Shown here one piece after another: positions 1 to 64,000 of a DNA stretch of 64,000 nt. The stretch is from NCBI GenBank assembly GCA_026929865.2, contig CM049410.1:17994501-18058500 (forward strand), written 5' to 3'. The stretch comes from Hyperoplus lanceolatus. Taxonomy: Eukaryota; Chordata; Actinopteri; Uranoscopiformes; Ammodytidae. Position 1 is the first letter of the stretch, and each line of letters opens with the position of its first letter. Both the position numbers and the translations under genes were made by a program. The notes under the pieces were generated by a model, which was not told the DNA's origin, did no database searches, and saw only the letters and a list, made by a program, of their open reading frames with translations.

Positions 1-1926
1 AAAAACTAGTTTTTCATTTTCCTAAGCTGCAATACTGAAATGCTGTCTAGCATAGTGACAAGATAAGTTTTAATTACTTTTTAAACTTTGACAAGAATAT
101 TGCTAAATATCAAATGTCAAAAGCCTTACTTGGGTTTTATATAGAACAACCTTTAAATAATTCATGAGGTTTGACAACAATGAAGGAAAGCTATAATGAG
201 TCTGTCAGAGAAGTTGAAGGGACAAGGCCCTGTGAGATAAGACGTGCAAGATGTCAAAATATGTTAAAATAGCGTTATAAATTAATGTTTTACTTCCTAA
301 AAACCCTGACAAAATACCGCTCAATATCCCACATGTTCCAAAGACCTCACCTTATGATAACATTATTAAGGGCAGATGGGGAAAGGATAAGTGTGCTTTG
401 TTCAGGACAACGATGGAAGCAAACAGCCCTCATAGCCTGCCTTAGTCAGTCCCAGTTTCACTTCCTTTAACCAGCAGGGGGTCAGGGAGTTCTGTCACAT
501 AAATGCTACATGTCACTCCACATCACGTAGCAGATCTTCATCTCCACATGATGCCTCTCTCTCTCTCCCGCTCTCTTTCTCTCTCTCTTTCTTTCTACTC
601 CCACCATTCCTTCAGTGGTTAAACACCCTGGTTTAAGAGCTTGTCTTACTAGCTGATATGTCCCAGTTTACTGAGCACCATGCATTATTTTAAACAATTC
701 TGCAAAACTCCAGATTACGTGGCATTGAAAAATCTAAAGTATCTATCTACTATACCTTCAAAAGACAGCTACAGTATGTGTAAGGAAAGATCAATGGCAA
801 AAGAAAATGTTGTTTGATAAAATAAAAACATTAACAAAACTATGAAAATCGACTCATATTGTTTCAAACCTTGTTTTGTAGTTTTGAACCAATGTTACCT
901 ATTACCTGTTAGACACACTAACAAGAGAGAAGAAGAACATATGGCATTTATACAGCATCTTACTTTTCCACTACTTTTTCAACTGTGCTTTCTGGATTCC
1001 TGCTCTATTCAGGACAAACTGGCTCATCCCTCTTTTCATTTCATTGTATTGATTTAAAAGCCCTCATTACAGCTTTCCATCCAAAACCCACTGCAGGCAA
1101 TCCAAGCTATTTCTTTGACAAAACCAAACAAAAGCAAACACTTATTTATATACACAAGTCTGAGACCACCAGTTAAGAGGTACTTCTGTTTAGCATGTGT
1201 GTGGTTGTCCAACTCAAAGAGAAGCAAAACCCCAAATACATGAATATTTAACCCCTATGTTTCACTAGGTTTCATTCAATGTGGAATCATTTTCTCTCTC
1301 TCTCTCTCTCTTGTCTCCAGGCCTTTTTACAGCAATCCACTGTGAAATGCAGCTTTTTCTTGTTGTTAAGTTGGTCAGTGCAACAAATGTTCTTAAATTT
1401 GATTGACGAAACAAGTAAGAGTTTAGAATGTTCAACATTTTCAAATTTCAAAAATGGTTCTTAATTCACAAAGTTTCTCATATTTTCCAGGAAAAATGTT
1501 GGAGATTAAGATGTGCTCTTGCAATTTGACTTACATTTGATGACTGTGGGCTGTGGAGGGTCTGAATCTGACGGGATTGACGTCAACACCAGTGAAGATC
1601 TGGAGGATTCAGTGAGACGTCAGTGAGGTCGGCACGCAATGCTCGAGAAGGGGAGAAATATGTTCCTGTCAAGCACAATATAAGAGGATGTAAGGAGGAG
1701 TCATTACAGGGGCATTCTGAACGACAATAATTATGCACTTTTCATCTATTTTGCTTCGATGTTTTGGAAGCAAAATAATAATAAAAAATCTCTAAATGTA
1801 CCAGTGTTAAAAAAAACTATTTATGCTAATTAAAGTTTATGCCTGCAATGTCTTCCACTGTACTTAAATACCTACTTCACCTGTGGAAATATGAAGGTGC
1901 ATTGAACTCTGAGATCCTACGTAGTA
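1..1926. other. Unassigned AT-rich sequence with CT microsatellites
   Basis: No coding region, RNA gene or bounded repeat was recognised. Two CT-rich simple repeats are visible at about 556-597 and 1287-1315. All open frames are short (60-71 codons), low in coding character and do not resemble a known family. The block around 1530-1700 is more GC-rich, without an ORF of note. Confidence 0.5.
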
Positions 1927-1928
1927 TA

Positions 1929-3549
1929 CAGTGTCGTGCGAAAGTTTGTGAACCCCTTGAGCCTTTTGGAATTTTATTTATTTTAACCATTATTAATTAA
2001 TTTTTTTCAATACCAGTATTTTTTATATGAAATAACAGATGTTTGTTTATCAATTCAACATTTTTCTTTTCCAGAAATCAATTGTTAAAACAGTTAAAAC
2101 AAATGATTTGACAAATGTTGTATGTGCAAAAGTTTGTGAACCCTAAGCTGCATTGCTTAAATCGAGCAAGGTAAACACAATCAGGTGGGCCAAACTGATT
2201 GATGAAATAGACCAATGTAATGAGAGATCTTGAGGGAAGAAATTGGGCGCCACTAGATAAAACAAAGATAAAACCAGGTCAGTTTAGGCCCACCAAACTG
2301 AACCCATACAGGTCAGACATGCTCAAAGGGGAAAAAATTCTCAGAGGATCGCAGGAATAGTGTTTTGATGTTGCACATTTGTCTGGGGACAGTTATACAT
2401 TCGTATAAAAAAGTTTGAGCTCCATCGGCCCACCGTGAGGCAAATCATCTACAAAGAGGAGAGCTGTAAGAGAGCTTTAAGAGTGACTTAACATCTGCCT
2501 AGAAGTGGACTTCCTTCAAAAATATCTTCAAGCGCCACAAGAAAAGGGATTTTTCAGGTAAAAGCCAACCCACACATTACATCTGGAGATTTGCAGACCA
2601 TTTGCCACCACCATTCTTCACTTGGGAGAAGGTTCTCTCGGTGGTAGGCAGAGTTGCGTTTTTGCCCAAACATGGCGGTTTTGGTTATGACCAAACAGAT
2701 CAATTTTGGAGTAATCTGTCCACAGAATAAGACTTCAGGTATCTCCAGGTGCTCTCTGGCAAAGTTGTGACGAGCAGTTTTGTTCTTTTTTGAGAGCAGA
2801 GGCTTCTTCAGCAACCCTCCCTTGAAAGCCATGTTGACTGAGTTTTCTTCTTATTGTGGAACCATGCACATCTGTCCCAGATGTTGCAAGAGAGGTCTGC
2901 AAATCACTAGATGTAATGTGTGGGTTGGCTTTTAACTAAAAAAATACTTTTCTTGTGGCGCTTGAAGATATTTTTGAAGGAAGTCCACTTCTAGGCAGAT
3001 GTCACTCGTAAAGCTCTCCATTTGTAGATGATTTGCCTCCCGGTGGACCGATGGAGCTCAAACTTTTTTTTACGAATGTATAACTGTCCCCAGACAAATG
3101 TGCAACATCAAAACTCTATTCCTGCGATCCTCTGAGATTTTTTCCCCTTTGAGCATGTCTGACCTGTATGGGTTCAGTTTGGTGGGCCTAAACTGACCTG
3201 GTTTTATCTTTGTTTTATCTAGTGGCGCCCAATTTCTTCCCTCAAGATCTCTCATTACATTGGTCTATTTCATCAATCAGTTTGGCCCACCTGATTGTGT
3301 TTACCTTGCTCGATTTAAGCAATGCAGCTTAGGGTTCACAAACTTTGCACATACAACATTTGTCAAATCATTTGTTTTAACTGTTTTAACAATTGATTTC
3401 TGGAAAAGAAAAATGTTGAATTGATAAAAAAAAAAACATCTATTATTTCATATAAAAAATACTGTTATTGAAAAAAATTAATTAATAATGGTTAAAATAA
3501 ATAAAATTCCAAAAGGCTCAAGGGGTTCACAAACTTTCGCACGACACTG
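1929..3549. mobile_element. Tc1-like palindromic (foldback) element with TA duplication
   Basis: The two ends are inverted copies beginning CAGTGTCGTGCGAAAGTTTG and the element is flanked by TA on each side (1927-1928 and 3550-3551), the target of Tc1/mariner transposons. The inverted arms are unusually long, roughly 1929-2590 and 2905-3549, so most of the element is a giant imperfect palindrome. The roughly 315-bp unpaired centre (2591-2904) holds a remnant of a Tc1-type transposase on the minus strand. No full transposase is present, so the element would need an enzyme from elsewhere. The arms differ by scattered substitutions and small indels, so the palindrome is not an assembly mirror artefact of very recent origin. 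Confidence 0.85.
2554..2832 (-). pseudogene. Tc1-like transposase fragment (central part, frameshifted)
   Basis: The 92-codon frame reads like the middle of a Tc1-family DDE transposase: the region KKPLLSKKNKTARHNFAREH is typical of the segment just before the first catalytic Asp of the DDE domain, and the later ENLLPS and EEWWWQ stretches resemble the segment after it in a shifted form. The expected WTDESK-type motif holding the second-strand catalytic Asp is not readable in frame and the frame is garbled around LFCGQITPK, so I infer at least one frameshift. The N-terminal helix-turn-helix region and the C-terminus are absent. It sits exactly in the single-copy core of the palindromic element, as expected if the arms arose by inverted duplication around a captured transposase piece. 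Confidence 0.75.
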
Positions 3550-3551
3550 TA

Positions 3552-4504
3552 TATGCAAAAAATTTAGAAATCGGTTCATCCTAGACCTAGACTGAGAAAA
3601 GGCAGAAAGAGTGTTTTATGGTCTCACTGTCTAACCCTACATTTTCCCATGCGTGAAAAATGTAGGAAAATGTAGGGTTAGGATTAACAGGACAGCTGGG
3701 CCAAGGGAAGACTGAGGGAAGAAAAACCTCATTCATTATATTATAATAGCGATTTTATAATGATAGAACGCCGGTTCCGTAAGGGTGAAGTATTCCTTTA
3801 TGAAAAGGTACTTTGTCATATTCTCCCACAAAGGAATGGATGTAAAATGTATTATACAGTGATGCTGTGCTGATTTGTAAATGACTGTAGGCCTATATAA
3901 CATGATGAATATATGCATGCACACAATCACACTCTGTCCCTGTTTAGCTGCTCACTCCAGAACTCACGTGTTTGTTTGTATGTTTTCATGTGACCCCTGA
4001 CCTCAACATTAGTATGTGAAAGTCAGTACGTTTAGCATGTCCAAAGGCAGTCAGCAGGCAAACTGTCAACTCCCATCAGCTGCTATGTTACTGTGATTCA
4101 GCAGCTGGATGTGGCACGCTAAAGAAAATAGGAGATGTGTTGTGGGGGGTAAGGCGAGTGTCGTGTTTGGACTGTCCCCTCTGTCATCCTCACTTCATCC
4201 ACAGCTTGTCCCGGGCTCCCCATTGGCAATGGACCGCATGACAAGAGGACGTCCCGGTCACAGAGTTGACGGAGGACCCCGATTTAGCAGGAAAACTCAC
4301 TCTTGTCCCCGTCGGACAATGCTGACATTTAACAAAACAAAATCACTTACAAAAACAAAAACAAAAACAAAAAGTCGCTCCAACTCCGTCGGATAGTGCA
4401 ACGACGCCATCAGAAAACCTTTTAAAAGGTGCAGTGTGTAGAATTTATTGATATTTTTCAGAACATGCAGACTTGGTAGAAATTTAATATTTACACTACA
4501 AAAC
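3552..4504. other. Unassigned sequence with a 17-bp perfect hairpin
   Basis: There is no gene that I can support. A perfect inverted repeat of 17 bp lies at 3631-3647 and 3665-3681 with a 17-base loop. An A-rich run with CAAAAA units lies at about 4335-4372. At 4424-4446 the sequence AAAGGTGCAGTGTGTAGAAT resembles one end of a common fish MITE, but the matching opposite end was not found, so it is not called as an element. Confidence 0.45.
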
Positions 4505-4509
4505 TAATA

Positions 4510-5701
4510 GGCTCGTTCGACCTCCGTTGTAGCTCGTCTGGAAGGTAGACGAGGATAGCCGAGTGCAGTCGGGGGAGTGACGAAAAAGCCTGACTGAAGC
4601 CGGACAGCTCCGAGTCGGCTTGACCGTCGGAAGTAGCGTCCTTGTTGCGGATGCAGTTCGTTTTCTAGTTTTATTTTGAAAGCCTATTAGAAACATATTC
4701 GTAGAAGAGCTACACATGCTTCAACCGATTAGAAGCAGAACACAACACAAAGACGAGTAAACACTTTAAAAGCGAGGGGCATTTTCAAAACAAGAAACGA
4801 GATATAATATCCCCATTCTCCACACATCTTTATCTTTCTTGTTACTTTACTAGAAAACCTACTTTTAAGTGATAAAGAATAATTTACAAATCCAAATAAA
4901 GGAGGTTTCGTATTTCTCCCTTCACATAACGAAGATGATCGGCCTAAATAAAGTGAAAGAAGGTCTAAGATAAGATAGATCCCTTATTATTATTGTAGAG
5001 ATGGATATGATGAACTTTATTATGATGTGTAACAACAAACAAACTACTTGTTGTAGTTTTGGTCTGGCTTTGCGACACTACATGTAAAATACAATTCCCA
5101 GACCATTTAGATCACTTGAAATAAGCCTATGATTTAATCTTAATGGTATAAAGATATCACTTCACCAAGATCTTATGTGACTCAAGTTTGTGTTCACTTT
5201 TATATAAATCTATACAGGAGAGTTACACATCCAAATTATTTCTATGACAAGGGTTTAGATCAGTGGAGGTTTAACTCTGATTAAGTACATTTCTGCTTAA
5301 ATGCATACTGTGGCGGCCTATGATTAAAAATAAATTAAAATCAAAAAGAATGGATCGTAATTTAATTTTGAGCGGTGATGTCAGACTTTTGACTAACCAA
5401 TTGGGGTAACGCATCAAAGGCACGGGGTTTAAACTCCCAATTAGCGCTCAGCTCCGCCTGTCAGCAAGACGTTTCCCATCAGACATTTCGCTCCCGCAGC
5501 CCGTGGGGAGCAACTGCAGCGACTTGCTCCAGTGTCTGTGTCCGTCTTGATACCGCGGGACTTCAAAGTCTCAAGCAGCCGAGCCGCAGCCAGCCGCGGG
5601 TGCAAGTGGGACAAAAAGTCTAACCATAATGCAGTTCGCTCAGCAAGACGAGCGTCATAATTGCGCAAGTCTTAGCAAGACGGCGACAGGTCGAACGAGC
5701 C
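4510..5701. mobile_element. Short TIR element, non-autonomous, TAATA-flanked
   Basis: Perfect 14-bp terminal inverted repeats (GGCTCGTTCGACCT) stand at the two ends, and both are bordered by TAATA (4505-4509 and 5702-5706), which reads as a 5-bp target duplication or a shorter TAA-type one inside it. The interior is GC-rich towards both ends and AT-rich in the middle. It carries only short frames (73-75 codons) with no recognisable transposase. Superfamily is undecided. Confidence 0.6.
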
Positions 5702-6063
5702 TAATAAAAGCCCGCCACCTCCCAGTCCCGCCCTTTGTTCAAATTATATGGAAAATTAATGACAACAAGGACGCCGGTATTAAATGAACAAAGAGATAAG
5801 AACACCTTAATTCAAATCAGTCACTTCACTTGATATATTCAAGCTTGTTTTGTATTATGTTATTGGGCTGGTTGACACACCAACACATTTTTGTTCTAAA
5901 ATGTTGTCAACATTAATTGAATTAATGTATTGAGTAACTAAGCTTAGAGGTTACTGTGGGAAAAATATGTTCTGAGAAGACATCAAGTGTCATAGATTTA
6001 ATATAATAATGGTGAATTGAAATTGGATAATTGGATAACCCAAACAATGTTGAATACATATAG

Positions 6064-7975
6064 AATCATCATCATCATCATCATCATCTTCAACCGCTTA
6101 TCCGAAATCGGGTCGCGGGGGCAGCAGCTTGAGCAGGGAACCCCAAACTTCTCTTTCCCGGGCCACTTCAACCAGCTCTGACTGGGGGATCCCGAGGCGT
6201 TCCCAGGCCAGCGTGGAAATATAATCTCTCCACCTAGTCCTGGGTCTTCCCCGAGGCCTCCTCCCAGCTGGACGCTCCTGGAACACCTCCCTAGGGAGGC
6301 GCCCTGGGGGCATCCTTACCAGATGCCCGAACCACCTCAACTGGCTCCTTTCAACGCAAAGGAGTAGCGGCTCTGCCCCGAGTTCCTCACGAATGACTGA
6401 GCTTCTCACCCTATCTCTAAGGGAGACGCCAGCCACCCTCCTGAGAAAGCCCATTTCGGCCGCTTGTACCCGCGACCTCGTTCTTTCGGTCATTACCCAG
6501 CCTTCATGACCATAGGTGAGGGTAGGAACAAAGATCGCCCGGTAGATCGAAAGCTTTGCCTTACGACTCAGCTCTCTTTCGTCACAACAGTGCGGTAAAG
6601 CGAGTGCAAAACCGCCCCTGCTGCTCCGATTCTACGGCCAATCTCACGCTCCATTGTTCCCTCACTCGCAAACAAGACCCCGAGGTACTTGAACTCCTTC
6701 ACTTGGGGTAAGGACTCATTCCCTACCTGTAGTAGACAATCCATCGGTTTCCTGCTGAGCACCATGGCCTCCGATTTAGAGGTGCTGATCCTCATCCCAA
6801 CCGCTTCACACTCGGCTGCAAACCGATCCAATGAGAGCTGAAGGTCACAGGCCGATGATGCCATCAGAACCACATCATCCGCAAACAGCAGAGATGAGAT
6901 CTTCAGACCACCAAACTGCAACCCCTCCCCACCACGACTACGCCTTGATATCCTGTCCATAAATATCACAAACAGGATTGGTGATAAAGCGCAGCCCTGG
7001 CGGAGGCCAACCCCCACCGGAAACGAGTCTGACTTACTACCGAGAACCCGTACACAGCTCTCGCTTTGAGCGTACAGCGATTGGATGGCCCTGAGAAGAG
7101 ACACCCTCACCCCATACTCCCGCAGCACCCCCCACAGTATCTCCCGGGGAACCCGGTCATAAGCCTTCTCCAGATCTACAAAACACATGTAGACTGGATG
7201 AGCAAACTCCCAAGCTCCCTCTAGGATCCTTGCGAGAGTGAAGAGCTGGTCCATTGTTCCACGGCCAGGACGGAATCCACATTGTTCCTCTTCAATCTGA
7301 GGTTCGACTATCGGCCGAACCCTCCTTTCCAGCACCTTGGAGTAGACTTTGCCGGGAAGGCTGAGAAGTGTGATACCCTGGTAGTTGGAACACACTCTCT
7401 GGTCCCCCTTTTTAAAAATAGGAACCACCACCCCGGTCTGCCACTCCTTCGGCACTGTACCCGACTTCCACGCAATGTTGAAGAGGCGTGTCATCCAAGA
7501 CAGCCCCTCCACACCCATTGCTTTCAGCATTTCTGGACGGATCTCATCAACCCCCGGGGCTTTGCCACTGTGGAGTTGTTTGACTACCTCAGTGACTTCC
7601 ACCAGGGAAATTGACGATGATCCCCCATCAGCCTCCAGCTCTGCCTCCAACATAGAGGGCGTGTTAGTCGGATTCAGGAGTTCCTCAAAGTGCTCTTTCC
7701 ACCGACCGACTACCTCCTCAGTTGAGGTCAACAGCGTCCCATCCTTACTGTACACAGCTTGGATAGTTCCCCGCTTCCCCCTCCTGAGGTGCCGGACGGT
7801 CTTCCAGAAACACTTTGGTGCCGACCGAAAGTCCTTCTCCCATGGTTTCTCCGAACTTCTCCCACACCCGCTGCTTTGCCTCTGACACGGAAGAAGCTGC
7901 AGCCCTTCGGGCTTGTCGGTACCTTGCAACTGCCTCAGGAGTCCCCCGAGATAACATATCCCGGAAGCACTCCTT
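6064..7975 (-). mobile_element. RTE-clade LINE, 5'-truncated copy
   Basis: This is the 3' half of the same RTE LINE found full length at 28347-31721. The 3' end on the minus strand ends in GATAAGCGGTTGAAG followed by an ATG-type microsatellite (ATC repeats on the plus strand at about 6064-6090). Homology to the full copy stops abruptly near 7975, within the linker between endonuclease and reverse transcriptase, which is the usual 5' truncation of LINEs copied by target-primed reverse transcription. No clear target duplication was found. Nucleotide identity to the full copy is very high by eye, with scattered substitutions. Confidence 0.9.
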
Positions 7976-7984
7976 GTGCAGCAC
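6098..7984 (-). pseudogene. RTE reverse transcriptase, truncated, two frameshifts
   Basis: The reading runs in three overlapping pieces on the minus strand: 7984-7745, 7929-6568 and 6493-6098. Comparison with the intact copy shows the causes. One extra C lies near 7840 (TTCTCCC against TTCTCC), and one T is missing near 6590 (CTCTCTTTCG against CTCTCTTTTCG). Between them the middle piece keeps a full reverse transcriptase core, with VPIFKKGD, the GFRPGRGT block, [12 protein letters not shown], the LRQGCALSP block and the catalytic LLFADDVVL. The C-terminal piece has the GHLVRMP and [10 protein letters not shown] region typical of this family's tail. The endonuclease is missing, so this copy cannot act alone. 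Confidence 0.9.
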
Positions 7985-8432
7985 GCTGTTTATTATTAAT
8001 ATAACGGCCCGTCATCAGACCATGTACCGTATGGTTTTATACACATCGATCGCTCTATCAAGTAATCCAAGTCAGAACTTTTTGTATGGGCAGAGATCGT
8101 TTTTTTAAGTGTCTTTATAAAGTTTATTGTTAAACCTTAGTGTAGGCTACTGTTTCCTTATCACCGGGCCGCGGAGTCCCGCTGTTGTTTTGGGTTATTC
8201 TCAACCGCCATGCGTAAAGGCAGTATTATGACAGCTGACGGGAGGAAAATGAAAAAAATCACCTGACAAACGTGAGTAAACACGAAAACCTTTTTGCTTT
8301 GCTTTCTGCGCTCACTTATTTAGCTCTCTCCCTCTTTTTTTAGCCCACACCTAGGCCTACACACACGTTAATTCTCACGCATTTTATGTAGCTACAAGTC
8401 CAAGTGGTTGGCAATTCTGGTGCCGACTAGTA
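7985..8432. other. Unassigned spacer between LINE and foldback element
   Basis: No gene or repeat boundary was recognised. It is AT-rich with pyrimidine runs near 8290-8345. Confidence 0.4.
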
Positions 8433-11400
8433 TAGTAGGGAGGTTAAGTGCAAAAAATAGGGCGTTGACTTCAAGTCATGATGCAAAAGTCCCCTTTGGT
8501 ATGGAAGTACCTTAGGGTCATATAAATACATTTATCCAAAGACACAAGTGAGATCACCCTTTTTTTCTGAAATACACACCTTTTTCGAAAATGGTCGCGG
8601 AATGTTACAACAATACACAGTGCAATACACCAGAGCCCATATATTTGCTTCTGTTTTAGCTATAATGACAAACTTAGTGTCAAAATGTACATTGTATGGG
8701 TCAAGGAATGTATTTAAATAGGTTTCAAGACTAAAAAAAACTATATTTTGCTCCCTCCCATAACAATTGGGGGTAAAATGCACACATTTCGGATTCCTAA
8801 AATTATGTTTTATGGTTGAGGTAAGTGCCAAATTGTTTACCCTTATTAAAAAACATGAAACTTGGTTAACTTATACAGTTCAGGGCCCTGAACCTTTGCA
8901 GATATTGAGCAATCTTGTAATCGAATCATGGCGGCCGAGGCGGCCATTTTACTTTCCGCCATAGCTTAATTATGCATTTTGAATCATAACTCCTGAACCA
9001 ATCATGATAACACATAACAGGTGACATCTACCCCTATGTTTTCATGGTCAGGGATAACAATGATACCACATACAACATCAGAAACAGTTAAGGTCAATAG
9101 TTAATGGTGAATTCAATGATTTTGTGAAAATGATCACAGTATCTGAGAACCTCGCCGTGACCTTATCATTTTGTAGCTTATGCTGCATGAACTTTGCGTA
9201 GAGTTTTATAAACTTTAATTGTGTTCATTATTAAAGACATAATAATAAATTATTAAATGTAATACCACTTTTATATCACCACAAATATGTTTTTGAATGC
9301 AAAACTGTCACAAATTCACATAAATGTGCACACTGATGAACACAAACTTTAATATAAAAATATTGGTGCACAGCTGTACTATTAATTCAAAGCGCATCCA
9401 GAGCAGTAATACTGCAACGTCAAAGGCGTAATTCAATGCAAACCATGTATTCAGATATAGTCATATGACGCATTGGAGTACATCTCTCAAAAGCACTTGT
9501 AGTGATTCAAGTCCCTCCCCAGTCTTCCATCATAAAGGCAAAGCATTCTCTCTGACTGTGGGTCAAACACTGTAGCTTGTTGAAATCAGACCTGGAAGTT
9601 GGTGTGGTAAATGAAGAAGACTAGCAGATCTGTATCAACACCAATGAACGGTGTTTGTTGTGGTGGACTCCACTACTTTCTGTACTATGAGCAGATCAGC
9701 ATGTCCTCACATATGGTGACAGTTGCTCCGGTCCTGGCATGTGTGCACCTACAGTGTGCCATGTCTTCGATGGATGTGCCCTGATAACCTGAAACACGAC
9801 AACTGACTCTCCATACCTTCTTTTGAAATATTTACTGTATGGTTAACTGGTGGCTTTGTATGTTGATCTATGTGCTCGAGTTAGACTGAACAAGTGCTTC
9901 ACAACCCAAATACTGAAATGGACCTGTGACTCCTGGAAGGTCAGGTGTGTGGAGCGCCCAAATGGCATCTGCAAATATTGGCTTATCTGGCTGTCGACGC
10001 AACAAGAAGGTGTCAAACAGTTCTGGATGATGACAAAGCTACTGTAAACCTTTTGCAGCAATTGTGAGTCACTGGAAAAGTAGGCGAAGATTGACCTGCA
10101 CTACTCCACAATCGATCTTCACATTCTACTGTTGTTGACCGCCTGAACCCATTTCTTGAATGTACTCAGCAGTAGTCTGTCCATCTATGCTGGCCAAAAT
10201 GGTGTTTGGGATGACCTTTCCCTTATCAACATTCCATAGAGGTATGCATTGACCCCAGTAGAGACACTGCACAAGAATGGATCCAAGTAGAAATGGTGTC
10301 TTTCTTGGAGATAGTTCAGATCAGTGTATCCTTCATGTCGCATGCTCGCCTTGCATCCGCCATGTGCTTGTTCTGTTCGCCAATGTTTCAAATTTCTGGT
10401 AAATATCTGGATGATCCAAAAGGAGCTTGCACATCAACTGCACATAGATGCAGGAAAGATTACTGATATTAGTCAAAAGAAAAGATAGAAAAGCTCCATT
10501 TCCTCCTGCAACTCAGCACCAGCCATGAAATGTGCAACGGACCCCAAAACTACGCTGCCCAAGTCACTTTGGTCGGCAAAACAGAACATTGCTCTTTATT
10601 GCTAATGAAAGATTTGAGTGCCGTCTTCCAAATCGTAAAGGGTCGAGGCCAAAGCTGTCTCAAACTCAAACAACATATCCGCAGCCATCTCTGATGTTTA
10701 CTATCACGGCTTCGACGGGGCATGCACAGCACTGTCCTCATCCGGTTATGGTCGCCCCAGAGCCCCATACATAGGGCTCTGGCCCGCCCATATCAGAAAA
10801 AAAACTATTGAAATGTAGCTCAGAATTTTCTGACATATTTAATGAGCTTCAGTGGAGAGTGTCCAGACCAACAAGCTGAGCAAATTTAAATTGGCCAGCG
10901 ACAGGTCTGGATTTCCAGGCTACCACACTGTGCCATGCATCCTAATCATACTATGCTGACCTTTGTGAGACAAATAATAACATTAGGCCTACATGTTTTA
11001 GTAATTAATAATATCATTGATAATTGACCTATCCAATGATTAATCATTTACTTAATTAATCATTTTCAACATCATATCTCTTGTCAAACAAAGTTTCCAG
11101 TCTATTTGGACAGTACAGAACTCTTTTGGCCACATCCACTAAAGGATTGAGCTGCTTTTTCGGCCGCTAAACCGGTGCAAATGTGAGAAAAAATAGCACC
11201 CTTGGCACAGATGACACACAAAGGCTGAAATGCACGCAGACTGCAATGAAATGGCCGTGCCGAGCAGACAGCGCAGACGGTGCGCTTGTCCCATTTGAAT
11301 GTATTTAAATTAGTGACTATTCAAAATCCAGTGCAAAATTGTTCCCTTCCTCTGCAAATAGAACCTGTTGCAGATTACACCTTAACGTCAAAACCAGCTT

Positions 11401-12191
11401 ACTCAAGTAAAAGATAAACAAGGGCAAACATCGCCCAGCTGTCAAACTTTGTGGGCGTGTTAGCGCCAGTATATAAATATATACTTTGTGGATACTGTGC
11501 TAAAGCGGTGCAGATTGCACCCACTATTTCTCCGCAATGCGTCGAGCTATTAACATGTGCAATCCATTCTTAGTGGATGTGGCCCTTTGTGTAGACAACA
11601 GACAAAAATATATGTTTTAATATTGAAATTGCTATACTCCTTTATAGACACCTAAGCCTATGTGTGGGTTACTAAACAAAATATCATTTTCCAAAAATCA
11701 ATGAATTCAACCTTAACTATTGACCTGAACAATTTCTGATGTTGTATGTGGTATCATTGTTATCCCTGACCATGAAAACATAGGGGTAGATGTCACCTGT
11801 TATGTGTTATCATGTTTGGTTCAGGAGTTATAATGCAAAATGCATAATTAGGCTATGGCGGAAAATAGAATAGCCGGAGAAAAGGAGATTTTTTCTTTTT
11901 TAGCCTTGAAACCTATCAAATTGCATTTCTAGACCAAACCAATGTACATTTTGACACTAAGTTTGTCATTATAGCTAAAACAGAAGCAAATATATGGGCT
12001 CTGGTGTATTGCACTGTGTATTGTTGTAACATTCCGCGACCATTTTCGAAAAAGGTGTGTATTTCAGAAAAAAAGGGTGATCTCACTTGTGTCTTTGGAT
12101 AAATGTATTTATATGACCCTAAGGTACTTCCATACCAAAGGGGACTTTTGCATCATGACTTGAAGTCAAAAGTCACTTAACCTCCCTACTA
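8433..12191. mobile_element. 3.76-kb foldback DNA transposon with ~500-700 bp inverted arms
   Basis: The ends are inverted copies starting TAGTAGGGAGGTTAAGTG. The imperfect arms run about 8433-9130 and 11680-12191. The left arm is longer because it holds an extra segment at roughly 8735-8945 that the right arm lacks. A 3-bp GTA follows the right end and precedes the left end, which is a possible but weak target duplication. The single-copy interior (about 9130-11680) shows only short broken frames on the minus strand, for example around 9843-10061, 10185-10391 and 10550-10768, which may be remnants of one protein. I do not recognise it, and no DDE motif can be read. The long arms put it with foldback-type DNA transposons, superfamily unknown. 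Confidence 0.75.
10795..10935. repeat. Possible older repeat fragment inside the foldback interior
   Basis: The stretch ending in GGTCTGGATTTCCAGGCTAC is similar to the stretch at about 35155-35205 that contains AAGTCTGGATTTTCAGGGTA. Both resemble a dispersed fish repeat end, read by eye only. No matching second terminus was found near either copy. Confidence 0.3.
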
Positions 12192-12658
12192 GTAAGGCAG
12201 TGGACGTTAACGGACTATGCATCCTTAATAAATTCACTTCAGGAACGCCGCCTGTGCGCTTGCTTGTGCGCGTGTCATCTCATTAGCATCTGTACTTTGG
12301 CCACGACACACCTCTCGCAAGTGTGCCGTGGACAAGGGGCCGTTCCGTGCTGGAATACGGATGGCGTGGTCACACTAGCCAAACGTTCTAGACTTTAGTA
12401 TGCAAATGAGCTTGGGCACGGGGCTGCGGCCCTAGTGCGAGTGGCCCCTTAAAGAAGGTAATTATAATAATAATTTTTATTTAAATTAAATTTATATATA
12501 TATATATTTCTTACATACTGTAAATTATGAAATTGTGCTTTTAGGATTTTTTTATATATTGTGTGACTTGTGTATTGTTGTTGTCTTTTATAATCGCCTG
12601 TAAGTCCCTAATAAAGTTTTTAAGCAACAGAGTTTACAAAGTGCTTACAAAGTGTCCG
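12192..12658. other. Unassigned spacer
   Basis: The stretch 12230-12460 is comparatively GC-rich and CpG-containing, then becomes AT-rich around 12465-12560. No ORF, RNA gene or terminus was recognised. Confidence 0.4.
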
Positions 12659-12666
12659 TGTAAAGC

Positions 12667-13278
12667 AGGCCTATTCAACTAGCGGCCCGTGGGCTGAATA
12701 CGGCCCCTTTTTTTTCTGGCCCGCAAGAGGTTGCCTGAAGAAGAAAAAAAATAAAAATGTTTAAGGAAAATTGTTGTCAGCAAATCTGGTTCGCGTGTGT
12801 AATACACGGTGTAATATGATAAATAAAATTAATGCAGTAAATCAGTTTTACACATGCCTATGAGGCTGGTTTATGAAGCTGCATGAGTGTCTCAGGATTA
12901 GCCTTACAACATATGAGCCAAACTATGCTGAAATACCAAAATCAAGGCAGTGCAATTTCTCTCACTGACTGAAACAGGCTCAAACTGTCTCATGTGTACA
13001 GTAGTTCTGTTTTGTGATGATTCCAACAACATTGTTGAATCGAATGTGTCCAAAATATGTAAGAACAACAATTGTTATAATGATGCGATTAAAAGTGAAG
13101 AAGAAAGGAATGCGTCTGACAAGTTTATTCCATTTAGCAGGACTATATCTATTGAGTTAACACTACCTTAAGTATGATTTATGTGTAGCGATTAATTGAC
13201 ATTATATGTTTTACTGTATGTGTGGCCCATGAACCCCCAGCGTTTTTCCTTTTCAGCCAACTTGTTAAGGAACCCTGG
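12667..13278. mobile_element. hAT-type element with 8-bp duplication TGTAAAGC
   Basis: An exact 8-bp direct repeat, TGTAAAGC, borders the element at 12659-12666 and 13279-13286, which is diagnostic of the hAT superfamily. The ends are short imperfect inverted repeats (AGGCCTATTCAACTAG at the left, and AGGGTTCCTTAACAAG read inwards from the right). The interior has a 73-codon frame at 12950-13171 that I do not recognise and treat as chance or as a worn remnant. At 612 bp it is far too short to be autonomous. Confidence 0.8.
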
Positions 13279-13286
13279 TGTAAAGC

Positions 13287-14146
13287 ATGTGTGGGATGTG
13301 CGTGTGTGTGTATATTACATGGCAACTACTCCAGGCAGTATGATAAACCCTTAACTCTGTTCACCATTGTGTTTGTCAAGGTTTCACTCTGACGTCTGGG
13401 GTCCTGTGAGTGGGTCACATGAAAGCCTGCATTCAATAACAGCAAAATAGCATGAAGGTCAGATTTGATTTAAGGAAGGGTTTTCCCTTTGTGGAACAAT
13501 TCACAGTTGTATCCAATATGGATGTTTTCAGAAAGCATCTCTTTGAATTTCAATAAAGTTACTTTGTGGTTGTCAGCTTGTCACTCATCAAAACATAACT
13601 GGGCAGGTACAGTATAAGCCTTCACATAAATGAGAAAGAGGTAGACACTTAACGGTGGCAGTTTCATAAACCCACCAACATAAAAGCTAATGAGTAGACT
13701 ACTATTTATAGAGACGTCAACAATCAACTGCAGTTATTGCTGCCTTTCTCTGTCCTCTCTGCTTCTTGTTTTGTCTTTCCATCTGTCTTGTCTGCAACAC
13801 ATGGAGACTAGATTTTAGTTCAACATGTGATACAATATAGATATGTTTATTTATTCATATTCATAATACACAAAATAATTTTTTTGTATTGTTAAAAAGA
13901 TATAAACTGGGTCCACAACTCTAAATTGCTGCCCTCATCTTCAAATTATTTAGCGATTCAAATGCATGCATATTGTGCTCATTTTCTCTTGAAATTATTA
14001 CATTTATTTTACTACTTGTTTTTTAAAAGCCTCCTGTGGACAGGTGTTGTAAACTAGCATTTATGCTAACACACTGTAAACAATGCATCTGGTTCGTCCA
14101 ATGACATTGTCATGTCCATGTCCAAATAAAATCTACTATACTATAC
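13287..14146. other. Unassigned AT-rich sequence
   Basis: No coding region or bounded repeat was recognised. The frames present are short and unlike known proteins. Confidence 0.45.
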
Positions 14147-14150
14147 TTAA

Positions 14151-15060
14151 AGCCACTACGAGTAACATGGCACGTTGGCGTCCCCTTTGGACAAAAGCGG
14201 TAGTATTTTTACGACGCCCGCTGTCGCAAAGCTGTTTTCTAGCTCGTGCCAGGCGCACGAGTGTGAACTAAGAAGGGAGCAATATAGTGCATGTCCGTGT
14301 GCTGAAAGTGTGAGGACTCTTTTCGGCTCTGTGAGAGTGGTTTTGACACTGCATCAACTAATGCCAGTCACTGCCACTCACACCTGATTGCAATGAGTTG
14401 ATGCAGCAGTGTCACCTAACTACTCTCTCTCTCACGGAGCTGAAAGATTACGTGTCCGACTCCTCACAGAAAGCGAATGAACGAGAGACGGCAGTTAGTA
14501 TGGATCACGATGAGGTAATGTGTTTATGTTGTTGTAAATAATGACTATTTCAGATAATGGTTATCTGATGATGGTGAAGCAAAGCAAACTTTGTGTTAGT
14601 ACCAACCACTCATTCATTTAGGAGTAAACACTGCAGTCTAGTTTCCCTCTCGTGAAATTGTATACAAGTTGCTTGGCAACGCCCTGGTCCCGCCCGTAGC
14701 CTATATCACTCTACCTTTTAGCTTTTCTTCATTGCATTTTTTCTTTGATGGTTCAGCCCCATTATCAGTCATTATGATGACAAATAACTGTCTCAAACAA
14801 AGCTCCCGCTCCCCTTCCCTCACCTGGAGGGATAGGCTTCTCAATTCACATTGCTGCGCCACACTGAAATCTGCGACCAATACGGATATGTGACCATAGA
14901 GCCTGCACGAGCGAACCGAAAATCGGACTGGGTGTGCGACCAGACCAAAAGCAGTAATAAAAACTATTTAAAAACGTTGTTAGCTGTTAAAGGTAATTTA
15001 TGATTATCAGAGGAAACATGAAGCTGTTTAAAAGATATTTAAATGTTACTCGTAGCCGCT
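14151..15060. mobile_element. TTAA-flanked MITE, copy 1
   Basis: Terminal inverted repeats of about 18 bp (AGCCACTACGAGTAACAT at the left, AGCGGCTACGAGTAACAT read inwards from the right) are bordered on both sides by TTAA (14147-14150 and 15061-15064). TTAA target duplication is the mark of piggyBac and Kolobok transposons. Transposase is absent: the frames at 14083-14271, 14175-14387 and 14669-14893 have no family resemblance and cross the element ends or differ from copy 2. A second copy lies at 20475-21370, with several indels between the two. Confidence 0.8.
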
Positions 15061-15064
15061 TTAA

Positions 15065-15657
15065 GGGTTGTCATACCTCTGTTTTGGATGAAACATGAAT
15101 GTTGCATGGAGTGTGTTTACTGGAAAAAAATATTTCTAGTCCAGGGGGGAAAACTGTTTTTACGGTACAGCGGTCATAGGGAGATGATTTAAGTGCATAC
15201 AAATACATAAGACTGCCGACCACATCATCACCACCTGTCCCCGGCATAGACCACCTTCAGAGGAGGGCCTCTTCCAAGTGGGACCTGAGACGAGGGAGTG
15301 GCTACACGACACGACGATAGACATATGAAGACGATACACGAAAGAGAGAGACATAAGCCGGGGTGTTTGCATCTTATAAGCTGGTGTCGTGTGTCAAATC
15401 AATTTGTATAACACAGTATCACGAATAGCAATTTGCCTCAAGGGGCTTTACAATCTGTACAATTGACTTTAAAGGAACCAAAAACAACAACAACAACAAC
15501 TGAGGAAGAGCAGCAAAATAGACATGCAATAAATGCAACAGTAGAAAACAGATAAACGATGACAAAATGATTACATGCAGATAGTAAAAGATATTTTCTG
15601 GATGCTGCCAAAGGTAGGAGCTTTCTAAGTGAGAAAAAGTAAACTGCTCCTATTGAA
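15065..15657. other. Unassigned sequence with short CAA repeat
   Basis: A (CAA)n run lies at about 15483-15500. No gene or element terminus was recognised. Confidence 0.4.
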
Positions 15658-16636
15658 CAGGGGCCTATTGCATGAAATGGAATTAAGATATCCAGGATGA
15701 TTGATAAAGCCAGCCTTGACAAAGTCTAGCCTGGGCATTTTGGATTAGTCAGTTGCATAAACGCCAATCCAGGATCAAAAGAGGCTGCTTTGTCAAGCCA
15801 GGTGTAAGTAATTCTGTTGAGTGCCAGCCCACAGCTTTCAGAAGTAGACCCAGAGATCGAACACAGATTTACTGATGTAAAAATGGAAAAGACGGCCCAT
15901 TTTCCCACAATGCCTTGCTACTAGTTTAAACCGTAGGTGAGGGGGCAGTTCATTTCATACAGAAGATGTAGGTTGCATTCCGAATAAAATACTTTCTACT
16001 ATATAGTATGTAGAAAAAAGATTTATGATGTCCCGATTCTTGTGGCTAGATTTGGGATGGTTAGAAGTACCCGGATGTCCTACTTCATGCGGCCAAGATT
16101 GTTAGTGTTGAAAACTGCATCCTATTTGGGCGATTCTGACCCACAATCTGGTGCACATGTGAAGTGACGTCACATTGTCGAAGCCTCCACACGAAAACAA
16201 ACAGGGATGCGACGGATATAAAAGCAAGAGGCAAGATCAAGGCGCTATGTTATGATGAAATAAGAGAGTAAAGTATGTCCCAAAAGTATGCCTACTGCAT
16301 CCTAACTAGACTCTTTTTATCGTTGGATGTAGTATGTGGAATAGAAAAAAGAAAGAGAATGCGATTCGGAACGCAACCGTATTCTCTGCCAACTGAATTT
16401 GATGTCCCTGCAGTGATAAAATAGTTGACAGTGAGTGAGCAGTCTGAAGGTGCATCTAAAAAACAGAATATCATGGAAAGTCCATTCAAAAAGTGAAACT
16501 TTCATAGATTCATTACACAAAGTGAAATGTGTGAGGCCTTTTTTTTGGATGATTGATTGATCATGGAATAAAAAATCCAGTATCTCAAAATATTAGAATA
16601 TTACATACAACCAATCAGAAAAAGGAATACTACCCA

Positions 16637-17713
16637 GGGGGCAAAGTGATTTTATGGACATGGAGCGGTGTAAAAGGTTGTTCACCAAAAATGACATCTA
16701 GGACCTTCCACGATCACAACCTGGGTGGACAACCTGGTCAACTAGCTGCTGGAAAGATACAGCGGGCCGACATAGCAAATCAGAACCACTGTTTAAGTGA
16801 ATGGGGGTGAATGGGGATGGCCTAATGGGGAATTTTTTAAACTTATAGATATCATTATGAAACTTTGCCAGTTGATTACTGACATTAAAACAAAAACTTT
16901 TTGTATTACAGTATTTTACAAAATGTTTAAATAAATATGAAAAATCATCAATATCTTACTAATGATGCCAACATTTGCATATCTGCAAAGCCCCAACATC
17001 TAGATGTTGGAAGAAAACAAAGTCAATTTGTTTTTAAATTTTGCAAACAAAACAAGTGTCCAACTGCCTGAAGCCTTTCCTAATCACAGTTCAAATTTGA
17101 TCAATAACCCATAGAAAATAAATTTTTTACAGTTACATTTCATGTGCCATGGACCAAAAGTCTCCTTTTGGAGTCTCCAGCTGGTATTTTAGGAATCGGC
17201 AAACTTTCCCTTGGAAAAAAATGTGTAAAAAATGTATTTTCTATGGGTTATTGATCAAATTTTAACTGTGCTTAGGAAAAGCTTCAGGCAGTTGGACACT
17301 TGTTTTGTTTTCAAAATTTAAAAACAAATTGACTCTGCTTTTGTCCAACATCTAGATTTTGGGGCTTTGCAGATATGCAAAGTTAAGCATCATTAGTAAG
17401 ATATTGATGATTTTTCATATTTATTCAAACTTTTTGGAAAATACTGTAATACAAAAAGTTGTTGTCAGTAATCAACTTGCAAAGTTTCATAATGATATCT
17501 ATAAGTTTAAAAAAATCCCTATTAGCCCACCCCCATTCGCTTAAACCGTGGCTCCGATTGATTGACTATCGGCCCGCTGTAGCTTTCCAGCAGCTAGTTG
17601 ACCAGGTTGTCCACCCAGGTTGGGATCCTGGAAGGTCCTGGATATCATTTCTGGTGAACAACCTTTTACAACGCTCCATGTCTGTTTTTCGAAAAAAAGG
17701 GGTTTTGCCCCCC
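16637..17713. mobile_element. 1.1-kb palindromic foldback element
   Basis: Two inverted arms of about 490 bp (16637-17131 and 17223-17713) face each other across a 91-bp spacer. The outermost bases are GGGGGCAAA at the left and TTTTGCCCCC at the right. The arms match over nearly their full length, including the block GTGTCCAACTGCCTGAAGC at the left and its complement at the right, with scattered substitutions. No ORF with family resemblance is present and no convincing target duplication was found. I call it a foldback-type non-autonomous element; an inverted duplication of host DNA is the alternative. Confidence 0.7.
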
Positions 17714-18154
17714 AAATGTTGACCTTCTGAAAAGTATGTTTATTCTAGATTAATTTCACTTCATGTGTAATGAATCTAGAATATATTTAAATTTCACTTT
17801 TTGAATTAAATTACAGAAAAAAGGAAATTTTCATTGATATTTGAATTTTGTTTTAGATAAACCTCAATATAGTTATAAGTACAAAGTGAATTTCTTTGAC
17901 CCACATCATCTGCCATCGATAATCAATTGTAGGGGAAGGTGGGGTGATTTGTGCAACTTTTTACTCAAAGTGATTTTAAAGTGAGGCCTTGACAGTTATG
18001 TCTCCAACTCAAATATGTACATATATTTCAGGATGTTGTGCATCCCTGGCAATAAAAACTTTGGATCTGGAATAAACTGTTTAAGAAATATAGCTTTCGG
18101 AAAAAAAGTTGTCTTGTCGCACAAATCACCCCACGTAGTGGGGTGATTTGTGCG

Positions 18155-18337
18155 TCATTGTGTCACAATGACAAAGTCACCATCATCATCTTTCTGGCCA
18201 TCTGAACTCTCATCAGTGGTGTCGTTAAGTGGAATTGAGATGTCACTCTCTCCTGAGCTACTGTAGACTATCACTTTCTTTTGGTGACCAGCGTATACAG
18301 CCATGCCACTGGCACAACTCTCAGAAATGTACTTTGC
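18155..18337 (-). pseudogene. Acidic C-terminal relic, possibly of a pogo-like transposase
   Basis: The minus-strand frame ends in a Ser/Asp/Glu-rich tail (SSSGESDISIPL, then TTDESSDGQKDDDGDF) before a stop close to an internal copy of the terminal motif. Such acidic tails are common at the C-terminus of pogo/Tigger-type transposases, and the TA-flanked element around it agrees. The catalytic DDE domain and the CENP-B-like DNA-binding domain are gone. Upstream of residue 15 of the frame that starts at 18379, the apparent protein is only the antisense of the inserted LINE tail and is not real. Family assignment is an inference from context. Confidence 0.4.
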
Positions 18338-18650
18338 ACTAGTTGCTCCGTGCTTGTGGAACCAACTGCCACCTGACAAATGTGATTCCCCTACATTTCT
18401 GCCTTTAAATCAAGGCTCAAAACCCATATGTACACCCTGGTGTTTCCTCCCCATTAACCTCTGCACTACTTACTTACCTCTGCACTACTATCTGTGTTTA
18501 TGTGGATGTATGGGCTTTACGTCTTTTATTTTGGTTATTGTTATTTTACCTTCATTGTTTACCTACTGAATGCACTATGTACAGCACTTTGGACAGTGCA
18601 AACTGTCATAAATGTGCTTTTATAAATACATTTTACTTACTTACTTACTT
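18338..18650 (+). mobile_element. L2-like LINE 3' end with (TTAC)n tail
   Basis: The plus strand reads LWNQLPP, then after a shift FKSRLKTHMYT, the hallmark C-terminus of L2/CR1-type reverse transcriptase ORFs (LWNxLP followed by FKxxLKTHL). It is followed by a short 3' UTR with the AAACTGTCATAAATGTGC stretch and a (TTAC)n microsatellite at 18633-18648. The piece is severely 5'-truncated. It lies inside the pogo-like composite and is shared by both copies, so it was inserted before the composite multiplied. A second copy of this tail is at about 52117-52430. Confidence 0.75.
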
Positions 18651-19489
18651 ATAACTCACCCAGGCCCTTGCGCACAAATCACCCCATCCCCAGAATTTTG
18701 GATAATAGGCATGATGCAGCAATTTAGGGTTGACATTGTGCTAACTATATAGACTCAAAGTGTAGCATACCAAAGCACTAAAACATGTGTCAAATGTTTT
18801 CAAACGTGTCTATAATTGTTCAGACACAATAATCAAAAAACCTTGATCATGGAAATTTTACTTTGAAAGGCAAAACACAGTTTTTTGAGCTTAAATGTGC
18901 TTATATCTTATTCCTTGTGTCTCCCTTCTTTACAGGATGAGTCAAATGGATGGCTCTTCTTAAATATGTGGTCACATTTCCAATTTCTTCCACGGTTTTC
19001 TAGAAACAAGGGGTTTTGCAACTTCCAAAATGCACAAATCACCCCACCTTCCCCTATATGTATAGCCTGCAATATGAACAGACTATCACATACATTATCA
19101 TAATTTATATAATTTCATCTTAATCTAATTAAATTAATTATAAATGGTTCAGGTTAAATAAATAAAAAAATAAGAACTATTTAACTAAATGACAATGCAG
19201 TCTTTTATGTGGTAGGCCTTCTTTACATGCTAATGAAAATGAAGCAGTACACAGAAGATCATGGAATAATCATGGCTAACGCAAGCCAGGATAACCGAAA
19301 TATCCTAGGTTAATCCCGTATCTCAGTTTTATGCAACAGGCCCCAGGACGACTGCGACAAAACTATATTGGTGATAATATACAGTAGCTGCTAATTAGTT
19401 CAGGGCTAATTAATCCCTCTTCCCAAACACAAAACGGCGTTCATGAATAGACTGAAAAATAAACAAAACTGCAATTATCCGGCTAAGAG

Positions 19490-19690
19490 AGATGATTTTA
19501 TTTTATTTTTTTAAAGATTTGTTTTTGTCATTTTATGCTTTATTGATAGTGCAGAGAGACAGAGGTGAAATGGGGCAGAGAGGGGAGTGACATACAGAGA
19601 ACGACCGCGGGCGGGAATCGAACCCGGGTCTGCTGCTGGGCCCGGCCCGAGGGGGGGGGACACACCCTACCAACTAAGCTAAAGGCGCCC
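19490..19690 (-). mobile_element. tRNA-derived SINE
   Basis: Read on the minus strand, the element starts GGGCGCCTTTAGCTTAGTTGG, with a tRNA-like A box (TAGCTTAGTTGG, about 19670-19682) and a B box (GGTTCGATTCC, 19614-19624) at suitable spacing for RNA polymerase III. An unrelated body and an A-rich tail towards 19490-19520 follow. A G-run of the minus-strand complement (19651-19659) disrupts the tRNA fold between the boxes, so it is not a working tRNA gene. AAGAGATTTTA beside the 5' end and AAGAGAGATGATTTTA beside the tail could be an imperfect target duplication. Confidence 0.8.
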
Positions 19691-19919
19691 AAGAGATTTT
19701 AGTGAAATGAAACAGAGTTAATCGTATAAAGCGGAAAAGACAGACAGCAGTTTGTTCAAAATATTAATAAAAATAAACAACTTAAAGCTTAGATATAAAT
19801 ATTACAATATGTGTTGTACGCTCATTTACATGCAGAACTCTGAACTCGTGTATCTCATATCTTTTACAACTGTGACAAATCTTTGCCATCATGTGAAATG
19901 TGTATTTATGGTAACTGTA

Positions 19920-19920
<1 letters not shown>

Positions 19921-19968
<48 letters not shown>

Positions 19969-19978
19969 CAGAGAGAGA
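19921..19978. repeat. GA microsatellite
   Basis: About 50 bases of (GA)n, interrupted by GACA units near 19961-19972. It makes spurious Arg-Glu and Ser-Leu frames on the two strands. Confidence 0.95.
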
Positions 19979-20474
19979 AAGACACACACAAAGCCTGCAG
20001 GATCATCTCTGAGCTGATAACACAGGAAATCCTTGTAAGACTCTTTTAAGCTTACATGCACTGTAAATAATTGCTGTAAATTTACAGCAGGATTTCAACA
20101 GCATTTACCTGTTATTTATAAAAACAGCATTTAACTGTTAAAATAAAAGGCAGTCTGTTAAATTACAGTCCTTTGCTGTTATTTTACGGACCGGTAATGT
20201 TTTTCAAAAATACTGAACTTTCCTGTTAATTTACCATCAAACTTGGAAGGGACAACTTGACATGAGCTGCCTGCACATGTGAAGCTTATACAGTTTTCTT
20301 CATTAATCCTCATCCATCCACATCTTAACTAATAAGTGCTGTTTACTGTATATCCTCTGGTTAAGTTTACTTAAAGTTGAGTTATATCTACTTGGAAATG
20401 GAAATTGCAGTTAACGTAATTAAACCAAGTTAGTCTTACTTAACTGAAGAGTTGTGTTTACTCAGTAGAATTAA

Positions 20475-21370
20475 AGCCACTACGAGTAACATGGCACGTT
20501 GGCGTCCCCTTTGGACAAAAGCGGTAGTATTTTTACGACGCCCGCTGTCGCAAAGCTGTTTTCTAGCGCGTGCCAGGCGCGTGAGTGTGACCTGAGAAGG
20601 GAGCAATATAGCGCATGTCCGTGTGTTGAAAGTGTGAGGACTCTTTTCGGCTCCGTGAGAGTGGTTTTGACACTGCATGAACTAATGCCAGTCACTGCCA
20701 CACGCACCTGATTGCAATGAGTTGATGCAGGTTCACCTAACTACTCTCTCTCTCTCACGGAGCTGAAAAATTACGTGTCCTCACAGAAAGCAAATGAACG
20801 AGAGACGGCAGTTAGTATGGATCACGATGAAGTAATGTGTTTATGTTGTTGTAAATAATTACTATTTCAGATAATGGTTATCTGATGATGGTGAAGCAAA
20901 GCAAACTTTGTGTTAGTACCAACCGCTCATTAATTTAGGAGTAAACACTGCAGTCTAGTTTCGCTCTCGTGAAATTGTATACCCTCGTCCCCCCGTAGCC
21001 TATATCACTCTCCCTTTTAGCTTTTCTTCATTGCATTTTCTTTTTTTTCTTTGATGGTTCAGCCCCATTATCAGCCTATCAGTCATTATGACGACAAATA
21101 ACTGTATCAAACAAGGCTCCCGCTCCCCTTCCCTCACCTGGAGGGATAGGCTTCTCAATTCACGTTGCTGCGCCACACTGAAATCTGCGACCAATACGGA
21201 TATGTGACCATAGAGCTTGCACGAGCGAACCGAAAATCGGTAGTAATAAAAACTATTTAAAAACGTCTTTCTTTGCACTGATGGTCTCGTTTGCTTTTAA
21301 AGGTAATTTATGATTAACAGAGGAAACATGAGGCTGTTTAAAAGATATTTAAATGTTACTCGTAGCCGCT
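20475..21370. mobile_element. TTAA-flanked MITE, copy 2
   Basis: Same element as 14151-15060 with the same inverted termini and TTAA on both sides (20471-20474 and 21371-21374). It is 896 bp long against 910 bp in copy 1. Differences include loss of a stretch after TTGTATAC near 20980, a missing piece near 21240 and several small indels, so the copies separated some time ago. It is nested inside the CACTA-like element. Confidence 0.8.
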
Positions 21371-21447
21371 TTAAGGAAACGGATTGCCTTAGATAAATCA
21401 AGTAAGCACAACAAAGTGTATTGTAGAGACGCCCCCTTTCCCACAAT

Positions 21448-21850
21448 GACTTGCACTGGACTAAACGTTTGTTATGTTGCTATGTGCACCCTCAGTAAAG
21501 GGGATGTTTCATTCCATTACCTCACTATGCATTTTGTTTAAATAAAATATTTCTGTGTGAACTAACTTTTATTTTTGGTTATAACAAACGGTTTGTGGAA
21601 ATCTTAAACAAGATCCCTAGTTCAACTCAGGAGACAATTTATAATTGAAATGAATCATTCCATTGAACTTAATATATTGTAAAAAGTGTCTTGAAGTAAC
21701 AAACAGAAGCTGCTCTCTGTGTTTAGCATTTGAACAAATAGGGGACATAGTAAATTTACATATGGAATGAAACAGATCTGCCCAATGAAATATAACATCC
21801 CCTTCGCTCACGGTGCAAACAACATAACAAACATTTAGTCCAGGTTCATC
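21448..21850. repeat. Inverted repeat pair within CACTA-like element
   Basis: The stretch 21453-21513 (containing GGACTAAACGTTTGTTATGT) is matched in inverse by 21787-21844 (containing ACATAACAAACATTTAGTCC), leaving a loop of about 270 bases. It may be the ends of a further small nested element, or a structure belonging to the host element. Confidence 0.6.
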
Positions 21851-21856
21851 CCTTTT

Positions 21857-22095
21857 TTCATTAACAGTATAATCCTGTCAATTTTAGTGACAGTCAAATA
21901 ATGTTAATTTAACAGTAAGAAAATGGAAACCCTGCTGCCAGTTGATTACTGTTTTTACTGAAAAAAACAGGTTCATACAGTTTTCTTCATTAACAGCATA
22001 ATCCTGTCAATTTTATTGACAGTCATATAATGTTAATTTAACAGTAAGAAAATGGCAACCCTGCTGCCAATTGATTAATGTTTTTTTACAGGGAA
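21857..22095. repeat. Tandem duplication of ~128 bp near element end
   Basis: Two head-to-tail copies both contain TTCATTAACAG, then ATAATCCTGTCAATTTTA, then AACAGTAAGAAAATGG. They differ at a few positions. Confidence 0.8.
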
Positions 22096-22110
22096 ATTTC
22101 TTACAGTGTG

Positions 22111-23295
22111 GTGCTATCAGAGCAACAGTCATCAGCAAAGTTCATGGTCATGGTACATTAAAATGTTAACTTCTTCCTCTAAATATGGTAAGAATTTTCT
22201 CTTTGTTCTGTGTGAGCGGTGCGAAGAGGAGCTATTTTTTTTTCAAAAGTATTGCGTAAAGAACGGGAAGTGTTGATTATCAATGCAAAGAATGAGGAAT
22301 GAAAAGAATTGTAGTGAAAAAAGTAAAAGCCATTTACGTCACGCTTGGATCATACATGCAGGAAAGAAAAGAATATACTGTATTCAAGTAAAAGAGAATA
22401 TCCATAGTGGAATCTTCTTTGAAGCCAATGCTTTTAACCCAAACATAATTCTCTTTCATTTCCAGCTTGGTAGCTTTAAAGCTGCAATAATCAATATATT
22501 TTTTTTTTTAAAGTGTCGCCCGGAGACAAATTATTTTCAGCTTTTTACCTCTTTCAGCCAATTCATTTAGGCTAAAAGACCGGTTTGGATAAGCTTTCCC
22601 ACAGTGGCATGCAACTACTTTCAGTGTAAAATCCCCTTTAGACGACATGCTTGGCACCAAACGGCAAACAAACAAAGTTTGAGACTATGGCTGGTGAACA
22701 AAGAGGAGCAGCTAAAGAACCAGATATTTCCCTCAGGAGTCAGTGTGGGGGGGGGGGGGTGGATAACAAAAATAAAAGCAAAAGAAAAGAGTGAGTATTG
22801 GATTTACATTGTCAGGTTGCCAGCAACACAACTCTAAATGAATAATACTATTCTCCATTGCCCCTGGATGTGTGTAAACAGCAGCAACCCTGCTTCTTAT
22901 TACAATATATTAGTAAATTGCTGGCCCAGAAATTGTATACGTAACTGGCTGTATTATGTTTGTATGCAGCGCTTTTGCTGTTTTTGAGGAAAGGGGGTTA
23001 ATTTTTGAGGTTAACTACTACATTTAACTAGTGCCCCAAAATCAAGGGGACTTGCTCGAAGTCTGGGTCCTGTCTGTAGTTACATTTAGGGTAAACATAT
23101 TTCAGTGAATGTAAAAAAAAATAATTGAAGTCACTGAGGACTTTTCCTTTATCAAAGTATAACCAAGTGCCAAGAGAGGGCATAATAATTATAATAATCT
23201 AGAGGTCACTTTGAGCAAAAAAGTATATTTTTAACATTTTACTGATACTTTCAGCAAATTGCAGATCCATTAAATTACATAGTATCATTATGTTA
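22111..23295. other. Unassigned AT-rich sequence
   Basis: No gene recognised. A G-run lies at 22747-22760 and a T-run at 22499-22509. Frames up to 95 codons (22283-22570) have no family resemblance. Confidence 0.4.
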
Positions 23296-23665
23296 TCTTC
23301 AGTGCCCCCGACTCCTGGAACAACTTACAGCAACAAATTAAACTAAATACCTTCATATCCTTTAATCAATTTAAACAAACTATCTTAAATCTGCCATACT
23401 CTACCTGTAACTGTTTTAATTAGGCTATATTGTACTTACACCCATTTCATTTTAATTGCTGCCACTCTTCACCACTATGTAAATGTTTCAATTGTTTTTT
23501 TTCTCTCTTCACCTGTTGTTGTGTATTTGATGTATTTGCATTGAATATTGTGTATGTATTGTTGTTTTTCCTTGGAATTTATTTACTCGACATCATTGTA
23601 AATGAGGGTCACCCCTCAATTGGTCTCTCGAGGATAAATAAAAGTTAAATGAAATGAAAAATGAA
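23296..23665 (+). mobile_element. LINE 3' end fragment (same family as 44395-45550)
   Basis: From CTTCAGTGCCCCCGACTCCT onwards this matches 45189-45550 almost base for base, including the SAPDSWNNLQQ coding tail, the stop, and the 3' UTR ending in AAATGAAATGAAAAATGAAA. It is a 370-bp, strongly 5'-truncated insertion. ATGTTA occurs just before and just after it and may be the target duplication. Confidence 0.85.
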
Positions 23666-25148
23666 ATGTTAATAGGAAACACACTCAGGTATGCATATCG
23701 TTTTCCTTGAAATCATATTTAAGGTAAGCTGGGATAATTAAATAATAAATGTTTCGCCTGAGGAACTGCATAAACAAACACATTGGGAATGGAGGGGACA
23801 ACATTAGAATGTGAAAACTGACAAATGAATCCCCTAGCACCCTCCCCAGAAAAAACTGATTTCAATCAAGATGAGTATGCTAAACACTGAGCGTTTAGTC
23901 ACTAAAAACATGTTTACAGAACCTAGCCTGTGTATAACCAATGGATTTTGTTTTGTCACTAAACATAGTTTTGTCAAGCGGCCCAACCAGCTATGCAGGT
24001 TTAGAGTGTTTTATCCCAACTGTGCACTGAAAAGAAAATCTGGTCTTAATACACAGCTTAGCATCTGTAAACTAGTAAGTAAACAAAGGGTATGTAAACA
24101 AAAAGGACCCACCTTGGCTAGTAACATGCAGGTTTACAGAGTGTAGGCTGTATATAACCATTGGATTTTTTTTTTAGTGACTAAACAGTTTCGTCAAGCG
24201 GCCCTGAATCAAGCTATGCAGTTTCACCCCGGCATCTTTTGTTTGTCTTCATCGTGCATATTTTATATCTGATGAGTCATGCCTTTAAGTGTCGGTATAT
24301 GATCACCTGGATAATTCAAGAGCCTGCTTCTGCCCCATACGCACACTTTCAGCAACTGAGAGAAAAAACATCTAATTTATGTAACAATCTGAATGGAAAT
24401 GTGAACAATGAAGTGGCGGTTAAGCTTTTAAGCCTTTTTCGTCATTTGTTAACAATTGCCTCTATGCTGAGAACATGATCAAACTATTTATTCATCTCAC
24501 GTTGGTATTATATACTATTTATGGTTGCCAGTGCCACATGCATTCTTTCTCACTCGCTATTTTAGTTGTTTCATCCATCTTTTTCTTTTGTTTGAGTCAG
24601 GTGGTCAAAGGCTACTTCTTGCTTCTGGGATGTCTATTTTAAAGAGGAAACTATAGCATGGTTATTCATTGTAGCAATCAATACTTAATTTTTTGTCCCT
24701 CTGTCAGCGAGAAAGGTTTGCTAATAAAGGGCTGGAGCATATCCCAGCATGCATTGGGTGAGAGAATGGGCACACTGGACACAAATAGAGCCTAACATAA
24801 TGCACGATTTCAGTAAATCTCATCTAAATGTTAATCTTATTCAATATATAAAATGCAAAACAATCCGCCATGTTCATTGGCTGTTACCAGAATACTAGTG
24901 AAGTAATAAACCATGACTAATTGAACTGTGTTTATTTTAATTAGTTGCAAACACTTTGGTAGAGTCCTCCTTTGTATGACCAGCCAAGCGTTAGACTAAT
25001 TAAGTTATTTATTTATTTATTTTAGATAATGTGTAAAGAAAGACCTGAGATATATTTCAGAGAAATTAATGTTTTTTTGTGGAAAATTTAATGATTACCC
25101 TTGAGCAAACTGGGCTGTTGCTGCAGCAAAATGATAACAGAAAAGAAA
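23666..25148. other. Unassigned sequence with a direct repeat
   Basis: A block around 23910-24003 (with TATAACCAATGGATTTTG and GTCAAGCGGCCC) is repeated at about 24126-24226, giving a direct repeat with a period of about 216 bp. Otherwise no gene or bounded element was recognised. Confidence 0.45.
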
Positions 25149-25730
25149 ATATCGAGGGCTTGGAGCAAAAGGGCGTAAGTGACAAATTTTGCGAAAAATT
25201 TTATATATCATTTTAAAGGTCTTGATAAGTTCTAACAAATGGTAAAATAATAACGTCACTATACATTTTACTTTTTGAAATAAAGGCTGAAAACATAAAG
25301 GCGTAAGTGAAAACCTTTGGTTGAGTTTGGAGCATAAAAGGCGTAAGTGCACCAGGCTTGGCGCACAAAAGGCGTAAGCGCATCATAAATAGGCTAAAAG
25401 AGCTGACAATATGGAGGGATTGCAGAAAAGACCAACATTTATACTACAGAAAAAGTGTTTTGAATATGTTTGGAGAACCTGATATACCCACATATGATGG
25501 AGAAAAAATGGACACTAAAATAAACATACTTTTTTTGAATTTTTTTTAATAATAATTTTTTTTTTTTTCACAAATATGAATTCATTGAAGCCTAATCTTT
25601 ATTTAAGTAAAGATTGCTTCAATATGCTGTTTTTTATTAAATATTCACAATAAATAAAAAGTTTGTTTTTGCTCTCCTGTAAAATTCTGAAAACGTCACT
25701 TACGCCCCTTTTGCGCCAAGCCCTTGATAT
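25149..25730. mobile_element. TIR element with repeated CGTAAGTG-type terminal motif
   Basis: The left end (ATATCGAGGGCTTGGAGCAA) and the right end read inwards (ATATCAAGGGCTTGGCGCAA) are inverted repeats of about 35 bp. The terminal core AAAGGCGTAAGTG recurs internally: 25168-25181, 25297-25309, 25336-25349 and 25367-25380 on the plus strand and 25697-25712 on the minus strand. The internal copies at 25325-25380 also repeat part of the GGCTTGG(C/A)GC terminus. A 63-codon frame at 25358-25549 is unrecognised. Superfamily is unknown and the target duplication unclear. Confidence 0.65.
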
Positions 25731-26310
25731 ATGACATCATAAGAATTTATTTAAAATGCAAACTATATCACAGCAGTAGGATGAAAGTACACATAATTGT
25801 AAAAGTGTGAACAATAATCACAGCCTTTTTGAATGAATGTAGAGATTTTACTTTGATACATGAGTAAATAATAAATAAAAACAAGATACATCGTGCAATA
25901 CACTGCAATGACAGGATAAGGAATTCCATAAAAAGAGAATATGAACAAATCACAAAAATTATGATGAAATTATGTAAAATAAACTAGTTTATTATCATAG
26001 AAAACATAGTAAAGATTATCGCTGCATTTTAGCATTGTCCAAACTCTTAAAGGGCCGGTATGCTCTTATACATAGCATGAACAGTTTCCGAAGACCCCAT
26101 CAACCTACACCTTTTTAGACATAAGAATTGGTCTCGGAACACCCAGTTTTTTCTTAGCGTACTGTAACCCAAGCCTATGGACTTGTTCTTAGATGCCAAC
26201 TTTAAAAGTGCTAGGAGATATAAGCAAAACAGTTTCATGATATTTGGCCACAACAAATCACAGGCATTTACTTCTCTCATTTTGTGCCTTTACACTCACT
26301 CACTCACTCA

Positions 26311-26350
<40 letters not shown>

Positions 26351-26690
26351 AGCAATTTCCTTCAGAACTACATGCATCAAATTCACACAATTAGGTAGCA
26401 GACTACTGTATGTGGTTGGCCAACTGCACAGACCAGTGAGCAGCGATTATACCACAGAAACTATCAAACTGTATTGAGTTTGGGAGTTGTGGACCGTTGT
26501 GTTGGCTTCCCGGTGTGAGCCATGCGTACCGACAGCCTGCACGGAGATTTTCCACCACACAGCATGACGGAACTGGAAAAGGTCAGCAACTATGATTAGT
26601 TTCTCACACTTCTTCGCCAAAGCACCTGCCACTGATGAGGCCGGACGTGTCAGTCTCCACACACAGAGGCATGCTGTTTCTTTTCTATTG
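25731..26690. other. Unassigned sequence with CA microsatellite
   Basis: (CACT)n followed by (CA)n runs from about 26292 to 26346. No gene recognised. Confidence 0.5.
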
Positions 26691-26694
26691 TTAA

Positions 26695-26950
26695 AGCTAT
26701 ATTGTGTAACTTCTGTTGCCCCCATGATGATGATATATTCTGCTGTACATCCAGGTTTCTTCTCGGCAGTAGAATTAACAACTGAAACATTTCATGGGCG
26801 CTTCTAAGGATTTTTCTGAGCTCCTGCACAAGTGTCGGGTGGTGAGTGTTGGGGAGCTGATAGGCTTAAACAATTTTGTATCAACTCATTTGGCAACGGC
26901 TTGAACGTAATCGACACTCATTTATATGAAAAAAGTTACGCACTGTAGCT
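26695..26950. mobile_element. Small TTAA-flanked MITE
   Basis: Imperfect 18-bp inverted ends (AGCTATATTGTGTAACTT at the left, AGCTACAGTGCGTAACTT inwards from the right) are bordered by TTAA at 26691-26694 and 26951-26954. The element is 256 bp with no coding. Ends share the AGC start and GTAACTT/GTAACAT end with the larger TTAA MITEs, so they may use related transposases. Confidence 0.7.
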
Positions 26951-26954
26951 TTAA

Positions 26955-28334
26955 ATTTTCCACAATCCAGATGGCATTGATCCCTTGTTTGCAGTTAATA
27001 CGAACTTAAGATATAAAGTAAATGAATGGTGGCAAAGAACCAGCAGGGATTTTTTTGAATGTGGTTTAGGAAATTAAGATAAAGCTTCTCTTTAAATATG
27101 CATGTAGTAGGAAATGTTGGCTCAAAACAGTGCAATTAGCTGTTCAATTTTTATGCAAGATTCCCTTTGAAGGTATACCGTCCTCTCAGGAGCTTTTTCT
27201 CTCCCTTTCTCTCTTTCTCTCTCTCCAGCTCACTCTCTCTCTCTTTGTATTCTCTTTCTCTCTGTCTAGAGGAGCTCTTCTTTGGTGAGTCAGCCAACAA
27301 AGAGAGCCAGACATCAATACTTGATCGGAGTCCAAGGCGGCCCACAGCTACCCAGCTCCACCAGCTGGTAGGGGCAGCTTCATGGTGCAGCGGGACTGGA
27401 AATAGACCGCACCGCTCACTGGCTCCAAGCATCCGGAAAGCCAGCAGGGTAGCGCTCGACGGTGCACAGTCAGGCATCCATCTTCTTAAATTATCCCAAA
27501 CACAACAAAAAAAAACAAAAATCAAATCAAAACTCTGCCTTATATCGAGCAGCTGAGGGATGTGCTTCTGTTCTGTGTTTGTAGAGAAGGTTTTGTTTGT
27601 TTGTTGGGAGTCCCGCAGGGGTTCTAAATGTGTTAAGTCCCATGTGAAACAATATGAGACAGCATCTGTCACATAAACTTCATCCTCCTCCATTTTTCTC
27701 GTACATTCTACATTCATAACAAAAGACGCGGCTCGGGAATTGACTTGGTCTCGCCGTAAATATACATCCATAGACTCAATTCTGAATCCGCTTTTTTTTT
27801 TGTTCTTGTACTTCCTGAAATGAATGCCCCAAACTAAACTTGGTGGTGGCAAATGAGAAATTGAGAAATGTGAATAAAACTAAAACTTAGTTAAATTAAA
27901 GCCCCTATTCATCCGTGAGGAGACATTCACACCCAACACAATTTAACATCCTCTGAAAGAGCTTTGTCTTGAGGCAACACGAAATGAAACTCCATTATCA
28001 TGCTATCAATTAATAAGAAAATCGGAATACCATTGAAAAATTATATCATGAATATATTGTGTCATCATCCATGAATGACAAGATAAAAAATAACCATTTA
28101 AAACTCAGAGATAAGAGAGGGCGGGCAAAGTTTATTGCACATTTGTGGAAAGGACTACGTTTTATTTGGAAAGTTTAAGAGTGCCAGAAAGACAATAAGC
28201 AACTTCAAATAGAAACTGTTGAATGGAATCGGTGAAGGAAGAAGAATTGCGGTTCTTTAATGAAGCAAAAGAAGAAATGCAATACTGTGAAAATACTACT
28301 CTGTTAGAAGGAGGGTTAGATGATTATTCGATTT
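26955..28334. other. Unassigned sequence with CT tract and an unexplained 233-codon frame
   Basis: A CT-rich tract runs at about 27188-27270. A 233-codon minus-strand frame spans 27852-27151, and a 129-codon plus-strand frame overlaps it (27167-27556). The minus-strand frame ends in low-complexity Arg/Glu from the CT tract and resembles no family I know. A plus-strand CCAG before CTCACTC near 27225-27229 looks like a splice acceptor, but pyrimidine tracts make such sites by chance. I do not call a gene. Confidence 0.3.
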
Positions 28335-28346
28335 CAAATCAAAATT

Positions 28347-31300
28347 CATCATCATCATCATCATCATCATCTTCAACCGCTTATCAGAAATCGGGTCGCG
28401 GGGGCAGCAGCTTGAGCAGGGAACCCCAAACTTCTCTTTCCCGGGCCACTTCAACCAGCTCTGACTGGGGGATCCCGAGGCGTTCCCAGGCCAGCGTGGA
28501 AATATAATCTCTCCACCTAGTCCTGGGTCTTCCCCGAGGCCTCCTCCCAGCTGGACGCTCCTGGAACACCTCCCTAGGGAGGCGCCCTGGGGGCATCCTT
28601 ACCAGATGCCCGAACCACCTCAACTGGCTCCTTTCAACGCAAAGGAGTAGCGGCTCTGCCCCGAGTTCCTCACGAATGACTGAGCTTCTCACCCTATCTC
28701 TAAGGGAGACGCCAGCCACCCTCCTGAGAAAGCCTATTTCGGCCGCTTGTACCCGCGACCTCGTTCTTTCGGTCATTACCCAGCCTTCATGACCATAGGT
28801 GAGGGTAGGAACAAAGATCGCCCGGTAGATCGAAAGCTTTGCCTTACGACTCAGCTCTCTTTTCGTCACAACAGTGCGGTAAAGCGAGTGCAAAACCGCC
28901 CCTGCTGCTCCGATTCTACGGCCAATCTCACACTCCATTGTTCCCTCACTCGCAAACAAGACCCCGAGGTACTTGAACTCCTTCACTTGGGGTAAGGACT
29001 CATTCCCTACCTGTAGTAGACAATCCATCGGTTTCCTGCTGAGCACCATGGCCTCCGATTTAGAGGTGCTGATCCTCATCCCAACCGCTTCACACTCGGC
29101 TGCAAACCGATCCAATGAGAGCTGAAGGTCACAGGCCGATGATGCCATCAGAACCACATCATCCGCAAACAGCAGAGATGAGATCTTCAGACCACCAAAC
29201 TGCAACCCCTCCCCACCACGACTACGCCTTGACATCCTGTCCATAAATATCACAAACAGGATTGGTGATAAAGCGCAGCCCTGGCGGAGGCCAACCCCCA
29301 CCGGAAACGAGTCTGACTTACTACCGAGAACCCGTACACAGCTCTCGCTTTGAGCGTACAGAGATTGGATGGCCCTGAGAAGAGACACCCTCACCCCATA
29401 CTCCCGCAGCACCCCCCACAGTATCTCCCGGGGAACCCGGTCATAAGCCTTCTCCAGATCCACAAAACACATGTAGACTGGATGAGCAAACTCCCAAGCT
29501 CCCTCTAGGATCCTTGCGAGCGTGAAGAGCTGGTCCGTTGTTCCGCGGCCAGGACGGAATCCGCATTGTTCCTCTTCAATCTGAGGTTCGACTATCGGCC
29601 GAACCCTCCTTTCCAGCACCTTGGAGTAGACTTTGCCGGGAAGGCTGAGAAGTGTGATACCCCGGTAGTTGGCACACACTCTCTGGTCCCCCTTTTTAAA
29701 AATAGGAACCACCACCCCGGTCTGCCACTCCTTCGGCACTGTACCCGACTTCCACGCAATGTTGAAGAGGCGTGTCATCCAAGACAGCCCCTCCACACCC
29801 ATTGCTTTCAGCATTTCTGGACGGATCTCATCAACCCCCGGGGCTTTGCCACTGTGGAGTTGTTTGACTACCTCAGTGACTTCCACCAGGGAAATTGACG
29901 ATGATCCCCCATCAGCCTCCAGCTCTGCCTCCAACATAGAGGGTGTGTTAGTCGGATTCAGGAGTTCCTCAAAGTGCTCTTTCCACCGACCGACTACCTC
30001 CTCAGTTGAGGTCAACAGCGTCCCATCCTTACTGTACACAGCTTGGATAGTTCCCCGCTTCCCCCTCCTGAGGTGCCGGACGGTCTTCCAGAAACACTTT
30101 GGTGCCGACCGAAAGTCCTTCTCCATGGTTTCTCCGAACTTCTCCCACACCCGCTGCTTTGCCTCTGACACGGCAGAAGCTGCAGCCCTTCGGGCCTGTC
30201 GGTGCCTTGCAACTGCCTCAGGAGTCCCCCGAGATAACATATCCCGGAAGCACTCCTTCTTCAGTCGGACGGCTTCCCTGACCACCGAGGTCCACCACGG
30301 CGTTCGAGGGTTACCGCCCCTTGAGGCACCTAAGACCTTGAGACCACAGCTGCCTGCCGCGGCTTCAGCAATGGAAGTTTTGAACATCGACCACTCGGGT
30401 TCAATGCCCCCAACCTCCACAGGGATGCTAGAAAAGCTCTGCAGGAGGTGCAAATTAAAGATCTCTTGAACAGGGGCCTCCGCTAGACGTTCCCAGTTCA
30501 CCCGCACTACCCGTTTGGGCTTACCAGGTCTGTCCAGAGTCTTCCCCCACCCTTTGACCCAACTCACAACCAGATGGTGATCAGTTGACAGCTCCGCCCC
30601 TCTCTTCACCCGAGTGTCCGAAACATGCGGCCTCAGATCAGATGATACGATCACAAAATCGATCATCGACCTTCGGCCTAGGGCGCTCTGGTACCATGTA
30701 CACTTATGAGCATCCTTATGTTCGAACATGGTGTTTGTTATAGACAAACCATGACCAGCACAGAAGTCTAACAACAAACGACCACTCGGGTTCAGATCGG
30801 GGAGGCCGTTCCTCCCAATCACGCCTTTCCAGGTGTCTCCATCATTGCCCACGTGCGCGTTAAAGTCTCCCAGCAGAACTATGGAGTCCCCTACCGGAGC
30901 CCCATGCAGGACTCCGTTCAGGGTCTCCAAGAAGGCCGAATACTCCGAACTGCTGTTTGGTGCATACGCACAAACAACAGTCAGAGTCTTCCCCCCCACA
31001 ACCCGGAGGAGTAGGGAGGCGACCCTCTCGTCCACCGGGGTAAACTCCAACGTAGTAGCGCCCAGCCGGGGGCTCGTGAGTATCCCCACACCGGCCCGGC
31101 GCCTCACACCTTGGGCAACTCCAGAGAAGAATAGAGTCCAACCCCTGTCCAGAAGTACGGTTCCAGAGCCAAGACTGTGCGTGGAGGTAAGCCCCACCAG
31201 ATCTAATTGGTAGCGCTCCACCTCCCGCACCAGTTCCGGCTCCTTCCCCCACAGCGAGGTGACGTTCCACGTCCCCAAAACCAGCCTCTGCCGCCCGGGT

Positions 31301-31721
31301 CTGGTCCATCGTGGTCCCCGCCCTTCACTGCCACCCTTTAGGCAGCGCACCCGACCCCAGCGGTTCCTCTGACGAGTGGTGGGCCCATCAGTTGTAGAGG
31401 GAGTTTGTGCCACGTAGCTTCTTCGGGCTGTGCCCGGCCGGGCCCCGTGGCAGACCCGGCCACCAGACGCTCGCAGGCGGGCCCCCTTTCTGGGCCTGGC
31501 TCCAGACGGGGGCCCCGGGCTTCCTCCGGGCAGGGTCACACTTCCTCTATCTCGTTTTTTCATGAGGTCTTTTTGAACCATTCTTAGTCGGGCCCCTCAC
31601 CCGAGACCACTTTGCCTTGGGAGACCCTACCAGGAGCACTAGGCTCCGGACAACACAGCTCTCAGGTTCACAGGGGCACACAAACCTCTCCACCACGGTA
31701 AGGTGATGGTTCCCGGAGAGG
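28347..31721 (-). mobile_element. Full-length RTE-clade LINE with 12-bp target duplication
   Basis: A perfect 12-bp direct repeat, CAAATCAAAATT, borders the element at 28335-28346 and 31722-31733. Read on the minus strand it has a short 5' UTR of about 140 bp, one ORF filling almost everything, and a very short 3' UTR ending GATAAGCGGTTGAAG plus an (ATG)n microsatellite (28347-28371). This compact plan with a microsatellite tail is typical of RTE LINEs such as fish Rex3-like elements. Completeness of the target duplication and of the ORF points to a recent insertion. Confidence 0.93.
28384..31581 (-). CDS. RTE LINE ORF2-like protein: AP endonuclease plus reverse transcriptase (1065 aa)
   Basis: This protein would nick target DNA and copy the element's RNA at the nick. 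The N-terminal 100 residues are Arg/Gly-rich and basic, fitting RNA or DNA binding. An apurinic-type endonuclease follows: GTWN (103-106), GDFNAH (238-243), RRSMIDFV (303-310) and the catalytic TDHH (333-336). The usual QE-type glutamate motif reads LTSTHS (131-136) instead, which could mean an altered or lost active-site acid. The reverse transcriptase spans about 575-880, with [39 protein letters not shown] and the catalytic FADD at 805-808. A C-terminal tail with GHLVRMP and RPRTRWRDY completes it. No stop or frameshift interrupts it, unlike the copy at 6098-7984. The start could be the first Met or a later one, since the N-terminus is poorly constrained. Confidence 0.9.
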
Positions 31722-31733
31722 CAAATCAAAATT

Positions 31734-34700
31734 AAACAACGCAATTACCAAACTGCAGAGAGTACAATTAGGATCTACAAGATGCGGCGTCTGGCCATGG
31801 GTTCAAATAGCCATGTTAATGGTTTTACAAATTCATGACATCCTCCTGAGGTTCCACTCATGCATGCTCAATGCTCACCAATCAGAAGTGGCCCAAGGCG
31901 ACTGTGTATACGCCCACAAACAACAAGCATGTGAAGTGTCAATAAAATGTTGTGGTTCTGAAAAATGGTGTCTGCTGAGGTTTGTACAGCTAAAAGGTCA
32001 AGTGTAAGGAGTGACACATAAGGAAGCTACTATATTTCAGAGTTGTGTGTAGCTGTAACTCCATATGAAAAGAGGTCAGGAAGGCACTGTGAGGTAAAGT
32101 AGAATTTACGCGCTACCTCGCTAAAGAATATGGGTTTAAAATACTCTGAATGTTGGATAATAGATCATAGCCTACACCCTCAGTCAAGCTGCCCTCACAT
32201 TACTGAACACAGATTATCCATGTAGTATATCTTCTTGTGTGTATATATCTGCAATGTAACTGACTAGAATACTTAAAATGTTCATAGGCGTGTTTTTTGC
32301 CCATGATAAATCCTGTGTGTCAGATGGTGTTTAGAGGGAATAAGAGTATTTGACTGTTGATGAGCTGAGGTTTGTCATTTTGATATGTTACCTAGACATA
32401 TCCAACTACAACGGGCAGAACAGAAATAAATGTATTCGATGATGTTCTTTTTTTGCGTGCACGCTTCAAACGCATTACACTGAGTAGTTTTCCGTGGCTG
32501 CGCTTAAATACAGACATTAGTGTATGTTGTTCCTGTGATGATTCAGTGTTGGATGAACCTGGCTCCGGCTCCTGGAAGAAAACCATATAATTGCTGTGGA
32601 AATTGAAACAGAAAGCTGATGCGTGTCTGTGCCTGCCAGTTCAGATAGTCGCTCTCTTGATTATGACTGGCATTTTATATAAAACATTTTGCAAATCTCA
32701 TCTCGACTAACAACACAGCGTCCGATGGAGAGTCATTTGTGCCAGTTATACAGGGTGAATCTGTCTCATCCCTTCTGGTCTGAGCAGTCGTGACGGCAAA
32801 CAACAGTCCTCAACTCATTGTGGTGTTTATACCACCAGTCAACAAAGCTGTCTACTAGTACACACTTGTCTAATTAGTCCTGCACTATGGGGAATTTCTC
32901 TCCCTCATCCAAATCTAAATAGTGTGACGCTTGGCATAGCTGTGTGTGCTTTGTGCCGTGATCGTCCAAATGCGCAATCATCGAAGGGATTCATACCGAG
33001 CACAGATCTGAGAATTTGACTCCAGCTATAGCCTACCAGCTAAGAGCACTGTCTAGACTGTCAGTGTAACTATAAGGCATTAAAGAGAGATTGAGCCAAC
33101 ACTATAATCATAACCTTTATTCAACCGCACAGCCAGGGATGGAGAGATGCACAGCTGAGGAAATACATTTCTATTCATTCGCGAAATCCAAAAATGACTT
33201 GTTGAATTGGTCTTTAGGCTTGATGACACAAAAAGCTCTTATGCGTCATCATTATATTCTACCCACACGAGAGTTATAAAGTTAGAAGACAACATAACAT
33301 GCACAGTGTCTCCACGGCACCATCACTTTGATCAGCGGAGAGTGTCGTGCAGGGCTCAAATATAACAGTCACCAATTTAGTCCAAGCGATTAGTAAACTA
33401 TTGAGACCACCCACCACTTTGGCTGGGGACAGATTTGTGCTCTGCCGGTTTTTCTAGCAAAATGAACTTGTGTCACCACCTGTAATGCCAGGGACACGGC
33501 TTTCTACATTAAAAAACACTATCTATAGATCAGCGCGCAGCAGCAGTTAAGTTACTGTTCAAACAAAAAGAGCATTAAGGCTACGGCTTCAGATTAAAAG
33601 CATTTCATTGACTTTTCACAAACCCCAACCTCAGCGATTTTTAACAGCATCCAATAAGGGAGTGACCACAACTGTAGTAACCCGAAAGTGCCACTGGGGG
33701 TGGTACAAAGACAGAGCAGTTTTTCTTTGACTCACTTGTTAGACAGGCCGTTTTCAAAGTCTTATTAAACCTATTTACAGTCTGGTCCACAAAACCATTT
33801 TAGTCTGTGTGTTTAGGTCATATCTCCATGACAACACTGAGGGTGGGTGAATTTTTTTGGACCACGCTAGTTTTTATTTTATCGGAGGTTAAAATGTATT
33901 GCCGCGAACTCTTGAGTGACAGCTCTCCGCCCGTTGTCCCTCACTTAGTTGATAGTTAGTGGCATTACTTTTTGGTCAGAGTAAGGTTTTATGCATCAAA
34001 TTGTACCGGAAGAGCTATCTACTAGGCCAAGTGTCACCGCCGATTAATGGCTTGGCATGCGTACGATTTTGGTCTGTTTTCTCCGAAAGCATGTGTGTGA
34101 AGTTTTCAAATCAATTGTGTCTGAATTTGGAAACTTTTGAAACCGCTAAGGGGAAAACGCTTGTGTTTTCACCGTGTAAACCACCTACTTTAATGCATCA
34201 CCCCTTTCCTTTACAATCCTTATTCAATACCACTTTATGTCATGGACCCTCAGGAGAATTCAAAAAGCCCTCTCCATTTCCCACGGGTCTCTGGGCTCAG
34301 CTTGCAAGAGCAACCTACTGTCAGAGCGGGAATCCCCCAGAGAAACGTCCTCCTCACTGGGACACTTTCACTCACAAGTGAACTGTGCCGTGCCAAACTG
34401 AGCACGTGTGAGCCTTTAGACAGCACAGCATTACTACAAAAAGAACACTTCTGACCATGGTGCAGAGACTGTTGTTGTAGCTAGTGAAAACAATTGTGGG
34501 GGGGTGGGGGGAGTCTCTAAACTACACACATATAGCCACACATCCACACACAAACACATACATTCATATACACGCACACGCGCACACACACACACACAGC
34601 CATAAACTGAAAATTCCTGTCAAAGTGACAAACAGGCAAAGCTGCCGTCTGCTTCACTGGACACTGTGCACCTGAGTCTCGGGCCTCACGCCTGAATGCT

Positions 34701-37700
34701 CCAGTGGAGAGATGGATCTTCCAGGAAAAAGCTGCAGTAAAATCAGATCGCTCATCCCTCTGAGGGGGGAAGTGGGTCTGATGATCTCCCTTTTATTACC
34801 TCTGTTACTCTGCCCACATATTGACAACAACACAAGAGACAGGGTGACACCGCTATGCAGGGTCTCAAGACTCAGACCCGGCCTTTCCCGCAGGCTAAAG
34901 GCAATACAATGCAGGTGAATAGGGTAACACCTTATCTTGCAGATTTCATAAAACATCTAGATGTTTTATTTAAGCCGAAGTTGACAACATATTAGTGTCC
35001 AAAGTGTTTACGGAACAGATTTTGCATATAGCCTTTTTTCATTTTATAAATCCAAAAAAACAATTTACGCCAAGAAGTGGGCGAAACCGGATGATTTGAT
35101 TGGAGACTCTTCCGACATAGTTAATGAGTTCCAATGGTTCCAGACTAAGCTGCGGAGCGAATTTTAAATGTTCTGCCGCCAAGTCTGGATTTTCAGGGTA
35201 ACAACTGAACACACACATGAACAACTCTTCTGTAATAACTTTCAGAATAATGCTAAGTATGATTTGTGGAAAGTTTTGTTGATTTTTGTCTGAGAATTGA
35301 ACAAAAACTAATGTCGAGATAATCGCTGTTTAAGATGTTTGTCAAGGAAATCAAGAACTGACATGTTGAGTAAAACAAACAATTACCCTACATGTGTTTT
35401 TTGGAACTTGTATTTATACTAGTAAGAAAGAAGACGAAGTGTTGTTATGTAAGCAAAATAGCCAAAGATTGACAAATTAATTATGTTTTTGCCTGCAGTG
35501 TCTGCCCTTAACCATGCATTACAATCAAAACAGCAATCAGCTGTTTCTCTTACTAAGAGACATCACTGATAATCTAAGGACTTTTTATGCATACGGACAC
35601 CACATCATCATGTGCTTAAAACATTCCCCCTTTCCTGACATTGAATATGACTGCTAGGCTGTACTATCTTCAGGTTTGTGTCACAACCACTTATCTCCCA
35701 CCAACAAAAGCAATAAGTTAGAGGGCTTAATTATTTGTGCTAAGCAGAGGACAAGCCTGAGGACGGCTGAGAGCGGCCCGCTTGTTTTCCTCTTTCTGTT
35801 TATGTGGCGTCTCACTCAATACTGTGGCAAGCATGAGTCACCCCTCAAATCACTGTGGGATTCTGCGCTGTGTAATGTGTCTTAATGCGTTTTCTATTTA
35901 ATATGTGTGGATGTATTTTGTAAAGATGACTGCAATAATATGAATAGAGGAAGGCTGCCTGTGTATATTGATCTTCCTTGTTTATTTATTTTTTATGCAT
36001 TTTTTTCAAATGCATCAATATGTTTGTTTACTTGTCCATGCCAGCCACCACTGAGAGACCTGGAGAGAATACATAAAAGCCCCGGAAACTGGTTGTACTG
36101 AATTCAAATGACAGAATACTCCAGTAGATTAGTATATTAGGCTTACATGTGAATCAGCCAGTGTATTCTGCTGGCAATCAACATATCCAAGGTTGTTGTT
36201 TGTAAAACATTAAGCGCAATGTGTGATTGAAACCTCTCGAGTTTCTTCATTTTGAAATATCCCTGTGCACTAGGCCCATATTGGAAGTCAACAGGAGACT
36301 TTGAGGGGCAGATAAATGGAAGTGATATGACAGATTAAAACCAGGATGCATTTTTAATGACGACAAGGGGATTTGTTTGTAAATGCGGCGCGCTGTGTCT
36401 TTGAACACCTCTAGCTCTCTCCTGTCTCTCTGCACACAGAGCAGCAGACGTTAACTACACTTGACATGTGCGCGGAACCATCAGAGGTCTGATAAATTGG
36501 CATGAGAAAGCTACGTGGAGATAAACGTCCAGATAATCATCCTCACGCAAGAGAAAAACTGCAGCGTAGCGTTTTTCTCGCCTGCCTTTCTGTCACTCAC
36601 CTCCACTGTCTTTCTTATACAACATTTGTTTATTGCTTTATGAATATGAACTAGGTTTCAATTCCCCAAAGGAACAGATCGCTTTACACCTAAACGAACT
36701 GCAAGGACATTTCCATACATAGAACTAAATTTGCTGGATGCATTTTTCTTCCAATAGTCCCTGAAGAACTCACTTATTATCATTAGTTTCAGATAGAAAA
36801 GTTGAATAAATAATTCAAAGTTTAATATGAAAAGTTTAATAAAATCTTTGTACGAGTCATACTTTTAAGTCACAACTCTCAAATTCGTGATTAGAAAATA
36901 GCGTCTGTAATAACTTACTTTTGAAAGGTTAAAAACCCCTCAGTGAGGAGGAGCGGCCCTGCAGCAGTCGTGGGTGTATTACAATCATTTAATTTTTAAT
37001 TAAAGTGGATTTCATTGCTTTTGCAACAGGATTTCATGGCTTTCCTCTCCTCCACGTCTGACTCTGGATGTTAGGTAATGCAGAGAAGTTGTTCTTTCAT
37101 TGTGTGGCAACAGTGAGCACTCTGGGGGATGAGGGGATGGAGTCTTTTAATTATCACGGTGGAGTGCACAGTACTACACAGTCACCGTGAAGGATACGAC
37201 ACACTCCATCTTACACTGCACATCTCTCCTGTCTCTAAAGCTATACATCCTGCTTCTGTCTTGCTTTTTGGCTTCACTGCATTTACAGAAATGTACACTT
37301 GATTGCATTGCACAGCTTCCACTATGTATGTTGTTTGTAGAGTTGAAAGGATTCATAGAATAATCCATCGACAAATAGATTACTGTACAAGCCATCTTTC
37401 AAACATTTTTCAAAATGAAAAGCTTCTCCAATCTGAGATATTGCTGCTTTTCTGTGTTTTATAACATTGTTAACTAATACAAATTGGATTTTGAACTGTT
37501 GGTCTGACAAGAAAAATGGTGTTTTGAGACACAAGACGTTTAATAGACCAAATAGTGAATCTATTGTTTGAGTAACTCATCCATTTTTAGGTGTCTTATT
37601 TTCCTACCTCTCCTGTGCTGATTTAACATTACATCTTCCTGGTTTATATTTTAAAATGGGTAATTTAACATCTGGACAAGTGACAACAATTGCCCAGGTG

Positions 37701-40700
37701 ACTAACACTGGCACATTTAATGTGATGTTGATGAATGTGCTTTGTCTCTGAACAAAATTTACAAAATAAAGCAGCAGGCACGGAGGCTCACCTGCTTACA
37801 CAAACAGCACGCCTCTTTGTTGGAAGCCTGATTAGAAATTCGATGCACGACGGTGGCGGCGGCACCATTAATGTGTTCAGGCACATTTAACACTCGTGGG
37901 CCAGCAACAGTCCCGTGCACAGTGCCCCCTCTTGAATCCAAGCACTCCCTCCTTCTCCTCTTTATAATTCAAAAAGGTTATTTCTTTTAAATTGTGTTTT
38001 ATAATGACAGGTGTTGTGCCTCACAATTAATGCGACACCACAGGCGGGTTATTCTGGTAATTGAGGCATTCTGGCCCAGGGAGTTCTGCAGTATGGTAAT
38101 TTAACACTGGGTTCACTACCAGCGACTAACATATACGACAATATCCCAGAAAGCCTAATACTTAAAACCCTTTGTGGCTTTTTCAGAGAAGATGTTAAAA
38201 GGGGTTCCCTGTGAAGACAGCATCATTACACAGGTGTTAGATGTCTTGTTGAGGTGTATAATGCATATATACCTTAGCTTTCACACAATGTCGATATTTG
38301 AGTGGCTGATTACAATGTTTGAAAAAAAGCACACCTCCTCTATCCCTGGAGTACGTTCAGGTTTCACTTTTTTTACCTTCAAAACATTTGGCTGATTGTC
38401 AATATTGCAACAGTGGTCACGTAACCCTTTTGACAACACTCCATCGGTTCATCTCAGATGGATCTACTCATGTGTGCACCTTAAGGGTGGCTACAGTATA
38501 GCTTATTGTGTGTAAATAGACAAAATAATGCAGAGAGACCAAGGAAGAAGAGGAAGAAAATGGGGGACTGGGAAATGGGTGTCCCAAGTCTCGATTTTTC
38601 CCGCCTCCGTTTTCTCACCTCTCGGTCACACTTCAGTTCAGGCATCAGGCTCGCGTCTGCAGAACAGATGTGATTTATCAGAGCGCCCGTCTCTCCAGCA
38701 GCCCACCCAGCTCCGCCTTCCCACGGCAGCATCTTTGTCTGAGGAGGGGGGTCATCCCTGTGTTCCCACAACCCGTTGGTCCCACAGCCCGATGTTTCCT
38801 GAACTTGGCGATTAGGTTCAGGCATCACAGCTGGGTGGTTAGGGTGAGTGTAAGGGAACAGGGAGAAGTTAGAAAAGGAGGGACACACACCCCACCTCAC
38901 ACACAGAAATATTATCCTCTATTATATTCTTGGATTAATTAGAAATGTGGGACCAAAGGGCAGTGGGAACATAGGCACACTCGCCTGAGGAGACGCACTC
39001 TGCAGGGTTTGATACTCTAACAACTAACCTCTAACCACATCCATAGAAAAAACTAAAAAAATACAATATGTTTGGAGAGCACTGTGAAATGAAACAAGGT
39101 GATTTGTACAAACACATACAAAGAAAAGAGCATATGATTTTCGTTATGTAACTTATGTTTAGTTGTTTGTTTTTTTCGCTCTGCAACTTTATACTTCTAC
39201 CCAGACTCCACTACATTTCAGTGGAGCAAAAAATGGTTCAGGAGTTGGCTTCGAGATGCACCAGTCGATATTAGGGAAGTGACACCAATTTCTGAGGTTT
39301 CGGAGATTGGTGACCAAACAGTACAGCAGCAGCATATTGGGTAATGGAGTATTTCTATCTTCTTCTTCACTGGATAATAGTGTTTCATAAACAACAGTTC
39401 ATGTTAGAAAAAAAAGTGTATTAATAAAAAGTTCTAACTTTTTCGGATATTGCTTGAGGGCTGCCATCACTCTGATGCTAAAGCGCTAGCGTGAGAAACA
39501 TCATACATTTATGTTCTCAGCCTTTAAAGAATCAACACAAAGGGAAAGGTTAAGGGGAAACAAAGACTGTGAGCTGTTAAAAGATCTATAGCACCAACAG
39601 ATATTTAGAAGGTGCTTGAAACACAGACAAAATAAATATGCGAATAAACATGGAAGCGATTGAAGTAATTTTATTCAGCTCTTCAGAAACAAAGAGCTCA
39701 GGCTTCTGTGACGCTCTCAGCTAGTCGCCCTTGAGTGTTTTTCTGGGAATCAATGAACGAACCCTAAACGTTCCTCCTTGTCTACGTTTGGCAAAGTATC
39801 TGGCTTTTTAATTTAGAAACGTCAATGAAACACAAAACCACTTACTACTGTGCAGTGAATGTTCTTACAGAGGACACAAAGTCACAAGGTGAAAGAATAA
39901 GAGAATAAGGATGGAATAGCTTTTGCGTCATTGGTTTACATACAACCAAAGAAAGAAGGTTCAGGATGTGTGTATCCTTGAACAGTTTTGAAGTGCTGTA
40001 TAACAAACATGGTAAAAACGATGAAAAGGTTTTCTCTACTTTTACTTACAAGGTGCCTGGCCGTGAACAAACAAAAGTTGTTATATTCTGCATTTTGTCC
40101 TTGAGATCCAACTAACATTTCCTTCAGCATAATATAGATTTAAATCATTTAAATCTTTAATTGTTTAACTCTATGTTTACTAGCTTGCAATCTTCTTCAG
40201 TCATATTAGGCACACAACTCGAATTCTATGTGTTATTTTTCCCAAAACTGTCCATCAGTGGGAGAGTGTGAAACCAGCGATAGGAAAGTGTGTCATCATG
40301 TGTCAGGGTTGTATAATTAGTTTTATAAGTGGACTTTCATTTTCAAGCTTTCAGTTTGTCTTGTAATCGATCTAGTCGTAGATCTATTTACCATGAGAGA
40401 AAAAATTAATCAGCACTCAAAGTAGCATAAAGATAATAATGAAGACTTGAATTGATCAATATTCTAACCTAATCCTGTGTGAGAAGCCACCTTCACAGAT
40501 TCTGCCCCTTCAAAAAAAACTAATCAGTGTTTATACATGTACATGATTCAGACTCAGAACTCGTGTTACCTTTGAGAGTATGATTTCTATTTGGAGAAGA
40601 GAGAAGTCATTACATTCCTGTGCTCACACTCAAGCCTCTTGTGTAACAAATTGATGACTGAAGGGCTACTTTATCCAACTGAGTCATGGGGATGGGGAGA

Positions 40701-41409
40701 GTGTTGTGATGAGGTGAGCCTAGGGCGGATTCTCACAATTTACACACACATGCACATGGAGGCAAATTCATCATTTCAACAAGCACATATCCGTGAAATA
40801 GTTTGTCAGCAGAGCGACACAAAACAAATGAACTGCACATCCTCTATGGTGTAGTTCTACATTAAAAAACGACATGTCTATCTCTCACACATCCAAAAAA
40901 CATATAGAGAACACAGCGTGGGCTCTGGACTGTACTGAAAAAGCCCAGCGAGAAGAGTCTGAACTTTCCCCCCACTCTATCGTCAGAGAGGGCGAAGCAG
41001 CATTGGGTGATTCAAGCTCCAGGAGAGGCAAACTCTACTTTCCCAGCTTCAAAAAGCTGACAGCTCTAAAGTGCTTTTTTTACGTCCTGGCAGTCGAGGC
41101 TTTCCCTCTGCTTTGCCGGTGAATACAACCTGACCCACAATCCACTGCAGGGGATCTGTGAGTATGGACTGCGGGGTTCGCCTTCTGTTCAGCCTCTGCT
41201 TTCACTGTGGAAGTGGAAGTGTAGAGTGTGTCTGTGTGGCTGTAGCTGAGTGGGTGAAGGGTTTCAGAGAGATTTCCAGAACAGTTACAATTACAGTAGC
41301 AGGAAGATGAGACCATATCCTTTTTATTCCCTATATCACTTCTCTCTGCCTCTTTTACTCCTTTTCATCCGCTCGGTCGACATTAATGTCTCCATCAGGG
41401 TATCCATTA
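31734..41409. other. Transposon-poor, unassigned 9.7-kb stretch
   Basis: I found no bounded transposable element, no recognisable exon and no RNA gene here. Visible items are a perfect 22-bp palindrome at 34948-34969 (centred on ATCTAGAT), a CA-rich microsatellite at 34535-34600, a G-run at 34497-34510, and a block near 39175-39240 that resembles the end of a dispersed fish repeat. Frames such as 33959-34381 (140 codons) and 38900-38481 (139 codons) lack family resemblance. The stretch could be intronic or intergenic, and may contain conserved non-coding elements. Confidence 0.45.
34948..34969. repeat. Perfect 22-bp palindrome
   Basis: Both halves read ATAAAACATCT, so the site is its own reverse complement with no spacer. 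It lies outside any recognised element. Confidence 0.9.
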
Positions 41410-41417
41410 CTCACCAT

Positions 41418-41798
41418 TAGGGCTGGGTATCAAAGTTTAATACTTTTTTGGCACCGACCAAAAGGCCTCAATATGGAAATGTTGAGTATCGAAAAATGTC
41501 TTGTCTTTCAACTTCAGTGAGCCAATAAGCATGCAGCATGCTTGACGTGCCAAAATCGAAAAGTGGTGTTAATTGGCTGTGTGTAAGGCATCCAAGGCAC
41601 ACTTTGTTTCTTTTTGCTCGTATATATTGTTGTAGCTGCAGTGGTTCAGGAGATGTGTGCTAATCTAAAGGCAGTTAGGTCGGTTTAGGTCGGCTTGTTT
41701 TAAAGGATTTCATAAAATTGGTATCAAAAAAACTATCATGCAGGCACCTTCAAACAAATTCAAGGTATCGAGTTCTGTATCAATATACCCAGCAGCTA
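41418..41798. mobile_element. hAT MITE, 381 bp, 8-bp duplication CTCACCAT
   Basis: The exact 8-bp duplication CTCACCAT is at 41410-41417 and 41799-41806. The left end TAGGGCTGGGTATCAAAG and the right end read inwards, TAGCTGCTGGGTATATTG, are imperfect inverted repeats of a hAT type common in fish. There is no coding capacity. It is the only clear transposon between 31.7 and 44.4 kb. Confidence 0.85.
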
Positions 41799-41806
41799 CT
41801 CACCAT

Positions 41807-44394
41807 CCTCACCTCTCTTGTTATCTCTATGAGAGCTCTTTCCAGCTGACCAATTGTTCATCATTAAGTAGTGACTGGACCTGCATCCAATCAGCACTAA
41901 TCAAAGAACACGGCTATAATTGACAACAAGCTTTAACTGGCAGATCTTAATGGCCTCGCTGATCAAGTCAGGAGATTTTTTTCCAACAGCCCGTGATGTT
42001 CCTCAGCCGATTAACCCTTCACACACCGTTTCACCACCGCTGTCATCGCCTCCCACGCACAAGAATATACACGCATCGATTTGTCTTATCGCCTGTAGGA
42101 CCTACATTATTTACGATCACGGTTATGAACTGCACAGTCAAAAAGGACACAGAGGAATCAATAACCACATTAGAGAAATTTGGAACATCAAGGCTTGGAG
42201 ATATGTGTCTTCAATGTACAGTAAAATCAATACAGTGAAAAGTGTTAAAAGTGTATGCTTTAATACGAATATAAACACGAGAAGCAATGGTGACTATCTT
42301 GAAAGCCAGTGTCTGACAGTACAGTGAGTTGTGCAGATATAGACACAGAAAATACATATAGTGTGTCACTGATATGTAGAATAGGGGAGAAACTGTGCCA
42401 ACATAACATCAGCTTGTGAACAGTATTTACAAGAGAACTGTTCAATAAGCCCTATCGTAGGTCATCAGTTAACTTCACTGTCTCTTGCTATACAGGCTCA
42501 TTAAGTGCAAAGCTTCACTCCCGACATATTGTCAATTCCCATTTAAACCTCACTCCATTTGACCTGCCACTAAGAAACCTGAACATGTTAATAAGGAAAT
42601 ATATACATAGATATTCATCTGGATGATAAACTAAATGACAAACTAGATTGATTACAAATAGGTTTATTTATACATAAACAATGGTATTTATCAGTCTAGT
42701 TTTTTTTTAAAAGGCAGTGACACATACTTCAATTGTTTACAGGTGAGGTGCAATTACTCAGAGTACAAATGTAAGTGTTAAGAAGTGGGGCATAAAGATG
42801 CTCTTGGCAGCACACTTATTATGATGCCTCATAAACATGTTTTCAAAGCTGCGGGCTGAAGAAATGTTTGTCACATTCCAGGGCTAATTAGAAAAGTTCT
42901 GCAACAGCAAAGTTTAGACAATCATGGAAACTGTTGTATTTCACACTGTCTGATTATCACCTTTTTGAAAAGTTCCAGGGATCATTCAAATATAATGAAA
43001 TATGTTGAATATTAGCAGTAGCGTTTCTGCCACAATACATCATTGATAGCATCCCATTATATCCTCCTATGATAGGGCTGATTTGTGTGCTAGGTAAATG
43101 AACAACCACAGCAGCTTTAAATGAAATGTATTTCCTGTATTTCACATCTTGAATGATTTGTGGAGGCCTGTAGCCTGCACAGAGGCAGGCTGTAACTTTT
43201 CACTCTGCAAGAAGCAGAGTGTTAAGGATGAGGTGCTTCACACAAGGCAATCAATAATAACCATAGTTTGATATGTAGGTGCATAAGATGGTGTAAAACA
43301 TTAGCCTCTTTTTCTCACCTTGTGGGACCGTGTGTGTCTGGTACAGAGTGGCGGTGTGACTCATTGAACCCTGGTTGGCCCTGTCTGTCAGGACCCTGTT
43401 TCTCGTTGCTGCTGACTGAATGCCTCTGGTTCTGTAAACATAGACAAATATGCCCAACAGGATCGCCTGCCGCCCTGCAGCTCCCCCATGCCTCAGACTA
43501 ATGAATTTTTAAAGATGGCATCAATCAAAGTGCAGGCCAGATCAAAAGAGCACAGAGTGGATTTCACAAGCGCTGTTGAACAGGCTTTTGGTTACGCCCG
43601 GGCAGCTTGTCAAGCAGCCTTTCACCTCAACCAATATCCACACTGACGCTTTCAGGTTAAAGGTGGAGTCAGTGATACTGGAGAATGCTTGTATTATCGT
43701 CACTGGCTTTTTTTTCAGCACACACACAATATGCACAGTTGGTGTACCTTGAGGATATATTCACTGTATTGACAAAAAGTGACTATGTCTTTAAAGCCGG
43801 TGCAGTCGACCAGTAGCACAGTAATATAATAAAGGCAGGTCTGTCCGTTAATAGAATGTGATTAAAGAGATTGGGGAGTGTTTATGACAGTGTCGTGTGT
43901 GTCCTCTACGCAGGACTGAATGACCCCACATGGTTGATTAAGCCGTCCGATAGTTAGTCAGTCAGAGCAACACCACAGCCGTCATGCACCATCATTGATT
44001 CCAATCATTTTACTAAATAATGAGGTCACTGTGGACCTTAATCCTCATCAGAAACACAGCTGACTGGGACTGTCCCCCAGTGCCATTACAGTGCATAGTG
44101 GATAGAGCGTGTACCATATTGGCTCCAAAAAATAAAAATAAAAATAAAGTTTCTAGAGAGACAGAACAACATTTTAAGTACAATGACATGTGGTTTGAAG
44201 TTAACCTCAACGGCCAGAGCCAGTGAAACTTTTTTACATTCAAATTTGAACGTAAAAAAGGAGGAACTCTGGTCAAAAACATAAATAAAAGCATTCAAAT
44301 CACTGACTCATTTGATTAATTTTCGCATATAACAAAATTCCAAATGGCTTTGTCACTTCCTTACCTGCATAAATATCAAACATGCATGGGGCAA
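41807..44394. other. Unassigned sequence
   Basis: No exon or bounded element recognised. At 43658-43680 the TTAAAGGTGGAGTCAGTGAT stretch resembles one end of a TTAA-type MITE, but no partner end was found. The block 42800-43150 is AT-rich with homeodomain-type GCTAATTAG sites and no repeats, a possible regulatory element by appearance only. Confidence 0.4.
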
Positions 44395-45550
44395 TGTTAT
44401 TATTCTTTTCACAATTTATATAAATAACATTGTTTCATCGCTAAAAAACTGTCATGCCCATCTATACGCTGACGACACAGTACTGTATTGCATTTCCGAT
44501 TCGGTGCACCAATCTATTCAGAACCTACAAAGCTCTTTTAACACCCTGCAGGACTGTCTAGTGGACCTCAGGCTGGTTCTAAATACAGACAAAACCAAAT
44601 ATATGTGTTTCTCCAGAGCACGAACTACAACTCTTAATGATTTTAATATTTTTACAAAGAATGGATTTTTAATTGAAAGAGTCACAGAGTACAAATATCT
44701 CGGCATCTGGTTAGATGATAAACTCACTTTTAATTTCCATATAAAAAATCTTGTTTGTCGACTACGACAAAAAATTGGCTATTTTTATAGGAACAAAACC
44801 ACCTTCCCTTTATTTAGTAGGAAAAGGATTATTGAGGCAGTTTTTATGTCTGTCCTTGATTACGGTGATGTAGTTTACCGACATGCATCTCATTCATGTC
44901 TTAAACTCCTAGACTCTGTTTTTCACTCTGCTTTAAGGTTCATCACAGGAGATGCTTATGACACACACCATTGTCTTTTATATGAAAAGGTTGGGTGGTA
45001 CTCCCTTAAATAGAGACGTGATGCACATTGGCATATTTTTATTTACAAAACCTTGACCGGGAAGCTTCCTCGTTATTTAACAGAAATGTTGCAAATTTCA
45101 GATGGGCTTTATCAGACCCGCTCCACTGACATGCTCATGCTTTATGTCCCACAAGCCCGGTCTGAGCTGGGAAAGACAGCTTTTAGCTTCAGTGCCCCCG
45201 ACTCCTGGAACAACTTACAGCAACACATTAAACTAAATACCTTCATATCCTTTAATCAATTTAAACAAACTATCTTGAATCTGCCAAACTCTACCTGTAA
45301 CTGTTTTAATTAGGCTATATTGTACTTTCACCCATTTCATTTTAATTGCTGCCACTCTTCACCAATATGTAAATGTTTCAATTGTTTTTTTTTTCTCTCT
45401 TCACCTGCTGTTGTGTATTTGATGTATTTGCATTGAATATTGTGTATGTATTGTTGTTTTTCCTTGGAATTTATTTGAACTCGACACCATTGTAAATGAG
45501 GGTCACCCCTCAATTGGTCTCTCGAGGATAAATAAAAGTTAAATGAAAAA
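44395..45550 (+). mobile_element. Jockey/CR1-like LINE, 5'-truncated
   Basis: The insertion carries the second half of a reverse transcriptase ORF, a stop and a roughly 230-bp 3' UTR ending in a short ATGAAA-rich tail. The 3' end is the same as at 23296-23665, so this is a multi-copy family. Homology to reverse transcriptase begins around 44400, upstream of which nothing of the ORF is seen. No clean target duplication was identified. Confidence 0.85.
44401..45313 (+). pseudogene. LINE reverse transcriptase C-terminal half with one in-frame stop
   Basis: Reading begins upstream of the first ATG with ILFTIYINNI, then LYADDTVLY with the catalytic YADD box (44463-44488), LNTDKTKYMCFSR, YLGIWLDDKL, and a C-terminal region that ends SAPDSWNNLQQ. 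These are the palm and thumb blocks of jockey/CR1/I-type LINE reverse transcriptases. A TAG at 45011-45013 interrupts an otherwise continuous frame (the frame is unchanged on both sides and open from 45014 to 45313). The fingers and the endonuclease are absent through 5' truncation. Exact clade cannot be set from this part. Confidence 0.85.
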
Positions 45551-48500
45551 AATGAAATTATAGTAAGTTGACCGAGAAGAAGAAAAAAGGTGGGGATAAC
45601 GCTCAGAACTAGAACTCAGAACTAGTTAGTTCCCAATAAAGTTAAATATGAGTCAAATGCTATACATTTCCAGAAAGCCTCTTCAAAGGATAATTGACTT
45701 TTCAGAAAGGTGTGAGGTTGGAGTGTCTGCAGCCTCTCAACCATGTGACAAGCATTTCTGAAGAAGCATACAGGCCTGCTTCATGTTCTAGCTTTGATAT
45801 TTTGAATTCTTACTAAAACTGCTTTTGCATTTTCTCCCTTCTTGACCATTCACCTCTCATAGCACTGTATTCGACTCAGTTGGAAAAACCGTGGTAATTA
45901 ATTATTGTTTAAAGAGATATACCATGCTGAGGTGAATTTAGTGTAATTCAGCTTTCTGTGTGAGATAGCCATCCAGTCCATCTTGCAGTAAGAGCTCAGT
46001 AAGAGTAGTGGGGGATGGACCTTTCAATTTACCTACGAGAAAGAAAAAACTCAGCTCTATGGTGCGGTGATGAGAAATCGAGAGCTGCGTAACCACTCAA
46101 ATCAAGGTTGATTCAATTAAACAGAGTTAGAAAAGTCGTGATGAATACAAAATAAAGGAAATATCATCAGTTATGATTAGTGGATGGAGAAACTGGAGCA
46201 GAAGGCAAATAGATGCAAATTGAGGAGAAGAGTTAAATGTCACATATTATGCTAAATGCACTTTTTAAATGTGTTCTAACATATCCATGGGTCCACGGTG
46301 TGCCTAGAGACTGCCAAAATATTAAAAAAAAAACAATCTCTCCTTTTCTCACTCTCCCCCTTTCTGAAACCCCCATCCCTCCCCCCCAATATAATCCCCC
46401 GACCATGAAACTACATGGTGCATCTTTACAATGTCTAACAATACATGTTGAAAAATGCTAAATGTGCCAAGTATTTATAAAAACTATTCTCCAAGTGAAA
46501 AAAAGAGAATCTGCTTGTTAACATGACAATACGTATTCCTGCCAGCGTGCATGCTTGTGTAAAGTCAGCAGTACACCATGCACAGGGGTGGCTCAAAACA
46601 GCCAGAGGCTCCGTGTGACGCTGAACAAAAGTTAATTTTCAGGGTGACTACACTCTACAATGCCTCTGCCTTAAATAAAAGATATGAAGGATATTGGACC
46701 TTGAAGCCGATCTCAAAACAACATCTCGACTGTCTTGCCTCTGGCTCATGGAAACAGTGTGATAATGTGGAAGGGAAGCTTAATCAAGTGCTAATTCAAA
46801 GAAATCTGTTCCGACAAGGAAATTATCTGGTACGTAAACTGTGTAGAAGGTTATGTCAAGTGACTGTCACCGTGAGAACTATCACCTGAATCTGCAGCTC
46901 CCCTCGGCTTTACACAGGGTTTATATTTAAAGTAGAGTTTCAGCTCATTGTTAAGCTGTCAGGCTGCTACTCTATAGCTTTGGTTCACTGTCACCTGAAA
47001 AACTCACTGCACACTACCTGCTGAGCTAACAGGGACAGTTATGCCACGTTTCCACTGAGTAGTACAGTTCGGTTTGTGATTCCACTGCCCAACAGTACCC
47101 TTAAATTAAGCTTTACTTGTAGGGTAGGCTATGTGTCGGACGGACGTAAATGACATAACAGTGGAACAAAGTTTAGCTCACCAATACATTAAATGAAGAG
47201 GAAGAATTTGAAACAGGAAAAAGATAGAAAGCGCCGCAAACATTTTCTCAAAAACACAAGATTCTTCACTCTTGCCCAGGATATTATACACAGCGATTTT
47301 TCTCCCGCATAGAAACAACGGTTCTTTCAAAAAATCAACAGACTGCAGTTTGAAGCTCCACCTGTCTTGAGGGACTCTTTGGGACAGCTTGGTTCCCCAA
47401 TGAAAGGGTACTAAAAACATCTAGTTGGCGAAAAATACATGCCTGCTGTAAAGCCATATGTCAATGTTGTATTTTTTTTAATTGTCCAGTTATTCAGGTA
47501 ATAACGATTTAAAGATTTGTGTAGTCTCCACTAGAGAGTAAGGCTGAACGATTTCAGTAACATTTTTAATAGCTTATTTTTAAAACATTGTTTGGGATTT
47601 GATATGATGTGTAGCAAGTTAAACAGAAACTTATATTGGAGACATTTAGAAGAGGTTTACAAGCTTGAAGGTAATCATGCTTAGAAGGCGTGTGCCAAAC
47701 TATTGTTGAATGGAAGATAATTAGCAACCTAGATGGCGGGGGAAAGGAGGAAAAGAGATTTGATACGTTTTTTTAATTCATTTATCAAGAAGCTTAATAG
47801 AACTAAAGTTATAATCGACCATTTGGATAATAGATTTCAGTTTTATTGCATTTATTCATCTCATCAACAAATGAGGAAACAATGAGAGACTTTGTAGCAG
47901 TGCAGAAAGATTATAGTACAAAGATATCACATATTGTGGTCAAATATTATAATCTAATTGTCACTCAAGTAGAATTACATAAGAGACGATACACATACAT
48001 TTCTGAGTTGTTACCATGCTTGGATGACTGCTAAATGAACATAATAACATAATATGCATAATCTACAAATACCAGCAGCAACACACAAACTTGGATGCTG
48101 TACTAGCATACACCATCCTATAATCTCCTGCAAAAAGCAACAAAAGACTAAATGTTTTTTCTCTGTTTGCTTGCCAGGAAAGGGATTTCAGCAGCACTGA
48201 AGAGATGAGAATGAGCAAAATAGAGGAACGGAGCTGTTTGGCTAAAAGCCTTGAGGATTCTTTTGATTCTCAAGGACATGTTCTATGTCCTGTTCTCCAC
48301 TCAGTCTCCTAACCCTTTATCTGAGGCCCGCCACCACACCCAACCCAATTGTAACATTCTCAGATGCAGAATGCTTTTTCTCCACAATCCCAACTCGGCT
48401 GCTTATAAAATAGGATGTCATGTAAGCCTTTGGAGCTGCAGGGATTGGAGATCTCTGGTGGGTAAAAGCCGGGAACATTCAGAAAAACTCTCTACTTTGG

Positions 48501-49098
48501 ACTTACTTTGGAACTATTTTCCTGAGCTCCACAGTTTTAAGTCGCTCTGCACCGAAAGTTGGCTTTTTAATATGGTTAACCCTTAGGTGCTCTTGGGGAA
48601 GTGTTTGTCCTTCGCACTTTTTTAACGCTCTTTTTTGTATATAACTTTGGCTGTGCTTATGTGCAATAGAAAAAAAAATCAACCTAAATGGTTGGTAGGG
48701 ATGCTAGTGTGTGGTGCATATGTATGTATTGAGAAAATATAGTGTGCGTGTTTGTGTACACACAGCCAAACTTTACAAACTCAAACTTCTATGGAAAAAA
48801 TGGCCCAATTTGAAAGCATTAAATCCTGTCAAAACTTAGTTTTTTCAAACCACAGCCATGATGACAAACACATGTGAATTTGATGATATCAGGCAATAAT
48901 CCAAAACTTAAGACAACAAATTGCTTTTTTAGCCCTATCTAGCCCAATCATTTATTTCCTCCTGTTTTTTCTGAGGATCAAATATGCTCCCTAAAACCAT
49001 TTTTGTACTTTTCTGTAATTTTTTAGAGTTGCAGACCTAAACATAAGAAATACGAGAAATTTATAGAAAGTGTGGATCTATATGGATACCTTAGGGTT
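45551..49098. other. Unassigned sequence with possible MITE ends
   Basis: No exon recognised. ATGTCACATATTATGCTAAA at about 46237 and CACGTTTCCACTGAGTAGTA at about 47046 look like ends of fish hAT-type MITEs, but I could not match opposite ends or target duplications. The frames at 46578-46889 and 48251-48586 (103 and 111 codons) have no family resemblance. Confidence 0.4.
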
Positions 49099-49102
49099 GT
49101 TT

Positions 49103-49247
<145 letters not shown>

Positions 49248-49656
49248 TTTGTGCGCATGCATATGTGTGCAGCTATAAGGTGCAATTTGTGGGTTTTCAG
49301 GTGGCTGCAGGTTCACAGTACTTTGTTGAAATTATCAAAGAAACTGGAATTAAAAGGGTCAAAAGCAACTGACAATGAATATATATTTGATATGTATGTA
49401 AAGAGGTCAAGTGGGATAAAAGGTTTTCAAAAAAAAAGTAGAAAAAATATTACTGTATAATGTTTTTAGGGCAGTTTATAGGGAGGGGACGTTTTTGTCC
49501 TTAGGGAGCTGAGTGTGAGTACACAAATACTAAACATTAGGGGTGGGAATCTCTTGGCACCTCACGATTCGATTCGATTCCGATTCAGAGGTCAACGATT
49601 CGATTCAAAATCGATTTTCAATGCATCTCAATGCAAAACATTTTTTATGTACATAC

Positions 49657-51048
49657 TAGGGATGTAACAATATACCGCAAAACGGTCGTTCGCGATATGA
49701 AAAGGCCACGAATGTCAACCGTACGTTTTTTCTTGTTATACCGTGTCACGGTATTGAGGCGAGCGTGCATGGTAAATGCGCTCCGTCATTGTGGAGAGTC
49801 TGGTAAGCAACGTTGTCATAAACGTAGCACTCAATCTAACACTGTATGGGTCACACCAACATTGGAAACCAAACAATAACACATTGACACAACATCTTAT
49901 CACTGAAACATGACTTCTAACTTTAAACTGACGGTCACGTCTCACGTGGGCTGTTGTTTACACTACGCAGAGCAACGCGTGCAGCTTCACCACATTCAGT
50001 CACGCAGCAGCAAAGAAGAAGAGAGAGGAAGAGAAAAGGGAGAGATATAGAGAAAAAGATCGGCATAGTAGCTTACCAGACTGAAGAGAAAGTTGCTCGC
50101 GGGTGAGTTATATCATTATGAATCCAGGTGAATGTGAGGAAATGAGATACAAAAAAAAAAAAAAAAAACATCCACCGCGACCGCGCGTTAAATCCCAGGT
50201 AAAGTCGGCGAACTTCGGTGAAAGGCAGATGAAGGAAATAAGTCCAAAGATCCTTTATATGTTCATCACAACTTCACGTGAACTAGCATAGGAACTCAGC
50301 TATACGAGCTATACCGGTGTTGCGCCGAAAGCTGTGACCTGCCAGAATATCACACATTCTGGCAGGTCACAGCTTTCGGCGTAACACCGTCATGTTGCGC
50401 AATACTATGGAATCCCTACTAGGTCAAACTTAGGTGACACTACTGCCAAGCATAGGTGACGTTGCGAAAGTGTGAGGTAGGGAGGAGGGAGAGGAGTGCA
50501 CTGCAAAAACATTGATTTTGAGACTGCAGTTTTAATTAATAACAAATAAAAATCATAATTTAATATTTACTGAGTTCATTGTGCCTGTCATAATGTAGGC
50601 CTATTAAGGTAAAAGCATGGCTTGCAAAAATAGTGTTGAATGAAATAGAGTTGATAAGCAAATAAGACATGGGAAAATTATCACACTATTGTTAAATTAT
50701 TTTATTTTATGCATACTTTTACAGTTACAGACAAGTGCCTAAAGTTTAGATTTAAAATTCCTATTTAATTTTAAAATTATAGGTGTAATGCTTCTTTAAA
50801 AAAAATAGTAGAGAAGCAGTGTCTTTGTTTTGGTGATAAGTTATTTAAATCTCTCTGAAATCTCTTCATAATAAGATATAAAAATTAGAATTATTCGTTT
50901 GTGTTTTATTTAAATCAGCGGTACAACATTTAATTTGAGGGGGTAGAAATGAATTATGCGCTTAATATCGTATCGTGATATCGTGATATTAATCGCAATA
51001 TCGTATCGTATCGTATCGTACTCAAAATTTCATATCGTTACATCCCTA
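49657..51048. mobile_element. hAT element (inner, nested), 8-bp duplication GTACATAC
   Basis: GTACATAC stands exactly at 49649-49656 and 51049-51056. The ends are TAGGGATGTAACAATAT at the left and TAGGGATGTAACGATAT inwards from the right, with CGTAT/CGATA subterminal repeats at the right. The 1392-bp body has no recognisable transposase. It contains a remarkable 75-bp hairpin at 50315-50389. Confidence 0.88.
50315..50389. repeat. 34-bp-arm near-perfect hairpin
   Basis: Arms 50315-50348 and 50356-50389 are reverse complements with a single mismatch, which would be a G-U pair in RNA from the plus strand, around a 7-base loop (ATCACAC). The arms are not AT-rich or simple sequence (they contain CCGAAAGCTGTGACCTGCC). 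It may be a tiny inserted foldback or a hairpin-RNA source. Confidence 0.9.
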
Positions 51049-51933
51049 GTACATACCCATGTGTGAATTTCAAAAATATATTTATATGCACATCTGAGTT
51101 TGCTAATCACTGCCTTCTCTAATATTGTATTAAGAGAAAAGCTTTTCTTGTCACAAATATGACTTTCTATGACCAGTGCAATAATCAATGCAGCTTTCAA
51201 CACAATATGGAAGTATGTAAAGACTAAACCGATTCAGTTTTATTTTATTTCTAATCTCGTAAATCATGTTTCTATAGGATTTCTATTCTATTATCTATTA
51301 TTTTCTATGTCATTTCAACACATTGTACAAAAAGTATGGCTTGGAATTCAGCTCTCATACAAAAACGTAAACAGAGATAAAGCCGGTGCAGGTCATGGGT
51401 TTGCTGCTCTCAGCCCTTTTGAAGCAACTTTGGAAACAACTCGCACATGTGTGGTGTGCATGCACAATGGCGCAGGAAGTTTTAGTATTTACAAAAAAAA
51501 AATATATATATATATAAATTTTTTTTTTTTTAAATCGATTATTAACTTTTCTGAATCGATTCAGAATCGTCCGAGAGAGAATCGATATTAATCGGAAAAT
51601 CGATTTTTTTCCCACCCCTACTAAACATGTATCGAAATCTATTTCATTGCAAATCATTAACATATCCTAGAGTCTAATTATCCCACTCAAAAAAATCCTC
51701 TTTGCTACTAGGGGAAGGTGGGGTGATTTGTGCAACTTTTTACTCAAAGTGATTTTAAAGTGAGGCCTTGACAGTTATGTCTCCAACTCAAATATGTACA
51801 TATATTTCAGGATGTTGTGCATCCCTGGCAATAAAAACTTTGGATCTGGAATAAACTGTTTAAGAAATATAGCTTTCGGAAAAAAAGTTGTCTTGTCGCA
51901 CAAATCACCCCACGTAGTGGGGTGATTTGTGCG

Positions 51934-52116
51934 TCATTGTGTCACAATGACAAAGTCACCATCATCATCTTTCTGGCCATCTGAACTCTCATCAGTGGTG
52001 TCGTTAAGTGGAATTGAGATGTCACTCTCTCCTGAGCTACTGTAGACTATCACTTTCTTTTGGTGACCAGCGTATACAGCCATGCCACTGGCACAACTCT
52101 CAGAAATGTACTTTGC
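51934..52116 (-). pseudogene. Acidic C-terminal relic, possibly of a pogo-like transposase (copy 2)
   Basis: Same frame as at 18155-18337, with the identical Ser/Asp/Glu-rich tail and stop. It cannot encode an active transposase, so movement of this family would depend on an enzyme made elsewhere. Confidence 0.4.
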
Positions 52117-52430
52117 ACTAGTTGCTCCGTGCTTGTGGAACCAACTGCCACCTGACAAATGTGATTCCCCCTACATTTCTGCCTTTAAATCAAGGCTCAA
52201 AACCCATATGTACACCCTGGTGTTTCCTCCCCATTAACCTCTGCACTACTTACTTACCTCTGCACTACTATCTGTGTTTATGTGGATGTATGGGCTTTAC
52301 GTCTTTTATTTTGGTTATTGTTATTTTACCTTCATTGTTTACCTACTGAATGCACTATGTACAGCACTTTGGACAGTGCAAACTGTCATAAATGTGCTTT
52401 TATAAATACATTTTACTTACTTACTTACTT
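52117..52430 (+). mobile_element. L2-like LINE 3' end inside composite copy 2
   Basis: Same LWNQLPP and FKSRLKTH-type coding remnant and (TTAC)n tail as in the copy at 18338-18650, at the same position within the composite. Confidence 0.75.
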
Positions 52431-53525
52431 ATAACTCACCCAGGCCCTTGCGCACAAATCACCCCATCCCCAGAATTTTGGATAATAGGCATGATGCAGC
52501 AATTTAGGGTTGACATTGTGCTAATTATATAGACTCAAAGTGTAGCATACCAAAGCACTAAAACATGTGTCAAATGTTTTCAAACGTGTCTATAATTGTT
52601 CAGACACAATAATCAAAAAACCTTGATCATGGAAATTTTACTTTGAAAGGCAAAACACAGTTTTTTGAGCTTAAATGTGCTTATATCTTATTCCTTGTGT
52701 CTCCCTTCTTTACAGGATGAGTCAAATGGATGGCTCTTCTTAAATATGTGGTCACATTTCCAATTTCTTCCACGGTTTTCTAGAAACAAGGGGTTTTGCA
52801 ACTTCCAAAATGCACAAATCACCCCACCTTCCCCTATATGCGAAAATTTTAAATTATTGTGTTTTTTTTTATAAAAATGGCTCACGTCATCACATAAGCT
52901 TGCATGTAAAGGGTTAAAAGCAATTACAAATTAATGAATATTTGATATGTATGTGCAGAAGTGGGATAAAAGGTTTGTAAAAAAAAAGTAGAAAAAAATA
53001 TTACTGTATAATGTTTTTATGGCAGTTTATAGGGAGAGGACGTTTTTGTCTTCTAAGGTAATGAGTGTAAGGTCACACAATGGTTAAAAGGCCAGAGAGC
53101 CTCATGAGCACTTCAGGGGCCATATTCACAAAACATTTTAAGGCTAAGAGTAGGTCCTAACGTGCTGATTTAGGAGTAACTCTCAAAAATAAGGGGCGTT
53201 TTACTCCTAATTATAGGACTCCTTGTTACGATGAGGCGGGCAGGCAGGCAGGAAAACAGGACCCAAATGCAAGACGTAAAACTACAAGATATTTATTGTC
53301 CAACAACTTAACAAAAAAAGCCAACAGGCGAACAACCAGGAGAAACAGAAAAAACAAAGAACAGGCACGGGACAGACTCACCAACAGGAAACAATGCTTG
53401 CACAGGGAACAAAGAAACACTGGGGGTTATATACACACAAGACAGGGTAGACAACGAGAGACAGGTGAAACACATTAGGGGCGGGAACAGCAATCAAACA
53501 GGAGGGAAACTTGACAGGACATGGG

Positions 53526-54793
53526 GAGGAATAGGATAGGATAGGATAGGATTTACTTTATTGATCCCCAATGGGGAAACTGGTTTGCCACCATAGTCTG
53601 TACAACATACAAAACAGGAATACAGTAACAACATAAAACAAGCATAGTCACAGGGGGAGTGTGGTCCACTACCACAGTAAAAATAGAAGGTTAAAAAAGG
53701 GAATACATAACAATATAACAATACTATGATGTGCAAATGAGCAATGTGCAGTAATACAATCAAATCAAATCAGCAGTCATGATTAAAAAGCCTAGCTGCT
53801 GCAGGAACAAAAGACCTCCTGAATCTCTCTGTAGAGCATCTCGGTAACAGGAGACGTTTGCTCCTGCCACTTCTAACAGAAGTGCAGTGCAGGGGGTGGT
53901 CGTCATGTGAAAGGACAGTCCTAAGCTTCCTCCTGGTTCTCTGCTCCGTGATGATCTCCAGAGAATCAGGGCTCATACCAATAATGGATCCTGCCTTTTT
54001 TATCAGTTTGTTGACCCTGTTCCTGTCCTCTACTGTCAAGCTGCCACCCCAACAAACAACAGCATAAAAAGGACACTTGCAACAATACCGTGATAAAAAA
54101 CATTAAGAAGTGATCTGCTGATTTCAAATGACCTGAGTTTCCTTAAAAAAAACAATCTGGACTGGGCCTTTTAAAAATGACACTGGTGTTCAATTTCCAG
54201 TCAAGTGTACTGTCCAGATGTACACCAAGATATTTGTCGAGGGGACCACCTCAACTGACTGTCCCCTAATGAGGATGGGGGTTGCCTGTGCTTTTTTCTT
54301 TCTAAAATCAATAATGAGCTCCTTCGTCTTATCAATATTAAGAATCAGGTGGGCTTCCTCACACCAACTGACAAAGCTATCCACTTCTGTTTGGTAAGCC
54401 GTATTGGCATCTTTAGTTATATAGCCAACTAGGGCAGAGTCATCCGAAAATTTTTGTAAATGACAAAGTTCACTGCTGTGCCTGTGGTCAGAGGTGTACA
54501 TAGAAAATAAAAACGGAGATAGAACCGTACCTTGTGGGGCCCCAGTATTTGTGGTAATAATGCCAGAGCTAGTACCATGAAGCCGTACAAACTGGGGTCT
54601 ACTAGTGAGGTAGTCTGTGACCCATGCAACAGTGGAGCTGTTGAGGTTAAAATTTAAAAGCTTGCTGGCTAAAATATGTGGCTGCAGTGTGTTAAAAGCA
54701 CTAGAAAAATCAAAAAACATTATTCGTACAGATGCATAGGTTTGCTCCAGATGGCTGTATACTCTGTGCAACAGGTAGAGGAGGGCATCGAAC
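53526..54793 (-). mobile_element. Rex1/CR1-like LINE inserted in the LTR
   Basis: It interrupts the LTR after GGGGAGGAA and ends with a (TAGGA)n microsatellite (53527-53550), the minus-strand (ATCCT)n tail expected at a CR1-like LINE 3' end, preceded by TTTATTGATCCCCAATGGGG. The 5' end is truncated inside the reverse transcriptase. At most a 2-bp duplication (AA) is visible. It carries coding remnants of the palm, thumb and C-terminus. Confidence 0.8.
53770..54235 (-). pseudogene. C-terminal part of the Rex1-like LINE protein, frameshifted from the RT
   Basis: The frame 54039-53770 reads RVNKLIKKAGSIIG and later TERFRRSFVPAAARLFN, the conserved C-terminus of fish Rex1/CR1-like LINE proteins. 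It is separated from the reverse transcriptase palm by a frameshift near 54235 (the expected YLGVHLD block is present there in another frame) and further damage between 54040 and 54190. Confidence 0.75.
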
Positions 54794-57114
54794 AAGACAG
54801 ACATACCAAAATAAAACAGGAAACACAGGGGATCACCAAAACAAGACACAACAAAGACAGACCATGACAGTACCCCCCCCCTAAAAGAAAAAAAAAAAAA
54901 AAAGTCAAACCCAAACAGGGTGGGTGGAGGGGAGCCAGGAGGAGGGAACAAAAAAAAACATGGCCTGGGGCAGAGCACAGGGGTGACTGGCTGGACAGGG
55001 AACTGGAGTGGGGCAGAATGGAGGGGTTTCAGGCGGCCGACCTGGGGGGTAAGCAGGGACACGGTAGGGAGCTTCAGAGGCCGGCGGCGAGGCAGGGGGC
55101 AGGGCCCCTCAGGCAGGGTTAGGGGGCTGGGCCCCTCAGGCAGGGATAGGGGGCAGGGGCCCTCAGGCAGGGATAGGGGGCAGGGCCCCTCAGGCAGGGA
55201 TAGGGGGCAGGGCCCCTCAGGCAGAGATAGGGGGCAGGGCCCCTCGGGCGTTAACAGGGAGCTGGGCCCCTCGGGCGTTAACAGGGAGCTGGGCCCCTCG
55301 GGCGTTAACAGGGAGCTGGGCCCCTCGGGCGTTAACAGGGAGCTGGGCCCCTCGGGCGTTAACAGGGAGCTGGGCCCCTCGGGAGGCAACACGGGGCTGG
55401 GCCCTTCGGGAGGCAACACGGGGCTGGGCCCCTCGGGCGGCAACAGGAGGCTGGGCCCCTCGGGCGGCAACAGGGGGCTGGGCCCTTCGGGAGGCAACAC
55501 GGAGCTGGGCCCCTCGGACAGGAACGGAGGAGGAGGCACCTCGGACAGGAACGGAGGAGGAGGCCCCTCGGACAGGAACGGAGGAGGGGGTCCCTCGGGC
55601 AGGCAAGCTATAGGGCGGTCCCCCTCTGGAAGGCGTAGAAGGCGGTCCCCCTCTGGGAGGCGTAGAAGGCGGTCCCCCTCTGGGAGGCGTAGAAGGCGGT
55701 CCCCCTCTGGGAGGCGTAGAAGGCGGTCCCCCTCTGGGAGGCGTAGAAGGCGGTCCCCCTCTGGGAGGCGTAGAAGGCGGTCCCCCTCTGGAAGGCGTAG
55801 AAGGCGGTCCCCCTCTGGGAGGCGTAGAAGGCCGTCCCCCTCTGGGAGGCGTAGAAGGCCGTCCCCCTCTGGGAGGCGTAGAAGGCGGTCCCCCTCTGGG
55901 AGGCGTAGAAGGCGGTCCCCCTCTGGGAGGCGTAGAAGGCGGTCCCCCTCTGGAAGGCGTAGAAGGCGGTCCCCCTCTGGAAGGCGTAGAAGGCGGTCCC
56001 CCTCTGGAAGGCGTAGAAGGCGGTCCCCCTCTGGAAGGCGTAGAAGGCGGTCCCCCTCTGGAAGGCGTAGAAGGCGGTCCCCCTCTGGAAGGCGTAGAAG
56101 GCGGTCCCCCTCTGGAAGGCGTAGAAAGCAGGCCTGACTGCTAGCATGCTGGTTGCAGGGACCCGGGGCCTGAAGCTTGTTACTGGAAGCCAGGGCCTGG
56201 GGCCTGTTACTGGAAGCCAGGGCCTGGGGCCTGTTGCTGGAAGCCGGGGCCTGGGGCTTGTTGCTGGAAGCCGGGGCCTGGGGCTTGCTGCTGGAGGCCG
56301 AGGTCTGGGGCTTGCTGCTAGAGGCCGGGGCCTGGAACTTGCTGCTGGAGGCCGGGGCCTGGGGCTTGCTGCTGGAGGCCGGGGCCTGGGGCTTGCTGCT
56401 GGAGACCGGGGCCTGGGGCTTGCTGCTGGAGACCGGGGCCTGGGGCTTGCTGCTGGAGGCCGGGGCCTGGGGCTTGCTGCTGGAGGCCGGGGCCTGGGGC
56501 TTGCTGCTGGAGGCCGGGGCCTGGGGCTTACTGCTGGAGGCCGGGGCCTGGGGCTTGCTGCTGGAGGCCGGGGCCTGGGGCTTGCTGCTGGAGGCCGGGG
56601 CCTGGGGCTTGCTGCTCGAGGCCGAGGGCAACTCGGGAGCTGGAGAGCATCCGCAGAATGGATGGCAATCCAAACTTACCATCCCCACTCTGATAGTCCT
56701 TAAAGCCGGAGACGGCTGGTAGCTGGGACTCGGGGGCTGAGGCTTGAAGCTGAACACCGGAGGCAGTGGCTGGAGGCTGGAGCGTGGAGGCTTAGGACGG
56801 TTGCAAAAATCTGGTGGCAGTGGCGTGTAGCTCTCAGGCCAAAAAACTGTGGGGTTGAGAAGCTCGACTGCCCACTCGGGTAAGGCGCCCTCCAACTCGG
56901 GCTTAGCAGCGACAGCCTTGTAAATACCCGCCAACACATACCCCTGCTCCCTCCTACTGGGAATGTTCCCCCAGCCGTCCATGGCACTGATAATAAAAGA
57001 TAGCATGTCCTCCAGCTCATGGCAAAAAAGAGCGTCTGCTGGGTCCAATCTGGGTGCAAGCATTCTGTTACGATGAGGCGGGCAGGCAGGCAGGAAAACA
57101 GGACCCAAATGCAA
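54190..57114 (-). CDS. 974-codon chimeric frame: repeat-built LTR-element ORF running into LINE reverse transcriptase
   Basis: The first ~17 residues lie in the 5' LTR. Residues ~20-160 are a non-repetitive region (with HELEDMLSFI and YVLAGIYKAV) that I do not recognise. Then come three zones of 9-residue repeats: SSSKPQAPA (about 17 units), LLRLPEGDR (about 19) and PEGPxxLLx variants (about 18). A Phe-rich stretch from the T-run beside the polypurine tract and LTR-derived sequence follow. The last ~200 residues are the palm of a Rex1-like reverse transcriptase (FFDFSSAFNTLQP, GAPQGTVLSP, and FSDDSALVG holding the catalytic Asp pair at about 54435-54449). The frame ends at a LINE frameshift. 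The fusion exists because a LINE inserted in the same orientation and phase. Whether any of it is translated is unknown. Confidence 0.6.
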   Translation of the reverse strand: MHLGPVFLPACPPHRNRMLAPRLDPADALFCHELEDMLSFIISAMDGWGNIPSRREQGYVLAGIYKAVAAKPELEGALPEWAVELLNPTVFWPESYTPLPPDFCNRPKPPRSSLQPLPPVFSFKPQPPSPSYQPSPALRTIRVGMVSLDCHPFCGCSPAPELPSASSSKPQAPASSSKPQAPASSSKPQAPASSSKPQAPASSSKPQAPASSSKPQAPASSSKPQAPVSSSKPQAPVSSSKPQAPASSSKPQAPASSSKFQAPASSSKPQTSASSSKPQAPASSNKPQAPASSNRPQALASSNRPQALASSNKLQAPGPCNQHASSQACFLRLPEGDRLLRLPEGDRLLRLPEGDRLLRLPEGDRLLRLPEGDRLLRLPEGDRLLRLPEGDRLLRLPEGDRLLRLPEGDRLLRLPEGDGLLRLPEGDGLLRLPEGDRLLRLPEGDRLLRLPEGDRLLRLPEGDRLLRLPEGDRLLRLPEGDRLLRLPEGDRLLRLPEGDRPIACLPEGPPPPFLSEGPPPPFLSEVPPPPFLSEGPSSVLPPEGPSPLLPPEGPSLLLPPEGPSPVLPPEGPSPVLPPEGPSSLLTPEGPSSLLTPEGPSSLLTPEGPSSLLTPEGPSSLLTPEGPCPLSLPEGPCPLSLPEGPCPLSLPEGPCPLSLPEGPSPLTLPEGPCPLPRRRPLKLPTVSLLTPQVGRLKPLHSAPLQFPVQPVTPVLCPRPCFFLFPPPGSPPPTLFGFDFFFFFSFRGGVLSWSVFVVSCFGDPLCFLFYFGMSVLFDALLYLLHRVYSHLEQTYASVRIMFFDFSSAFNTLQPHILASKLLNFNLNSSTVAWVTDYLTSRPQFVRLHGTSSGIITTNTGAPQGTVLSPFLFSMYTSDHRHSSELCHLQKFSDDSALVGYITKDANTAYQTEVDSFVSWCEEAHLILNIDKTKELIIDFRKKKAQATPILIRGQSVEVVPSTNILVYIWTVHLTGN
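55090..55612. repeat. 27-bp minisatellite, array 1 (PEGPxxLLx units)
   Basis: Units of the type GGGCCCCTCGGGCGTTAACA plus GGGAGCT, with several sub-variants (GGCAACACGG, GGGATAGGGG and GACAGGAACG versions). The 27-base period keeps all frames open on both strands. Confidence 0.9.
55613..56130. repeat. 27-bp minisatellite, array 2 (LLRLPEGDR units)
   Basis: About 19 highly uniform units of the type GGCGTAGAAGGCGGTCCCCC plus TCTGGGA. Variants are GGAAGG/GGGAGG and GGCGG/GGCCG. Uniformity suggests recent expansion or homogenisation. Confidence 0.95.
56160..56632. repeat. 27-bp minisatellite, array 3 (SSSKPQAPA units)
   Basis: About 17 units of the type GGGCTTGCTGCTGGAGGCCG plus GGGCCTG. Units at the left (56160-56275) are more diverged. 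Confidence 0.92.
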
Positions 57115-57443
57115 GACGTAAAACTACAAGATATTTATTGTCCAAAAAAAAAGCCAACAGGCGAACAACCAGGAGAAACAGAAAAAACAAAGAACAGGCA
57201 CGGGACAGACTCACCAACAGGAAACAATGCTTGCACAGGGAACAAAGAAACACTGGGGGTTATATACACACACAAGACAGGGTAGACAACGAGAGACAGG
57301 TGAAACACATTAGGGGCGGGAACAGCAATCAAACAGGAGGGAAACTTGACAGGACATGGGGAGGAACAAGACAGACATACCAAAATAAAACAGGAAACAC
57401 AGGGGATCACCAAAACAAGACACAACAAAGACAGACCATGACA
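57066..57443 (-). repeat. 5' LTR of the LTR element
   Basis: An uninterrupted 378-bp LTR. On the minus strand it starts TGTCATGGTCTGTC and ends CATCGTAACA, and the element's long frame begins just inside it at 57114. Confidence 0.85.
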
Positions 57444-57553
57444 CTCCTAACTTTTTAAGATAAGTGTAATTCACAAAGCATTTTAGCGCTAAAACTAGCT
57501 CCTAAATCTATGAAAAGCTAGGAGTCCTTGAGAGGACTCCTAAGTCACTGGTA

Positions 57554-58164
57554 GGCCTTTCACACCGCCGCAAAATCGGTGCTAGTTCTGGGCTAGTTCG
57601 GAGTTAGATCCAGTGTTTTGGTTTCACACCGCCAGAAAGCCTGCTCCGGGCCGTAAAAACCGGTTCAACTCATACCCCAGGATTGAGCAGGGTTTGAAGT
57701 GAACCGCTTGCGCCAGCGGCCGGGGGAGGGATTATCCTGACCAACCAGACTAACTAAAACCTCATGCCCGCCATGTTTAAAAACACCGCTACTACGAGAC
57801 GTAAACATAACATAATTACCGAACGTAGCGATCAAATTGACCGGCGAGAATACGCTGTATGGGTCCTGTTTGGTTAAGAAAGCAAAGCGAGAGCTAACAC
57901 GTGTAAAAATAAGACGTATTCGCCGCTGTTGTTGTGCTTAAAGCTAGCGGTAGCTTTAGCGTTAGCCACAAGAGCAGCGGCGTCGGGCGACGTACACACA
58001 CGTTTACAGTGACGTCATGACGTTGCTCTCTTGCCGGCTCCATGGCTGTCTCCGGTCGATGTGAAACCAACCGGTTCATAACTGGGATAAGGCTGTAACC
58101 AGTTTTGAACTGACCCCAACACCAGCCTGGAACTGACTCTTGGTTCATTTTGGTGTGAAAGGCC
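57554..58164. mobile_element. Small TA-flanked MITE with 13-bp TIRs
   Basis: Perfect inverted ends GGCCTTTCACACC are bordered by TA (57552-57553 and 58165-58166). The 611-bp body is GC-rich and CpG-containing, with no recognised protein (the 84-codon minus-strand frame at 58148-57894 has no resemblance). It is nested in the GGGCC-ended element. Confidence 0.75.
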
Positions 58165-58166
58165 TA

Positions 58167-59088
58167 TAAGAGTAAATCACAGACACTCATTTGATGGCAT
58201 TTTGGAGAAATGTAATGCTAGTGAGCTTTACAAAAGGTACCTTAAGGGTTTAATGATCTTAGTAAAGCTATGTTTAGAAAGTATAGACACATTTGTATTT
58301 ATTATATTTATATAAAAAATTATTTATTAAGTTCCTTTTCCTGCAGTTGCTTTGGGTTTACTGAAAGTTACTGTTGGTGTCACGTTTGGGTTTAATTTGT
58401 TACTAGAGTAGGCCCATATGTGGCTCTTCCATGTCCTCCATTCCACAGGTTCGCTACTGTGTAGTTGCGCGTCTCACCTTTATCCTTCCGCATTCACTTT
58501 ACGATTTCGCCGGCTGTTGTTTCTAAATTGTGAATTTCCTGGTTTGTTGCTCTCTGACTATTGCTGCATAGGCCGCCGTTGAGGGAAATACAGTGAGAGT
58601 GCATGGCGTGCAGCTGTTCAATGAGGATATTTTTTCAGATTCAAATCATTGTAAAATTTAAAATGAATAGACCTATGTGGCGCTATTGTAGGTTAATTGT
58701 GAACGAATGTGTGGGAAACCCTGCAGTATTTTGGTTTCATGTTAAATCAGTGTCACTTGTCATTAATTGTATATAAAAACTCTTTACTTTAATACAGCGA
58801 CACGATATGGGTATCTCCCACAGTGTTTCTATCATAAACTCACTCTTAGCTCTCATTCCCTCTCAGCCAATCACTGTGGGCATAGAAGGTATGAACATGA
58901 CATCATCCATAGCAACAGGGTCAACCACGCCCTCTAGTCTTAGCTTAGGAGTCCCTCCCATTCCTTAGTAAAAGTTGGTCTTATCAGCTTTGTGAATAGG
59001 TTTTAAGAAATTACTCCTTACTAAGAACTTTTAGTGCTCCTTAGGAGTACTCTTAGCGCTAAGATAAAATGTTTTGTGAATACGGCCC
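58167..59088. other. Remainder of the GGGCC-ended element, no coding
   Basis: AT-rich sequence closing in the TTAGGAG-rich right end. No frame or motif of note. Confidence 0.5.
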
Positions 59089-59144
59089 CAGGTCTTATGG
59101 AAAAAATCATAAATGGCACTTAAAAATTGGAAATTCAGCAGGTA

Positions 59145-60462
59145 GGGGAGAACGGGGTAATTTGTCACACGGGTAGGTTGTCACAATCGTTATATCTCGG
59201 AACCAGAAGGCACTGTCTGTTAAATTCTGTTATGTAAATATCCACAACTGGGTTCAGAGGTCACTTACATAGTCTTCCTTAGTTAGACTACTGCATTTGA
59301 GGTGAGAGGACTGTTAGTGTTTTTCATGTCAAATTGAAAATATTTAGCTCCTCAGTATTTTTCTTCTAGGCTTTTACACAATGGGTTTATTACAAAACAC
59401 TTGATACCCTAAAAAAGTGTGAAGGGTAAGCTATAGTTTAGATTGTTTTTAGCAAGCTAATTAGTTGTCAGATGGTTGTTGGCCATGATGCTAGCAATAA
59501 ATTCCAGTTGGGGTTGGTTGTAACTTTTTTGGGGGGGTTGGTTGTCACATGTTATCCAAAGGGTGCAGCCAGGAAAGGAACCCAATAACAAAATAAAAAG
59601 TCAAGCTGTATCCTCACTGACACCCCAGAGAAGGAGAGAATAGAGCAAGACAGGCAGCTAGCATGCAAAAGAGAAAAAGGGCAACAAAATCAAAACGACC
59701 CAGTGCATCCCAAACTAGACCGGTTGCCAAGGCTACTGCACCCCAGTGCACTCCACCGGAGCTGGGGAATAAGAAACAGAAGAGAAAGAGACAGGAGGAG
59801 GAATCTTCATCAGATGAAGAGGATAGTTTGTGTTTGGTTTGTATGGAAACGTTCTGCAGCACCCGTTCAGGGGAGGTAAGGGAGAAGTGTTGTATACGTG
59901 CAACTAGTGGGCACACAATCTCTGCTTAGTTAGAGTGAGCAGACCCTACATTTGCCATCACTGTAACTCAGATAATGAATGTGTGTACCCTAGTTGAGTA
60001 GGCTATTATTGTTAGACCTATTTGTTTTGTTCTTTATGTTGTTACATACAGTAGTTTGGCCTTAATATGGATTTCCTTTTTGTTAATTCCTTGCTCATTT
60101 TGTTTTAAGATGCATAAAGTTATGTAGGCCTATTTTTCAACTTGACAATGAAATTAAACTTTCAAATGTAGTTCTACTTTCTTGCCTTCTTTTTAAGATT
60201 TTTCACATAATGATAACATTATGACAAACAACCCCAGTGTGTGACAACCGACCCCTTGATGGGGTTGGTTGTCACAATGTGTTAGAGTGTCTTTGATGGT
60301 AAATTTCTTCTTTATTACAATAAGTTAGAAAAAGTGAGGGGTTCACATTTCAAGCCAACACCTTAAGCTTCAATTTAATGTAGGAATGACTATTGAAAGA
60401 TGTTTAGGTGATGAGCAATTCTCACTAGAGTAAAAAGTGTGCCTACTTACCCCGGTCTCCCC
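59145..60462. mobile_element. pogo-like DNA transposon relic, TA-flanked
   Basis: Inverted ends GGGGAGAACGGGGTAA at the left and GGGGAGACCGGGGTAA inwards from the right are bordered by TA (59143-59144 and 60463-60464). Internal repeats of GGTTGGTTGTCACA type (59517-59545, 60240-60275) resemble the GGTAGGTTGTCACA just inside the left end. The body retains only a C-terminal transposase piece. The general design (G-rich ends, repeats of the end motif inside, TA target) is like that of 17932-19054 and 51711-52834, with different sequence. Confidence 0.75.
59663..59929 (+). pseudogene. C-terminal fragment of a pogo-like transposase with broken zinc finger
   Basis: The 88-codon frame has a basic/acidic linker (KKQKRKRQEEESSSDEED) followed by CLVCMETFCSTRSGEV. 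That matches the acidic spacer and the first Cys pair of the C-terminal zinc-finger-like motif found in many fish and insect pogo/jerky-type transposases, where a WxxC, CxxW and AHxxC pattern follows. Here the rest is degraded (EKCCIRATSGHTISA, then stop), so the finger is incomplete. The DDE core and CENP-B domain are missing, deleted before this point. The start codon is probably fortuitous. Confidence 0.6.
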
Positions 60463-60464
60463 TA

Positions 60465-61716
60465 CAGAGGGTCATTCCTCGGCTGATCTTTTCAGACACA
60501 TCTGTGATTCAGTCCTAGCCTTTCATAGTTTACGTCATGAGCTCTTGGAGATATTGTTATACAAAACAATTGTGCTGGCTCTATTGTTGCCACATGCAGG
60601 AAACGCAAAACGAACAGACCATTGAATCTATTCATCTTGAGAGGCCCATTCAACCATGGCCAACAGACATGCTAGGAATTAAACAACAGGCACTTTCTAC
60701 TATATCTTCGTCTCCCCATCTGCACCAAGTGAAATCTCTACAATGCATGTGATGTCAAGCGAATAGTCTGAAAAGACTGTCATTGGACACATCCACAGAT
60801 TGAAACAGTTGTATATTTCTTTTATATATATGTGTCCACACAATAGAGGTTCCTCTTTGCATCTGTTCCCTAATGCTTTTAGTGACAAATAACCTTTGGT
60901 TACACCCAGGCTAAATGTGTTGTGTTTCCCATTAAAAGCTGCAAATTATTTGTGGACACATCAGGATCACAAGTACTCTGGTGGCTTGTAAGATACTGTT
61001 GTTTCATTGGCAACAGGCTGACAAAATGCCCAACTTTCTCCCACTCCCGAACCTGAGGTGATCCCAGGCCTGTCTGCTCTGGTTCTTCCTACAGTTGGAC
61101 AAGTCTCCTCTATACCTCCGCATAAAAAGGGAAGATTGCTATTTGTAATATTAGGCATATATATGATTCATATATATATTCATTATATGAATAAAGATTA
61201 TTTGATCTGATTTTGATTTGGAACCCAGAACCCCTGATTGAGATAATTAACCGCCTCCTACAAAAGCAATTGGACTGTCTTTCTGGTCACTGATGCAATC
61301 ACGACTCATTTCTCACACAACTCAACTCACACTGCACTTGAATCATTACATATTGGATTATTAGGAAACTGATTAATGATACTGCAACCCTCTGTGGCAG
61401 CCATGTGTGTGTGCTCATTCACGCATAATGCCTCTGCAGAAAATCAATGATTAACAAACCTCAAGGTGTAGAACTGTATAATAATGTAAAGGGGGTGATT
61501 CAAATACTCAAATCAATGTCACAGCATGCCAAAACAATCCACTCTGGGACCACATCAGGTCATAATGATGGTGTCTGAGTTTAGGTCTAAAACACACCAG
61601 ACATATAACATACCCAAAAAGGTAAAAACCATTTTAATAAGAATTTCTATTAATTGGTGTTGTACTTGTATCCTTACTTTGCATTGGAAAATATATTTTG
61701 GAGGAGAGCCACTTAA
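60465..61716. other. Unassigned sequence
   Basis: No exon or bounded element recognised. Short AT-dinucleotide runs lie near 61155-61180. Confidence 0.4.
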
Positions 61717-62050
61717 CGATAGTTACGTATGTAACTACGGTTCTATGAGTTCCGGATGACCGCCAGAGGCGGTGCTTTCAGCACTGGATGTTCCATCGCG
61801 CGCATGCGCAGGTCGAAATCTTATACCAAAATAGTCAACTGTGACACCTGGGTGACCTGAGAATATGTATATATTCCGGAAGTCACTCGAGGATCTGTTC
61901 CAACTGGTTCTTCTCGCGGTATCTGAGAAGTCTGAGTGACAGAGAACTCTGGCGGTCTTCCGGAACTCATAGAACCGTAGTTACATACGTAACTATCGTT
62001 CTATTTCGTTCCTACTGACCGCCAGAAGCGGTGCTTTCAGCACTGGATGA
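61717..62050. repeat. DIRS terminal inverted and direct repeats
   Basis: Arms 61717-61768 and 61947-61998 are inverted copies of about 52 bp (CGATAGTTACGTATGTAACT... against ...AGTTACATACGTAACTATCG) with one or two mismatches, around a 178-bp loop. The block GACCGCCAGAGGCGGTGCTT, ending CAGCACTGGATG, at about 61758-61789 is repeated directly at 62018-62049 (with AGAAGCGG). Confidence 0.88.
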
Positions 62051-62155
62051 CTTATACCAGAAAGGTCACGAAGAGTCCTCACCAATTAAGGGCTTACAGC
62101 CGTCAACAAGACAGCCACCATCCCACAGGATGAGGAGCAGAAACATTTACTCTGT

Positions 62156-63054
62156 AGAGCCGCGCAACGTACATGATGAAGACCATGTAGCCGAGGCGCA
62201 AATGTCCTGACGTGGAACCCGCTTCAAGGCAGCCCAAGATGTAGCCATACTCCTGGTAGAGTGACACTCAACGGCCAAGGCCTGGGGAGCCCCTGTGCTC
62301 TATATGCATTCACAGACCACATCCATAAACCAGTGGGAGTGTCTCTGTTTGGACAGGGCAGCCCCTTTCCTGCAGCTCCCATAGCAGACAAAGAGGTTAT
62401 TTGTCTTACGCAAGCTGGTTAATGCCACAACATATGCCCTAAGCGCCCGCACCGGGCACAGTGGGTCTGACATCCTTTCTGCACCCCCTGGTGAGCCCAG
62501 GAGATTAAAAGCAGCCAACTCGATCGATTGGTTTACATAGTGGGGAGACAATCGTTTGGATAGGAAGGATGGATTTGGCGAGAGCACCACTCCTGACCCT
62601 TCTACATGCCAGCGCAAGCACGTCTGGCTCACTGACAAGGCATGGAGTTCACCGACCGTTTGCAGTCGCAATGGCAAGGAGGAATGCCGTCTTCATAGAC
62701 AGCCGCGTCAAGTCCGTCTGACTCAGCGGCTCAAATGGGGGTAGACCTAAGGCCCTCAGGACTACTTGCAAGTCCCATGATGGTGCCCTCAGGGGTCGTG
62801 GTGGCTGAATGAAGCCTCTGGCCTCCCTTCAGTAACTGCCTGACTAGGTAGTGGGACCCTACCGTCTGGTTATACACCCTTGCATGTGCGGTCGATATTG
62901 CAGCCACATAAACGCGCAGGGTGGAAGCAGCTCTCCTGTTGCCCACACAGTCTGCAGAAAGTGTAGTATCACTCTCAATGAGAAAGTCCCTTGGACTTCG
63001 CCATGTGCCAAGCACTACTGTGCAAACAACTTCCACCTGTTTGCATAGAGCCAT
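62156..63054 (-). pseudogene. DIRS tyrosine recombinase, frameshifted
   Basis: In DIRS elements this enzyme integrates the circular DNA copy. The N-terminal DNA-binding part is at 63054-62731 (STLRVYVAAISTAHARV, GSHYLVRQLLKGGQRL). The catalytic part continues at 62677-62300 (VGELHALSVS, RPNP-like block, LCPVRALRAYV, LFVCYGSCRKG, LSKQRHSHW). Past an in-frame stop near 62300 comes CHSTRSMATSWAALKRV with the HxxR catalytic motif (62252-62263) and ATWSS. The segment with the expected nucleophilic Tyr (ARLYRVN) is readable only in a neighbouring frame near 62150. The first catalytic Arg region coincides with a frameshift near 62668. So at least three lesions inactivate it. Confidence 0.85.
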
Positions 63055-63171
63055 ATAGCGGAGAGTGCCCCTTGAACTTAAAAAAGGTATGGACCTCTGA
63101 CTGGTCGCAATACGTCAACAGTGGGTCCTGGCTATCAGGAGCCACACGCCCAGCTGCAGGCATGTCTACGC

Positions 63172-64000
63172 CTACCTGAGACAGAAGTTCCTGTCTCTCT
63201 GGAAGGCACCAAGGGTCTCCTTTGAGGAGTTTAGCAACGCTGGGAACCATGGCCTTCCTGGCCCATGTGGAGCCACCAAACGTAGGCTGTAACTGCAAAG
63301 CTGGACCCCGTCCAGTGTTGCCAGTAAAAAGAGAATTAGAGGAAATGCATAAAGCAGGCTGACTGACCAAGCATTAGCCAGAGCCTCCTGTCTTAGGGGA
63401 CTGGTCCTCTCCACTCTAGGAGAACCAAGGGGGACAGTGGGTCTTCTCTTCGGAAGCAAAGAGATATGCCACTGCACTGCCATACTTGTCCCAATCATGC
63501 CTACCACCTCCAGATGGAGTCGCCACTCCCCGGGGGGTGGCCCTTGGCGAGAGAGAAGGTCTATCGCTGCGTTCCAGACACCTGGAATATGGACAGCTTA
63601 GATAATGGGGGAGCACCCACATGAGGAGCCCTTGCATAACCCGCAGGCCCTGCTTCGATCTGGTGCCCACCTGGTGGTTGAAGCCTGAGTGCTAAGAACC
63701 CTGCAAGGAGTTCCAGCCTATAACATGCTCCAGTCTCTGCTGGGCATCCCACTGGCCTACAACAGTCCTGCACTAATAGACTGCGTCCCAGTCTGACAAG
63801 GAGGCGTCTGTCTCTACAACCTCACACCGGGAGATTCCTCTCTAAGGGCGACCCTGCAATCAGGGATGCCCTCTCTCTCCAGGGTCTGAGGGCCCGATGG
63901 CACTGCCCAGACACCCTGACCATCTTGCGTCTCTACCACTTGGGGTCCAAGATCTGAAGAGAACTCACTTTGAGAAGGCCTAGTCGGACCCTCATGGATG
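63172..64000 (-). pseudogene. DIRS reverse transcriptase end / RNase H region, fragmented
   Basis: Pieces on the minus strand resemble the DIRS pol C-terminus: LELLAGFLAL (RNase H ELLA-type motif) near 63700, NHQVGTRSKQGLRVMQGLL near 63640-63690, YGSAVAYLFASEEKTHCPPWFS (63416-63490), then ALANAWSVSLLYAFPLILFL and VAPHGPGRPWFPALL (63240-63380). Frames change repeatedly (63773-63561, 63670-63416, 63507-63172), and the stretch 63780-64000 shows the weak end of the reverse transcriptase with several stops. The catalytic reverse transcriptase motif is not in the window. Confidence 0.75.

Follow-up and report, generated by a model that had tools for sequence, protein, structure and literature searches.

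Two near-identical copies of a non-autonomous, TA-inserting transposon with a LINE cargo and a variable internal palindrome in Hyperoplus lanceolatus

Miniature inverted-repeat elements are non-coding, occur in high copy number and are mobilised in trans. Members of the pogo superfamily encode a DNA-binding domain together with DDE_1, according to the accessible text of PMC7325037. Within that superfamily, Passer is described from fish and other animals in the available portion of PMC9976928; it duplicates a TA target, prefers the target palindrome AAGTACTT, mostly has inverted repeats of <30 bp and shows young activity in fish. Here, we report two copies of a non-autonomous element in a 64,000-nucleotide stretch of Hyperoplus lanceolatus DNA (the window) and compare them with copies and relatives elsewhere in the genome. 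A literature search, largely confined to papers outside subscription, returned no description of the family.

A preliminary description of the window held 17932-19054 and 51711-52834 to be almost identical, with TA borders and unrelated flanks, and this was borne out. The alignment of copy 1 (1123 bp) with copy 2 (1124 bp) contains one substitution (C at 18745 in copy 1, T in copy 2) and one indel, an additional C in copy 2. Both copies sit in TA, and four comparisons of the 5-kb flanks of copy 1 with those of copy 2 gave no match at E 1e-3. The terminal inverted repeats are perfect over 24 bp (26 nt including TA, 100% complementary), and the 20-nt terminus has four matches in the window at ≤3 mismatches, against a mean of 0 in 100 shuffles. 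All five motif instances in copy 1, placed at both ends and inside the element, read GGGGTGATTTGTGC. Six-frame translation of the element gave no long frame. The string at the terminus, GGGGAAGGTGGGG (17932-17944), occurs in 15 papers in the literature, of which 12 are, by title, on G-quadruplexes. The features of the window that concern the family are as follows.

17932-19054, + strand: copy 1, non-autonomous transposon, 1123 bp, with TA at 17930-17931 and 19055-19056
51711-52834, + strand: copy 2, non-autonomous transposon, 1124 bp, with TA at 51709-51710 and 52835-52836
17932-17955, + strand: left terminal inverted repeat of copy 1, 24 bp, with motif GGGGTGATTTGTGC at 17941-17954
19031-19054, - strand: right terminal inverted repeat of copy 1, 24 bp, perfectly complementary to the left repeat
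18115-18157, no strand: internal palindrome of copy 1, two inverted motif copies with a 3-nt spacer (GTA), variable in the family
51894-51936, no strand: internal palindrome of copy 2, equivalent to that of copy 1
18672-18685 (copy 1) and 52452-52465 (copy 2), - strand: fifth motif copy, mid-element
18155-18313 (copy 1) and 51934-52092 (copy 2), - strand: possible transposase open tail, ending ...VYAGHQKKVIVYSSSGESDISIPLNDTTDESSDGQKDDDGDFVIVTQ*, without a family match
18318-18651 (copy 1) and about 52097-52431 (copy 2), + strand: putative L2-like LINE 3' end, carried as cargo, 5' boundary approximate
15974-16157, no strand: paralogous empty site for the L019 copy, in a similar repeat (89.7%) with a single TA and without the element

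Empty sites, which the preliminary description had proposed looking for, were sought with 28 joined-flank queries against the fetched DNA and the window; the junction was crossed in 19 matching rows, from 8/28 queries. A base-by-base check of five rows, covering four insertions (L013, L016, L019, and L024), found a single TA and no element in 5/5. The empty site of L013 lies in L017, that of L016 in L013, that of L019 in the window (15974-16157), and L024 has one each in L018 and L021. This evidence comes from other family members, the two window copies themselves being outside that set. A pyrimidine stands just outside TA in 91/93 exact ends (both sides pooled, a raw count with no background frequency), so the target is mostly RTAY. 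With inverted repeats, TA duplication, and dispersed copies all present, the element is a non-autonomous cut-and-paste DNA transposon.

A genome-wide count of the terminus, also proposed at the outset, gave 1,883 exact matches of the 37-bp left end including TA (944 forward and 939 reverse; 806.7-Mb genome) and 0 for a reversed-sequence control; viral contigs held 0 exact ends of the element. Copies for comparison were taken from a DNA search (40 of 1,550 candidates scored, 20 of the remaining 39 best places fetched), from a tail-protein search that contributed 12 loci, and from C1, along which 19 further copies were picked, spread out, from among the exact left ends listed (a 111-base stretch was unused). 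With L036 (N run) and L047 and L057 (without a matching right end) excluded, 50 full-length copies were compared (2 window copies, 31 from the DNA and tail searches, and 17/19 from C1). Their pairwise substitution outside the palindrome averaged 0.56% (maximum, 2.2%), which understates divergence because the DNA- and tail-search copies were picked by similarity; the mean for the 17 C1 copies was 0.72%. This low divergence suggests a recent burst. Copy 1 has 0 substitutions (gaps uncounted) against L017, L020, L031, L032, L035, L039, L040, and L051, and copy 2 has 1 against copy 1 and against each of those eight. The two window copies are thus unremarkable members of the recent burst and not specially related. 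The original picture of a non-autonomous, TA-inserting, LINE-carrying and recently moved element stands, given its boundaries, the 1,883 ends, the low divergence, and the five empty sites.

The LINE end reported for both copies is present: on the + strand of copy 2 its sequence is LSEMYFALVAPCLWNQLPPDKCDSPYISAFKSRLKTHMYTLVFPPH*, similar to FSAAAPRLWNALPDQLRAPQTTALFKRNLKTHLFKRAFG* at L068 elsewhere in this genome, and we take it to be L2-like. The accompanying claim of a transposase tail relic fared less well. An open tail exists in both copies, but in its upper part (GSWFHKHGATSAKYISES) it is simply the carried LINE end read in antisense; a Pfam search of the tail holding the remaining about 52 residues matched 0 families at E up to 10, and nothing convincing resembled those residues at the DDE_1 loci L061-L075. 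Its reading as a pogo C-terminus is tentative. Among the matches listed for the LINE tail, none in the window lies beyond the two elements. Relatives with other ends also carry the tail (L016 in part, and L017), which places the landing of the LINE before the split of the subfamilies. Of the claim that a composite formed after the LINE landed and moved very recently, the movement holds; the composite itself is old, since relatives mostly 9-11% divergent carry the LINE, and its amplification alone is young. A separate LINE in the window (28384-31581, - strand) has an open 1065-aa frame with endonuclease and reverse transcriptase, and 6098-7929 (- strand) is a second, truncated LINE copy, by eye nearly identical to it. 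The window also contains adjacent 27-bp minisatellite arrays (55093-56629; three with 15.7, 19.0, and 17.3 copies, and a shorter array with 3.6), which sit within long open frames on both strands.

The relatives belong to older subfamilies with other ends, located as follows.

L016, 1831-2870: older subfamily
L017, about 4174-7113: older subfamily

Pieces of the L016 relative are 88.8-90.1% alike to the window family, and its ends read GGGGAGAGTGGCCTAAGTTGTGCC; with TA, this end has 291 exact matches in the genome (155 plus 136). The L017 relative is 90.1-91.3% alike save for one 93-bp piece at 98.9%, with what seems to be an intervening insert of about 1.8 kb. Between the window family and its sister, 7/24 end bases differ, with identical changes at both ends, against 10/158 in the next stretch (Fisher p 8e-5, taking the two ends as independent, perhaps wrongly), and the hairpin arms show 4 and 5 differences of 20. 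The ends and the arms of the hairpin have changed in concert from one subfamily to the other. Template switching can account for the agreement of the two arms, although by itself not for that of both ends. At L017 6061-7113, the mid-element motif is already GGGGTGATTTGTGCC, in contrast to the remaining motifs, which have the older form; this site may therefore be where the motif of the window family spread from. It is conceivable, if rather unlikely, that the element was re-addressed to a new transposase, by motif change at ends and arms with the hairpin homogenising the inner copies, and then multiplied hugely. Were the shared change a real re-addressing, transposase switching by parasitic elements would be directly testable.

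An active matching transposase had been expected elsewhere in the genome. A DDE_1 search scored all 27 candidates and gave 23 matches. Fifteen of these (L061-L075) were examined together with about 1.5-2.2 kb of sequence to either side, 8 being left unread, and among the 15/23 read no autonomous copy had the window-family ends as its own (for L070, a wider stretch, L076, was scanned for the LINE motif alone). The tail protein did not lead to a partner, as the 150 of 4,583 candidates scored were all 100% identical, in frames of 78-128 aa. The DDE_1 gene in L069 was rejected as a partner, a family copy merely adjoining it; this copy (236-1308) is without its last 14 bases and is separated from that gene by about 200 bp.

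One element, L066, has a DDE_1 domain and is bordered by TA; its two ends, which lie 2,679 bp from each other, both read TAGGGGAGAACGGGGTAA. It shares 26/37 end bases with the window family (maximum, 22 in 10,000 shuffles) and 29/37 with the sister subfamily of L016. Pfam identified DDE_1 alone, and no DNA-binding domain, in its first piece. Because its coding region is open in two different frames and its ends do not match those of the window family exactly, we treat L066 as a relative and not a demonstrated partner. By eye, L066 (347-3025) has a cysteine-rich, PHD-like C-terminus in the other frame, a piece for which Pfam gave no family. We apply the putative pogo label because of TA insertion and the end sequence in common with this one DDE_1 element. 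A pogo-type DNA-binding domain plus DDE_1 was not found in the window element itself, whose tail has no Pfam match. Encoding no such domains is expected of a non-autonomous derivative, and we therefore term it pogo-like and not a coding member.

The hairpin of two inverted motifs is inverted, deleted, or overwritten by fold-back in different copies; the folding energy of 18108-18165 as single-stranded DNA is -21.8 kcal/mol, compared with a mean of -5.5 for shuffled sequence. Among the 19 C1 copies, those with intact arms have the spacer GTA (9), TAC (3), or TAT (1), and those with altered arms have a one-base change (2) or arms lost or replaced (4). An exact left end pairs with 29/33 C1 tails from the tail-protein search listing, at a spacing of 228 in 18/29 and at ten other spacings in 11/29. 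The TAC spacer in intact context has 138 plus 150 matches genome-wide, and copy 1 (GTA) and L051 (TAC) show no substitution otherwise. Five of 17 variants (L030, L031, L032, L038, and L045) carry 16-25 nt inverting downstream sequence, L031 with an additional 18 nt of inverted upstream sequence; in five more, the native 9-nt inverse is lengthened to 11-13 nt, for which plain deletion also suffices. Among the 50 copies, indels of at least 3 bases affect the palindrome region in 15 and other parts of the element in 9. This sample is enriched for variants, in that the tail-search copies listed first over-represent changed palindromes; the corresponding counts for the 17 C1 copies are 3 and 5 (four of the latter share one 11-bp deletion). 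Relative to its length (about 50 of 1,130 bp), the palindrome region is nonetheless more variable than the remainder, and the palindrome appears to accumulate mutations faster than other parts of the element. On a tree of the element minus the palindrome, TAC (with TAT) takes 7 label changes and GTA 12, against 8.4 (69/500 as low) and 14.6 with shuffled labels; starred branches (1/42 inner branches) force 2 TAC and 3 GTA changes. The tree is poorly resolved, so inversions cannot be counted from it and it lends weak support to repeated spacer inversion. For yeast, the accessible part of PMC8604942 describes template switching that homogenises arms and inverts spacers.

Taken as a whole, these results are, we judge, quite probably explained by a young non-autonomous pogo-like family with a transposase acting in trans and a template-switching hairpin. 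The trans-supplied transposase would bind the GGGGTGATTTGTGC motifs at the ends, excise the element, and insert it at TA, mostly RTAY, with duplication of TA. The LINE tail would have landed in an ancestor and been carried along thereafter. The two inverted inner motifs would form a hairpin where DNA polymerase may repeatedly switch template, inverting the spacer, deleting the arms, or copying nearby sequence backwards. Near two thousand copies, the sampled ones a fraction of a percent apart, make a natural mutation record of one short palindrome, for which the remainder of the element serves as an internal clock.

The preliminary description allowed gene conversion as a part-source of the identity between the window copies, which lie 34 kb apart with two differences. 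That they are alike through conversion or local duplication is extremely improbable, as 8/49 other copies, all distant, have 0 substitutions against copy 1 and copy 2 has 1, so that exchange between the pair is unnecessary; in addition, the 5-kb flanks are unrelated, and in other members of the family insertion at empty sites is clean. Conversion was dropped on the ground of those eight closer copies. A very unlikely source of both the similarity and the palindrome variants is misassembly of a high-copy repeat: assemblers may flip or drop palindromes, and L036 contains a long N run, but the contigs are tens of megabases, the fold-back inserts vary copy by copy, and the four copies of haplotype GTTATCTCGCGGAC, with L016 (one gap off), are all GTA, the spacer partly tracking sub-lineages.

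The variants could also be scars of transposase cutting at internal sites, with end joining and fold-back fill-in, as the palindrome is built from two end-like motifs and is the centre of many deletions. We consider this possible but unlikely, given that the internal motifs are without the outer TAGGGGAAG of a real end and that spacer inversion between intact arms is the yeast template-switching product described in the available part of PMC8604942. Template switching at the hairpin remains the reading we prefer. As for class, TA duplication is common to the wider superfamily and not pogo-specific, and the element is without a catalytic domain, which would suit a TA-inserting Tc1/mariner-type element outside the pogo branch; such an assignment seems to us distinctly unlikely, the sole similar-ended coding element seen, in a domain search for DDE_1, having that domain. 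We retain the pogo-like label.

The window element resembles Passer in TA duplication, short inverted repeats, and young activity, and the G-TA-C of AAGTACTT is compatible with RTAY. By the available text of PMC9976928, Passer is autonomous, 1.6-4.0 kb long, with a transposase of 400-500 aa, whereas the window element encodes none; this comparison is by description and not by end sequence. L066 shares 26/37 terminal bases, including ACTTTTTACTC at equal offset, and TA borders, but has the motif GGGGTAAGTAGGC, a coding region in two frames, and no internal motif copies by the pattern used. The L016 sister carries the same LINE cargo (partly deleted) and a palindrome at the equivalent place; it differs in ends and hairpin motifs and has 185 bp missing from the window family. 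Like miniature inverted-repeat elements, the window family is non-coding, high-copy, and presumably moved in trans; unlike them, its element is longer than typical and contains a LINE cargo and an inverted internal motif pair.
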